From Pholiota molesta (taxonomy: Eukaryota; Basidiomycota; Agaricomycetes; Agaricales; Strophariaceae): DNA of 64,000 bases. This document shows positions 1 through 64,000 of this stretch, piece by piece. Each line of letters opens with the position of its first letter. The stretch's first letter is position 1. The notes under the pieces are model-generated. The model saw only the letters and a program-made list of their open reading frames with translations. It searched no databases and was not told the DNA's origin. The stretch lies in assembly GCA_014925825.1 (NCBI GenBank), contig JACGCK010000058.1, positions 207,995 through 271,994 of the forward strand. The letters are read 5' to 3'. The position numbers were made by a program, and so were the translations under genes.

Positions 1-2170
1 TGAAAAAATATCTCCTTCAAGGTCTATTTCTCCTGCTCTCGCTCCTTCCTTGACGGTGAGCGCTAACTAGTGCTAACTACCTACCCAATGCACAGATGTT
101 CAACATCTCTTCCCTCTTCATAGAGCCTTTCGAGTTGCGCTACGCGACGCTCCGAAAGCGGTTCGGCCTGGGGTAACGCACACTCAAGAACAGATCGTGG
201 TCTTCGAACGTGAATTTGCGAAAGGACACGCGCACGTCCTCGCGAGGCGGAGGGCGTCGGGCAGAGGTCGGGACGCTCTGATGCATTGATTCGTGAGTGT
301 CCTGTATCGTCGCTTTCCCTCCTTACCACCTTATAGTTTGGTCCCGGCGCGGTTTGGCCTTCATCGTATTTCCGTGCTAATGTTCGTACAGGATGCACGA
401 ATGCCCCCGCTCGAGCTCGCTGTTGAAGATCAAGACCTTCGACGATTGTTGCGGGGTACGCACCAGGGAAAGGACGTAAGTCACAAGGGCAGCATTGGGC
501 CCTCTTATGCAGGATGCAGTCAGGAAAGGTGCGTGCGCGTTGTGTCAGGCTTCCACTCTCTGTGCGCTTCTTTCTTGTCATGAGCGTTCGCTCATATGAT
601 CCTTGTTTTTTCTTGTACATGCGTTTTCTTCATTCCATTTAGGTCATCAACTCAGTAAAATTCGCAAGGTGTCGCCTCAATTGGGCTCATCATAACGTAC
701 TGTTTCCAAGGCCTAACTCGGGACGAGGTGCCTATGTTCGGGTGTTGTGCTCGTCCGAAGAAGCTCGTGGTATTTACTTGTTTTACGCGCAGGTTCCCTT
801 CATACGTCGGTGTCGGCGTCGACAACGGTGTCCTTGAGGACGCCGAGGTCCTGGACCATCACAAGGTGGGCGCAACCAAGGCGCGGCATCTGCTCGTCTG
901 TCTGCTTCTGCTGGGGAAGCGTAACACCGCACGCGTTTCCATATTCAATTGAATGACCTTCTCTTGCTATCCGATTATTTACTAGTAATTCGTTAACCCT
1001 TTACCTTTGTAATATATTCTGATTTTCTGCTCGACCATGGTCCATTAATGCTTTTGCCTCTTTTCCGCGAGGATCAGGACATCGTTTAAATTTATTTACC
1101 TTACAGTCTACTTTATGTTGAATCGCAATTCGCGAGCAACTCGCCTCCAGCTCATGTAGTTGTAGTATACATTGTAATCTAGGTATCGGCTTGGCCCGCG
1201 TTCAGCGCACGATGGTGCATGCTGATATATCAAGCGTGCACGCTTGACACACGCAAATGCACACTATTGCGTGTTTGGTAGATACCTGTCCCGCTTGTCT
1301 TGTGTAGAGCGGTAAACTTTGTTCTGGAATGTTGTCGGAATGACCTCGTAAATGCCAATTACATAGTGGAGTCATACTCTATGATAGTATGAAATATGGG
1401 ACAAACCACGATGGCCTTGATTGCAGACGGCCTCAAGACGTCAAGCTTTCAAGCCTGAATTCTGCTATGGAACAACGTCTGGGTACAACGAGAAAAATGG
1501 AGAGAGGACCAACGGAGACGTTCACGGTGAGACAGGCTCGCCAGTCATATCAAAATTGTCGCAGAAAATCCATGGCCCATTAACGGGCAGGGCGTTGAAT
1601 ACTCCAATTAACACCATTAGTTGCCCATCTCTGACCTCGTTCCCGATGTCCCTACCAAATGTTAGCCCTTTGCATAAATCGATGTAGCATGTTTGAGCTC
1701 TTGCAATGAATGCACGAAGACGCCGCCCCAGGAAGGACCGCCATTGGCCAAACAATGGGGGCGTGCATACTTCGAAGCGGTAACAAGTGTGAGAAATGTC
1801 GAATTTGGGGAGAGCGTGTCTGATTCATGCATTGCTGAAGGCCTTTTATCCCATCCTCCTTTTCCCTGCAGGCTTTTATAGGTTCCCCATTATCCAATAG
1901 TGGACGACTGATATCCGGATATGTACTTCATCGGCTCAAAAATCGTCGCCTTCAAGGCGTGGAGATCTCCGAAAGGTTCAAGTTCGTCCTTGTGAAACGA
2001 GGAGGTGGCGAGAATACTTTTGGGGTGCGGAATCATTAATCATCCCTCTTTGCATAACAGAATACGACGTACCCCCCACAGATATATGCCGCCGTATTGT
2101 CATCCAACCCAAGGATCAGCGCTCAACACTCCACTCCAAAACACTGCCGCCGACATCTCCATTACTTCCA
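1..2170. other. Non-coding or decayed sequence, no supportable gene
   Basis: Between about 390 and 950 on the plus strand there are exon-like segments with fair splice signals (roughly 392-475, 513-528, 643-727, 793-952). Their phases do not chain into one reading frame, so they may be a decayed gene. From about 960 to 2170 I see only short open frames, AT-rich stretches and short CACACGC-type repeats, and no recognisable product. Confidence 0.4.
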
Positions 2171-3646
2171 ATGACCTCTACCAACTTCCTGAATTTTCCA
2201 GACGCCGTTCTTGTCGCTGTATTTACATTTTTCTGTGGTGACGAACCTGTGTTCCTCCCACGGAGAACGACAGACAGGCGGGGCATTCTCAGTCATGTGG
2301 ACGAAAGATGGAATACGATTCTGCAATCTACGAGCACGCTATGGGACAACATTCTGTTTACATCCCCTCCTTCTTTCTTCATCCCACCAGACACCATTTT
2401 GAACGAATTCGACACGTGCACGATGAGGAGCGGGAACAACCTATTGACTGTCGCGTTTGACATGGGCCGCCATGACTGGGTATTCAGCATTGTTCACGCC
2501 GTCGTCCTCCCAAATGTCGGTCGCATACGGAAGTTAACCTGTCCTATCCACACCAACATTGACATCTCCGCATTCCTCAAAATTCGTGAAGGCAGATTCA
2601 GTGCTCTAGAGTCACTTGATATTGCTTTCGTCAACACGTGGACCGAGCCCATTTCCTGGTTCAATTTGGACACCTGCCTCCAATTTAACGCGTTACGAAC
2701 AGCACCACAATTGCGCAATGTTACAGTGCACCTTTTCAACGGATTACATCCAATCGACCTTCACCTCCCTTGGGATCAACTGACTTCTCTTGACCTAGCA
2801 TCTACGGCAATGACACCGGAGGTCTTCGTCAAGATTCTTCGCTATGGAGCACATCGGCTCGAGGACGGCTACTTCCAGGTTCGATTCAGCAAGCTCCTGT
2901 GCCCGCAGCGAGTGCTATCTCGGACCACAATTATCATGGACAGATTGGAAACGCTCAAACTGCGCCTCATGTACCCAAGCAACGACACTCGACTCTTCTC
3001 GACCCTTCGGTTTCCCGTGCTTCGTAGTCTTTCGATTAAAATGTTTGATCGACGCCAGCAATGGGATATGTCACTTTACACCAACCTCCTCCGCGCATCT
3101 AAAAACACTCTGCAACAGCTGCACCTATCTGATTTCCAACCCCCTGGTTTGCGCATTTTCAGAACCGGTCAAAACATTCAAGGCTACGGTTACCCACCTG
3201 TCAGTAGACAATATTGCCACACGACATATCGTACCCTTGAGAAACTGTTCAAAATCATACCCAACGCGGAATCCTTAATTCTTCCGCTCGGTTTACCGAT
3301 TCACGTCTACACAGCCGAGAAACTGGCAACGTGTCATCTTCTGCCGCGGCTTCGCGCACTGAAGCTCGGGGCGACCATCGATAGCGCCAGGCATATCATT
3401 ATGCTGTCTGTGCTCAACAGTCGACACCACTACATATCGCTTGGAGTGGGGGGCTCTGCCGAAGTTCGTTATGCTCCAGATGGGCCTCGACTGACCGTTA
3501 TTAGTTCGCTGGGAGTTTGGATTCCGTATCACCAGTATACATTCAACACGGCCCTGGCACTGGATGCACAGTGCCAGATGCTTGCGTCGCTCGGGATCAT
3601 GGTGGATATCTATCCTACGACTGCTCTGCCACTGCCAATCAGGTAG
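2171..3646 (+). CDS. F-box-like protein, 491 aa, single exon
   Basis: Single uninterrupted ORF beginning at an ATG in good context. The first 65 residues have an F-box layout: a leucine/phenylalanine-rich start (NFPDAVLVAVFTFF), a basic RRTTDRR stretch, then a VDERWNTILQ..LWDNI block, matching the family pattern of a helix, a conserved W-x-x-I/L and a 'p-LW' motif. The rest carries spaced leucine-rich segments with 'L-x-x-L-x-L' spacing, as in the large Agaricomycete F-box/LRR families. Such proteins are substrate receptors of SCF ubiquitin ligases; the target here is unknown. No intron is needed. Nothing nearby suggests a shared role. F-box genes are strongly expanded in these fungi, so this is probably a lineage-specific copy. 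The family call is fairly sure; activity is not shown. Confidence 0.72.
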   Translation: MTSTNFLNFPDAVLVAVFTFFCGDEPVFLPRRTTDRRGILSHVDERWNTILQSTSTLWDNILFTSPPSFFIPPDTILNEFDTCTMRSGNNLLTVAFDMGRHDWVFSIVHAVVLPNVGRIRKLTCPIHTNIDISAFLKIREGRFSALESLDIAFVNTWTEPISWFNLDTCLQFNALRTAPQLRNVTVHLFNGLHPIDLHLPWDQLTSLDLASTAMTPEVFVKILRYGAHRLEDGYFQVRFSKLLCPQRVLSRTTIIMDRLETLKLRLMYPSNDTRLFSTLRFPVLRSLSIKMFDRRQQWDMSLYTNLLRASKNTLQQLHLSDFQPPGLRIFRTGQNIQGYGYPPVSRQYCHTTYRTLEKLFKIIPNAESLILPLGLPIHVYTAEKLATCHLLPRLRALKLGATIDSARHIIMLSVLNSRHHYISLGVGGSAEVRYAPDGPRLTVISSLGVWIPYHQYTFNTALALDAQCQMLASLGIMVDIYPTTALPLPIR

Positions 3647-6380
3647 AACAGACTATGTAGGACGTTCGCGTTGGTTCTGTTCACTTCGTCAATCCAATTT
3701 TGGTATAAGATACGTTCGCAGAAGTTATGTTTTATTGTGTTCGGAGAATTTCGTAGTAAGTATTTGGTGTACTGTGTCATAGCTTTTTGGAATGCAGTAA
3801 TTTACTAAGTATGATCGTAAACTTGTCCAATGTCAATGCTACAAACTGTTAAAGGCATGCTGGGTACGAAAATGTTTTCCAATTTGACCTTCGCCAATCG
3901 ACGGTATTTTCATTATACCCCGCGATGGAAAGTATCTACTTTCAAATGGCAGCGGGTGGATGAACAGATAAATAGAGGTATCTACGTACATGTGCGATCG
4001 CGTACTGGCTACGTCATCGAACAGACGGCGCTGCTGATACAAGAAAGAAGCGAACGAATTTTTATAAATCGCCGGTTCGTCGAACAGAAGATTCAGCAGG
4101 AGTTCCTACGCAGTTGCCGCGGCATCTGCGTCCACTTAGAGAGCATCGATGTCAAAGGTGCTAGCGCTCCGCTTGTCATCATCGTACTGCTCTGTCTATC
4201 CCGTCACGACTTATCTTCCACCAGGCTGCGCCTCTATCTATGCCACGTAGATATTGCGCGTGGCCATAACCATATTTCGTTCAATTGCTGACAAGGCACT
4301 GAGTTCAGATTTCACCAAGTCGATCTCGCCGGTATTGAACAAGTTTCTTGACGGTGTTGATGGCGATGAAGTGTGATGAGTTGTGAAGCGTGATGGGCAA
4401 GAGGTCGGCGAAGCGGCAGACTCTCCGCATGTCGCATACCTGGGAAGGGAATGTCTTGATAGAGGAACATTGCGGTATTCCCGTAGAACTGAGCAGAGTA
4501 ACCGTCAAAATATGAATGACGGAGACGAAGTTGGACAGAACGCACGAATTGTAGTTCTGACGTAGGTTTGCGGTGTTACATGCGGACAGAGTAACGATCG
4601 AAAATGCAGCCAAGGTAGGCGGTGTGCATTTTGGTGAAGATGCGGAGGTAGTTGGGGAGTGAAATACCTGCCGTGGGTTCGGATGCTTGCGTCTTGTTGG
4701 ATCAAGCGTGGAAACTGGGGTCGATAGAAAGGCAACTGAAAGGAATGAGAATTTAGAAGATGAATGAGAGAGACAGAGAATCACTCGCTAATTTCTAGGT
4801 CCTGCCTAGCATTGACGCGAACGCTGTCGTATTTCTGCTTCCACGATCATTCTGAATGAACTGTCGTCTTGCTGTCGTCCAATCGAGTCAGTATCAAGCA
4901 ACTGTATGAACACACGTAAGAAATTCAACGGCTTACTTACCTTATTGAAGTTTCAAAGGCATTGAATCAATCACTCGAGACTTATGAGAAATCAAGGACT
5001 GGTGTCGCGTCGCGGATGCAAGGGGTTCTGGAGACGAGCATTGGGCTGGAGATCGGCTGTTGGCCAACTGTTGGCGCACAATTTGAGCAGTCGCCGCCCC
5101 TCAAATAAAGTTCCTCTTGAAGCAGGAGAATAATGTGTGCGACGCGGCCGGGTTGTGCTGTCACACCGCTGTCTGTTGACTTCCAATGATGCGTTCGAGA
5201 GAGTTGGTACTATGTAGAAAGCAGATTTGGAGCAGATGCAACTCATGCAAGCGAATGCCATCAATCACAACATGTGACTGTGACATATGACCAGCGCTTA
5301 CCTTCCTTGAATCCTTCAACCACTCCAGCATCGTCAGTTGATCGTCAGCCTGTGGCAGAACAACGCCATACTAGTGAGTTTCTCTTTTTCTTCTGTTTTA
5401 GCTTCTAACGAGCTCTAACCTTGGTATAGCAGACATCTGTTCCTACACGTATTCAGTTCGTCTTCTCGATGGCGCCTTTTCATGCTGCTCGCGCTCGATT
5501 CAGATGAGTCGACGATGACGCCGACTTGCCCTCGGACGGCGCCTTATCTGTCACTACAAGCAAGGCTTGTAACCATCTACAGTGCGATCCCAATGGCGCC
5601 CCATTCTACACGCCTAGGTACACCGCGTATCTAGTGCAAACACCGTCACGCACCAGCACGTTTGGACACCACGGTGTTACGAGCCCCACAAAGATCTCCA
5701 ATAGTTGCACGATCCTAGGTACGTTGCTCGTTTGTTTCTCTCACCCTCCTCTCACCTCCTCTCTCTAGCAGTTCTTCAAGTTGTGTCGCTGCTCAGCACT
5801 CATCAATGAATCTATCAGGTATGTCACTTGTTCGTCTTTCCGCTATCTTTGACCCACTCATCGTCCCCTTCACAAGATGTCCATCTGACTATCAGCCTCT
5901 TACGAGTCCTCTCAACCTAGCCCGTTCTCTCGGTTATGCCGCCTTTCCGTCGCGCTCGAACTATATCGATATTCTCCACCTCGAAGCCTGCTCGTATACC
6001 TCCGCGAGCCACAAATACTCCGGCTCGGCACTATCCATATTAAACCTGCATTCGACGTCAAATGCACCCCCGAAATTTTCAACCCCGGCACAAACGCCCA
6101 GTTTTCATCCGATCACCCCCATTTTTTTTTGTGCCGGGGCACACGCCCAGGCACACGCGGCACACAAAAAAATTTCAGCGGCACACGTGACGGAAGGGTG
6201 AAATTTTCACTTGGCCCCCCTGTTTTAGGGGCCATTTTGATCCCACCTCTTCTCCTGCTCCCCCCTTCCACTTTTCCAACACTTTCCGGTGGCTACAATC
6301 TCCTTAGGATGGGCACACAGAGCACACGAACTTTCCGGGGGGCACACATGCTGTAGCGCCTGCAATATGGGGGGGGAGGA
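3647..6380. other. Intergenic, no confident gene
   Basis: A 153-codon plus ORF (3830-4291) and a 159-codon minus ORF (4305-4784) are the longest open frames. Neither resembles a family I know, and nearby frames shift repeatedly, as in decayed genes. From 5400 to 6200 the sequence is AT/CT-rich with short frames only. The stretch 6120-6190 begins the CACACGG/GGCACAC-rich sequence that leads into the satellite. Confidence 0.35.
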
Positions 6381-7640
6381 GGTGTGGGGCGGGGGCGGAG
6401 ACGGGGACCACCACCCGGAGTTGAGTCGATGTGGTGTGCCCGGCTCGTGTCCGCCTCGCTGGTGGGGGGCACCTGTCCAAGGGATGACAAAATTTTTTTG
6501 GTTCGAGTCACTGTTCATGGAATCGATGAGAAATTTTTTTTACCTACCTGACGATTCGACTCGTGGCACCTGTAGGAGGTGGGGACCACCACTCAGAGTC
6601 GAGTCGATGTCGTGTGCCCGGCTCGTGTCCGCCTCGCTGGCGGGCACCTGTCCAAGGGATGAAAATTTTTTTTGGTTCGAGTCGATGCGAAGGGTACTGT
6701 TCATGGAATCGATGAGAAGTTTCTTTACCTACCTGACAATTCGACTCGTGGCACCTGTAGGAGGTGGGGACCACCACTCAGAGTCGAGTCGATGTGGTGT
6801 GCCCGGCTCGTGTCCGCCTCGCTAGCGGGCACCTGTAAGGGATGACAAAATTTTTTTTGGTTCGAGTCGATGCAAAGGGTACTGTGTTCATGGAATCGAT
6901 GAGAAATTTTTTTTACCTACCTGACGATTCGACTCGTGGCACCTGTAGGAGGTGGGGGGGAGCAGGGGACCACCACCCGGAGTCGAGTCGATGTCGTGTG
7001 CCCGGCTCGTGTCCGCCTCGCTAGCGGGCACCTGCAAGGGATGACAAAATTTTTTTTGGTTCGAGTCGATGCAAAGGGTACTGTGTTCATGGAATCGATG
7101 AGAAATTTTTTGTACCTACCTGACGATTCGACTCGTGGCACCTGTAGGAGGTGGGGGGAGAAGGGGACCACCACCCGGAGTCGAGTCGATGTCGTGTGCT
7201 CGGCTCGTGTCCGCCTCGCTAGCGGGCACCTGTAAGGGATGACAAAATTTTTTTTGGTTCGAGTCGATGCAAAGGGTACTGTGTTCATGGAATCGATGAG
7301 AAAAATTTTACCTACCTGACGATTCGACTCGTGGCGCCTGGACTTGTGTCTGTGTGCCCGGCTCGCAGTGGAATCAATATTTACCTGCCTGACTGTTCGA
7401 CTCGTGAATGTGCCCGGCGCTTCGATGAACAGAATCGATGAAAATATCTTACCTGCCTGACTGTTCGACTCAAGGCGTGTGCCCGGCTCCCAGCCATGAC
7501 TCGTGAATGGGTGTGCCCAGCTCGCAGTGGTGAGTTGTGAGGGATAACTCGATGAACAGAATCAATGAAAATATTTTACCTGCCTGTTCGACTTGTGGGC
7601 CCCTGCTCCCAGGCACGAGTCGTGCCGATGGGACAGTGTG
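6380..7640. repeat. Satellite array with a 180-200 bp period
   Basis: At least five imperfect tandem units are visible. The landmark ACCTGTAGGAGGTGGGG recurs near 6568, 6752, 6940 and 7139, and GATGACAAAATTTTT recurs near 6482, 6841, 7040 and 7230. Each unit contains a T-run, GGTTCGAGTCGATG, CATGGAATCGATGAG and the GCCCGGCTCGTGTCCGCC block. After 7330 the units shorten and degenerate. The open frames within it share repeated peptides and are by-products of the repeat. Confidence 0.85.
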
Positions 7641-7969
7641 ACTTGTCAATTAGCTTGTCTATCTAACCTGAGTGTGCACGACCCAATTTGCAATTCTGAA
7701 TCCGCTCTGGCCCGGCTCCCATTATACAGGCTCTGCAAACTTACCCCTTTGCCCCTCTGTTTGCGTTCTGCTCCCAATCCCCCACCCCATCCTTTCCCGA
7801 CTCCCATGTTTGCTAATATATACCATACTGTACCAGTATTTATCCTATATGTTCTCTTCCTCCCCCGGTGGCTGGTTTTGCATCTTGTCCTCGTACCTTT
7901 ACCATCTCACCCGATGCTGTCGGTGGTGCCCTTCTCTTGTCTATTGTTTTGCTGACTCTCTCCTTGTAG

Positions 7970-9302
7970 TTGCCCCACCTGTACTCTTGAATTTACAACC
8001 AAAAGAGCGTATGACCTTCATGTCAAACGTTTTCATTTTCGTGAAGCACGTTTTTTGACTGAACCTGATGGTCAGTTTGGTGTTCCTCTTGCCATGTGTT
8101 GTCTCTCACCACCCGGCCCAGGCCCCGTTGTTGTCAAATATCAACGCGAGCTTCCGAATGCGCTGTCGCACTGCGGTATCAATGGGTGTACCTTTGAGTT
8201 TAGGGGATTCCACATTCAAAAAACTCACCTTGGCACGGTTCATGGTTTCCACGGCTTAGTGGTCAAAGTTCGCCTGTTCCCCCCGATGTTAACGCATCCA
8301 GATGCCACACCTTCTCCGGCTGCGACACCCTCTCCGGATCCCGCGCCTGCTGCGCCTGCTGCCACTCCTGAGCCTGCCCCGGCTCCCGCCCCGCCTGGTC
8401 TGTCTCGACAGGGTTCGGTCCCACGCATCCACCCGGGCCCGCACCCTTATGCCCGGGTTGGTCCCCCTTCGCGCAGTAGCTCATTGACACTGGTGGGTGC
8501 TCCAGAGGGCCGCAGTAGCTCATTGACACCAGTGGATGCCCCAGAGGGCCCGCCTCCCAGCTCTCCCCAAGCCGTCCCCCTTGTCCCTCAGGTGTCGACC
8601 GCGAGTGAACATGGCGGCCTTTCCCAGCCGGACCCTATCTTGTCTCCTTTGACGACCCACCACAGTCTGTTCTCGGATGTGGAAGAGGATGGACCAGACA
8701 CGGTGGGTTCGCCTGGCTTTGAACCCCACCCAGACTTGGCTTCCTCGATCCCCACTGGGCTTGTCGAACCTCACCCGGACTTGGCTTCCTCCGTCCCCAC
8801 CGAGCTTGTCCCAGAAGAAACGATTGAAACACTGATGGCCCGGGCATCGTTGACCATTATTGCGCTGCCCCAACTGCGCATTTCCCCCATTCCTCAGTTC
8901 TTGGCCTGTGTCGAGTGCGAAGTGGGCATATCGCCGCTCACGGTTACGGACCATCCTCAAAAGAAGCATCACATTCCCCTCACGGCTCATGCTGCACGCG
9001 AGCTCAAGGCATTTGTGCAAGGCCTGGCACTGGCCCAGGACTCCAGTGCTGTTCCAGTTCCCCCACCCAAGCAGGCGCCCATTCCTGGCTTGGCGGTACG
9101 CCAGGGTTTTGCGTGCGTGGACTGTGACTATTGTGGCACCAGTCCCGGGACGGTTCGCAACCATTATGCGTCGGCGCATACGACCCTGTCTCCTCTGGAG
9201 CCCAAGATGAAGTCGGCCATTAGTAGTAGCTGTAAAGTAGTAGGTAGTTTTGGTCGGAAGAAATTTTTCAGTTTTGACCATTTGGATCGATTAGGGATGT
9301 GA
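7970..9302 (+). pseudogene. Truncated C2H2-finger protein related to the N-terminus of the recombinase-helicase gene
   Basis: An open frame begins just after a likely splice acceptor (TTGTAG, ending 7969) and runs to a stop at 9302. It encodes a C-x2-C-x12-H-x4-H finger (CPTC...HVKRFH) and a proline/alanine-rich linker with short repeats. Two finger-like units follow: one with CVEC and HPQKKHH near 8905-8970, one with CVDCDYC and NHYASAH near 9115-9180. The spacing of the last two, with 'IPGL' between them, parallels the two-finger region encoded at 22140-22430, a DUF3505-like layout. The recombinase and helicase parts of that longer gene are absent, so this copy is 3'-truncated or a separate short gene. 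A TATA-like TATATA lies near 7817-7822. The first exon and start codon are not resolved; an ATG at 7914 is one candidate but its phase does not fit the acceptor. Confidence 0.5.
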
Positions 9303-9652
9303 TAAGGATGTCCCATGCCAAAAATGAGCGAGATCGGCGGTCCCGTTCTCGAGATATGGCAGGGGGTGGGGGAGGAGGAGGGGTATATGCAAGATATTCA
9401 GGAATGGGCCGTCAATGTAAAATTTGGTATCAACAGACTTGTATGACCTCGTAGACTAAGGAAAAGTAGGTTTTGTGGGTGAGGAGGCCACCCTGAATAT
9501 CTTTGGGTGGGGGGGCGGAGGGTGTGTACTGATCTAGTCTAAAGATATTCAGGAAGCATGTTGGGGGTTCCAAAACTGGTTTTCCATGACCAGGTATATT
9601 GGGGGAACCTATTGGTATCTGTTTTGGAGCACCCTGATGTGTCCTGAGTATT
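9303..9652. other. Short intergenic stretch with repeated AGATATTCAGG words
   Basis: No gene. The word AGATATTCAGG or its complement occurs three times within about 170 bp (near 9390, 9495 and 9543), with G-rich tracts. This may be the edge of a small repeat. Confidence 0.3.
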
Positions 9653-12600
9653 CTAGGGCAGGGGGAGGAGACGACCTGGCGGGAGAGTTGTCAGGAACGT
9701 CGGCGAGTGGTTTGTATGCTGAATAATGATTATATTATAATCAACTAGATTAGGGGAACTCACTCCATTCTTATTTGGGTCACTGGATGTAGTCCCGACA
9801 AGGAGAAGGTAGCGGGCGCGCCGGGAAAGCGGCGAAATGAGGTGGTGGGCGTTCCCCGCTTTGAAGCCGGCCTTTGCGAATGATTCCTCCAAGTAATCCA
9901 TTCTCCACAAACCGGTGAGTCCAGAGGTGGTTGAGTCGTCCATCTTTCGTCGCTGAGGTTGGTATGTGAAACCGACGTCCATGTGGACTTCACCGTTTCG
10001 GCGGTCGAGAACATAATCCCAGTCCATCTGAGGTACGTTATGTTTTAGATTATTCATGACCGATGGACCGTTATGGGAAATGACGTTGAGTTTGAAGCCC
10101 TTGCATTCGACCACGAAGAAGAAGGATTTGAAGCGGTCCATTTTCTGAGTGTCGTCGAAGGAGTCGAGAATGTCGCGCATCTTTTTCTGCAATGCGTCAA
10201 AGGTATTGGGATCGACCTGTTTTGAAAAACCAGAGTAGAGGGAATCGTTCTTCCCTGCCTTCTTGCCTGCGCGTTTTCGGATGTACTCCTCCACTGTGTA
10301 TTCGTAGAAGGGGTCGCAGGACGTCAAGTTGACGACGGTATGGAGTGCGGGCAAGACGACGTTGTTCCAGAACCAGATAAGGACCTCCATCGGCAGATCT
10401 GTTTGCCGCCTTCCCGTGTACTCGTTCCGGTGAATCATCCTCGGAAAGAATATGTAGCAGTAAATTGGGCTATTCCCCTCGGTGATTTTGGTGAATAGGG
10501 TATGAGGAATATTGGACAAGGGGATTCGGCGTTCCATCCACTCTTTTTTGGAAGGAAACAGGACCTCGTAGTCGTAGGGGGGTTCGAGAATTTCGGCGTA
10601 GACATGGTTATGTTTTTTGATACCCGAGTTGTTTCGCAGAGAAGGAGTGACCATCAGACCCACGGGGGCTGCGACATGGACCTTGTCCGTTACCCAGACG
10701 AAGCTGTCGATGTCCATGGCCATGTGAATTTCGAATTCGGAGCTGTCTACGGCGTCGCGTTCGAGGTCGAGGCAGATGTAATCCCCTGCCTCATTTTTAC
10801 CACGCAAGAAGTAGGAGATGAGTGTGTTGGGATTGGGATCTTGTCCCTCGGAGGCCGGTTCCACACGCTGTAGCATTTCTGTTGCTCCCAGAATTTCGAC
10901 GTCGGTAGAGGACACCATGCGGAGCTGAGGAATTCCTGTTCGCCCCATAGGCCTAGGGTCAAGATGCATCTTTCGAAAGTGAACTTTGGAATTTTCGATG
11001 GAGAATTCGGGAACGAGCGGCATGATATGGTTCTCCAAGAGCATAGGAGGCCCCATGTAATAGGCATGGCCGAACCTGCGCAAGAGACGGTGTCCATAGT
11101 CGCGAAAATATGTCCATGGACTTTTGATATAGATGGAGGAAAGGAGAGGGTCATAGAGGGGGAAAGCGTGTTGGGGATCTTCAAAGGCATGCAAATCCTC
11201 TTGGGTTGGTCCCCCATAGTATGAGTCGTACGTGGGATCGTGACTAGGCCAAAGAGGCCTGGAGGGAATGGGCAGATCGCAAGGCCTTGCGGTACGTCTT
11301 CTACGCTCTATGCTCATCTTGTTCCAATTGATCTTGACCATGTGAAGTCTCCTGGTATGCGCCAAGTCCAAGTTGGCCGCCATTTCCACCGCCTCATCGA
11401 CCATATGAGACCCATCTACTTCGTCATTTTCGGTGATGTCTCCATGAGTGTTTCGGGATACAGGCTGATCTTCCGGTGCCTCATCGGGATGAAGTGGCGG
11501 AATTGGGGAAGGTTGCAGCGGCCACGCAGAGGCGGCAGGCGGCGTCGCCAGAGCGCGGGTGATTTTCATGCATCTAGAACATGCCGACATCTCGGTGTTG
11601 AGATTTTCGAGGAGGGTTGACTGTTGGGATTGTAAGTCTCTGTGCTCCTGCAAAAGAGTGGCACTGAGCGGTGCAAAATTCATGTCGACGGCGCCCATCG
11701 CCAACGCGCGCCATTCGTCGGGAGGTGTGTCGCGAAGATAGGTGTAGTTTTCGATGGAATCGCGTATCCAAGTCCTGAGAGAATTAAAAAGACGGAGACG
11801 GGTGATGTGATGACAAGATTCCGCCTGATAGCGCAAGGTGTGAGGTGCGGCTTGTGTGAAGCCTTCTGCGAGGAGGTACTGTCCCACCAGAATGGCTATG
11901 GGACCGCAATCGACCCCGTTCATCTTCCAAGGGATAGAGACGACATTGACGTCTTCTGGAGGAACCAAAGTCCAGTCATGGAGCAGACAAATGTGGTGGT
12001 ATATCTGGGGCCCGTTCCAATCCTCCCATTGATCTCATCCTTGACGGCTGGTTCTCCCAAAGACTGTGACGGACTTGTGTTCATGATCCATATAGACGGT
12101 GAAAAAGTGATTTTCGTTTTCACGGATGACGAAGAACTTGGGTTGGAGAGGACAAGGACCTTCTAGCGGTAAAAAATACCTTTTCCTGAAGTGAGGGATA
12201 GCATAGGTGTTAATACGCCAGCGCATCTGGGGCTCGATGTCCCAGAGCTGAAGTGCGTAAGTGTCCAGATAGGTGACAGAGACATTGGGATAGCGACAGT
12301 AGTAGGTCTTCATGAGAATGAAGTTGACCACCGAGTAATCCAGCCAAGTATTGGGAGCGAGTGAGTCGTAGTGGGTGAGTACTGGCATCCATATTTCGAA
12401 TATAGACATAATTTTTCCTATGATACCAAGTTAAATGGGAACAAGTTGATTTCGGGAGCCACTCACGATCCATGTCGTCTGGTGTCACCATTTCTTGTTC
12501 GACCATAGGAAGCTCCACTTCCAAAGGAGGGAGTGGAGGAATGATGTCGGGCTCACGCTGGAATGGAACATACTCATCTTCGCTTCCCTCTGGTTCGTCA

Positions 12601-13748
12601 CTTTCTGGTATGTCGACTATCTTGTCCTCTATGTCTTCCAAGTCATCTGGATGAACCATGGCCCGGATGAAATCCTTTATCTACTCGGCGGCATTGAGGC
12701 AGATTTTTAAGACAAACTGAAGGCCTTGCTTACCTCTTTGGACGGGCACCACACTCCCTCCATTGGACTTCTCCCTTTGATCGGAGAGGAAAAGTTGAAG
12801 TCATGTAAATCGTTGACGAAATTATCACTCTGAAGATATGTGAGTTATTTTCTGAGGGGTTATGTAATGAGACCTACTTCTTGGGATGCACTTGCTGGTG
12901 GGGAACTTTTTTTTGAATGCTGTGTAACCCACGCATTGAAATCGTGGATCTAAAAATGATAAGTTGAAATATACGCATGTCATCTGAAACGAACTTTACC
13001 TCTTCCAAAGGTGTTGGGCGAGGCAGTTGGCTCTGGGAGCCAGTGTTTAGTTTGGAAGTCGCATTAAAGACGTCATCAATCTAGAACCAGGTCAGTTCAC
13101 ATATGAATACTGAAGATAACTATGATCATGCCTCTTCGGCAGGTTTTAATTTTGGCGGCCATGCGGGGGGCTGTGGCGAAGGCAGCGGCGACATCGGCGC
13201 TGTCGGCGAGGTCGGAGGTGTGACGAAATTATCCATCTGAAGATATCTGAGTTATTTTCTGAGGGGTTATGTAGCGAGACCTACTTCTTGGGATGCACTT
13301 GGTGGGGGGGAACTTTTTTTTGCATGCTGTGTAACCCACACATTGAAATCGTGGATCTAAAAATGATAAGTTGAAATATACGCATGTCATCTGAAACGAA
13401 CTTTACCTCTTCCAAAGGTGTTGGGCGAGGCAGTTGGCTCTGGGAGCCAGTGTTTAGTTTGGAAGTCGCATTAAAGACGTCGTCGATCTAGAACCAGGTC
13501 AGTTCACATATGAATACTGAAGATAACTATGATCATGCCTCTTCGGCAGGTTTTAATTTTGGCGGCCATGCGGGGGGCGGTGGCGAAGGTAGCGGCGATG
13601 GCGGCGCCATCCGCAAGGAAGGAGGTGGGATGGCCTGCGGCCGCATTTCCGGAGTTGCGGAAACGCTTTCTCCCCTGGGCACGGACAACGTACGCATTCT
13701 CTTGTTGCTGTTCACGGTGGGGGATGTCATCGTTAGGCAAAGGGGCAC
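9653..13748 (-). CDS. Ulp1-like (C48) cysteine protease fused to a long unrecognised C-terminal region
   Basis: Multi-exon minus-strand gene. The N-terminal exons (about 13.7-12.4 kb) encode acidic and Ser/Pro-rich linker sequence, and one exon block is tandemly duplicated. At 12409-12038 a frame has WLDYSVVNFIL, then NHFFTVYMDHEHKSVTVFG, which fits the Ulp1 catalytic His and Asp strands. At 11960-11900 follows IPWKMNGVDCGPIA, the N-G-x-D-C-G catalytic-Cys motif. Ulp1 proteases process SUMO or related tags. About 700 residues follow (to 9653) that I do not recognise; they include an HMVKINWNKMS segment and a C-terminal VECKGFKLNVI region. An in-frame TGA at 12035-12037 lies between the His and Cys halves and needs an unseen intron, readthrough or a sequence error. 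Ulp1-like proteases accompany some KDZ/Zisupton-type transposons, but no KDZ transposase is seen here. Start codon and final exon are unresolved. Confidence 0.55.
12814..13620. repeat. Tandem duplication of about 400 bp, period 408, containing coding exons
   Basis: The block starting GACGAAATTATC at 12814 recurs at 13222 with high identity, including the T-run after GGGGAACTT, the ATCTAAAAATGATAAG segment and the GGCGGCCATGCGGGG segment. On the minus strand each copy contains the same exon (residues IDDVFNATSKLN..., with a GTAAAG donor), so two exons of the Ulp1-like gene are duplicated. Confidence 0.8.
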
Positions 13749-13835
13749 GGCGCGAACTCAATGTTCATATGCAGAAACAGACTCATTACAAATATGATCG
13801 ATCGAGAAGAAAAAAACAAACAAAAAACTTTCATC

Positions 13836-14858
13836 TCAAATTTCCTGTTCCGCGTATCTCCTGTACTCCTCCCAAACTGAATCATGCGAGTAATAGACTA
13901 AAGTCATCCTGATTTGGCCCTCCCATACCTTGATTTCGTGGAAGAGGTCGCGGGCCTTGAGGACAATTGCATCTCCACTACGGAACCGGGTGACGACCTC
14001 CTTTTTCCCATCCAAGCTGAGGACGACCTCGCCTCCCTCAAAGTTTCCAAAAACAAACATCACGGACCAACATTCTTTCGCATCCCTGGTATCTTTGTGC
14101 CGGCCGCTCCGCCGATTGACGATGATGCCGAGAGTGGTATGGAGGGCGGGGCTCACTGCGCAAATGGCTTGGACATGTGCTGACCGCCTAATCATTTGTT
14201 TTCGGAGTTCCCCCATCCTCCAGTGGCAGTCCTTATCAACGGTCTCGATCAGAAAATTGGCGCATATGGAAAGTGGAGCCAAAGCTCTCAACACGTCCAT
14301 CCCTTCCACAAAATTCGCGCACCCTCTGACCAGTGAGGCGGAGGGAGTCGAACGTTCGTGCTATGAGTGAATATGAGTCAGAAGGCGGTTGAAGAGAATA
14401 ACATAGAAAACTCACTGGATGCCCAGTGGCGTGGTTAGAATGCGAAAGGTAGAGGCATCCAAATAATTTAGTGTTGGTCGCATAATTGCCCTTGGTATGA
14501 TCCGCGCTCTCATCTAAAAATCCTTTCCCCACATAATTGAGAACCGTGTTGGTAACCCATTCCTGTGATCGTTCGGTAAGGTCGGTCGGCAAGGAATCGG
14601 CATATGATAAACTACTTGCCCTTGCGTCCGTGTTCAGGACGGAAGGAAAAACCACGGCGTGCTGAATACCGCCGCTCTCCAAAATGAGGGTGTCATTGGA
14701 GGATGCCAGATCGGCCGCAGTATTGAGGTCTGTGGGGGAAAATCCATTAAATTAACAATCATGCTCAACCACAAGACCTTTCACCCACTAATTCGCGTTG
14801 CGTTTTCCAAATTCATCACGACACGGGTTTCATAGTCTACGCCGCGTAGGGTGTCCAT
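13836..14858 (-). CDS. TET/JBP-like 2OG-Fe(II) DNA dioxygenase
   Basis: ATG at 14858-14856 (MDTLRGVDYETRVV), an intron ending at the CCCCACAG acceptor near 14733, further exons, and a TGA at 13838-13836. The C-terminal exon shows the double-stranded beta-helix signature: an H-x-D iron ligand pair in GRHKDTRDA, a glycine-rich FGNFEGGEVVLSLDG turn, FRSGDAIVLKARDLFHEI with the distal iron-ligand His, and GQIRMTLVYY with the 2-oxoglutarate-binding Arg. Fungal TET/JBP proteins oxidise 5-methylcytosine and are expanded in basidiomycetes, often near KDZ transposons. All expected catalytic residues are visible, so the enzyme could be active. It is divergently arranged with the BAH/PHD-like gene and lies just upstream of the Ulp1-like gene on the same strand. 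Substrate is inferred from family, not shown; another 2OG oxygenase subfamily is the main alternative. Confidence 0.72.
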
Positions 14859-15037
14859 GATGATGATGATAGACGCAAAGTTGAAACCACAAGCGTTGGG
14901 GAAGGGAGAGGGGGGATGTTATCTGATGATCTCGATCGCCAACCCAAAATAGATTATTGTGAGAAAATTTGATTGATCGCAGATTTGGCCCATCTTCTCC
15001 TTTACCGTTGCACCATCACCCCGTTCTCATCTCAGCC
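14859..15037. promoter_or_regulatory. Shared divergent promoter, about 180 bp
   Basis: The ATGs of the TET/JBP-like gene (14858, minus) and the BAH/PHD-like gene (15038, plus) are only 179 bp apart, so they probably share a bidirectional promoter. It contains a GATCTCGATCGCC region and CATCAT/ATGATG repeats. No canonical TATA box was found. Confidence 0.5.
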
Positions 15038-18000
15038 ATGTCGTCCTGCTATCTTGAAGCCTATGACTGGACTCATGCACCTCTGAAGGAAAGGGTGTGG
15101 GCTGAGACCCTCGACAATGCCTCCACACCGTACCGCGTGGACGCCGATGGCAACATCATTGCTTTTCATCTCGGGACTGACCGTGATGCGGCTGAGACGC
15201 CCTCGTTCTCGACGGGTGAAATTTCCACTGAGCGCATGAGGATCTTCCTCGCGAAATATCTCGCCCTCTGTTGGCTCTTTACTCTAAAGGGACGCAAAGA
15301 GTTCGGTGTTCTTCCCTTCCGACGCCTCGTTCGCTATTTGCGATATTACCAGGCCATCTTGGGTGATCTTCGCTCTTCCCAATCCGCATCCTTCGAATTC
15401 TGGTGGCACAACGAGTCCCACATGGCCCATATGCAACATTCCAGTGCACGAGAACCTCGCTCGGAGGGTCCCCTCACTGTTGAAGGGGTGACCGAGGAAA
15501 ACGACATCGAGTGGGAATTGAACGTTCTCTTGGCGCAAGACAACTTTGCACTGGTCTCCCAGGCCGACTTGAACCAGACTGCGGGATTTGTCGAGGATTG
15601 GATCGAGGCCGAGGTGGATAGGGAGCTTGGGCCTGATAGGGAGGCCATGGAGGAAATGGTGACGGACGGTAAGCATGATTCAGCGTGTACTGAAATACTC
15701 GCTGATAATCTACTTTCAGATCTATATGGTTCCAGTGACTACGACAGTGACGAGGGGAGCGAAGACGACCAAGTCGCACCGGAGGAGCACCTGGGAGCGA
15801 GTGCGCCGACGCCTGCCACAGGAGTCACGTCAGCGGGTAGGTCGCCAACGTCGGCGACAGTAGCGGGGGCATCGCCAAGCGCGGGAACGTCTTTGGGGGT
15901 AGTTCCAGTTGATGTACCAATGATGCAGGAAGAGGGGGGTGAAGGAGATGATGAGGCGGATCCTGGTGCGTACTTTTGGTTATCATGTCTTAGGGTTTCT
16001 ATTAACGTCGGCGACACTAGTGGTAGCATTGCCGAGGGCCCCAGATGAAGAACCAATGCAGGACGAGGGGAGCGAAGGAGACGATGAGGAGGAGCCTGGT
16101 GCGTTCCTTCAGTTTCAATGCCATGGTTTTTCTATTTATCATCGCTGTCTGCCATTCAGTTGCCCCTGCGCCCAAGCCCAAAAAGAAAGCGGCACGTCCG
16201 GCGAAAGGCGGTAAGTGCCGCCATCAAAATAACATCTTTCATCCCCTGAAATAGATGATATTATTATAGGGAAGGGAAAAGGAACGCCAAACCCAAGGCA
16301 CCCGCGAAAGCGTTCAAGGACCAAGGTACTGGATACGTTCCCACTGGCGATCATAAGGCTATTTTGGCTTTTGAGAAGCTCGCACGTATGCGCGGTTTTT
16401 AATACCATACCCCCTCCTTCCTCTCGCCCACGGTTTCGTTTTCCTATTTTTTTTTTTGACACAATTGGACTCAGCATTTTGTTTACATGATACTTAATAG
16501 AACGTGATCATGACCCATACGCATCATCGACTGAACGCACCGACACCGAGGGAGAACAAGTGGGTAAGTGTCCAGGAAATCATCTAATGAAACCCTCTAG
16601 GCCAACGGCTTCACTTGCAGCACCCCCTCCTTCCCACTTTCCTGCCGCTATGGAACGCCCGGTGTCCAAAAATCCAAGTTAGTGACGACTCTAAAAGTAT
16701 TCCGAAAGTTGTATTCACGCAAATGCCTTCAGTTGTCGCGTTGACCTTCGTCAAATGCTTCAGCATCGAAAGATGACCGATGAATTTGAATTGAGCAAGA
16801 TGCCATATTTACGTTCCAAGCACACGCCCACAGTATCCTCCAGTGAGACGGAAGACAAGCCTCTGAGCGACATCAAAAAAAGGCTTTGGGACCGAAGGAA
16901 GCCTTCCCTTCCCAAACTTCAAAATAATCCAATTCTCCCTCGGCGTAAAGGTCAAACTTGTTGTCTCTACGTTTTTTGCATTGACGCTGACGATGCCTCA
17001 GTTAACAAGGATTCTCTTTCCAAAGAGAACATTCCCAGAGGTCGTGGCGATGTGATGAGAACCATTCCAGACGTGTCTCTTCCTCCCGATGAGATGCCAG
17101 AGGAAAACCCCCTTCCTCACATCGACGACGACGAGGTTGAGATGCTAGAGGAAGACCACGTAGAAAATATGCTTTCACAAACCACTCCCCCTCCTCTAGG
17201 CGAAAGATCTGACTCTCCTGACACGGATAGAGCTCTTCGTGAGCTGGCAACTTATGATAGGGAGATCGCTTTGGATCGCATGGAAGACATGTTTGCTCAT
17301 GTGGCTCTGCCGCAGATAGACAGTTTACCGGATGGGTCAGCAGTCGCATCATCATCGGTCGGAGATACCGAGGTGGATGAGTTGGATGATGATGGAGAAT
17401 CTGAAGTCGACGATGGTGATGCCGAATGGGAGGAAGCGCCGGTTCCCCTCCAGCGCACCCGTCAAAACCCCACTCGGGCTGTACGGGGAAGACCACAGGG
17501 AGTCAAGAACAAACCCAAGAAAAAATCAACCCCCCCTGCCAGACCGAACAGACGTGGCCAAAAACGCACGCGAGAAGCGGTATCGCCGTCGCCGACGCGG
17601 GAAGACTTTGATATGCCCACCCCGATTGTCGTTCAAGTCCACAAAAACATCTCTAAACCGACTCCGTCCCCCTCCAAAAAGGCCAGAAAGGCTGTATCTC
17701 CAGCCCGTCGAGATTCCAAGCCGCTCAAGATGGGAACTCGAGAACGATCCCGTGTTATTCTCACTCATTTGCGGGCCGATCTTCGAGAATTTCTTTACCA
17801 CTTGAATAACCCCAAGATTGTGAGTTTCTCGTTGTTAAGTTATGTTTTCCCGACTTACTTTCGTTTGTAGAAGAAGGCCGAAGGAGACAAATTTTTCGCT
17901 GACTGGCTCGACGAAGTGATAGAGGTGTTGCAACGGGCAGATGTCGACAAGCCGACCGTTTTCGGCACCCATTTGCAGTTATTCAGTAAAGTGGCCCTCA

Positions 18001-19523
18001 AAATCGAGGAGCGCCGCCCTGATGATCCGCTCCTCATCAAATTCGCCACTGTCGCTTTCATTTTTAGGAAACATCGAGAAATGTAATGTTCCTGATCGAG
18101 TAGAGTAGATCTCGATCTCCGGCAGAATCTAATTCCGTTTTCAATGTGTTATAAAAACCCGGGTGCGACGAAAGCTCCCCCACCCAAAATGACTCCTCAT
18201 GTACCTCTGGAAGACTTCCGTACTTTATACTCTACATCGCGTGAAATGCTGCGTGAGGTCACTTTCATTTTCTTGTTTTCTTTCATTTTTAACACTTCAT
18301 TCAGTTCAGGGAGAGGACGGAACGTCTCTTGAAATTCGAGTGGGGGACTCGTGCGTATTCCTAACTCTTGCATGACTGAACGATGGAATAACACTGACCC
18401 CCTAGCGTTTTTATTCAACCGCCCCCTGGTGTATACAATCACGACGCCCAATACAAGAAACGACGCAAGATTCCTGGTCACTTGTACTGGCAAGGTAAAA
18501 TCATTCACCTTGGCCAACGAAAAGAGGAACTGGGTTCGGATGATGGAGAAGATGATGAGACGGTTCCCCCTGTGAGTTTTATCTTTCTATGTGATGTTTT
18601 CTTGGATTTATATTCGTCCCATGTCAGGCGGCCGTCGTGATTGAGTGGTATTATACATACTACGATGTCAAGGACACCCGGGCAAGCCTCATTAAATCGT
18701 TGTAAGCTCCTATTCATTATGTCTGATGTCCACTTTTAAATTTATTCTTCAGAGGAATGGGGAACGTCGGTCATCTCGAAAGACTTCACAGCAACCATAA
18801 ACAGGTTATTTTTCCCGATGCGATTGAAGGTCTGTCGCTTCTCGCCTTGTCCTTTTCTGTGTTCATGGACAAGATCTCCAGACGTCTTTCACCCCAAGGT
18901 CTTTCAAGACACCACCGTGTCTATGCCACTTATGGATCGCGACGATTACTTTGTACGACAAGGAAAATTAATTTGGGATAAGGGAAAGGTGGTCCTACGA
19001 GTGCGTCTCCCATTGTTCTACTTTCCAAATCCTTTCTGACGTTCTTTCTCCAGAGAAATGGGTCTATTTGTCACGAAGATTGCATCAAGGACTCCGTGTA
19101 TGACCCTTCGGACGTGGACTGTGAACTTCGTTGGTGTGGACCTTGTCATAGGTGGTTTCACTCCTCCTGTGTCGAAGTCGAGAACACCTTGGAGTTGGGG
19201 GAGGATGACGATCAGCTCTACCTTTTGGAGAAAGGTACAGACTTATTTTCTAGGTTGATATCTCGCCCAGTCAGGAGATATTCGAGGAAACACGGGGCGC
19301 CCCTCAGCCTTGAAAAAATTCAGACACACCTGATTTCCAAGTGGAGACTTCTCAAAGGGGGTGTCTATGATGCCGAGCGTTTGAGTCATGACGTTGAAGA
19401 GTGTGATTTGTTTGCGGGGGGGTGAAGGAGGACAAATGGGAGCAGGCCATCGAGAGTGCTTTGAAGGTGATGGGTGATTGGGAATGGATGAAGTGCCCAT
19501 CCTGCCTGAGTAGTTACATATGA
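15038..19523 (+). CDS. Multi-exon chromatin-like protein: acidic region, AT-hook-like motif, BAH-like and PHD-like domains
   Basis: ATG at 15038 (MSSCYLEAYDW). The first exon of about 200 residues is unrecognised; acidic, low-complexity small exons follow to 16.4 kb. The exon at 16755-17820 is acidic and carries the basic AT-hook-like VRGRPQG followed by KNKPKKK. Exons at 17870-18080 are helical (EFLYHL...FFADWLDEVIEVL). From 18.4 kb an YWQGKIIHLG segment, WYYTYYDVKDT, SNHKQVIFPDAIEG and PLMDRDDYFVR fit a BAH domain. Next is a finger with ICHEDC, LRWCGPCHRWFHSSC and, after a shift, MKCPSC, as in PHD zinc fingers that read histone tails. A G-run at 19416-19422 puts the last about 30 codons (ending TGA 19521-19523) out of frame by one base. 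Two adjacent genes (split near 16.5 kb) is an alternative model. Confidence 0.5.
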
Positions 19524-19945
19524 TGTTCTACCTTGATGTTATAAACTGATTCCATTTGACTGCGAAAACAACTTGCAATTACAGCGGTAAACGTGTGTGG
19601 CGACCGTCGCCAAGGCGCAATGTGATCGGAATAACTTGGGGAAGAATTAGTGGTCAACTTGGTCGCCGAGCGTCGGCAAGAAGCAAGGCAAGCGTTACAT
19701 TCGCTGTGGTCGGCGCCATGGAAAATACACGTCGGATTAGAGGCCTTGGGAGGGGCCGGCCATTCCCGAGCAAGCAAATGTTGGAAAACATTTTAATAGC
19801 GTATGAAGACCGTCGAAAATCTCACTAAATCATCAAAGTTGTGTTTGTGAGCTCAGCGTGAACGCGGTCTTTAGATCGTTCGTGAGGCATAAACAACAGC
19901 AAACAACACCCTTGACGCCATCCACCATTGATCGTCGTGTATACA

Positions 19946-20480
19946 ATGGCCTCCTCGTCATCGCACGCATCCACCTCTGGTAAGGCCACCCTAAAACATC
20001 CTCCAAAACATCGATTGATGTTGTACAGCTCCAGATCCATCCTTTGGTTACCATCGCGACGCGATTGAAACCCTGCTAGAGGCATGGAACAATGAATTCC
20101 AACCATGGCCTAGGGTCCTCGAAGGAAAGGCTGTCCTCGAAACCCTTCTCGCGAGGAAGGCGCCCTTCTATTTCAGCGATGGCTTTTTTGACAACCCAAG
20201 TAAGTTCCATTCTTCCACACTTTCATCATGTCGCGTTAAAAATAGGTTAGATCACCCGGTCAAGATTTTACCATATCCGAAGGGACACCCCGTCCCCCAA
20301 CCTATAGATGCATTTAATGATATCATCAAACTTCCCCAAGGGTATGGGGGCCTAATAATCTTATCCCCCGGATTTAACTTGAATCTGATATTCCCACGGC
20401 CTATTTTTAGTCTACTTTTGCTTACCCACACTTGTTTTGTAATGCTCTATGATGGAATGTATCTCAATATAATCCTCTAA
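19946..20480 (+). CDS. Small three-exon hypothetical protein, about 144 aa
   Basis: Exons 19946-19979, 20029-20199 and 20251-20480 join in frame through GTAAGG..ACAG and GTAAGT..TTAG introns of 49 and 51 nt. The protein begins MASSSSHASTS and is rich in aromatic and acidic residues (APFYFSDGFFDNP), then has PVKILPYPKGHPVPQP. I recognise no family. The last third is hydrophobic (IFSLLLLTHTCF) and looks like readthrough into the repeat-rich DNA starting at 20.5 kb, so the true 3' part may have been displaced by an insertion there. The clean phase of both introns argues that the first 80 codons are real. Confidence 0.45.
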
Positions 20481-20539
20481 GCACAGCTATTTCTGTTTTA
20501 TCCTCCTTTTTTGTTACATTAATTGGTTCTATTCTGCGG

Positions 20540-21611
20540 ATTTTGGGTCACGGGACTGCCACCTTCCTTATATAGACTTTGGCCTCCAAAAACCCAAATG
20601 GGGACAGTGGCTTACATAAACATAAATTGCTGTGTCCGCGCACATTACAATTGTTTATTTGTCTGTGTTCTGCAGAGTTTCGTGTCACAAGACTGCCACC
20701 TTCCTTATATAGATTTTGGCATCCAAAATCCAAATGGGGACAGTGGCTTACATAAACATAAATTGTTGTGTACGCCGCATGTTACAATTAATTATTTCTT
20801 TGTTCCAACTCATTTTGTTACCTTGACTTGCCAATGCACATTCTTTTCCTGTATTTTAGTCACCTTGTTTTTGGGTTAGGTGACTTTGTTGTTCAATTCC
20901 TTGGTCCATATGTATTGTGGACATCCACAACCTAAATAGAGAAAGTGGATTACATAATCTGGAAATTGTACCGTACGCCGTATGGTGCAATTACCCATGC
21001 CCGTGTATCTGTTTCTTTGGGTATGTTGCATGTGACTTTGGTCCATCTTACACTTTTTTTTTGGACATTTTTTTTGATGTGGAACTTCTGCGTTTTTTGG
21101 GGTCCAGGGACGTTGTGCTTGGCATTGCTGTCCTTATTGGGCTGTGGACGTCCACAACCTAAAAGGGAAAGTGCATTACATAAACAAAAATTGTACTGTC
21201 CGCCGTATGCTACAATCACTGATGTCATTCATACAGGCATGTTGGGGTGACAGTGATCCATTCTCATGCTGATGAGCCAGGGAGGATGTGCACACTTTTT
21301 TTTTGTTAGCTTTGCCGCAAGAATCCTGAAGGTTTGGTTTGGTAAGTAGTAGGCGTTGATTTTAAGAAGTTCTGTTTGTGCTGTGGAGTCGACTCCCTTC
21401 ATGTAAAATCTGCCCTACATCAACCAAAAATTGTACTGTACACTGTATGCTACAATTACTTTTGTAATGTCTATATTGTGTTGGTTGCCAGCTTTAGGGA
21501 ATGTTGTGCTGTTCTCTGTACGTTTATTGATACAATGCCTCTGCTCTATTTCGACTTGGTGCTTGGTGGTTTTCCCCATTTGGGTTTTTGGCGTCCACAA
21601 CCTAAATGGAG
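20540..21611. repeat. Imperfect repeat array: five 29-bp palindromes (A) with palindrome B half-sites
   Basis: Units of 140-240 bp each combine a B-type segment (CCAAAACCTAAATGGGGA-like, near 20571, 20722, 20924, 21148, 21590), a GTGGCTTACATAAACAT-like spacer, and palindrome A at 20625-20652 (28 bp), 20761-20789, 20964-20992, 21189-21217 and 21429-21457. A near-complete B palindrome lies at 21574-21611. No gene is visible here. The array ends about 60 bp before the TATA box of the recombinase-helicase gene. Confidence 0.8.
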
Positions 21612-21674
21612 AAATTTGTTTGTTTTAAACTGCAAATGTGCTGCTGACATCGCATAAGTCCCTGCCTTCTGATG

Positions 21675-21682
21675 TATAAATA
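21675..21682 (+). promoter_or_regulatory. TATA box of the recombinase-helicase gene
   Basis: TATAAATA, 74 bp upstream of the ATG at 21756, followed by a pyrimidine-rich CT/C-tract leader typical of fungal core promoters. Confidence 0.6.
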
Positions 21683-21755
21683 CTGGATGCCTTTTTACTC
21701 AACTCTCTGTTCACCCTTTTCCTCCCCCCCCCCTCCCCCCAACCTTTTCCTCGTT

Positions 21756-24700
21756 ATGGCTTCCTCAACATTTCCCACCTTTACCACCGTCTTGGACGAT
21801 ATAACATACAAAGTGGACTCCGATGACCAAGGTTATTATCGTTGTCCCTGCCGCAAACATCAGAATTCGCAACCTCCCCAAATGTACGATTGGGAAGGTA
21901 TCAATGCCCATTTCACAAGCTGGCTCAATATATCTGTGCAGAAGGTAACTTCAGCACTTTTGCTGGCTTTTCTTTATCTCATATTCGTTTGTTCATACAG
22001 CCCTACAACGTTCGGGTACATCTCCTTCTTTCTGTCACTCAGGGTGGACACTTATCTTGCCACTCTAGATCCCATTTGAGATTCTTTCTGATCACCTCAT
22101 TGACACCGCCTTGCTCAAGCGCTTGGGGTTGGTTGTGAATCGGACTGCCAAGGTGATGATTTGCACCCACTGCCGCATAGTATTGGCCAAGACGTACTGT
22201 GGTTTCCATATGCGCAAACAACACGAGTTGTCCATCAGCTCGTCCGATGCAGTCGAGCTTCTGTCGACCTTCCATCAATTTGCACTCTATGACAAGCTCT
22301 CCTTGGCACCAAATACCGTCGTTCCTGCTATAGAAGGCCTCGAACCGATGCTCGTCTATACTTGCCTGTTGTGCCCAGCCGCATATGCCAAATTGGATTC
22401 TATGCAGAAGCATCATCGCACACACCATCCCAAAGATCCTCGTCCAGAGACATGGCCACAGAGTATGGGGCAGCAACAGAATCGCAGCACCGCAAATTCC
22501 TGGTTTCGTGTGTCTACCATGGAATTTCGCCCCCCCCGCACCCCATCTGCGGAACTCGTGGCCCAAATAGAGAATTCTATGCAGGCGACTCTCCCCATAG
22601 ACATTGGTGCATTGGACGCTCGCAATGTCACTCCATGGCTTAGGGTTACACAATGGCACCTGCACACCAAAGGTTACGCTGCCGCTGATTTGCAGAAAAT
22701 GGTTGCTTATCCTACCGTGGGGGAGCTTCCGCATTTGAAGATGGCCGTGCAAGCGTTTTGGGAATCTGCTTCTCAACTGATCGATGCAACGTCTGTGTTG
22801 GTTTTGCAAAAGTTGAATTCGCCCTACATTGAAAAAACGTATGTGATATTTTATTTTAATTGTAGCGTACGGCGGACAGTGCAATTAATCTTCTTTCTTC
22901 CAGTGGAATCACCAACACTCCCTTCCATCACCTTCAAGATCATGATCGAGGGAGAGATTCCTATATTTCCCCCGTTGTTGGATTAGTGGCCATGCTTCTC
23001 CGTCCCTGGGGCGTGTATCCGCTCCATCTTCCTGTTACAGTTTTGACTGCGAGGGATACGCTCGTCGAAGACCTTCACAATCCTGATTCTGCTACGTGGT
23101 CCCAATCTGTGTTTGGCCTACTCTTTGCGCTCTGGTCCGTCAAGTGGATACCCTTGCCAGATTCTCCTGTCACGGATCCTACCCTCGTTTACTTTATGCT
23201 CTCTTCAATTCAAAAGGATGGCGGGTTTATGGAGCCCAAGCTGATTACCAATATCATTGCACGCTTTCAATACCTGATGCGCCTCGTCTTTCTGCAGGCC
23301 ATGCACGACAACGGGAATATTGAAATGGCAGCAGAGCAGCTTTCGGTCTGGTTCCAAGAAAAGCACGACTCCACCTTCAATTCCCTGCGCTCTCTTCAAC
23401 ACGTTGCGTCTTCCATTTCGTATTCCACGATCAGTCTTCCCAAAATTTGGTGGATTGACCGTGAACACCACCGATCCCTCCTGTACAAAGGCTATCCGAT
23501 TCAGTTCTCCGCATTTCCCGCCATGTTTGCAGCCATTGAGGACGAGATGGTCCACCTATGGCAAGAGGAGCTTCTTTGTGGGCTCCCCCTCAAAGTCCAG
23601 TATGGAAGACTTTATGACGACCTTCAGAATACCAGGCCGGGTTATTCTTTTGTCACTGATGAGCGCAACACGTGTTTTGGCAATCGGATGCAACTCTTGC
23701 AGGCCATCCTCGACACCCCAGATTTGTATAAACGTTTTGTGGCATACAATTCTGGTGGTGTTATTCGGTGGAATGTTATTGCCTTCCGACGATGGTTGGC
23801 CGCCTATGCGTCTTTCCAGCGCCTGCAGCTTATGCTGGTGATGATGGCAACGGGCTCTCCCAGTCGCGCAACAGAAATCACTGCACTCCTCTTAGCCAAT
23901 ACCGCCACCAATCCTATGCGAAATGTTACCGTGTTCGATACATTTGTGACCATCCTTTGCACGTATCAAAAGACGAGCGCCCTTACTGGAACGGACAAAT
24001 GTATCCCCCATGCCTTGAATGGCTTTAGCGCAGACTTGCTTGTTCAAGACCTTGCGATTACCCGTCCTTTTGCTGAAGTCGCCGCTCACCTCAGCTACCC
24101 CGACACCTCTAATGTTATTCAACTCTACCGCACCCATGTCTTTGTCAACCAAAACCGGCTTTTCGATACCGATGATCTCACAGCGGGTCTTCAAGAATTT
24201 ACATTAAAGTATCTGGGCGTCAAGTTGGGTGTTAACGGGTGGCGACATGTCAGTACCGCCTTTCGGCGCAAGATCTGCACGCGCATGGAGGATCTGTACG
24301 AAGAGGATGAAATGGACAACGTGCAAGCCCTCCAAAGTGGGCACAATCGTCAAACGGAGAATAGTGTCTATGCACTTAGCGCTGATTCGGCTATGGGTGC
24401 CCCCGAAGATCTCCTTCCTAGGTTTCTGGATGCCAGCAAGGACTGGCAGCTCGCCTGTCGTCTTGTCCCAGGTGGGCTCGGGCGCTCCTATATTGATTGC
24501 AGAGCATCCTCTTTCCAAGTCCTCCTCGATGCTGGCACCATTGATCTTGTACGTGGCCCTTCCCAAAATAGCCATCAGGATGTGCTTGCTGCCATCCATG
24601 GTCTCCGGGCCCATTTCGACCATGCAATGGCCAAACTCCTGGCGCACTTTCCTCAAACACCTCAAGGTAAGGATTTCTCTGCCTATTGCAATTTTATGCC

Positions 24701-26549
24701 TTATATTGTCGAGTCTCAGTGCCTGTTGCTCCCGAAGTGCCTTTGCCCTCGGCAGACTCAATGGAAGCCAAAGCACTTGGCGTTCTACGTCGGCTGGTGG
24801 GCAATCCAACAGCAGACTGGTCTTGTCCAGAGCAAAAGACGGGTGTTCTGGCCGCCCTTTCCCTGCAAAGGGACGTTATTGCAGTGTTGGCCACGGGATT
24901 AGGCAAGACGATGCTGGCGATCCTTCCTTCCCTTCTCGAGCACCAAAAAATGACCGTGGTGCTTTTGCCACTGCGGTCGTTAATGGCGGATTATGAACAC
25001 AAGCTCACGCGCTTGCAAGTGCCTTTTGAAGTCTTTACTGGCGGTCGTATCCACGGTGAAGCCAATTTACTTTTGGTATCGGCTGATATCTCCAAAGCGG
25101 ACAGTTGGCGCCACGAAGCCGCTATTTTAAACGAACGCAAACCAATTGTGCGCATAGTTTTCGATGAAGCCCATATTCCCTTACTGTCTGCGAACTACCG
25201 ACCTGCTCTCCGCGACATGTTCCTTCTCCATTCCCTTCCTGCTGGTGTCCAGATTATTCTACTATCGGCAACCCTTTCCCACGCATTGGTTCCCACTCTG
25301 ATTCGCGAGTTCGGCCTTTCTGGTTCCCCTCTTGTTCTGCGCACCAACACCAACCGCCCGGAGCTGCAGTATATCTGGCGTGCACCCAGTTCAAGCCAGA
25401 AAATTATCGAACAAGCCGTCAAGATCGCCCAAGATTATCAATGGTCCCATGAACGGGAGCGCGGCCTCGTTTTTGTTCCTTTTTACGACATGGGTCAGCG
25501 CATCGCGACCCAACTGAATTGTGACTTTTACAGTGGCAACGAGAATACTACTAATGAAGAGCGCCATGCCATGTACAATCGCTGGAACACGGGCGCCGCG
25601 CGCGTTATGGTTTGCACCTCTGCATTTGGGACTGGTAACGACTACTCCCATACTCGCTTTGTTGTTCACGCAGGCAGACCCTATGAAATGGTCAACTACA
25701 TTCAAGAGATCTCACGGGCTGGACGGGATAAGGTCCCTTCGATGTGTATCTTGCTCCCGCAGGTCAAAGACGCCCCAGGCGAGTTTCCTACACCAGACTT
25801 TGGCGGCTTTAAGGCTATGCACGAGGCTCTTCAAGCCCCCGACGGATGTGTTCGGTTTAAAATCACCAGCCACACCGATGCGGTTGGCACCGCATGTGCG
25901 GATAACGCAGGCAATCAGTTGTGTAATTTCTGCCAGACGCGGTACGCTGCGTCTATCGACGGTGTGGGGTTTCTGGCTAATATTTTTACTATAGCCAAAA
26001 GCGTGGTAATGACGTTTTCGCAGAGGCGTATAATGCTTCCAAAAGAAGGCGCATTGACTCCGACTCCAAGGAAATAGCCTATGTCACACTGTTTCTGAAG
26101 CATATGGATCAACTCGTTGCGGGGTGCGTGGTTTGCCTGGTGAGCAATGAAGTGGTGGACCGCCATTCCCTTCCGCAGTGCTACCATCTTCGCTGTATGC
26201 ACGCCGATGGAACCAGTGCTTTCTTTGCTTGGCGGAAGAAGATCAAATACCCGCCCTCGATCAAGGCATGCTTTAAGTGCCACGTCCCGCAGGGCCCCAA
26301 TGATAGCCTCCATCCCACCTTCAGTTCCAAAAGAACGCTTGCAAGTATCACGACGTATTGGCGCCACTTGCGTATGCCCTTTACCATACCCAGCCTTACC
26401 GAGAAGCCGCGCAACGTCATTTCAATACGATGTGGGATAGCGCGGAGGCCTTTGTCACGTGGATCAATGGTCCTATCCAAGCAGGCCATTACACCAATCT
26501 CTCTGCCGTCATGATGTGGTTTGCGGGCCTGGAGAAAGGTCTGGCTTAG
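21756..26549 (+). CDS. C2H2 fingers + tyrosine-recombinase-like domain + RecQ-like helicase, about 1,500 aa
   Basis: Five exons chain in phase: 21756-21944, 22069-22838, 22904-24666, 24720-25941 and 25995-26549; the introns are 124, 65, 53 and 53 nt. Exon 2 has two finger units (CTHC..HMRKQH; CLLC..HHRTHH), a DUF3505-like layout. Exon 3 carries tyrosine-recombinase boxes: SPSRATEI (Arg at 23865), a possible Lys in TYQKTS, NGWRHVSTAFRR (Arg, with Asn in place of the usual first His) and SGHNRQTENSVYAL with the candidate nucleophile Tyr at 24369. Exon 4 is a RecQ-like SF2 helicase: ATGLGKT (24890-24910), DEAH (25163-25174), SAT (about 25265) and QEISRAGRD (25702-25729), then a CNFCQTR cysteine motif. 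Exon 5 has further Cys pairs (CVVC, CFKC). A frame change near 26320-26335 joins it to the final VLAPLAYALYHT block, suggesting a 1-bp lesion or error. I know of no named family with this fusion. Confidence 0.7.
22858..22886 (-). repeat. Palindrome A copy inside intron 2 of the recombinase-helicase gene
   Basis: A 29-bp copy, core reading CGGCG on the plus strand, lies within the 65-nt intron 22839-22903. It starts 19 nt after the GTATGT donor and ends 17 nt before the CAG acceptor, occupying nearly half the intron. Confidence 0.85.
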
Positions 26550-26792
26550 TAGATGTCCACGTATTAGACACTCTCTTGCAATGTAGTTGATGTGATCATT
26601 TTTTCTTTGCCATGTCTTTTTGCTCTCTACGTCGGTATGCCAACCTCGTCCATCTGGAGGCCTCCTGAGGAGATAGGCCCCCTATATTCCTTCGCTTGCC
26701 ATAAACTTGAACCGCTCCGTAGCTCCGGCACCCCCACCTATTTAAGTCAATGGCGACGTGCATTTCCAGTTCCATAGCATCCTCTTGACGCC

Positions 26793-27321
26793 ATGCCTTT
26801 CTCCACACGCGCCTCTGTTCGTGACATGTTCATAGAGAAAGTCCGCGATTTTGATCGCGTTTATGGCATCGCTGCAACAGAAGAGTCACTGGAAGCTATT
26901 GATTCACTGGTCGAATATGCGGTACGTGCTTAGGGTTGGTGTGGATACCTTTCTGTATGTTGATCCAGCTATATGTAGTTTCTGCTTGATTTCAAGCCCC
27001 AGGAGCTTGTTGCAGACAGGGACCTTCAATATTGGATAGGTGATCTGATCGGGGCACACTCTGCGGTATATGCTCACCATGCTGAAATCACGGGGCAACC
27101 GATGCAAGACCTCGGCCCTTTCCATGCTGGGTTACAGAAACTGTTGTTCAATGCATCGGATTGGATCTCCCAGACCATAATCGCCTTTGGGGTTCATTCT
27201 TTTTCTTCACTCTTTAGCGTCTATGCTGATGTTCCCTTAGGCAGAAAACTTCTTCGTTCTTGAGGATGAGGAAGAGCCGGGAGTCGATGTTGCTGAGGAA
27301 AAGCATGTCTCCCAGCAGTAA
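26793..27321 (+). CDS. Small hypothetical protein, about 140 aa
   Basis: ATG at 26793 (MPFSTRASVRDMF). Exon 1 ends at 26921 with a GTACGT donor, the acceptor is ATGTAG (26978), and exon 2 continues in phase with FLLDFKPQELVADRD and WIGDLIGAHSAVYAHH. A further GTTCAT..CTTAG intron (about 27198-27239) gives a last exon AENFFVLEDEEEPG ending TAA at 27319-27321; without it the frame ends slightly earlier. It is helical and acidic at the C-terminus. I recognise no family. It lies 240 bp downstream of the recombinase-helicase gene on the same strand, with a TATTTAAG-like box about 50 bp upstream, so it may be a companion gene. Its 3' end is duplicated just downstream. Confidence 0.5.
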
Positions 27322-27592
27322 TTCATCTATTTGCTAGTGCTCACTCGTATTGCATATGTTGGCAAGCTATCCACCGAGCGTATGGTTAATTGCTGTGTCC
27401 GGCGGTCAATACAATTACATTGCCTTTCCAGGGTAGAAACCTTTTCGTTCTTGAGGATGGGGAAGAGCCAGGAGTCAATGTCACTTAGGAAAAGCCTGTC
27501 TCCCAGCAGTAATTCATCTATTCCTAGTGCTCACTCGTATTGCATTTGTTGGGAGGTAGGGTTAATTGCTGTGTCCGGCGGCCAATACAATT
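27238..27592. repeat. Tandem duplication of the 3' end of the small gene, each copy ending in palindrome A
   Basis: Segment 27240-27416 (GAAAACTTCTTCGTTCTTGAGG onward) is repeated at 27432-27592 with about 15 bp lost. Each copy ends with palindrome A in minus orientation: 27388-27416 and 27564-27592. The second copy has an early stop, so only the first is coding. Confidence 0.75.
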
Positions 27593-28471
27593 AAATCGCC
27601 TTTCCAGCACTCCCACGCCGGTGGCTGGGTTTGTTGGCGTCTCAGACAACACTCCCGTGCCACGCGTGCAGTGTGCATGCATGCGTGCACGCACCAGGCG
27701 TATCTTGCACGCTCTTTGCACGCAAGTTCAGAAATACTCACGCACAACTCACGCCGCCGAAGTCGGCATCGCCATGTTCCCACGTAGACACTGAGTACTG
27801 AACGCACATCAAAGCAGTTGTTCTGCATCTTCGCGCGCCGGAATTGCTGGGCACTGTCAGTGGGGCTTAGATGAAGGTGACCACCAGCTCTGGAATCCGT
27901 ATGATGGGATTTCTGAGCACTGGATCCATCGAGACCGAGTTGACAGCGATGGTGAACTGGAGGTGAGTTGAGTTCTATGCCTACTTATCAGATGCTGGAT
28001 GTTTTCTCAAATTAGGAAGGTCCCAATTACAAGAAAATGAAGAGGGCTACTCCGCCTGTCGATTTGCGACCTCGCCCACGACCTCAGCCGAAGACCAAAC
28101 GCACACGTAAAACAGGACAGTCTTGATCTTTTTCAGGTGGACTTGTCGATTTTTATATTCATAGTCTATGTACATGTTCATTACAAGGCGACTATGTGAT
28201 TTTATTTGGTTATAATACAATTTTACAGCCTCCTAAGGCCGTATATCTATTTGATTGGTGCACGCCTACGTGCACGCAACATGTCAATATGTCACGCTCA
28301 GCGCACGCATCTCAGATAACTATGTGCGCACAAACATGCGCGCACCTTGATTAAAGTTGCACGCACACGCCCGAACTGCACGCTCATGGCACGGCAAAAT
28401 ACCTGCGCCCCCTATGCTCGTGCGGGGTTTTAGTGTGTTATCCTATTTACCTATATTTGCACCTTGGTGGG
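27593..28471. other. Non-coding stretch with GCACGC-rich repeats and a gene remnant
   Basis: 27640-27740 and 28255-28390 are rich in CACGC/GCGCAC words. Between them, about 27797-28127 on the plus strand, is an open segment with an in-phase GTGAGT..AAATTAG intron, reading GHCQWGLDEGDHQLW, then a basic, proline-rich tail with KTKRTRKTGQS and a TGA at about 28125. No start codon was found, so it may be the 3' end of a lost gene. Confidence 0.35.
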
Positions 28472-28479
28472 TATAAAAG
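28472..28479 (+). promoter_or_regulatory. TATA box of ParB-like gene A
   Basis: TATAAAAG, 41 bp upstream of the ATG at 28520. Confidence 0.6.
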
Positions 28480-28519
28480 GCGCCTTTCCCCATCGCTGAC
28501 ATTTGCTCCATCCCCAAAA

Positions 28520-29243
28520 ATGTCTCTCAAAGACGTGGTGAATAAGTTTAATCGTCAAGCGGCTGGGCGTCCTGTGAGTGACAGAGAAAGCTGTTTTTTT
28601 TTTTTTTGATGCTAAAGAGGTGTTGTAGTCCCACGTTACACCCTTCAAGCAACCCTATTGCGAAGACGACTTTGCAAAGTTGACGTCTGAAGAGGTCATG
28701 TTGTTGTGCCAGGATATTGACGAATGCCATCTGGGATGGGGCTATCTCAAAATTGGACCCAATAGTGTTGTGGGACCTCCTGGCGTTCATGTGCAACCTT
28801 GGTTTCCCAAAGAATATTCCCTTTCTGCCGTCGACCAGTTTTGGGAGCAAACACTTGGATGTGGTTATTATGTGGACAATACTAGCATTGAACATGCAGT
28901 CGACATTGCTGTTCCCCCAGGGCTTATCAAGCGCGCCAGTCTGGTGCTGGATGCTCAGTCCAAGAACGACTTCAAAATGGTAGAGTACCACTGTCAGTCC
29001 AAAGAACCCCTTATCTTGGTCGATGGTTTTTCCCGCCTTCACGCCGCCCAGTTGTTGCTATTGGATCTGCAACAAAAATTCGGTGAACAGGAAATTGATT
29101 ACATGATTTGGCTTGCACGCTTCTATGATAAAGGTAGTCTTCTATTCCGAGTTGCCCTCCGATGTACTCATAGCCGCCTAGATTCTATCAATAGCCACTC
29201 AAGGGCACACGAAATGAAGTATATCATGGTTTATAAAGTGTAG
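28520..29243 (+). CDS. ParB/DGQHR-like protein, copy A (short, probably 3'-truncated)
   Basis: ATG at 28520 (MSLKDVVNKFNRQ); a GTGAGT donor at about 28573 and TTGTAG acceptor (28629) give exon 2 in phase. Exon 2 contains PLILVDGFSRLHAAQLLLL, which matches the ParB/sulfiredoxin-fold signature (hydrophobic strand, D-G-x-x-R, then Ala-rich helix). It ends at IWLARFYDK immediately before a GT donor. Copies B and C have an exon boundary in the same place (SWLVAFYDL, FWLLRVLHP), so the three are paralogues. Beyond this point copy A only reads through intron-like sequence to a stop at 29243; the long downstream part of the family is missing. ParB-like domains in bacteria bind or cut DNA or hydrolyse CTP; the role in a fungus is unknown. 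It converges on the next gene and overlaps its stop by about 12 bp if read to 29243. Confidence 0.55.
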
Positions 29244-30684
29244 TTGAGATGGTATGCGTTATTAATAGTAAAGTAACGAAGCATGTCGTACAGCGTTTCT
29301 TTGTCTATATCTTGCGTTGATGCCATGTGGCGTAGGACATCCACCATGGATGGAATCACAGAGACGAGATCCTCGCGTTTGGGGTTGATCTATCGTACAC
29401 GTGTGTGAGAATCATAGTAGGAGCGTCGCACGCAGGTAAGATACCTGTGCTAGATATGCTTCTACGTGGCTTCCATAAAAGGAGGCTTCACCCCACCAGG
29501 GCTTGTGGTACTTGGCGAGGATATGGGTGAGGTGGCAGCAATGGAGACAGGGGTTCATGTTCAAGCAATGTGTCAGTGTCCCTTCGTATTTGAGATCCAG
29601 ATGAAGGGCATCGCTCAAAAGAATGTAAAAGCGGGGCACATGCAGAGGCCAACCCTTCAGTCTCGCCATTCCGATCAGATCCAAGCCATCACACTAGTAA
29701 TTGCCGGGGTTGGCTAAATAAAATGCAACAAGTGGTGATTACTTACCAATTCGTTGAGCAGTTGCCGCGCCCAGTCTCGCTGTCGAGGTTGTTGTTGAAT
29801 TGCAGCCAAACCCATACGGGCACGGGACACTAACATGTAGACGAGAAGCTGCGCATCTTCATGGGTGGTCGCTGCAGTTCCAAGTAGTTGAATGGCAGGC
29901 ATGGGTGGGGTGGAGGGATACACTATCGTCGTATTACAATACTATATACCCTTTTCGCGACGCCAAATAATGGCAAATAGGCTAGGCAATACGGGTATTG
30001 GCCATGCCCACTGCTAATTCTTCTATCTGCTCCAGTACGTTCTTGTAATCTGGGGTTGCCTGATTCCTTTCCCCTAGCAGGTCGTGGACGATATCTTCCA
30101 TCTTGTCAAAAAAAGCCGATGGCCGCGGATACTCGGCTTTTGCCACCTGGAAAACCAGGGTGTCAGTTTGGCTTCTATCGTCATCTATCCAGAATGTTAC
30201 CTGTTGGCGATATATACCAAGTGCTGTTTCCACAGACCACGTTTGGTTGCTTCCCAATTTTGCTTGTTGCCTGGAGGCACTCCACCACTGATCATAGTAG
30301 TGTTCCAGAACGCGACTCTGATCGTCTTCGGTCGTGGTAAGGTCAATGGATGTGAGGTCCATCGGCGACCTTTCGTTCTCAGCGACGTAGAATGCCAAGA
30401 ATCCATCTACAAGCAGGTGAGGAATAGTGACAGGCCAGGTACGCAAGTGACAAATCGCAATGATCCTTGTGGTGATGTTCTAAAACAATGTCAGCTCGTT
30501 GTCCATCTCCTCTCTCACAGTGCTGTCTTACCATATCCTTCATCAACCGATACATGAAGAGAGCAGATGTATAGCCATCTAAACCTATGCTCTGTTGCCG
30601 ATAGGTCAATGCTGCGCGGAGTCGCGATGCAAAGAGGAAGAGGAGGTCTTGTGCATCGCTGTGGTTTTTGAGATCAAACTCCAT
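29232..30684 (-). CDS. Multi-exon hypothetical protein
   Basis: ATG at 30684-30682 (MEFDLKNHSDAQDL), 61 bp downstream of a minus-strand TATA box. Exons run through LRTWPVTIPHLLVDGFLAFY, FWIDDDRSQTDTLVF, a QLLVYMLVSRARMGL block and a cysteine/histidine segment (NPCLHCCHLTHILAKYH). The last exon reads VIPSMVDVLRHMASTQD and ends TAA at 29234-29232. Introns are short. I recognise no family; the Cys/His segment near 29530-29590 could bind metal. Exon order and spacing support a real gene of about 400 aa, though splice sites between 29.7 and 30.0 kb are uncertain. It is tandem to the chromodomain gene and convergent with ParB-like copy A. Confidence 0.5.
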
Positions 30685-30744
30685 TGATTGCAAGAACGGC
30701 GCAGGGGGAGGGAGAGCAAGGATGGATGTGGGCTATGTACGCTG

Positions 30745-30752
30745 TATTTATA
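30745..30752 (-). promoter_or_regulatory. Minus-strand TATA box overlapping the upstream stop codon
   Basis: TATAAATA on the minus strand, about 61 bp before the ATG at 30684. It overlaps the TAA stop (30748-30750) of the chromodomain gene, showing very compact packing. Confidence 0.55.
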
Positions 30753-31110
30753 CCCAAATCTTGTTGTCTGCACACGCATCTAAGCCGACAAGATGCTGCA
30801 CGTGTTTGTAAGGCTCCCAAGTGCTCTCCCCGAAAGAGTACCCTTTCCATTTCACCAAGTAATATGTCGTGTTTTCTTCGGGGAGATACATGCAAGAGTA
30901 GACAAAGTCCACGAAGAAAATCCCTTTGGCATTCAACTTCCTTTCGTATGCGGCCCACGCTTTGCCTTCGTTGATTTGGTGTTCGTGTTTGATAGTATTA
31001 TGTTCGGGACCCCATCCCACCCAGGACACCAGGTATTGGGCTTTGCGTCCTGGTTTGGTAGCGAGGGGCTTTATCTTCGACACGGTGTGTTTCCGGCTTA
31101 AACAGCGCAC
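30748..31110 (-). CDS. Tandem chromodomain-like small protein
   Basis: The frame encodes two chromodomain-like segments. The first, around SKIKPLATKPGRKAQYLVSW, continues VGWGPEHNT and then EHQI. The second is a classic one: TTYYLVKWKGY, then SFGESTWEPYKHVQHLVG. The aromatic Y/W/W positions of a methyl-lysine cage are present in the second. Stop TAA at 30748-30750. The start is not resolved: the frame opens upstream of 31110, and an ATG at about 31248 preceded by TATATAA-like sequence lies in another frame, so an exon junction or a 1-bp lesion near 31100 is implied. Chromodomains bind methylated histone H3; retrotransposon integrases also carry them, but no integrase is attached here. Its place between element-like genes suggests a targeting or silencing-evasion role, which is speculation. 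Confidence 0.6.
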   Translation of the reverse strand: MRCLSRKHTVSKIKPLATKPGRKAQYLVSWVGWGPEHNTIKHEHQINEGKAWAAYERKLNAKGIFFVDFVYSCMYLPEENTTYYLVKWKGYSFGESTWEPYKHVQHLVGLDACADNKIWV

Positions 31111-31374
31111 CCGTCCCCAGCGTCGGGAGGCATAATGACGGGGGGCTGCAATCTACACTGCGCATCAGCCGAGGTGTCTATGAGGCGAGCAGCAACATAC
31201 CATAGGATACGGGAGAAGGTGGGCAAGAGATAGGCTAAGATAGACCCCATAGACGCAGTTATATAGTATTCAGATGTTTTCATATGTTTGCTCTGCATAA
31301 ATTGTAACAATGCAATACGACAGGGGGATTCTTGGTGTTGTGGAGATACCGCAGGCGCGCACAATAAATTACTG

Positions 31375-31940
31375 CATTTAGGTTCTGGACGTCCAAAACC
31401 TAAATGGGGATTCTGCATGTTCTGGAGACACCGGCAACGCTGCCAATCATTCCGACCTACTATCCAAGTCTGTGTTAATTGCACTGACCGCCGTACGTAG
31501 CAATTAATGAATTACCCCGTTTAGTTTTTGAACGTCCAAAATCTAAATGGGGATGCTGTGTTTTCTCTATTTCTTCTGTGTTAATTGCACTGTCCGCCGT
31601 CCGTTGCAATTAATTGATTACCCCATTTAGCTTTTAGAGAGCCAAAACCTAAATGGGGACAGCTAGGCGCTCAGTGATGTAGCCCAGGATCGTGACCTTG
31701 TACGTCGCATTTGTGTAAGAAAGTCGTCCTCATTCGACATAGGGCACGTTGGTTGGGGACATCCACCCTCCATCTGCTGAAGCTATCCCTGAGTGCTCCA
31801 ACCGTCCGCCTTTGTATGGGGAACCTCTCTCTTCCATGGCATTGTAATTGCACTGTCCGCCGTACGTAGCAATTCATCAATTACCCCATTTAGGATTTCG
31901 ACAGCCCACAACCTAAAATGACAGCACAACCTAAATGGGG
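31375..31940. repeat. A-9bp-B palindrome modules
   Basis: Palindrome A (plus orientation) at 31477-31505, 31583-31611 and 31846-31874. Each is followed after exactly 9 bp (ending ATTA) by palindrome B at 31515-31552, 31621-31658 and 31884 onward (the last disrupted by a small duplication to 31940). A further B lies at 31375-31406 after a degenerate A. B has arms CCCCATTTAG and CTAAATGGGG around a GGACGTCC-like centre. Confidence 0.85.
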
Positions 31941-32098
31941 ACAGCTAGGCGCCTAGTAATGTAGCCCATAATCGTGACCTGGTACGTCGCATTTGTGTAA
32001 GAATGTCGTCCTCGCTCGACATAGGGCATGTTGGTTGGGGACATCCACCCACCACCTCCTGAAGCAACCCCTGAGTGCTTCAATCCTCCACCTTTGCT
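31650..32098. repeat. Direct repeat of about 165 bp, offset 282 bp
   Basis: The block beginning GGGGACAGCTAGGCGC at about 31655 and ending near 31815 recurs at 31937-32098, including CGTCGCATTTGTGTAAG and GGTTGGGGACATCCACC. Each copy begins at the right end of a B palindrome. The second copy leads directly into the promoter of ParB-like gene B. Confidence 0.75.
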
Positions 32099-32146
32099 CT
32101 CTCTTCAACGACATATATTTGCTTGTATTTGCACCTTTCCAATATT

Positions 32147-32154
32147 TATATAAA
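32147..32154 (+). promoter_or_regulatory. TATA box of ParB-like gene B
   Basis: TATATAAA, 59 bp upstream of the ATG at 32213, followed by a C-rich leader. Confidence 0.6.
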
Positions 32155-32212
32155 GGGCCTCTGGTTTGCCCATCTTTCTTCAGTTCCCCCCGCCCCCACG
32201 GCTCCTTCCCTC

Positions 32213-35200
32213 ATGGCGAACAAAAAGGTGTGTCCGTGCCCGTTGGACATTGGCAACGCCCAGCTCACAGTGCTTTGCCTCCAGAAAACCGCTGTTGCCC
32301 AGGTGTTTTTGATCCCATAGTTTGCATGTTTGGCAGAGTGCTGACCTCCCATGTGCAGCATGTTTCTTCCGATATCGAACTTGTCGTCGATCCCAAAGGG
32401 TTTACCGACGACATCAAGAGCGACACCCGAAAAGCCTTTATGGGCTTAGCCAAGTCCAACTTCGCCACCGACGATGACCTGCGTCGTGGACCCACGCTTT
32501 CCACGCGTTCCATCAACGGCAGGCCCATGACCAATAAACGCCGGGCAGACTTCATTCGCGTTTGTGGAGGTGATGCTCAAGATTTCACCAAGCCTCTGAC
32601 CGATCTCTCTCGCTTTGATCCTGCCCATGCCATCGTAGTGCTGGTGGAGCCTCGCTTTGTGTCTCGAGAGTCGCTTGTCCAGAACCCTTTGGACGTTCAC
32701 GACCTCAAGACATTGCGCCACGTCGTCTGGGCCGACAAGGAAAATTTCTCTCTGTCGAAGGCCACCGTTGCCAATGGGAATGGCCGCATTGATATCTGCC
32801 GGACTGTTCTTGCATCCAAGCTCAACACACGGCGCGTTGAGATTGAGAAGGCTATCGCCAATGAGCCCTCCTCCAGCCCTACGGCTGCTCGCCTCAAGAA
32901 ACAGCTCGACGAAGTCTATAGCAGCCTTGAACGTCCGGCGTCCTGGCTGGTGGCCTTTTACGATCTTGGTATGTGCTTACCCTTCTTTCTCACCAGCTGG
33001 ACTAACTCTGCGCTTATTTTTAGAAATGATTGAACAAAGCCCCAATGCCTTGCAGATCAAGCTTGGACTTGCTGCCAATTCACCGGTCTACCAAGTGCCT
33101 GACAATGAAGACGAAGCACTCGACCTCATCCTCAACAACATCGGGGATCTCCCAGCCGATGAGCGACTGCAACAGCTGAAAAGCCATACGAGCCTCAGTT
33201 TGGTTGCCTGTGGTCCCAAGCGTTTAACGCGCGTTGTCAACAACACCTCTATGATCCTTCAGGTGATCGATCTTTATCGCTACAGCAAGTGCTGGTCTGG
33301 AAAAGGGTTTTGCGCCAACCAACTCTATGATTGGCGTACTGGGGTTTCGCCCGTGAGTCGGTCATAATGCCCATAGGCAACACGTTGTACTGACCACGTG
33401 CCTCCCTAGTTCTTCGAAGCCATTGTAAACCAAGGCCTCCAGCTGTTGGACTATCTCTCGTCCAGCAGTCAACCTCCGAAAAAGGCGAAGTGGAGCATTC
33501 CTGCAGGTGTGCTAGACCCGCGCCCTCCCCGTGATGGTATCTTGGACGCCGAGTTTTTCACCATAGTGTCTGAATGCTACGTGGAATTCCTCTATCCTTG
33601 CCGGGATGGCTATGGTCTCCCATCCGAGTTTTTGGAGACTGGAAAACCATTGTATTCCTCTGCCTATGCTGCCTATACGCAAAAGCTCTTAGCGTCGGTG
33701 GGGACGTGGTGTGAGCAGCGGTGCCAAGCGGCATCTGATGACCCCGAGACCGCCGGGATTTTCGCGACTTTGCCATTCCGCTTGGAGTATGCCTTGACCG
33801 TCGGTCTCTTTAATTCTGTCGAATACGGCCTTCAACTTCCAACCCATCCTCCCGTCCTCTGCAAATTCTTTGTCATCGACTCCTGTGACTATTTGGCGAA
33901 AAATCGTCCGTTCCTCATGGAAATCTTCCGAATGTTGGACCCCTCTTTTCCCCTGTTCTTGTTGTGGCGCGAAGCGCAGAGTTCAAAGATCGACCCACAG
34001 ACATGCTATGTGAATGGATACAAAAGCAAGACCCTGGCATACCTGCAGTTTTTGTGCTGAACAAGGTATGGCCTTGACTAGTTGTCTTCACATTTGTGTA
34101 CTAACATATGCGTAGTGTCTCTCGATCATCTTCAAACATCGCAGCTTGGCATTTACCAAGATGGCCACAGTGGGGAAAGTACCGGACATCCCTAAACCCC
34201 ATGCTTTGTATGGCAAACCCAAGAACGGGGAAGATACCGCTAGTACAACCGCAGCGCCTATGTGGAGCGCTCAATACTTGGCCTTGCTTGATGTTATGAG
34301 AGAATGGCGCGACCAAGAGGTCAAAGGCACTCGCATAAAAGTTCTGACCAGCCATCCCAGGTTTTTGCATCGACCCCAGGATTTCGTGTCTCTGCTTCAG
34401 AAGTTGGAATATGGTCCTGAGCTCTTCGACATGCTGCGGACGACCGCCGTTCACTGGTCGGCATTCTCGCCATCCCAACTTACCGCTCATCATCGCACCC
34501 TGGCTGGGTATCTCCTAAACTCGCTCTATGTGTATCATAGGATTGGTCGCGCCTATCTTGCGACCAACGAAGTGTGGTCTCTACGACAAGAACTCGAAGA
34601 CTACTTGGAGCAGGTTATAGATGGCTTCCATGGCTTGTGGGATGGGCTGGTTGAGCAGCTGGGCGGTCTCAAAGAACCTTTGTCCCAAACGGCCGGATCT
34701 GTCCCCCGCAAGCTTGTGTTGGAGAGCGTGGGCAAGAGGATGGAAGGCAAGATGCATGAAGTCGTCACACACATTGCCCAGCAACTTCTCAGCCGGGACG
34801 TGGGTGCTATACCACTCGAAGATGGCGGGCTTGGGTTGCCACGGCGGCTCTATTCAGCTGCCATGGTCTTGTTTGAGGTAGGCTTCCACTGTGTTGCCCC
34901 ACGTGCGGTCGTTGATCACGGGTTATTAGGAGATGGCAGTGGCATCCTGGAAGGCGCAGACGATGTATACGGATACAGACCTCAATCGGATGGCCAAAGT
35001 CTCTAGCGAACGCAGATCCAACCTCGTTGAGCGCCTACCCCTCCCAGCTTCTTTCCAGCTCGCCCCCCGGGAGGATATAGAGGCGTATTATGACTCCTTA
35101 TCACCAGACGACCTAAAGCGAATTCCGGTGTCTGGGGCTGGTTCCAAACGTGAACAGGCCAAGATCTTGCGCGCCCAGAATCTGCTCAAGAAACGAGTGA

Positions 35201-36478
35201 ACAGGATGAATCTTGCCTTGGGGAGATCGTCCGAACGCGTCGGTCTTCAGCATCTTTTGGACGAAGAACATCTTGAAAAAATTGGTAATATCATATTCAT
35301 CCTTATTACACACAGTACACACTAACAATGTCTTCTATGCAGAGGAGGTGGAATACGACGATCAAACCCATCCTGGCTATTTTATCAAGAGGCTTCCAGG
35401 CACACCACCTGGAACCCAGCAGTTCATTGTACCCGATGATGAGGAACGCCAACAATCCTTTTCGGAGAGTGAGGACGACGAGGGTTACCGCGCATCACAG
35501 GAGCAAGGGGACCGCGGCGACGATGATGAAGGCGAGCACGCATCCCAGGCGCACAGCGACGACGACGCGCAGGCATACGGCGATGACGACGAAGGCGAGC
35601 GTGCATCCCACGACGAAGGCGAGCGCGCATCCCAGGCGCACAGCGACCATGACGGCGATGGCGACGACGGCGATGACGAAGGCGATGACGAAGGCGAGCG
35701 CGCATCCCAGGTGCACATCGACGACGACGACGACGACGACGACAACGACGACGACGATGACGATGACGGCGACGATGACAGCGGCGACAATGACGAAGGC
35801 GAGCGCTCATCCCAGGCGCACAGCGACGACGACGCAGTGGCCCGCGCATCGCAGGAAGCTTTGGCCGGTGACCAATCCGAACACGACACTGAGCAGCAAA
35901 GTGAGGAGGACAATGCTTCGCAGTGTGAAGCAGACGGTGTTAGCGTGGGCACCACAGTGACCAGTAAGTCCACGCTGATCTGTGATCCTTGTCCATTGGC
36001 TGACCGTGGCCGACAAGGTCTTAAACGCAAACGCGCCCTCTCCAGCAGTTCTGGACACTCTGCTCAACGCAGGCGGGTGGAGGGTTCTGATTGTGGTGAC
36101 CGCCGTACGCAGCAATTAACCCAGGCACGCAGTGCCGTGGTCACTCCGGTGGAAGCGGATATGGCAGTGTCGGTCGCTCCAGATGCCCCCAAAGGACGGA
36201 AGATAGGACATGCGGAGGCGGGTACGCCTCCATCCACCTTTCCCAATGCGGCTACCCGGGACTCCAGTCCGGATTTTACTTTTGATGGCTACGATGATAC
36301 CACGTTGGTCGAAATGGCCAGTTATACGGACAATTTACCAGCCAGTCTCTTCAAAGGTGTTGTTCCCGCCGGGGTTGCCGAAATGCGTTGGACGTCGTCC
36401 CCTCAAGCAGGTCCCTCGTCCTCCACTCCACTCGCAGCGCCAACCTCGCGGGCACTCAGGCCACGCCATCATAAGTAG
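32213..36478 (+). CDS. ParB/DGQHR-like large protein, copy B
   Basis: ATG at 32213 (MANKK), two short introns, then an exon with RVLTSHVQHVSS onward. A ParB-like core lies near 32740-32850: FSLSKATVANGNGRIDICR, where NGNGRI takes the place of D-G-x-x-R. The exon ends SWLVAFYDL at a GTATGT donor, the position shared with copies A and C. Later exons run MIEQSPNALQIKLGL, FFEAIVNQGLQLLDYL and, after an unresolved junction at 34040-34145 (in-frame TGA at about 34058), MATVGKVPDIPKP and LYVYHRIGRAYLATNEVW. GTAGGC..TTATTAG and GTAATA..ATGCAG introns then join to an acidic Asp/Glu/Ser tail of about 150 residues, a basic LKRKRALSSSS patch and the stop at 36478. The tail and basic patch suggest a nuclear protein. 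If the TGA is real there are two genes. Function unknown. Confidence 0.55.
35500..35850 (+). repeat. GAC/GAT-rich low-complexity coding repeat
   Basis: Tandem (GAC)n/(GAT)n runs and repeated GCGAGCGCGCATCCCAGG-like units encode Asp-rich runs and the repeated peptide GERASQAHSDDD in copy B. Open frames on the other strand (Arg- or Ser-rich) are by-products. Confidence 0.85.
36089..36117 (+). repeat. Palindrome A copy inside the coding exon of ParB-like gene B
   Basis: A 29-bp copy (first base G instead of A) lies in frame and encodes about DCGDRRTQQL just after the basic patch. It adds no stop in this phase. Confidence 0.8.
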
Positions 36479-36536
36479 TATTTTGTCATATCTCTAATTA
36501 ATGCAAGCGCTTCCTATTTGAAAATATGAGATTGGT

Positions 36537-36543
36537 TATAAAA
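36537..36543 (+). promoter_or_regulatory. TATA box of ParB-like gene C
   Basis: TATAAAA lies 59 bp after the stop of copy B and 43 bp before the ATG of copy C, so the whole intergenic promoter is about 107 bp. Confidence 0.55.
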
Positions 36544-36585
36544 CACGATAGGCAAACCCAATGTTCCGTTGCAAATTTTCCCAAC

Positions 36586-39500
36586 ATGCCCCACAGATCT
36601 TCCGACGATCTTGCCAACTTTCTCTCCCATTATGCACAGCTCCCCGCTCCCACCTCCCTGGCGGACTCAGTCGCGAGCCGACCCCTTGCCCCTGAAATTG
36701 TGCGGGCTCTCGCTTCCGCCAGCAGCATCGATTCGATTGAATTCTGGGTTGATCAGTCGGTTATCGCCTACTACATAGGCTCACTTCATCAGCTCGTGCC
36801 CTCTGAGCATCAACGTGCTTTGGACATCGAGGCAGTGCACAGTCTCAAGCTGAGCTTGGGCGATGAGCCCACCTCCTTCATGCTCTCATCGCCGATGACT
36901 GTAGTGTGCCTCCAGCCTGAGCGCACTAGCCATCAGACCAACGCCAGAACTGCCAGCCGGGCCATGGTCGTCATGGACAAGTCAGTCCAGTTTTCAATCC
37001 TGGACGGACAGCACCGTACCCGTGCCATGCTCGAGTGGTGTTTGGAGCGACAGATTCCGGAAGAATATCAGTTTTGGCTGTTACGGGTACTTCACCCCGG
37101 TGCGTTGTTGACTTCCTTCGCATACTGCAGTTGTGCCCATCTTGTCTCTTTGGTCAGGCTTCCTGGATGCGAACCCACTTCTGTTGAAGCACTTCATTAA
37201 TCACCAAAACACCCAGCTATTCCAAAAGCCGACACACCCCGTAGACGACCTCTTCACTCGCGCGAATCTCCTGGTCAACTCAGGCCAACAACACCAACCC
37301 CGTTTCTCCAACTACTCTCCCCACGATCAGTCTTCTTCTGTTGTGGAAACCGACGCCAGACGGGCTGTCACTTCCATTCTCCACTGCGGTTATGTCGTGG
37401 AGGCGATCGTCAAGTCCGACATATTCCACAAAGACGACCGCCTATGGCGCCAGCCCGACAGTGCTGGAGCAGAGGGGAGGGAAACGATCGAGTTTCTGAG
37501 AACATTGGTGTCGTATCACGTCCCAGAGGCACGCTTCCACTATTTTGTTTTCTGCGCCTCATCTGACCTTGGTGTGTCAGATCGCCCAACTTGTCATATT
37601 GGCTGCGGCAGAGATGACGGCGCGTCTGACCGACCTCTTCGGCAAGCCTTTCATGCTGTCGGATGTGATAAATCTCGCGGAGACTCAGGGTCGTCGTTTT
37701 CAAGAAAGCGGTTCACTTGAGTGGTTGCATAAAGCGGCGCAAGCGGGAAATCATCCAATCGATCTTGACATGTTTGCCAGCATCGAGAGCATTGTCAAGA
37801 ACGTTGCGCTCAAGCACAATGTTTGTCCTGTGGTATGCCCCCTTGCGCCTTGATCTCCCAGTAACCGTTTTTCTCATTCTTACGTCTAGCTTTTTCATCC
37901 TGGGCTTGTTATCGTTCCCCTGTCGTCTTCAACGAAGAAAAAATTAGCTCTGCCTGTCTGGTTGAACGTTCACAGGGACGTTTTGAGAGCGGTAAGTGCA
38001 TTGTATCTTTCCCTTGTTGTCAACTCAACATGCGGTTAGATTCTCATCATCGTCTGGGGCGTTGACCATGCGCAAACCCTGATGCAACCCATGTCTGCGA
38101 GCGTTACTGCGCCATTACAAGCCCTTCGCAATGAAGCGCACCTTCGCAATCCCACTCTAAACATGGAGCATTGGTTTGACCGAGTACGTGTTCGTTATCT
38201 TCAGCGCCATGCTTCAGCGCTCACCTATTGTAGGTCATGAATCTCATTACCTTCCCACGGACCACTGCTCTTTATCAGTCATGGCGTGCGCTCAAGGAAG
38301 CGTTTGCAACGGAGGCGGGGGTCACTCCAAGCTCTTTGGGTTCAGCGTTCAGGGGTGTGGTTGGAAATTCCAATAAGGTGAACTTGTTGTGCGCCCAGGT
38401 TGTCCGTCTAATGGAAACCAACAACGCATGGTATAACCTCATCCACGCTGTCGGCATCATTCATCCGGGGGACCAGCTTGGCTGTTCCGCTGGCGCCACC
38501 AAATCCTATCACATGCCCCCCGTCTCTCCGCACGATGCAGAGCTGGCTGCGCTTCAGATGGAACGCAACCGCGTCGAACGTCAGGACGCGAACCAGATGA
38601 GGGCCGAGGGTCGGCAACAACCCCAGACGGCGGCCGCCGAGCATGCTGCCGAACTCGCCAAGGCAGAGCTGGAGCGCGTCCGTCGAGAGACGGAGATAGG
38701 CGAAGAAGACGCGAAGGTGAAGAGGGACACACTGGACGCTCTCCAACGTCGACACGAGGAAGACACCGCCGCCGCCGCCGAACAGTTGGTCGCGGCTCAA
38801 CTCGCACGCGATCAAGCCAGATCGACCGTGGCCGCCGAGTTGCGCGACCTCCAGGACGCACACGAGGCGCGTCAAACCCAGATCACCGAAATTCTTCGGA
38901 AGGTGAACGACCAGGAGAAGCTTGCTCTGTACTTTCGAGGTGGGAACGACTATAGCAGCGACCCCGACTTTGCTGAACTAAGCGCTGAGCTGGTGCACAT
39001 TGACGCCCAGATCGCAGCACTTCGCAACCGCGCCCGCTCGGCGGAGCCTGTCGTCGATCTGGACGAGATCGATATCACTAGCTTGGAGGATCCCGATGCC
39101 CCTATCGCATTTCCGCTTCCGGCCCAGACCATTCTCAACCTCTCCGTTCTCAGATCCTTCGACCGCTCTCCGGAACCTGCTTTTCGCCTCCTAAACGCCT
39201 ATTTAGCACTTCCAAGTTCTCTCAAGAAGGCATTCCTGTTGGACGGACTGAACGAACGTCTGGCAGAATGGGCCCAGTTGCTTCTTTCAGGTGGGCGGGA
39301 GGCACCCAACGTGTCTCGAGCAACAAAGCGCAAACGAGCTACCCCCTCTTCTGATGAGGATGGATCGATGTCTCCACAAGCCACCGATGCCTACAACCAA
39401 CCATCTTCCTCCCAGCTTGGGAATGACCAGCAACCATCTTCCCAGCAGACCAGAGTTGAGAAGGACCCGCCATCCTCCTCTCGCACTTCTGCCCATCCCC

Positions 39501-39613
39501 GACGTACGACAGGCATACTTTCGTATAAACCCACTTATGTTCCTCCTAGTGATATGTATGGGGCCCCCGCCGCGGATGACGCTGACCATGATCTTGCCAA
39601 TTACAATCGTTAA
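36586..39613 (+). CDS. ParB/DGQHR-like protein, copy C, with coiled-coil C-terminal region
   Basis: ATG at 36586 (MPHRSSDDLANFL). Residues near 36985-37050 read FSILDGQHRTRAMLEW, a textbook DGQHR motif of the ParB-like superfamily (as in DndB-type proteins). Exon 1 ends FWLLRVLHPG at GTGCGT; the GGTCAG acceptor gives FLDANPLLLKHFIN. Further exons encode ARRAVTSILHCGYVVEAIV, IAQLVILAAAEMTARLTDLF, LFHPGLVIVPLSSTKKKLAL and WGVDHAQTLMQPM. The final long exon (from about 38234) has an Ala/Glu/Arg-rich coiled coil of about 130 residues (38550-38920), a basic TKRKRATPSS patch and a Ser/Gln-rich tail. Stop TAA at 39611-39613 overlaps palindrome A (39612). It is the second member of a head-to-tail pair with copy B. 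A nuclear DNA-binding role is plausible; no activity is shown. Confidence 0.6.
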
Positions 39614-40640
39614 TTGCAGCTTACGGCGTACGTAGCAATCAGCTTAGGTCGTGTGGCGTATGTAGCAATGAATAGTCTGCAGTTCACCCAATAAATCACT
39701 CCTTCTTTCACGCTCGCTAAGGCTGGACACGAGTCAAGCTAACTCGCAGGTACTTGTGGGTTGAACTGTGAGAATACCTGCGGGTAAGCTGACCCGCGAG
39801 TCCGGGTCACTCGTTCCTACGGGTAGACGCGGTTTCAGGTTTTGGATTTTCAATTCTACGGGTACCCGCGCAAGTACTCGCAATTTTTATTTATTTATTT
39901 GCCAGCCAGGAGCCCAACATTTAGTATATCCTCGAGAAATGCGAAACAACCGGCAAGAGTCGCTTGGTAAGCTGGTTCCAGAACCAGCTTACCAAGCAAT
40001 CAAACTCCGCATGAATACCAGAACAATCGCTGTACGTATGGATCATACCGTATCCCCCGTAGACAAATTGTATTCATTACTTTATATAATACATTCAATT
40101 CTGTTCATGTGTTCTCAAAGATGGCACCTCCTCGAGAGGTGGCATCTCATTGTTATCAAACTCAGAACAAGTACTTACTCGCAGGTATACCTAATTCCCA
40201 CGCCGAAGATGCTGCCCGCTCTTGTCCATTACAAGAATAATTGCAGCTTACGGCGTACGTAGCAATCAGCATTAAGTATTAGGTCTCTTTTCTTGTGTTG
40301 TGATGTATGTAGCAATGAATAGTCTACAGTTTACCCAATAAATTGCTCCTTCTTTCACGTTCGCATGTTTGACATGTACGCTGTTCATAGTCATAGACTA
40401 CAGCGCGCCTTCCGCTAGCAGGTCCCTACTCGCTTACGAATTGCCACGGCGAACAACGAACTTCCCCATCTTCTCATCTGATGATGAGGATGCATTCTTG
40501 TCCCCACAAACTGTAGTTGCCAACTACTAGCCATCTTTCTCCCACGCTGCGAATGACGAGCGTCGAAGATGCTGCCCACTCTTGTCCATTCCGAAGAATA
40601 ATTGCAGCTTACGGCGTACGTAACAATTAGAGTACTCTTA
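39612..40640. repeat. Three copies of palindrome A in partial duplications of the 3' end of ParB-like gene C
   Basis: Palindrome A (minus orientation) at 39612-39640, 40239-40267 and 40600-40628. The sequence around each (CGAAGATGCTGCCC..TCTTGTCCATT before, TAGTCTGCAGTTCACCCAATAAAT after) derives from the last codons and 3' flank of gene C. 40455-40545 also resembles 39345-39425 of that gene (CTTCTGATGAGGATG). No intact gene is visible between 39614 and 40813. Confidence 0.75.
39963..39996. repeat. Perfect 34-bp palindrome (16-bp arms, 2-bp centre)
   Basis: The left arm CTTGGTAAGCTGGTTC and the right arm GAACCAGCTTACCAAG are exact reverse complements, separated by CA. It lies in non-coding, A/T-rich sequence among the gene C 3'-end repeats. 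Confidence 0.85.
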
Positions 40641-40813
40641 ATGGCTGATTGCAGTGTATATAGTATGACCAATTGATTTGCTACTTCGAGTGCATGGTTC
40701 ACCCTCGCATATACACCTGTGATTGACCGCAGTTCATGCTCACTTAGACGGACGCAGTGATGTACCACTGCATGCACGGAAAAATAATATATGATTAAAC
40801 TACCTCTTTATAT

Positions 40814-42766
40814 CTAGTGACGTTCTAGGATCTTCCACAGCTTGGCAAGGTTGCAAAGCGAATGCTCCAGAGTTATGTCATCAAAAACAATTTTTTCAGT
40901 GGGCACTGCCGCCTGCACCAAACCCATAGCTGTTCTGAGGCCTTCTTCACAATCCTCCTCTGTCGGTTTCGCGTTCTTAAGACGCGTGGGAAGGAGGCCG
41001 AGGAGGTCCAATCCTTTGACAGCGCCCTTGTTGATCTCGCATACATTCCGGACCATCTGGGTGGCCGTAAACGGATTGACGACGGCCCCATAGATCAGAT
41101 CGCACACTAAAAGATAGCTGGTCTGAACGCCCAATTGAGGGAAGCGCTTGTGAACGTTGTGTGCGCCGGTCTGAGGATCGATGTCCACGTCCGACGCACG
41201 GAAAAATTCAAGTGCGGCTACCGGATCCCAGTTGTCCGAGGGGACTTCATCCCAGTGTTGTTTCAAGCTGGTCCAGTATGTATCAGCCAACTCGATGCAC
41301 CGACCAGGTTCGAGCGTCCCATAAGTCTCAGGGTTGCCAAAGCAAGCGTGCGCAAAGTCATCAACAGAGGTGAAGTACATCCGTCCAGTGCGGGAGAATT
41401 CAGTATTGAATGTGATCCCCCGGCACACCAGGGCACTGAAGATGCCTGATTGACGGTCGCGGTCTGCGTTTAAAGGCCCGTCCGGGCCCCTCATGCGGAC
41501 CCGTGTGGGTGCGTCTTCTCGAAATGGATTGTAGCAGTCTCCCTCGATGGTCAGTGCGGTCTGAAGATGGATATCGGGAAGGGTCCCGTTCTCGTGGATG
41601 ACGTGGTGGGATTTCTCCATGAACCATTGGTACGTTTCCTGGCGAGCATTCGTAATGGGGGCCAAGATGGCATCTGTCACCTCATAGCCGGGATGGCCGT
41701 CCTCCCTTGCAAATTGGGTCACGATTTCACTGATCTGGCACAGCTGACGCCGCAATCGCGTTTCGTTGTCGTAGAGGGGGTGGTTTGGCAAAGCGTCGGT
41801 GATTTTGTCCTCAGACCAGTCGGTGGCGCCTAGAATACCTTGACATGACCTTTGTGTGGCGCTGAGGAACGTTTTCCACACGTGAGGTAGGAACAACACG
41901 CCTTCATCGGTATCGCGCAGTAATGCATGAATGAACTGCGCCTGCACCAGTCCGATACTAGGAGGAGGGTAGTTCAACCATTGGCGGATAATAGAACATG
42001 TACCTATCCTGATACGGTCGGCGATGAGGACTCCCGTAGCAAAGGTAGGCAAGGTAGTAATGGGGGGGGACCCAAGAACAGGGCACTGGAATTGGATCTG
42101 GCTGCCCATTGGGTCTACCATGGCTCTGCCGACGTCGCTCACTAAGGTTCGAAGCCATCCGTACTCCAGAGGAGCTGTCTCATTTAGATGGTCCCGGACG
42201 GCATTCGGAATGGCCACCTCAATCCATCGCCAAAGGTCGCGCGTCGTCTTCATAATGAGCACCCGAGCGTATTGAATCCGTATATGAGCGCGGTTTGAAT
42301 GGCTGTATAGCGTATCCAAGGCGCCCAACGCAGTGTGTGCAACGAACATGGTTTGGGCCTCCAAAGGCCCGTCCTGCACGCAGGCGCTGAAAGAGGTGAC
42401 ATGCGCCTTGGCGTGCTGAATACGAACACCATCCCCTTCCGTGCCTGGTGTGCTATATCTCAGCGCCAGGAGGTCTCTGTGCATCTGGGAAATGTGTTCG
42501 GTGATGTCCTCCTCGGAGAGGTTTTTCAGGAAGGGCGGTGCACCTGGTGTTGGTTGCATCAGTGATAGACAGAGGTGTGTGCTGGGACCCAACACTGACC
42601 AGCATAAGGGATGTAGGATGTATTCCTGTCTTCGTTGTTCCGAGCATTCCTCTTCTGTTTTTTGCTGGGAGGAGGTTGGGTGGCTGATGGGTAGAGGAAC
42701 ATGAGCGAAATTCATAGTAGGCAAAGCTTGGATACTGACCTTCCTCGGCTGTATTCTCTTCCTCAT
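40814..42766 (-). CDS. Unrecognised 650-residue protein or C-terminal part of the upstream 2OG-oxygenase-like gene
   Basis: Long uninterrupted minus-strand frame ending at 40814. It has regular codon structure and no low complexity, with segments such as LKNLSEEDITEHISQMHRDL, WLNYPPPSIGLVQAQFIHAL, CQGILGATDWSEDKITDAL, TFNTEFSRTGRMYFTSVDDF and the C-terminal LEHSLCNLAKLWKILERH. I recognise no family. On its 5' side (42.7-43.2 kb) are mini-exons rich in Glu and Lys/Arg (HTRKRAGAKAPEE, EDPVEPESEE, KTEEECSEQRR) with good GT..AG signals. They appear to link it to the oxygenase-like exons upstream, so one gene from 45144 to 40814 is likely. The paralogue at 61-63 kb lacks this part. Confidence 0.5.
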   Translation of the reverse strand: MRKRIQPRKVSIQALPTMNFAHVPLPISHPTSSQQKTEEECSEQRRQEYILHPLCWSVLGPSTHLCLSLMQPTPGAPPFLKNLSEEDITEHISQMHRDLLALRYSTPGTEGDGVRIQHAKAHVTSFSACVQDGPLEAQTMFVAHTALGALDTLYSHSNRAHIRIQYARVLIMKTTRDLWRWIEVAIPNAVRDHLNETAPLEYGWLRTLVSDVGRAMVDPMGSQIQFQCPVLGSPPITTLPTFATGVLIADRIRIGTCSIIRQWLNYPPPSIGLVQAQFIHALLRDTDEGVLFLPHVWKTFLSATQRSCQGILGATDWSEDKITDALPNHPLYDNETRLRRQLCQISEIVTQFAREDGHPGYEVTDAILAPITNARQETYQWFMEKSHHVIHENGTLPDIHLQTALTIEGDCYNPFREDAPTRVRMRGPDGPLNADRDRQSGIFSALVCRGITFNTEFSRTGRMYFTSVDDFAHACFGNPETYGTLEPGRCIELADTYWTSLKQHWDEVPSDNWDPVAALEFFRASDVDIDPQTGAHNVHKRFPQLGVQTSYLLVCDLIYGAVVNPFTATQMVRNVCEINKGAVKGLDLLGLLPTRLKNAKPTEEDCEEGLRTAMGLVQAAVPTEKIVFDDITLEHSLCNLAKLWKILERH

Positions 42767-43221
42767 CCTCGCGCGCGTTCCTCTTCTTTTTTGTTGGGGC
42801 AGGAAGTGAGGTGGCTGATGGGTAAAGGAACGTCAGCCGACTTCGTGGCCAAAGGTTAAATACTTACGTTCCTCGGACTCAGGTTCTACTGGATCTTCTA
42901 TTCACATGCAAGGTTGAGCAACAACACAAGAGTCTGTCTTAAGTACCTACCCTCCTCAGGCGCTTTGGCGCCCGCGCGTTTCCGTGTATGTTTACCTATT
43001 GGGGTTTGAGATGCGATATCCCAAAAGGCCGCATGTGAACTACTTACCATCACGCCGCGGGGGAGGAGGACTGGTTTTGGTTCCATTTCGTCCTATTAGC
43101 AGATGAGATGGAATTTACAAGGACGAATATGGACGACCTACCTTGCTTGCCCGGCGCCGACCGTTTTCTCTTTCGAGTCTTGTTAGGCTTTGACTCTATG
43201 GACGGCATCAGGGATCCAAAA

Positions 43222-45144
43222 CTAACGCATAAAAGCAAAGAACACACTCGGTTCAACGGGAGGAAATGTCACTTGGTTCTTGTTTCCAGAAAGCCAGGGT
43301 ACATGTGCACTATACCGTGCGACAAATGCATCCAAGCGCCTGCGTGCCTCGGGAAGAACAGTATCCAGTTGAGCCACAAGTTCAGGCGGCGCCATATCGG
43401 GTGTGACGGTCGAGCTGTTTGACGGCTCCCGCCAACCTGGTCCCAACAGCCATGGTTCTACCGAACGATGGGTGTTGGTCTCCGGATCTAAGAACTTGAA
43501 GGCTCCTACAAACATATCAGAATTGATCTGCACGCCGATCGATGGGTCGAGCTGTCGAATAAAACCAAGAGACAGGTTCAACAGGCTGCGCGCCATGAAT
43601 TCGGCGAGGTTCTTTCCCTCCATCACAACATGGCCATCCGCGGCGAATGTGTTGTGCGGGCAACGGTCGATAGCATCACTTCTGAGTGGGAAATTAGTGC
43701 AGTGCCCAAACCGCTTCCACCACGACATCTTACCTTTCAGTGCCAAACTCTGGCGGTAAGTTGAACATCTCAGACGCGTTGTTCTTCGATCCAGGTACCG
43801 CGGCCAGCGCTACACGGTGCTTGGTGTCCATGCAGCCATTTTTGGCATAGGACACCAGACTTAGTCGGCCTCGCTTCTTCAGTGAGGGTAAGGGCGTCCT
43901 CGGCGGGGCTACTGCTGGAGTGGCACCATGTTGCCGAAGACCTGAAAACATCAAGGAGCTCAAGTTGTTCAAGGAAATAAAGACCCCCGGGTACGCCAGA
44001 AAGAACCGCCCAGGATCGTCCTTAGGCCCCAAATTGCTAACTGATGTCAAATGGGTAAAGGCATCTATAGCATCGTTTTCATCACGGTGTTTTTCCCCAA
44101 ACTGGCCGAGATCTTTTTTCACTGGCCGCCCTAAGTCGCGTCATGAGCAAAAAGAGAAAGAGAGAAAGAACATGGGAACGTACCTTGACCTTGGCCCTTA
44201 CACTCTACGCCCACAATGTTCAATTGGTTAGAGGTGAAGGCAACATTGTCATCAGTGCCGATATGGGGAAGATTCGTAATCTCGGCGTTGAGTTCGAGGT
44301 GCTCGAGAATTTCAGGAGGTGCATACTGCAGGTTGGTCATGGCGACTTCGGTTGAGATCTGTCCAGAACATATGAGCGTGCTCTCACCGATGAGGAGGGA
44401 AATACGCACCTTCAGCAAGTCCTTGCGAAGTTCCAGTATTTCCGGATTCTTGGTCGAGCAACCGTCTGCACAGGGTGCAACCAGAACTTTGGGGACCTCG
44501 TAAGAGTTACCATAGGCGTAGCACCGGCCATCTTGGACTTTAGTGGGACGAGTTCGTTCAAATGCCGTCCCTTTGTTGGAGTGCACATCGCGCTCGGCGA
44601 TGGGACCAAGGACACGGTCGCGCACGTCTCTGAGGGAGCTTTTGACCTCCTCCGATAACATTCCTCTGAAATGGAGCATTGAGTGGTATTGAAGCAAATT
44701 ATAGAATTAAAAACACACGGCGAAAACACGGCAGCCACGAGAATGTCGTCTTCGCCACTGGGTCGTCCATCGAGTGGGCGTGAGAAGAGTAGATCGTTGT
44801 CCACGAGTTTGGCATAGCCTTTCCCACCTCATCAAACAATGCCCATTGTATACTTGGTGAATATGCAACTCACCAGCGTCTCTTGCCGCATTCTCATTAC
44901 CATACAAAATGGGTGTATCGACTTCCGCCTGTAAGGCGGCGGTCATTCCTTCGGTTGAAATGTCCTGGACAAAATATAAATTTCTTCCAGACCACCCGTT
45001 CGCCCGTTTGGGATGAGGGCGGTTCATGACGTATATGGTCGGTAGGACCTTGGGACGCCGCTTCCGTAACTCGAGTTTTTTATCCTTCGGTCCTTTAGGC
45101 AACTTAGGCATGATGCTGACAATGATGGAAGGAGGTTTCAACAT
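43222..45144 (-). CDS. 2OG-Fe(II) oxygenase-like protein, copy 1
   Basis: Start ATG at 45144 or 45109 (MPKLPKGPKDKK). The exons encode YFVQDISTEGMTAALQAEVD, LLFSRPLDGRPSGEDDILVA, a Cys-containing APCADGCSTKNPE segment and APPEILEHLELNAEI. The core follows: FGEKHRDENDAIDAF (H-x-D iron ligands), GRFFLAYPGVFISL, SGLRQHGATP (distal His) and KRGRLSLVSY (2-oxoglutarate Arg), then SLLNLSLGFIRQLDPSIGVQ. The H-x-D..H..R order matches double-stranded beta-helix dioxygenases. The copy at 61133-63350 shares every one of these blocks, so both are real genes of one family. After the nominal stop at 43222 an exon with KPNKTRKRKRSAPGKQ (nuclear-signal-like) can be spliced on, leading toward the 40.8-42.8 kb frame. 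Substrate unknown. It is not closely similar to the TET/JBP-like gene. Confidence 0.58.
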
Positions 45145-45311
45145 CCCCAACTCCTCGCTCTGTTTCTATACCTGTCTCAATCCTTGTCTCAGTACAACGT
45201 TTCACCCTGATAACGTGCATGGGTGGGTCAGTTGGCCCAAGCTTTCAGGATGCGTGCTCTGCCGGTATGCCATACGTATATTACCCTTCTCGATGTCTGT
45301 ACCCCAGCTAG

Positions 45312-46373
45312 TGTGGAAGAGTTGACGTCTTCTTGGTAGAAAGGACCGAGGTCGTCGAAGACGGATGAAATAGACTGGAGGATGGCACAAGCGAGTGCCT
45401 ATGTGTAGATAGAGGGGAGTTAGTGGTCAATGCTATATAAATCAAGTGCTCAGCTCGTTTTACTCGGGTTAGGCTCGCGCTCGGTCTCGCAGTGTTCAGA
45501 ATTGAGTGGGGGTAGATTGACCAAAGAGACAGAAATTTTACAAACGAAGTATATACGAGATTCCCTGGCGCACGCGTACTCTTGCGTCGCCAGGTCCGTG
45601 AAATCAGGAAAAAACCAATAAGCTACTCGACGCGTGTATCTAGAGTGCCCGTTTTCAAATAAAGATAAGGACCTAGGCCACGCGGAACGATATTGTCGGC
45701 CGTACACAGGATAGGAGGAGCAGTTGGTGTGATGATGCGGGCGCGAGAGGAGACACATCCTTGCCAAAGGGATGTGCCTTCCAACACGGGTGACCAAGCC
45801 ATGTTCGCTGCTCGACGCATATACGGGCGCATCCTCCAGGTTCTGTGCACGACGTATCGTCTCGCCCTGCGCGGCTTTGGCTATGTGGAAGAAACAAAAC
45901 GAAACGCGGAAGTGATCGAAATTATTGATAGATAAAAATGGAAAAACATATCTTGGAATTTGAAAAGCAAAACGTCGGGTAAAGGTCGTCCGACACACCC
46001 TATGCCCTGTTCCCATCTCCGTCGTTCTTGTAGGGTTACGGTCGACTGTTCGTTCGTCGAGCGCGACGCAGTGTTCTGTTGACGATGTCGAGCTTGCGCG
46101 GGCGCCTAAGTTGCCGTCAGTGTGCCGAGTACGTTCCCGCGCTATATTTGAGGTCCTAAGGCATCGCAAAAGGAAGTGAGAGTACGCGAATTTGATAATA
46201 GATAGTCCATGTGATAGGAAGTAAAACGATTGGGGAAGCGGGTAAAGGGTATGTACGAGGGGGCAGAGAGATCTTATCGATCGTTGAGCATGGGCTCGCG
46301 CGGCTTGATCGGCATCACGTGGGAAGTTGGACTTTGCGCCGCGTCGACGAGCGCGCTATCCATCTCCTCCACA
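45312..46373 (-). repeat. 3' LTR of the Gypsy element
   Basis: 1062 bp, bounded by TGTGGA and TCCACA, nearly identical to 53488-54543. A polypurine tract (AAAGGGGGGCAC on the minus strand, 46374-46385) directly abuts its inner edge, marking it as the 3' LTR of a minus-strand element. Confidence 0.92.
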
Positions 46374-46537
46374 GTGCCCCCCCTTTAGATGTTGCCCCCA
46401 ACATCAAGAAGGATGAGATGGAAGAAATAAAGGAGAGATGGATAGAATAATAAAAGAAGAGAGAATGTGAAGGGCCACGGAAACGGCAAGTAAAGTCAAA
46501 TAGGAAAATGAAAGGGAATGCAAAGGGAACGGGGACG

Positions 46538-49500
46538 TTACGCGCGAATGAATCCTAATGGAAAGCGACTGGGATTAGCGTTCTCGGGGTGGAAAAAGTC
46601 TTCGGCGACGAGAACGTCGGCCATGGCGAGGCGCGTAAGGTTTGCTGACCACTCTTCGAAGGAATCAAAAGCCGGATCGTCATGGATTGCCCCTCCCCAA
46701 TGCGGTTTGTAAGCGAGGGCTGTGTTCGAGGGTTTCGCGACCATGCCGGGGAAGTAGAGAATGCGTAGAGGTCGGCGCGCGCCAACGGACGCAAAGGTGG
46801 GTATAGGAAGTTCGTCGTTGTCTCGAGGGTCCTTGTTGTAATGATAGTAGTCGATGTCCGGATGGCGCGCAGAATGAAGAGAACTTGACGATCGTAGATT
46901 TTTGATGAACTCGCGTTCGAACTGGTGGATATCGTAGTAGAGCTGGACGTTGGTGACGGTCTTCATGATATGATCTTCTGATCTGAAAAAGAAAAGCTTA
47001 AGGCGATGAGCAGTAATATGTCCCCGCATAACCGTTCCATTGAGCTCGCGCAACACGTAAGTGTTATTATCGCGCTTCTCGTGAATGATGTATGGCCCAG
47101 ACCAGCGCCAGAAATCCTTCTTTCCAAACTGATTATCCAACCACGTCTCGTGCCGAAGCACCCACATCCCAACATCAAATCCATGAAAAGAGAAATTTTT
47201 ACCGTAACGTTTGTTGAAGTTATCGATCGCTTGCTGTCGGGAGAAACGCGCGCGTTCGTTTGCAGCCTCCGCATCTTCATCTCGTCGAGCGATTTGCCGA
47301 GCGCGCAGGGCGATCAAGTCGGCGGTGGTACGTACGGTATCCCAATCGAGAGTTTGCCAAGTGCCGTCTTCGATGTCGAAGGCGAAGACGGGGAAGATCC
47401 CGTACACGAGGTAATAGGGAGGATATCCTGTAACTCTATTAGTAGTAACGCGGATTGAAAATAAAATTGCGTCGACATAAAGTGGCCATTTGGATTTATC
47501 CTTATGGCACACCTTCATGAGTCCATGGACGAGCGTCTGATGAGCACGCTCGGATACGCCATTCCCTTGCGGGTGATATGCAGAGGAAACGATGACAACA
47601 ATCCCATATTGACGGAATACCTCTTCCGCCACTCCTTTAAACTCGGAGCCGCCATCGACGGTAATATATGGAATACAAGAGAAACGACACACCAATTTAT
47701 AAATAAACTTCGCAATCGTAGACGCATTTGCTTGTCGGATAGCTTCGGCTTCATCCCACTTGGATGCGGAGCAGGTAGCCTGGATGAGATATTGTTTTCC
47801 TCCGATGCCAAGAGGCATGTGGATGCAATCCATGTGCCAATGACGAAGGATCGATGACATCCACGCCGGGTTATAGGGAATGATAGGTTTAGCATTAGAT
47901 TCAAGTTGACAAGGTACGCACGATCGCACGAAGTATGCACAATCATTGTACATATTCGGCCAGTATACACGTTCAGCGAGCTTGACGTAAGTCGGATCAC
48001 GGCCGCGATGACCACACTCATCGTGTACTTGTATGAGCAATTCTTGCCGTCGCTGTGGATCTTCGATGACAAGGCGCGGTGGTGCTGAGCTTGACTTCTT
48101 AGGTTTCAACCAAATGCGTTCCTCGGAAAGGAAGAATCGATTAGCGCGCTTCAGGAATTTCTCCTTTTCTTTTGTGTCCGTCAGACACAGATCAGGTAGA
48201 GATCCAGTTTGATAGAAATTCCGCAACTCCTTCCACATCTCAGGCGAGTCGGGGTCCTCCGACCCGAACTTATGCCCAATGCAAGAGATTGCTTCTCGTC
48301 GCTCCGGAGCAGGGAGTAACTTGTAGTTCACCCGACTGTCCATCCGCTCCTCAACCGCACAATATCCGATCGCAGCATTGTCGAAGATAGCCGGAGGGTA
48401 CTCACCTTTCTCCAATCGCGAAGCATAGGTGTTGACATACTTGGTAACTGTGAGCGTTAGTGTCTCTTCACCAAGAACATACTCCAATTCCTGCTCGATA
48501 GGTGTATTCCGATCGAAGAATTCTCGGCCGAGGTATGTCATGGTGTCCGTAACACGAAGGAGCGTGTAGTCGATCAGAGTGTTCCGTGTCCAATTCGAAG
48601 GATCGAATCGCATTGGCTTGAGCGGGAGGTTGAATTTGGCACCGGCGTGAGGTTCCGAGTCGATTAAGATGCCGCCTGTGTATTCAGTTTTGAAGAGGAG
48701 GGCCGGAGGCTTGTAAACATTTGCGTAAGGGTTGTAAGGCGCATCGTTCCGAAGAAGCCGCGTGTATGGTGCTGAGGACATAGAGAGAGCGGAGCGAGCA
48801 AGCTGAATGGAATGAAGGATGGAATGAACTTGCCTTGCCGTGAGTTTATATGAGTCGCGATGCCAGAACCCCTGAGGAAGATCGGATTCCGAAGCGATGA
48901 AATTCCCAAGAAATCGATCGAGATAATCTTCTGGATCATCTTCATCTTCGGAATCCTGTTCCGACCTGGGTCTCCTAGATAAACCATCAGGGGCTTGGTG
49001 TTTCTCGGCTTTCACGTGTTGCATCTCGAAGTCGAAAAGGAGAAGATATGCGATCCATCTGGTCATTGGGGAATTTGGTAAATCAGGCGTAACGATCATT
49101 TCACGGAGGAACTTAGCGTCATGCTCTAAGCAGAATCGGATACCCCAAATACGATGTCGAAGGTGTTTGAATGCTCTGAAAACGCCGTAGAGTTCAGCTT
49201 TGGGTTGTGAATATCGAGTCTCGCGTTCGTTGTAGGTGCACGACCCATATATGGCAGGTCGGCGTTGATTGTCGAGATGTTGGTAAACCACCCAGCCGGC
49301 GCCATTTAAGGCTGCAGCGTCGACGGCGACTATCACAAGTCCTTCGTCAGACGAGCGAGGTAGCTGGGTGATGAGCTTAGCTCTGTCATAATCGATCTTG
49401 GTGAGAACTGGTGCCGTCATCGCATGATGTTTGAGACGATCCATGGCTTCTTGTGCCTCCTGCGTAAAGACAAATTCCGTGTCAGTAGCTCGGAGTAGAG

Positions 49501-50893
49501 AGGTTAATGGCTTAGCGATTAGCGCAAAGTTCTTGATCCATTTGCGTCCACATCCAACGACTCCGAGGAACCCGCGAACTTGAGACACATTCTCGCATGG
49601 GGGCCATCGCTCAATCTTCGAAATGAGACCCTTTTCGAGGTGCCATCCATCAATCGATACGACTGATCCTACAATACGGAGATGAGGTGTCGCAAGGGTC
49701 GTCTTGAGTCCCGATGCAGTGATTCCGGCTGCTATAAATCGTGCAAGAACCCTGTCAAGGTTAGTCGCATACTCAAATACAAACCTGCGAATGTTGGGAT
49801 TATCTGGGATTGATTCGTTGTTGTACGTCGTGGGCGGCCCCATAATTCCTCCATCATCCATAAAGGCCTTCGCGAGTATGTCCTTATCTTCTTGTAAAGA
49901 ATGGTCGACGCATCGTTGAAACTCTGCGCCTGCATTCGTCGCACCCATTGGAAGGGTAGCTTGCTGTTTAGGCCCACAAAGTGAATGAAAAGCTGTTAAT
50001 GGCCTGGAAGACTTAGCTAGTACGCGGGCATCATATCCCGCGAATAGGTCAACGGATCCGTAAATTGCTCGGCCAATAAAGGCCTCGGCGAAGTCTTCGA
50101 CTGAAGGTGGTAACGCGGCATCCCTGATCGTGACAGAATTCAGTTCTTGGAGATCAAGAACGAGACGCACTTTATTAGTTTTCTTCGCAACGGCAAAGAG
50201 CGCGGATCGATAACTTGACGATGTCGGTTCGAATCTTCCCGCGGCTTCCTGTTCGAGAATTTCCTGTCGAATGACATCTTCGAGCGCTTTGGGTGCGCGG
50301 ATTGGTGGACGCTGCCAGGGTGTATGTTCTATAGTTGGGATTTCATAGTCGGGATAATATTCTTGGCGAAAGGTTCCCTTTTCGGCGAAAGTAAATGCGA
50401 ATGCCTCCTCCCGTCGCATTACGACGAACGCGAGGAGATCGATCTCTTCTGGAGAAAGGAAATTATCAGGTATAGTGTCTAATAAAAGGTTGAGACGCTC
50501 AGCTGTCATTCGTTCCGTAGGCTTGATAGAGGAAACAGGTGGCGGCCTCGTCGGTAATGGTATGATCAGAGGTAGCGGAATGGGTTTGAACTCGAGAGCT
50601 TCAGGTTTTGGCATGTAGGTGGGTACAGGTCGAACTTTGCGGTCCACGGGTTTGTATTTGCGCTTCGAGATGAGAGACACGTCGCGCGTTCGCATATCTG
50701 TTGAGCTTGATAGGGCTCGAAGGGTCCAAGGCGTAGTTAGCGGCCTTACACTATTAGATGCATGACTTACTTGTCGCAATAAATAATCGAATGATTCTGG
50801 AGGATTAAAAGAAGAAAAATTGGAACTATACTCACGAAACTCAGGATCTCCGAGAAGACCCATGAGTGACCGGCCTATTGTCGCGCAAGACAC
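46538..50893 (-). CDS. pol: Gypsy pol: reverse transcriptase, RNase H, integrase
   Basis: 1451 codons, open. RT: VRLVLDLQELN, YGSVDLFAGYDA and the catalytic AFMDDGGIM (FMDD variant) at about residue 344. RNase H: VAVDAAALNGAGWVVY, then CEHD-like LEHDAKFL and WIAYLLLFDFE. Integrase: an H2C2 zinc site (HDECGHRG..CVPC) and the D,D-35-E set in WHMDCIHMPL, TVDGGSEFKG and AYHPQGNGVSERAH. A chromodomain-like end is not obvious; the C-terminal WRWSGPYIIHEKRDNNTYVLR is the usual GPY/F-type segment. The N-terminal about 130 residues are a linker from the protease. The frame is uninterrupted, so the enzyme part looks intact. Confidence 0.9.
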   Translation of the reverse strand: MSCATIGRSLMGLLGDPEFREYSSNFSSFNPPESFDYLLRQVSHASNSVRPLTTPWTLRALSSSTDMRTRDVSLISKRKYKPVDRKVRPVPTYMPKPEALEFKPIPLPLIIPLPTRPPPVSSIKPTERMTAERLNLLLDTIPDNFLSPEEIDLLAFVVMRREEAFAFTFAEKGTFRQEYYPDYEIPTIEHTPWQRPPIRAPKALEDVIRQEILEQEAAGRFEPTSSSYRSALFAVAKKTNKVRLVLDLQELNSVTIRDAALPPSVEDFAEAFIGRAIYGSVDLFAGYDARVLAKSSRPLTAFHSLCGPKQQATLPMGATNAGAEFQRCVDHSLQEDKDILAKAFMDDGGIMGPPTTYNNESIPDNPNIRRFVFEYATNLDRVLARFIAAGITASGLKTTLATPHLRIVGSVVSIDGWHLEKGLISKIERWPPCENVSQVRGFLGVVGCGRKWIKNFALIAKPLTSLLRATDTEFVFTQEAQEAMDRLKHHAMTAPVLTKIDYDRAKLITQLPRSSDEGLVIVAVDAAALNGAGWVVYQHLDNQRRPAIYGSCTYNERETRYSQPKAELYGVFRAFKHLRHRIWGIRFCLEHDAKFLREMIVTPDLPNSPMTRWIAYLLLFDFEMQHVKAEKHQAPDGLSRRPRSEQDSEDEDDPEDYLDRFLGNFIASESDLPQGFWHRDSYKLTARQVHSILHSIQLARSALSMSSAPYTRLLRNDAPYNPYANVYKPPALLFKTEYTGGILIDSEPHAGAKFNLPLKPMRFDPSNWTRNTLIDYTLLRVTDTMTYLGREFFDRNTPIEQELEYVLGEETLTLTVTKYVNTYASRLEKGEYPPAIFDNAAIGYCAVEERMDSRVNYKLLPAPERREAISCIGHKFGSEDPDSPEMWKELRNFYQTGSLPDLCLTDTKEKEKFLKRANRFFLSEERIWLKPKKSSSAPPRLVIEDPQRRQELLIQVHDECGHRGRDPTYVKLAERVYWPNMYNDCAYFVRSCVPCQLESNAKPIIPYNPAWMSSILRHWHMDCIHMPLGIGGKQYLIQATCSASKWDEAEAIRQANASTIAKFIYKLVCRFSCIPYITVDGGSEFKGVAEEVFRQYGIVVIVSSAYHPQGNGVSERAHQTLVHGLMKVCHKDKSKWPLYVDAILFSIRVTTNRVTGYPPYYLVYGIFPVFAFDIEDGTWQTLDWDTVRTTADLIALRARQIARRDEDAEAANERARFSRQQAIDNFNKRYGKNFSFHGFDVGMWVLRHETWLDNQFGKKDFWRWSGPYIIHEKRDNNTYVLRELNGTVMRGHITAHRLKLFFFRSEDHIMKTVTNVQLYYDIHQFEREFIKNLRSSSSLHSARHPDIDYYHYNKDPRDNDELPIPTFASVGARRPLRILYFPGMVAKPSNTALAYKPHWGGAIHDDPAFDSFEEWSANLTRLAMADVLVAEDFFHPENANPSRFPLGFIRA

Positions 50894-50931
50894 GTTGAAG
50901 TGAAATGGCGGCCGGATCTGTATGTCTTGCG

Positions 50932-51563
50932 CTAGAGAAAATACTGAGCATCAACATACTCATCGTCAACTTCCTCGATGTAGGCTCGTTGATGGTGCGA
51001 GTGCTGATGGTGAGACGGCTCTTCGTCATGTTGTACAGGTCGAGATGGGCCTGGTACGGGTCCAGTTGCATTGACGTTCCGCGGATCGTTAGGTTTGGTG
51101 AGCTGTACCGAGATTGTCGGGTTGTAGTTGCGGTCGCCGTCCTTCCAGAGCATAATTTTCATATGGCCGGTCCTTGAATAATCGATGCGCGCAGCAAACC
51201 ACTGGATCCACGGCTGTCCTAAAATACAATCTTGTGAGTCCATATCATCCGGGTAACAAAGAAATGATGATCGAATCTGTGCCCGCCGATCGAAATCGGT
51301 ACGTCGCGGCATACTCCTCGTAATCCTACAGGCCCCCCGTTGACACCCTTCAGAGACCAGCGCGTTCCTTCGTAGTCGAGAGGAAGGTTTGTTTGCGAGA
51401 GTAGACGCTCTGGAAAGATGTTGAGTTCAGAACCACAATCTACCATGAACCTGATTGATATCCCTGCGAGTTCGGCGTTGAAAATACCCGTCGTCATCGC
51501 ATATTTCTTCGTGGGTCGAAAGCTAACAGCATTCGAATACCTAAGCATAAACGAATCAAGCAT
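50932..51563 (-). CDS. Gypsy aspartic protease, in two frames
   Basis: The retropepsin active site appears as RFMVDCGSELNIF (D-C-G in place of D-S/T-G) in the frame ending at 51219. The C-terminal part, CILGQPWIQW, lies in a different frame from 51312 to 50932. The frames meet near 51270-51290, so one base is missing or a programmed shift exists. It lies between gag and pol as expected. Confidence 0.7.
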
Positions 51564-51607
51564 AGAGGGATCATTGAGTTCATCGAATTGGAGAGAACTC
51601 GCCGAGT

Positions 51608-53356
51608 TTACGCGTGCACCTGCGCTAATCTTCGATAATTCTTCTTCGGCTTGGCCGTGTAAAGATCATACTCGCCGTATTTCGTGAGATATTCACGTCG
51701 CGTCTTCGTGGCGTCGGCCATCCGTTTCTGGAGTCCGGGCGAGATTCCTAAAATATCACGCAATGTCAATGTTACCTGTGTTTGCAAGATCAAATCTTGG
51801 ATATCCTGCATTGAGATCTTCTCCTGGACGTCAGATGTGTAGTGGTATTGAGGTGTCTTGGTCTTCGAATCGTCCTTCATCTCGATGTCCTTCTGGTTTC
51901 GTGGAAGCGACTCTTTCCAACCTTCGCGAGTGTTGATTGGTGGCGGTGCGGGTCCTGATGCGGTTGGCGCGCGCGTCTCGGTGGGGACTTGTCGAGATGC
52001 TGGAGGCGCCGGCGCGGGTGCTGATGGCTGGCGAACCGCTGACGCGGGAGGCGCCGTTGGTGTTGCGGGTCGCTCAGGTTGCTTACGCGCTGGTGGACGA
52101 CAAGTCGGATCGGTCCTAGCAGACGTATCTTTGCCAGTGCGTGTAACAGGATACGAATCAGAAAAGTAAAACTCATCTTGATTTGACGCAATCGCGTACA
52201 CATCGCCGCATATGGCTGGGTAATCACCCATCATGAGAGTTGCTGGGGACGCATTCGCGGTTATCGTGTGGGGTGGTGTTTCGTGTCGCGGAAAGTCATT
52301 TCGATGTTCTCGTAAAAATTGCGCAACACCTCCAGGTGTGAAAGGAATTTGAGGGAGGTCGGATCCATCCATGAGCGTATAACGCGCACGCGCTGCGTCA
52401 TACTTGATGAGCGCTTCCATGATAAGTTTCGCCGTCTCGGGGCAGAATCGCGGGTGTAATTTATGTGTTCCGGACAACCCACAAATGAAACAAGTTTTGT
52501 CAGCAGAGTTCATGTTAGATGGGCGAGACATAGTGCCAGTACTCATCGCAACCTTGAACATTTCTTGCATCTGGGCCTGATTAAGTGAAAGCTGCTGGAG
52601 CTGTTGTGCGAGAAGATCAATATCGTTCTTGGCAGACACATTTTTGGACTTAGCGGGTTCGACGACGCTCGACAATGGAAGGAGAGCCGGCTTGATCGAT
52701 TTCACGGAAGTTGGCGTGTCGTCGTCCGAATCTTCTGCATCCGACTCGACGTTATAGGACTCGATGCTCGATGGATTGAACTGCCGGCAAATGATTTCAA
52801 TGACGGTCTTGATTTCTGGGGGCGCGTTCGTCGAGAGGTTTGCTGGGGGAAGACGGGAAGTGACAAAGGCCCTAGTACGACGTGGGAGTCCCGCAAAGAA
52901 CTTGAGTTTCATCTCGCTGTCATCGATAAGCTTCTTAGACTTCAGTTGCGCGGCAATCGTGAGATATCCTCTGTGGTATTCATCAACATCAGTTCTATTA
53001 ACAAACTCTTTACCCTTGGCGTGTTCCTTGACAAAGAGGCGCAGAATTTCCAAAGTCGCCTTGACTGGTTCGTCGTTGGATCCGTATAAGTCGATTAAGA
53101 GTTGCTTGGCTTTTTCCCAGTCGTTCCCTTCCACTTCATCGCAGAATCTAATAACCTGTTTGACTTGATCAGTACAATATTGAACGATGTATTTCGGGAG
53201 ATCAGAATTGGGTAACCCCGCGGCATTCCCATGGCGTTCGAGAATAGAAATGAAATCGTTAACGTATTTGCCGTCGAAAAGCGGCGCGCTCAAAGTGCGC
53301 GGAATGGGCATAGGCTTAAGCTGTGTGAACAGCTGTGGTTGTGCCGGACTCGCCAT
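51608..53356 (-). CDS. gag: Gypsy Gag, 582 aa
   Basis: ATG at 53356 (MASPAQPQLFTQLKP). A helical capsid-like region (DFISILERHGNAAGLP, WEKAKQLLIDLYG, MKLKFFAGLPRRTRAF) is followed by a zinc-knuckle-like CFICGLSGTHKLHPRFC. A Pro/Ala-rich linker and an acidic/basic C-terminus end at 51608. Length and order fit Ty3/Gypsy Gag. It forms the particle that packages element RNA. Confidence 0.85.
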   Translation of the reverse strand: MASPAQPQLFTQLKPMPIPRTLSAPLFDGKYVNDFISILERHGNAAGLPNSDLPKYIVQYCTDQVKQVIRFCDEVEGNDWEKAKQLLIDLYGSNDEPVKATLEILRLFVKEHAKGKEFVNRTDVDEYHRGYLTIAAQLKSKKLIDDSEMKLKFFAGLPRRTRAFVTSRLPPANLSTNAPPEIKTVIEIICRQFNPSSIESYNVESDAEDSDDDTPTSVKSIKPALLPLSSVVEPAKSKNVSAKNDIDLLAQQLQQLSLNQAQMQEMFKVAMSTGTMSRPSNMNSADKTCFICGLSGTHKLHPRFCPETAKLIMEALIKYDAARARYTLMDGSDLPQIPFTPGGVAQFLREHRNDFPRHETPPHTITANASPATLMMGDYPAICGDVYAIASNQDEFYFSDSYPVTRTGKDTSARTDPTCRPPARKQPERPATPTAPPASAVRQPSAPAPAPPASRQVPTETRAPTASGPAPPPINTREGWKESLPRNQKDIEMKDDSKTKTPQYHYTSDVQEKISMQDIQDLILQTQVTLTLRDILGISPGLQKRMADATKTRREYLTKYGEYDLYTAKPKKNYRRLAQVHA

Positions 53357-53487
53357 ATCGATGTTCGAAAATAAATGGAATGGGAGCTCGGAAAACGTCG
53401 AAGACAGATTGAAATTGACAGAAAAAGGAGAAAAACTTAGCGGTGGTGTTTTCGACGGAAAACCTTAAGTCCAGTCTCGATAGCTAC

Positions 53488-54543
53488 TGTGGAAGAGTTG
53501 ACGTCTTCTTGGAAGAAAGGACCGAGGTCGTCGAAGACGGATGAATAGACTGGAGGATGGCACAAGCGAGTGCCTATGTGTAGATAGAGGGAGTTAGTGG
53601 TCATGCTATATAAATCAGTGCTCAGCTCGTTTTACTCGGGTTAGGCTCGCGCTCGGTCTCGCAGTGTTCAGAATTGAGTGGGGGTAGATTGACCAAAGAG
53701 ACAGAAATTTTACAAACGAAGTATATACGAGATTCCCTGGCGCACGCGTACTCTTGCGTCGCCAGGTCCGTGAAATCAGGAAAAACCAATAAGCTACTCG
53801 ACGCGTGTATCTAGAGTGCCCGTTTTCAAATAAAGATAAGGACCTAGGCCACGCGGAACGATATTGTCGGCCGTACACAGGATAGGAGGAGCAGTTGGTG
53901 TGATGATGCGGGCGCGAGAGGAGACACATCCTTGCCAAAGGGATGTGCCTTCCAACACGGGTGACCAGCCATGTTCGCTGCTCGACGCATATACGGGCGC
54001 ATCCTCCAGGTTCTGTGCACGACGTATCGTCTCGCCCTGCGCGGCTTTGGCTATGTGGAAGAAACAAAACGAAACGCGGAAGTGATCGAAATTATTGATA
54101 GATAAAAATGGAAAAACATATCTTGGAATTTGAAAAGCAAAACGTCGGGTAAAGGTCGTCCGACACACCCTATGCCCTGTTCCCATCTCCGTCGTTCTTG
54201 TAGGGTTACGGTCGACTGTTCGTTCGTCGAGCGCGACGCAGTGTTCTGTTGACGATGTCGAGCTTGCGCGGGCGCCTAAGTTGCCGTCAGTGTGCCGAGT
54301 ACGTTCCCGCGCTATATTTGAGGTCCTAAGGCATCGCAAAAGGAAGTGAGAGTACGCGAATTTGATAATAGATAGTCCATGTGATAGGAAGTAAAACGAT
54401 TGGGGAAGCGGGTAAAGGGTATGTACGAGGGGGCAGAGAGATCTTATCGATCGTTGAGCATGGGCTCGCGCGGCTTGATCGGCATCACGTGGGAAGTTGG
54501 ACTTTGCGCCGCGTCGACGAGCGCGCTATCCATCTCCTCCACA
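53488..54543 (-). repeat. 5' LTR of the Gypsy element
   Basis: 1056 bp, same termini as the 3' LTR. On the minus strand it precedes gag by about 130 bp. No tRNA primer-binding site starting TGG directly abuts the LTR; the nearest TGGACTTAAGG lies about 16 bp inside. Confidence 0.9.
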
Positions 54544-54589
54544 CTAGATACCGACCACTGTGCCCATCTGGGCACGGGTAGCGGGATCT

Positions 54590-54731
54590 CAGAAAAACGT
54601 GGCTTTCTCGATCACCAACGCTTCAGCTGGCTCTGCGATCGAAATAACCACGCGTACGATCAAATCCACGTGGCATTTCCGATCACAGAGCCAGGTGAAG
54701 CGTTGGTGATCGAGAAAGCCACGTTTTTCTG
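54590..54731. repeat. 142-bp foldback element with about 50-bp arms
   Basis: The left arm, beginning CAGAAAAACGTGGCTTTC at 54590, and the right arm, ending GAAAGCCACGTTTTTCTG at 54731, are reverse complements with about one mismatch. The loop is about 40 bp and contains a second ACGCGTACG-like palindrome. No coding capacity; a foldback/MITE-like sequence. Confidence 0.85.
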
Positions 54732-54758
54732 GCAGATATGGGTATTCGACAGGTCATG

Positions 54759-54870
54759 GATTGCAGCGTCCGCCGTACAGTACAATCAAATATGACAGCG
54801 TTCTGTATGTGTTGTAGTTGTGCCAATTAGCACGCACGAGTGATTGTAACGTACGCCGTACAGTACAATT
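54759..54870 (+). repeat. Two palindrome A copies 83 bp apart
   Basis: 54759-54787 and 54842-54870, both in plus orientation (core CGCCG), 28 bp after the foldback element. Confidence 0.85.
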
Positions 54871-55200
54871 GAATTCGAGTCACTCACTGCACGCGCTGCT
54901 CAGTGTGGAACGAATCATTTTTAACTGGCAGTCTGATTAGCGCCCTTGTGTATTACTTTGTGTTTGCGGATTTAGGGTTCGTCGCTTTCATACTTTCTTG
55001 TATAGTCTCAAGCTGTTATCCATTTTGGTATCCGAGGGTTTAGGGTTTGTTCGAACGGTGAAGAATCAAAGCAGTATTACCGATGGAGCCAGCAAAGACG
55101 TTGCAAGTATCTGCTATAGCATCGGTCTCTGCAATGCGTAATATATATATTTGTAAGACATATACCTACCCATTGTGTATCGACCATCCCTTAGCCGTTA
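54871..55200. other. Non-coding stretch
   Basis: No gene seen. It contains repeated TTTAGGGTT words (near 54972, 55028), which resemble telomere-like repeats but are isolated. Confidence 0.4.
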
Positions 55201-55661
55201 TGGGTTTGGCTGTTATGTGCTTTAGATGATTCCTTTGGAGTCGCGCGAGCGGCTCCTTGTCTTTTTCTCCAAAATTATGGTACGTGCTTGGAAGTTTCAG
55301 CGACGGCCCATTAATTGTAGCCTACGGCGGACGATACAATTGAATACGTACGGTTCATGGTGGGTTTGGCTGTTATGTGCTTTAGATGATTCCTCTGGAG
55401 CCGCGTGAGCGGCTCCTTGTCTTTTTCTCCAAAATTATGGTACGTGCTTGGAAGTTTCAGCGACGTCCCCTTAATTGTAGCCTACGGCGGACGATACAAT
55501 TGAATACGTACGGTTCATGGTGGGTTTGGCTGTTATGTGCTTTAGATGATTCCTCTGGAGCCGCGCGAGCGGCTCCTTGTCTTGTTCTCCAAAATTATGG
55601 TACGTGCTTGGAAGTTTCAGCGACGTCCCCTTAATTGTAGCCTACGGCGGACGATACAATT
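55201..55661. repeat. 160-bp tandem array, three units, each with two palindromes
   Basis: Units start at 55201, 55361 and 55521 (TGGGTTTGGCTGTTATGTGC). Each contains a 20-bp hairpin (GGAGCCGCGTGAGCGGCTCC-type, near 55236, 55396, 55556) and ends with palindrome A in minus orientation (55313-55341, 55473-55501, 55633-55661). A fourth, diverged unit lies at 57390-57582. Confidence 0.88.
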
Positions 55662-55823
55662 AAATTACGAGTCTATGTATATAGACTCGTCTTTATATCA
55701 GCGGAGTGGGCCAAAATTCTGGCAGCTGTTACGCTAAACGCGCCGGCCCGCCGGACCATTTCGGACCGTCACGTGGCTCGTTCGCTCAGAACTTGCTCAA
55801 TGCTCTGTGACAAGTTAGAACAG
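55662..55823. other. Short hairpin and flank
   Basis: ACGAGTCTATG..ATAGACTCGT forms a hairpin near 55667-55690. The left 8-bp target duplication TAGAACAG ends at 55823. Confidence 0.5.
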
Positions 55824-57023
55824 TATGGGCGTTATAGTGTGCAAAAATTGTTTTGAAGTAAAAGACGCACACGTACTAGTTTTCAAATAAAGTGACACAT
55901 GTATCTAACACCAACATCTTAAACTACACAGGCTCAGATGTACTTGAGAAAATGACACAGGTGTTTAACCAGCAAGTGAGAAATCGCACAGGTCCAATAA
56001 TACTTTAGAAAATGACACAGGTGATCAACACACAATTTGAATTTCGCTTCAGTGCCGAGCGCGTCCTTTTGGCGCCCGCTCGCCCGCCCGCCGCCTGCAT
56101 GCCAAAACGCACCCGCACCACTTCTCCGCGCTCCCTGGCCTCATGCGCCGTGCATGCGCCTAGCGGAGCCGCACGCCGCCAGCGCGTTTGAACCGCGCCA
56201 GGTCCTCGGAGAGCGTGTTCCGCTTCGCGAGGTTCTCGTCTGCATTCGGCTCGGCCTGTGCTTGGGCTCAAGGAGCTCCATGCCGTCGTCGCCAAGCGTC
56301 ATCGACCGCGCAAGCGGGCACGGTTCGCTGGCGCTGCTTGCGGAGGTGGCGCGCTCGATGCTGCTGCCGCGGGTGACGTCACGGCGCGGGGTCAGCATCC
56401 AGTACTCAGTCCTCATTCGGCGCTGGACTGGCAGCGCTCTTTGCCTCCGCGCCAACAGCATCCTCCCACCTCACCCCAGCCCCAAGGGACGACTCGCTCT
56501 TCGTCCTCTCGCGCAGACTGCGCCGATCATCCGCCGCCATCACGGAAACTGACGGCCACATCGCCTGCGAGCGCCGGGGAACGCCGCCGGGCGCATAGTG
56601 GCCTTGTTCGCACCCGCGCGTGCTTCCTCCGCCTTCGAAGTGGACGATGCGGCCGACGAGGACGGCGAAGAAGACAGCGGCGGCGCCTCGAGCCCGTTTC
56701 ATTGTCATGCCTTTGCCAACAGATATGTTATTTAGGTAAATACCACCTATATACGTTTTAAGTCTCACCGGAGACCTGTGTAGCAAAATATTCATATCTT
56801 CATACCTGTGTCTTTTTTAAAAACTAGTTCTAGAGGGTGTTTACCTAAGGTACCTGTGTCGAATAAAATAGTGTTACTTTTCACCTGTGTCATTTTTTTG
56901 ACTAGGTTAGAACGTGTGCAATTTGTGGTATTTAGCAGTACAAAGGTGTGTCATTTTTTGATAAATTTACCGATGTGTGTGTCTTTTACTTAAAAAAACA
57001 ATTTTTGCACAGTATAACGCCCA
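55824..57023. mobile_element. Non-autonomous TIR DNA transposon, about 1.2 kb
   Basis: Inverted ends: GGGCGTTATAGTGTGCAAAA.. on the left and its near-complement on the right (..TTTTGCACAGTATAACGCCC) extend about 45 bp. TAGAACAG is directly repeated at 55816-55823 and 57024-57031 (8-bp target duplication, as for hAT- or KDZ-like elements). Subterminal GACACAGGTG / CACCTGTGTC words recur in inverted orientation on the two sides. The centre (56040-56700) is very GC-rich with open frames on both strands, possibly a captured host fragment. No transposase is recognisable. Confidence 0.8.
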
Positions 57024-57031
57024 TAGAACAG

Positions 57032-57389
57032 CTCAGAGTTGGCTCAGTGTCGCCACCCACCAGCACCCACCACCCAACCACCACCCTCCCACTCAAACGA
57101 CGTTCGGTCGCGTCCTTTTACCTGCCACCCATCGCCGCGGCGCATGCAGGCGCTTCCTCGTCCACACTACTCAACAGTGGCCAACCAGCACCTGCCCTGC
57201 TCATCATGTATCTTAAGCTGTTCCAGTGCACATAGAGGCTCTATCAATATGATTTTAGTTTTTTATTACAATATTTCAGGTGTTCTGATTTACATGACTC
57301 TCGCAAACACATTCTCACAAGTTAAGCACATAAAAAGATTGGACCAGTACATGCCATGCGTAGCAATGGCCTTCAATACAAGTACGTAC
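57032..57389. other. Flank of the TIR element, no gene
   Basis: CACC-rich followed by AT-rich sequence with only short open frames. Confidence 0.4.
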
Positions 57390-57582
57390 ATGATGGGTTT
57401 GGCTGTTATGTGCTTTAGATGATTACTCTGGAGCCGCGTGAGCGGCTCCTTGATTTTTCTTCTTCAAAGTTATGGTACGTGCTTGGATGTTTTTGTGAGC
57501 GCCTATTGATTTTCGCCCAACTGCATATGAGGAGCACTACTGACGGCCTCATTTATTGTAACGTATGGCGGATGGTACAATT
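57390..57582. repeat. Fourth, diverged 160-bp unit with palindrome A
   Basis: ATGGGTTTGGCTGTTATGTGC and the GGAGCCGCGTGAGCGGCTCC hairpin (57431-57450) match the 55.2-55.66 kb units. It ends with palindrome A, minus orientation, at 57554-57582 (first base T). Confidence 0.8.
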
Positions 57583-59052
57583 AAATACATACCATCAGGT
57601 ATCTCCTTCCAATGCTGTCTGTATTATTTCCTGGCCACTCTCTCTAGGTGCGCATCTACTCACCTGTAGCAGGCCTTTCTCTTTCTTTGTGCAAAGTTGT
57701 GTACTTTTCCATGTCTACTTGCCAACGAGAGCCATCAGCTGATCGCAAGATAATATTGCAGCAATTCACACCTCGCCCATAGATATGCATTGAAACAAAT
57801 ATATGTCCTGGGGGCCACCCAATGACCACCAACCCTGCACAGCGGCAAGGACATACCCAACAACTAGAGTAATGCCCATGTATTACTGACAAAAAGAAGC
57901 TAGTTTTACTAATAATAGCCTGCCCAGGAAGGCGAAGCCAATCCATAGTGGAAGCAAGTCCCGAGATCTCATTCCGTTGCTCGGAAGTCTACCAGGCACG
58001 ATCACAAAGCACATGCATTTGGCTTCGCCGCCAGGGTATTGGGTTGAAGTTGCGGTGCCTTCATTCGGGAGAGGGTTAAGCATTAAGAATATCTATCCGG
58101 CTCCTTAGGCTTCAGTTACCATCAATAGTGGCTTGTAACCTTTTATTTTTATTATTGGCCACAGCCGATTAGATCTAGTCATATGTTCTAGATCCTAATG
58201 AGTGTCCGTTCCGTGAAATAGTTACGCGCGCGCTTATAGGTACGTATCGACTGTCAGTGTTCAATGGTTTCCACGTTTGCAGTTGAACGCCCACTACCGC
58301 TGGAAAAGACTTCGAACTTTACTATTATCTCCAGGCGTTTCAAATGTACAATATTGGTATAGCCATCCAGCACCGACAGATCTTCGGGCCCCGCGGGATA
58401 ATCCCCTGGACGTTATACGGTTGCGTTATTGCCTTTCTTTTGCATGTTCTATTATGCACACGAGGCTCACACCGCGCTTAGATTTGCGACGTTAGATATC
58501 CTTTTCTGAATGAATTTGTTTAGTATTCCGAGTTTGTCCGTGCTTCTAAAGCTTGTTTTCAGACATAGTAACGGTATCTCAGCGCCTCGCTCATGCTCAA
58601 GCACTCTCTAACCCTATACAATACGGGTATCAATCCTCTCGTTTTTGTATGATCGTTGCTCTGCTGTACGAGGCCAGGTAAGTCCCGTCCTGGCTAGCTG
58701 TTCGATTCTGTTCTACGGCCGTGTTGAGGGAATTTCTATTTTTAGCGTACTTCTTCGTCTTCTTCACACCTTGTTTCCAGCTTCTTTAACTCGCTATGAC
58801 TCGTAGAAGCCCGGATCCGGGGAAATTACAATATGTGTCTCAAGGAGATCACCTCCCTTTAGCTTTCGATATACCAAATGAGAACGATTAACTGCAAGCC
58901 TCGATGTTTGGCATCGCTACTGTCATTGAAGTTCAGTAGTCATCCATGGAAGTGATCGCCCAATTTCCTGTGTATTTAAGAGCGTGAGGGCTTACTTCAT
59001 TATTTCTTTCTTTTTTCCTTTTCTTTCGCTGCTCTCTAATCGCCCTCTACTC
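57583..59052. other. Intergenic, no supportable gene
   Basis: Only short frames. A TATTTAAG box near 58973-58980 precedes the next candidate gene. Confidence 0.4.
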
Positions 59053-60148
59053 TGATGTCTCATACCGTGAACCTTCAGACTGTCTACGCCGCCCCGCTTC
59101 GAAGCGTTCTGAGGAAGGCCGTCGCCGGTTTCAACGATCAGTCCCCCAAAAACGCGACGCCCTTCATGCGCTGAACATAGTTCCCCCCGTCTTGGTAAGT
59201 GTCCTTTATCGATACGTCAGCATCTATCAAATCTGATTACCATTCAGTCCGCCTGGGTGATTTCCAATCCTTGCTCAATGTACTACTGCGAACAAGTGGC
59301 ACGCTTCTGCTATTCGATGTCTCGACTGTTGGATCAACACCCGGAGATTCGCAAGGTCCACGAGAAGGCCCTTGGTATTTGGAGCATCTTACCCGCAGCG
59401 TAGTGCGTATTGTCCTGTCGTTTTTTTCCTTGTTACTGATTTTGTATATACTATAGACCACCGCGCCTCTTTCTGGTGCAACGACGATTTCTTTCCCCTC
59501 AATGCGCCTGCTCCGCGACTTCGGGAGACCAACGTCTTCTGGTTCCTGCATGAGCAGTCATCGCCTTCCTCGGCTCCCGTTGTCAGAAGCCGTTCATCAT
59601 CCACTTTGTTCCGGCGGAGGGCTTTACAACCACCGACCCCGCTCAGGTGAGTGTATCGTTGTCCGTCGGTTCTCTTTCTAATTGTCCCAGTTATGGTCCG
59701 CAACGCCCAAGGCATATACATCGACGAGCACAAAGGGCTCTACATTCCCCAAAAACCTTCTCTGCCGCGCACGCCATCGACGAGTGTAGACGCGCCCAGC
59801 CTTTCAGAGATGGCCAACTCGATGGCATCCCTGGTCCCAGTTCGACGTTGCGCTGGTCATGTGCGCAACCAGATCGATTCCAAGCCTTGCCATGGGCTCA
59901 CATCATCCGCCGAGACCAGTTTTTACGCATCGTCCGATTCTGAGGACAAGTATGGAATGGTCAAGGTGGAAAGCGACGACGAAAAGTGGGAAATCAAGCA
60001 AGAGAAGCGGGTCGCATGGATGAGTGAAGGTTGCGCCTGTAGTTGGAATTTTCGTGACGCGCACACTTGGCCTTCGAACATTTTTTTTATTTTACACGTT
60101 GTTAGAATGTTGCATCCTGCAGCTAACTGCTTATTAGCAGTTAGTTTA
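59053..60148 (+). CDS. Possible multi-exon hypothetical gene or remnant
   Basis: TATTTAAG at about 58973 and an ATG at 59053 (MSHTVNLQTVYAAPL) begin it. Exon-like segments follow: SAWVISNPCSMYYCEQVARF (after CATTCAG, about 59249), ATTISFPSMRLLRDF or the overlapping HRASFWCNDDFFPLN (after CTATAG, about 59457), and VRNAQGIYIDEHKGLYIPQK (about 59693) running to YGMVKVESDDEKWEIKQEKR. Splice donors GTAAGT and GTGAGT are present. The first exon frame hits a stop before its donor, so phase is not resolved. I recognise no family. The coding-like composition and splice signals argue for a real or recently decayed gene. Confidence 0.35.
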
Positions 60149-60429
60149 TAATATTATGTTTTGTTCTTGGTCTTTTTGGAATCAACCTAAGTAGCGTGAT
60201 TCAGGCTTAGGGTTCGACCACACCTTTGGCAGCGGCTCCCATTGTTGAAACCAGGACAAGTGATCTTTGGCATCTAGGCGGTGGCTATACAGCTAATAGT
60301 TAGTACTGCCATCTTTTTGTTACTCGAGCTCAGAACATGAATAGTACGTCCTATTGCATCTTGCAAATAATTTCCTTCAACCCCATCCTGCCTCCCTCTC
60401 TGCAACATGCCGTCGCACCAAGCCTTCTT

Positions 60430-60452
60430 CAAAAAAAAAAAAAAAAAAAAAA
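60430..60452. repeat. Poly-A run, about 23 A
   Basis: A long uninterrupted A run. It could be the tail of a retro-inserted sequence on the plus strand, but no matching target duplication was identified. Confidence 0.5.
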
Positions 60453-60873
60453 ATTGAGAATCACCGAAGCGAATTACGGTCACCATAGCTTGCTCGCTAT
60501 CGCACGCCGCAAGAGCTCCGCCTGCGACGACATTACAGACTTGGAGATCAGTTTTTGTTTTCTGCTTCGCTTTAGGGTCTTTTCTTTCTTCCTTTATAGG
60601 GGGTTTCCTTTTCTTGTTCGGGTTTTATCTTTTCATATATAGGCGAAAGACAGTATGACGCATGTGTCTCGCTTTCGGTTACATTGAACATACATGATTG
60701 CAACCACGGTCTCTTCATGTGCACCCCCATCCCGCATGCAGCCCAATTGGGAAGTGGAATCTTCAAAACCAGTGACTTTCCACCTCGATCCCGAGCTCAG
60801 CTCCGTTACTGGGACCTCGGCTGCGCACGATGCTCATACTGATGGCAGCTCGCTCGCTCCAACATCGTGGATT

Positions 60874-60902
60874 AATTGCACCGTCCGCCGGACAGTGCAA
60901 TT
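60874..60902 (+). repeat. Isolated palindrome A copy, the most symmetric one
   Basis: 29 bp with arms AATTGCACCGT and ACAGTGCAATT around CCGCCGG. Nearly all arm positions pair. It is the rightmost copy in the window. Confidence 0.85.
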
Positions 60903-61132
60903 AAATATGCTGAGAATGTCCAATTGATGTTACGACTGCGGAGAATGACAAGACCAACTTACGTCGCGTGCAATGACAAGAGGATGTTGAATGAACCCTT
61001 ACGATTCCCGCTTCTCAGCATGCTGTTATAGCGCCTATTTCACGACACCTCCATCACATTGGCAAGGCCAGGATACATTAACTGTACGAATAACAAGTAC
61101 CCTTCCATGCCAACGAGACAACAGCGTGCATA

Positions 61133-63350
61133 TTAATCTGTGTCTGCTGAATCGCTGATACCATAGCCGTTCCAGGGTTTCTGCATGTCGATGGTGATCA
61201 ACTGTTTAGATCGAACCTTGGGGCGGCTTTTCTCTTGGGCGGCCTTTCTGTCGTCATAAAATCGGTATCTTGAAAGGTGTTATTTTGGGGACAAGAAAAG
61301 ATAAGGAGTATAACTTACTCTGCGCGCGCTTCCTCTTTTGCCCTGGGTTCAGAGGATCTGCCTTGGATCCTGTTTGTCAAGCCAGGTGAGCGACAGCCAT
61401 AGAAGTGGGACAAAGCATCATACCCTGTTTAGAGACAGGTTTAGGGAATATCACCTCTTGCCTATTAGCACCCAGCCAAGGAATATGAGCGCTGTAAGTC
61501 TTCGCGAACAACTCCCAGCGGGCGCGCGCAGCAGGCAACACGTGCTCGTGCTGGAAACGAGCGGGACTGCATGCTCAAGCTCGGCAGGAAAGGTCCATGC
61601 GTCAGGCAAAGCATAGGTCAGGAGCGATCCCTGTTCGCCACGTGGAGACTGGGACGAGCTATGGGAGGATGAAGGAGCAGAAGATGGACGCCAGCCCGGT
61701 CCGTTCACCCACGGAGGTAGACTTTGACGGGTGTGGCCAGCACCTTCGTCATAGCTAAAGGCACTGAGGAAGGTGTCAGAGTTGACCTGTGCGCCCACAG
61801 AAGGGTCCAACTGGCGCATAACGCCAAGGGTGAGGTTGAGTAACGACCGTGCCATGAACCGCATGTGTGCTTCTGGCCCCAGAATGATATGACCATCTCT
61901 TGCGAACGTGGCACGCCTGCAAGTGACGCTTGCGTTGCTGGAAGCAAAGTCAAGTAGCATTCCGGCGAAAGGAACCGTTATTGCCACACCTTTCTGCACT
62001 GAACTCTGGCGGCAATGTCAACAGTGCGTTTTTAGTTTTCCCGCTGGGGATCGCTGCCAGCGCAAACCGTTGCTCGGTGCTGCAGCTGCCGTTTGTGGCA
62101 TAGGAAACGAGGGAGACACGTCCCCGGCGCTTAAGGTTCTCGACAGACACATCTGCGGGTGCTAGAACGGAAGTACTTCCATGCTGGCGGAGGCCCGAAA
62201 ACAGCAACGATGTATTTTTTCGCAGGCAGACAAACACACCTGGATACACGATGAAGAACCGCCCCATATCATAGTGACCTTCGACGTCGCCCGTTGTGGT
62301 GATATGGGTAAAAAAAGCAGGGGCATCCCGCTTATCGCGATGTTTCTCACCGAACTGGCCCATGTCGTCTGCCATGGACCCCACTGACATCGACGCTGAT
62401 GGACACACAGAAGATAAGACATTATAGCGACATGAAACGCACCCTTATTGGCAGGGTATATCTCTGAAAAATTCAGCTGGTTTGATGGGAAGGCGACGTT
62501 GCCATAATCGCCAACCATCGGTATATTGACCAGATCCGCTTGGATACTAAGATGCTCCATAATCTCAGGGGGGGCATACGCCATGTTGTTTCTGGCTATC
62601 TTGGCTGTGATCTAGTCACCGATACGTTAGAACAGAAAGAGACCTGCACGGAAGAAGCTCGAGACCTTCAGCAGATCCTGTCTCATCTTTAGCACATCAG
62701 AGGACACTTTCGAAACCTGTCCGTCCGCGCACGGCGCACAGAGAGCCTTTGCGGCTACATAGGATGTTCCAAATGCATAGCACCGATGACCAAGCACTCT
62801 GGACGGCTGACTGCGCTCAAAATCTGTACCGCCAGAAGGGACATCCCGTGTAGAAACAGGACCCAGAAGGATGTTGACGACGCGCTCGAGCTCGTCGGTG
62901 AGCTCTTGCGAGAGTAACTGACTATGGCGTCTTCAACAAGGAGAGAGTCTACCCACAGCGATGGACGTACCTGCCAAACACCGCAAGTACCAATACGTCA
63001 TCCTCCCCGCTAGCACGTCCGTCGCAGGGACGGGAAAAGACATGATCGCCATCATGAAGTGCGAGGAAACCTATTTGGGGTTATAACAGATGGACCCACA
63101 GCAGGCCTGCCAAGTACGTACCCGCCGCGATAGCCTCTTCCTTCGACCCGTATAAAATGGGAGTGTTTACTTCAGTCTGCAATGCGGCTGTCATCCCAAT
63201 GCACGAGATATCTTGTAGGTAGTAATAGGTACGGCCTTCTCCTTCCGGACGGACGCTGCGTTTGGGGTGCGGTGGAGTCATTTCATACATCTGAGGAAGC
63301 CCGCTAGGACGAGCCGGGGAGAGCTTGACCTTTACCCCCGGTGCCACCAT
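61133..63350 (-). CDS. 2OG-Fe(II) oxygenase-like protein, copy 2
   Basis: ATG at 63350 (MVAPGVKVKLSPARP). The exons match copy 1 block by block: YYYLQDISCIGMTAALQTEV, DHVFSRPCDGRASGEDDVLV and YAPPEIMEHLSIQADLV. The core is FGEKHRDKRDAPAFFTHI (H-x-D), GRFFIVYPGVFVCL, SGLRQHGSTS (distal His) and KRRGRVSLVSY (Arg), followed by SLLNLTLGVMRQLDPSVGAQ. A basic exon (PLNPGQKRKRAQ) precedes a last exon VRSKQLITIDMQKPWNGYG..DTD ending TAA at 61135-61133. This short C-terminus replaces the 650-residue region seen after copy 1. Catalytic residues are intact. It is flanked on its 3' side by a palindrome A copy 230 bp away. Role unknown; nucleic-acid or protein oxidation are both possible. Confidence 0.58.
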
Positions 63351-64000
63351 ACGTGAAGGTAAGGTAGGGTGGAAGAGAGAGAGGGACGAAGCGGTAGGAA
63401 AAACTGTGCAAGCCCGTTCGTTAAATATGGCTGACATGGCAAGCGCGGGTCTTATTTTCAATGCGCTAGGCCACAACCTCATCACCGCTGCCTTCGATCA
63501 ATAACGCACAAGGTTAAAGTCGAAGACAATTTATTAGACACTGTATTTCTCCGTTCTCTTCCCAGTGCCTGAGTTGAGAGAAGCCAGTGAACGCGCGATG
63601 CGACCCCGAAAGCTATGACTGACCAAACGTAACATTATTCCCACGTGCGCGCGAATGTCCGCGCGCGCGCCAATTGGACTCAGCTCATGCGAACACCCTT
63701 CGGACCATCGTAGATAGCTAAATACTATGTACTGTAAACTATATAAAATAAAACAGCACTCTGTCGACCTTACAAGCGTGTTTAATGTCGTTGCCGATGT
63801 CTTTGGAAGCAGGGCCGGCGCGTCATAGATGATTTGCGCGCGCATGATGCGTATGTTCGCCGGTGGCCTATATTTGTCTTATCAGCCTTGACTTGCGTAG
63901 GTAACCTTGCAAGAACAAATGTAGATGAAGGTGTATATGGAAGAAGAATTCTTTGGGCTTGAAATATCCTCAACAATGACAGTAATGAGCCGGTGCACCT
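63351..64000. other. Upstream flank of copy 2, no gene
   Basis: Contains GCGCGCGC runs near 63640-63680 and AT-rich sequence; no recognisable product. Confidence 0.4.

Follow-up and report, generated by a model that had tools for sequence, protein, structure and literature searches.

Dispersed two-fold symmetric palindromes as putative recognition sites along a giant chromosome-end element of Pholiota molesta

A giant DNA element at chromosome ends of Pholiota molesta carries a family of dispersed 29-bp palindromes, and 67 of the 70 matches to the palindrome pattern in the genome lie on eight contigs that hold copies of this element. We put at about even the chance that the palindromes are two-fold symmetric putative recognition sites of a dimeric DNA-binding protein, most likely element-encoded, with a regulatory role. 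Their near-exclusive confinement to the element, their independent half-sites, their mostly non-coding positions and their pairing with a second motif are all observed and support this reading. The stretch analyzed, here called the window, comprises 64,000 nt of assembly GCA_014925825.1 (contig JACGCK010000058.1, positions 207,995-271,994 of the forward strand), and the pattern was searched over the whole 65.6-Mb genome of this one fungus.

The element, which we call element A, measures approximately 41 kb and runs from an exact inner end at window position 20351 toward a TTAGGG telomere. The copy in the window (20351..64000, + strand) reaches the end of its own contig at 64000, and the sequence continues in contig C363, where the telomere is found at position 25023. 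Seven copies start at the same inner end, one of them a base later, with upstream flanks that differ from copy to copy. The inner terminus, CCTAATAATCTTATCC (20351..20366, + strand), opens with a reversed telomere unit, CCTAA, and is nearly identical to the longest form of the terminus of a second element, element B (CTAATAATCTATCC). Written as a search pattern the terminus becomes CTAATAATCT(T)ATCC. A match to the left-end pattern on C230 was rejected, being by eye an ordinary gene with nothing else in common with the element. At each of the four inner joins whose uncut sequence is known, CT or CCT is common to the join and the element end. Copies stack head-to-tail at chromosome ends and were seen only toward chromosome or contig ends, and two contigs terminate within the element, in TTAGGG repeats. 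Element A is a giant DNA element of chromosome ends: its inner end is exact, and its outer end is ragged and capped by a telomere.

The original prediction had listed 22 palindromes in the window, and every one of them is present, 21 being 29 bp long and the first (20625..20652) 28 bp; this first site is 29 bp in four other copies of the element (C90, C505 and both copies on C598). Sites of 29 bp lie at 20761..20789, 20964..20992, 21189..21217, 27388..27416, 31477..31505, 31583..31611, 31846..31874, 40239..40267, 40600..40628, 54759..54787 and 54842..54870. The site at 27564..27592 belongs to a unit that is duplicated again in C479 and, judging by site positions, in C580; those at 55313..55341, 55473..55501 and 55633..55661 lie in a 160-bp direct repeat, and the most symmetric copy is found at 60874..60902. 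The ends ATTG and CAAT occur in 22 of 22 copies, and 19 of the 21 copies that are 29 bp long have the core CGSCG (the exceptions being CACTG at 21429..21457 and TGGCG at 57554..57582). As the original prediction noted, palindromes are absent from the first 20 kb and from the inserted LTR-type element, previously called Gypsy. The 21 copies of 29 bp score 31.9-43.5 bits under a weight matrix built from, and hence trained on, these same sites, yet the gap is wide: the highest score elsewhere in the window is 4.9 bits, and 20 first-order Markov simulations reached 9.8 bits at best. Beyond the window there is a 29-bp palindrome at C363:19260 and a 30-bp version near C363:23357, in the right-end repeats.

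Two details of the original prediction were not borne out. It had described 11-bp inverted arms around an asymmetric 7-bp core, whereas the symmetry continues through the core to give 14+1+14 bp; both the central CGSCG and the M/K positions beside it share in this symmetry, leaving no distinct spacer. It had also described the arm variation as compensating, but positions 6-12 form Watson-Crick pairs no more often than under random re-pairing. In these statistics, which cover Watson-Crick partners with G-T pairs counted only, a set of 23 sites, including two taken from outside the window or from another copy, gave 80 pairs out of 161 (null mean 85.6, p 0.86), the 20 distinct sites gave 68 of 140 (null 74.2, p 0.89), and keeping one site per cluster gave 45 of 84 (12 sites; null 45.9, p 0.66). 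The lack of covariation fits two half-sites, each of which is read by one subunit. One half-site carries 17.5 bits of information, the full palindrome about 36 bits, and all 27 half-site matches in the window fall inside full sites, with no lone half-sites. It is highly improbable that the palindromes work through hairpins in RNA or single-stranded DNA, serving for instance as terminators or origins: they are near-palindromes with some G-T pairs, and several are located after stop codons, but we set this aside because the arms do not covary and no Rfam match reached the gathering score in 20351-64000.

Uniform scatter of the palindromes across the genome is ruled out by the 67 of 70 matches on element contigs. 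The remaining three look like chance; the reversed pattern gave 2 genome matches against 70 and a pattern with the wrong spacing was found at 2 places. When up to three mismatches were allowed, 99 of the 100 matches listed (from a total of 170) were in element A, the other being a chance-like place on C533. A viral relative was considered and rejected, the palindrome having no match in viral_contigs. Within the element, comparison of the sites at 39612, 40239 and 40600 shows identity or 2 differences in 29 bases, against ungapped matches of just 69% and 80% for the 51-base stretches around them; here the palindromes keep their sequence while their surroundings have diverged. Because the element copies are nearly identical, selection on the sites is not measurable between copies. 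The site at 36089..36117, which has the lowest score, is apparently missing in C363, at a contig start rich in single-base gaps, and we took this loss for a sequencing error.

These distributions also bear on whether the palindromes could be tiny mobile sequences, MITE- or introner-like, that multiplied within the element. One copy (22858..22886) accounts for almost half the length of intron 22839-22903 (65 bp) in the first gene, two occupy 52-bp stretches that start with GT and end with CAG, and several have TTAA-like flanks. However, outside the element there are just the three chance-like matches, though the nucleus holds 65 Mb of other DNA; decayed copies are scarce among the matches listed, no target duplication is consistent, and no filled and empty pair was seen, which leaves such an origin very unlikely.

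The first gene of element A (21756..26549, + strand) was described from Pfam, its translations and a gene model; the gene models in this element combine a simple predictor with reading by eye. By eye its exons are 21756-21944, 22001-22015, 22069-22838, 22904-24666 and 24720 to about 25961, with a C-terminal part that follows the last listed exon to about 26549, while the predictor starts the gene at 21687 and places the first intron differently. The product reads as an OrsD domain (PF12013), a tyrosine-recombinase-like part and a helicase with DEAD and Helicase_C domains, in keeping with the recombinase-helicase gene of the original prediction. Pfam gives general helicase domains, and a RecQ class is a putative reading by eye. 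We read the gene as an OrsD zinc finger, probably a tyrosine recombinase, and a helicase of the telomere-linked type. The residues R-x-T-E, K, R, GH and Y (nine residues after the H) are kept both here and in the 25%-identical protein of element B, and they may represent the catalytic R..K..R(H)..GH..Y of tyrosine recombinases. Searches of Pfam, PHROG and PDB with the recombinase-like part found no match, NCBIfam gave none of relevance, and AlphaFold2 with a two-sequence input modeled it at pLDDT 33.

Recombination sites of the lox, FRT and dif kind are about 28-30 bp long, have inverted arms around a non-symmetric spacer, and are cut by a tyrosine recombinase. The palindromes resemble them in length (about 28-30 bp), in their inverted arms and in sharing an element with a recombinase-like gene; they differ in being symmetric through the center, in numbering more than 20 copies, and in showing no recombination traces. 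The original prediction had favored such sites. At them the element's tyrosine recombinase might resolve, invert or exchange copies, and the first gene does read as a tyrosine recombinase beside a helicase. Spacer variation could account for the lengths of 28, 29 and 30 bp, a tandem duplication in C479 has edges 9 and 347 bp from the nearest palindrome, starting at the closer one, and the cut in C392 lies about 42 bp from a 30-bp site. Against this, there is no spacer distinct from the symmetry, and none of the mapped breakpoints is inside a palindrome, an absence that in so few copies is not proof. The element attaches by its terminus, 274 bp from the closest palindrome, and the telomere-addition point in C411 and the cut in C598 are 255 and 322 bp from theirs. 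About 57 kb of aligned partial copies are collinear despite palindromes in both orientations, with no site-to-site inversion or deletion; the differences between them are the LTR-type insertion, the 385-404-bp tandem duplication and outer truncations. Recombination at the palindromes is possible but unsupported, and we consider it unlikely.

Element B supplies a further comparison. It is found on C411 from 264417, on C334 and in the window from 6031, and it also has an OrsD, recombinase-like and helicase gene, with iterated motifs of its own upstream. It has no match to the palindrome, by matrix in the window or by pattern in the genome (a separate palindrome scan of the B regions found nothing at a threshold too strict to count). 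This speaks against the recombination reading and, in this genome, rules out tying the palindromes to the OrsD-recombinase-helicase family as a whole. The predicted link between sites and gene therefore stands for element A, which bears the gene, and not for the gene family.

Starships are giant transposons in which a recombinase-like gene, the DUF3435 captain, comes first, near one end and facing inward, followed by a large cargo. Element A is similar in that its recombinase-like gene (21756-26549, + strand) comes first after the left end at 20351 and faces inward, a likeness that depends on the recombinase reading. There is no Pfam match to DUF3435 in the recombinase-like part, and, unlike Starships, element A has just one exact end and occurs, as far as observed, only in stacks toward chromosome or contig ends.

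Returning to the reading of the palindromes as protein recognition sites, one should consider a second palindrome, motif 2, for which 15 of 17 genome matches are in copies of element A and 2 elsewhere (control 2). In the array 5' of the first gene (20587..21612, + strand), motif 2 occurs at 20587, 20723, 20925, 21152 and 21595, and its first four copies precede a palindrome by 37, 38, 38 and 39 bp; all four of these modules are upstream of the gene. In a second region (31371..31941), motif 2 at 31393, 31536, 31642, 31906 and 31924, together with left arms, is interleaved with palindromes. We infer that a protein acting as a dimer would bind the palindrome, one subunit to each 14-bp half-site, that this protein would come from element A itself, and that binding may control expression or copying of the element, most clearly at the promoter of the OrsD-recombinase-helicase gene. 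The scattered single palindromes could spread such control along the element. Most palindromes are at non-coding positions, with one in the intron, one (39612..39640) overlapping a predicted stop codon by two bases and one (36089) within a predicted exon, and these three exceed the needs of a simple promoter role. Clusters of sites are spaced more evenly than chance (CV 0.26 vs 0.53, p 0.01, for a statistic picked post hoc), which hints at a structural role.

Such spacing over the whole element would also suit parS-like partition or anchoring sites, through which the element would be copied, segregated or kept in place at chromosome ends; a linear stage outside the chromosomes might be involved. 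A small gene (28520..29243, + strand) has by eye a ParB-like motif, LVDGFSRLHAAQ, and is confined to copies of element A (3 of 3 matches). A predicted 12-exon gene of about 2200 codons (32326..39613, + strand) has a weak DndB/DGQHR-like part (Pfam DndB E 4.1e-6, under its cut-off; NCBIfam DGQHR E 0.013), and the CCTAA start of the inner terminus points the same way. Nevertheless, the ParB-like gene has no Pfam, NCBIfam or PDB match, and the assembly contains no free left end, each of the seven being attached to other DNA; we regard partition sites as quite unlikely.

Two reports describe helicase genes near telomeres, in several identical and truncated copies, in Agaricus bisporus var. burnettii (PMC7473861) and as UTASa/UTASb in Ustilago maydis (PMC10532341). 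An OrsD domain is reported in UTASb (PMC10532341), whereas the Agaricus study reports no domain of the subtelomeric RecQ helicases beyond the helicase core and leaves their role open (PMC7473861). The helicase of element A is likewise in multi-copy DNA abutting telomere repeats; it differs from these loci in that one product combines it with OrsD and a tyrosine-recombinase-like part, and in that its gene stands first in a 41-kb element that has an exact end and its own dispersed palindromes. In searches of open-licence PMC papers, no listed title or abstract opening connected telomere-linked helicases to tyrosine recombinases or to palindromes dispersed along an element.

Rotifer Terminons reach up to 40 kb, are arranged head-to-tail at telomeres with a fixed attached end and truncated outer ends, bear reversed telomere bases at the attached end, and carry reverse transcriptase and hammerhead ribozymes (PMC6431247). 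Element A shares the giant size, the fixed attached end, the outer truncation, the head-to-tail stacking and the reversed telomere bases. There was no Pfam match to a Penelope-type reverse transcriptase in the element ORFs scanned (excluding some short ORFs and the last 6 kb, on C363), and no Rfam match to a hammerhead motif in 20351-64000.

The telomere-linked helicase gene is here the first gene of an exact-ended element that serially caps truncated chromosome ends. Together with the gene layout common to elements A and B and their near-common terminus, this makes it a testable hypothesis that the helicase-recombinase is mobile-element machinery. We tentatively extend this to a broader possibility, namely that telomere-linked helicases may be integrase-helicases of giant DNA transposons whose attachment would be restricted to chromosome ends that are broken or eroded, the DNA-based equivalent of Terminons; the exact terminus would join at CT or CCT, and family A would be marked along its length by a palindrome bound by a dimer of its own protein for control, copying or holding. 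Being short and specific to the element, the palindromes themselves offer a DNA target to use in binding assays and in the search for relatives.

All 22 palindromes of the original prediction were found in place. With a matrix trained on the 21 sites that are 29 bp long (the first copy is 28 bp), those sites score 31.9–43.5 bits, compared with 4.9 for the next best window position and a maximum of 9.8 in 20 simulated windows. The ends ATTG and CAAT, expected to be nearly invariant, are invariant, and the core CGSCG occurs in 19 of the 21 copies. The proposed 11-bp arms around an asymmetric 7-bp core must be replaced by a symmetry of 14 + 1 + 14 bp, and the compensating arm changes were not borne out: partner positions 6–12 are Watson–Crick pairs in 80 of 161 cases, versus 85.6 expected from random re-pairing (p 0.86). 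The same null result was obtained with 20 distinct sites (p 0.89, random re-pairing) and with 12 sites, one per cluster (45/84 versus 45.9 expected). Because compensating changes are absent, the arms behave as independent half-sites, each carrying 17.5 bits; a strict half-site pattern matches the window 27 times, always within a full site.

In this one genome (65.58 Mb, 625 contigs), ATTG-N7-CGSCG-N7-CAAT has 70 matches, versus 2 for the reversed pattern. They are distributed over C533, which contains the window at 207995–271994 (19), C363 (10), C479 (10), C598 (9), C580 (7), C505 (5), C90 (4), and C411 (3), with single matches on C35, C500, and C612 that are unlike the rest. Setting these three aside, 67 of 70 matches lie on contigs carrying element A, a chromosome-end element whose inner end is at window position 20351; C580 is counted here since it holds the first gene of the element and its ParB-like gene. 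The predicted link to the recombinase-helicase gene thus stands for element A and fails for element B, a second terminal element of the same gene type, which has no match. Allowing up to three mismatches gave 170 strand matches (control 6), with one outside element A among the best 100 of the 170. The pattern had no matches in IMG/VR.

Copies of element A on C533, C411, C90, C505, C479, and C598 (two) are >99% identical from 20351 onward, and the sequence preceding that point differs between copies. Of the seven left ends, six begin at 20351; the seventh begins one base later, at 20352. On the outer side, TTAGGG-type repeats follow the cut of the C411 copy at the equivalent of 21712 and that of the C363 copy at C363 base 25022. 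As C479 stops at the equivalent of 35918 and C363 begins at 35919, the two may be a single copy of ~41 kb. The C363 telomere need not mark the natural outer end: the C505 copy extends beyond the point where that telomere begins, and on C392 the right end is present as more than three tandem 2.0-kb repeats, which contain a 30-bp version of the palindrome. These repeats occupy C392:1–6507 and are cut there; the DNA that follows (6507–10000) is unrelated to element A, has satellite-like repeats, and is possibly another terminal element. At 45312–54543 the window copy is interrupted by a 9.2-kb LTR-type element with a 4-bp duplication, CTAG; this insertion is missing from C363. Before the element start, C479:1–1528 resembles a SET-domain gene by eye.

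Among the 15 sites in 20351–45311, 12 are outside predicted exons, one is within a predicted exon, and one is within an intron; the last shares two bases with a stop codon. The gene model behind these classes, which cover this stretch and not the seven sites in 54544–64000, where few genes are predicted, omits at least one small gene, read by eye near 26793–27321. Cluster spacing is rather even (p 0.01, test chosen post hoc). A second palindrome around GGACGTCC, with arms CCATTTAGGTT and AACCTAAATGG, is interleaved with the sites at 20587–21612 and 31371–31941; upstream of the first gene, four copies of it, with core CCANAACCTAAATGG, stand 37–39 bp before a site. Fifteen of its 17 genome matches are in element A copies (control 2). 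The half-sites are independent and strictly paired, the sites are nearly confined to element A, and some form modules of fixed spacing with the second palindrome; together this suits a candidate dimeric binding protein, encoded by the element and with a putative regulatory role. That the palindromes are instead recombination sites is less likely, because they have no spacer, no mapped breakpoint shows a crossover within a site, ~57 kb of aligned partial element A copies contain no site-to-site rearrangement, and element B lacks them. Of six breakpoints measured, one is 9 bp from a site and the rest at least 255 bp away; the C392 cut also falls outside a site, ~42 bp from a 30-bp palindrome. 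Partition sites, mobile palindromes, and hairpins are further rival readings.

In our own gene predictions, the first gene (21756 to ~26549) encodes OrsD, a recombinase-like stretch, and DEAD plus Helicase_C. The stretch contains R-x-T-E, K, R, GH, and Y, all kept in element B, in an order and spacing that we take to be of tyrosine recombinase type; profile-library searches of this part gave no confirming match. Element A also has a small predicted gene that is ParB-like by eye, with all three genome matches on element A copies, and a large predicted gene with a weak DndB/DGQHR match. Two related predicted genes, at 44131–44946 and 61618–62584 (−), share YAPPEI(L/M)EHL...NVAF.SNQLN; they had no family match and may resemble dioxygenases.

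Element B (window 6031–9220, C411 from 264417 onward, and C334 near 19812) has its own OrsD gene and helicase, and its recombinase-like protein is 25% identical to that of element A over the aligned part. Its longest terminus (C411:264417) reads CTAATAATCTATCC, versus CTAATAATCTTATCC for element A; the remaining copies seen join at a later CT (CTATCC). A pattern covering both termini has nine genome matches: seven A, one B, and one by chance. Between terminus and first gene lie ~2 kb of iterated short motifs, unlike the palindromes of element A.

Among the seven left ends of element A, all four joins whose uncut sequence is known have bases common to the cut and the element start (C411, CCT; C598 inner, CCT; C598 outer, CT; C505, CCT). 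Two of these cuts hit one subtelomeric sequence, at positions equivalent to window 8066 and 8230, and two fall within other copies of element A. Reading outward, C411 has B starting at 264417 and again at ~297793, then A (1.4 kb) and telomere, with 280–297 kb left out; C598 has B (2 kb), A (7.6 kb), and A up to the contig end; and the window has B from 6031 (recognised to 9220), then A. We infer that elements attach serially, onto broken or eroded ends.

In titles and abstract openings of open-licence PMC papers, we did not find a telomere-linked helicase combined with a tyrosine recombinase or dispersed palindromes. Subtelomeric helicases are known in Agaricus (PMC7473861) and in Ustilago, with OrsD in UTASb (PMC10532341). 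Terminons (PMC6431247) share stacking and truncation with element A but use a reverse transcriptase.
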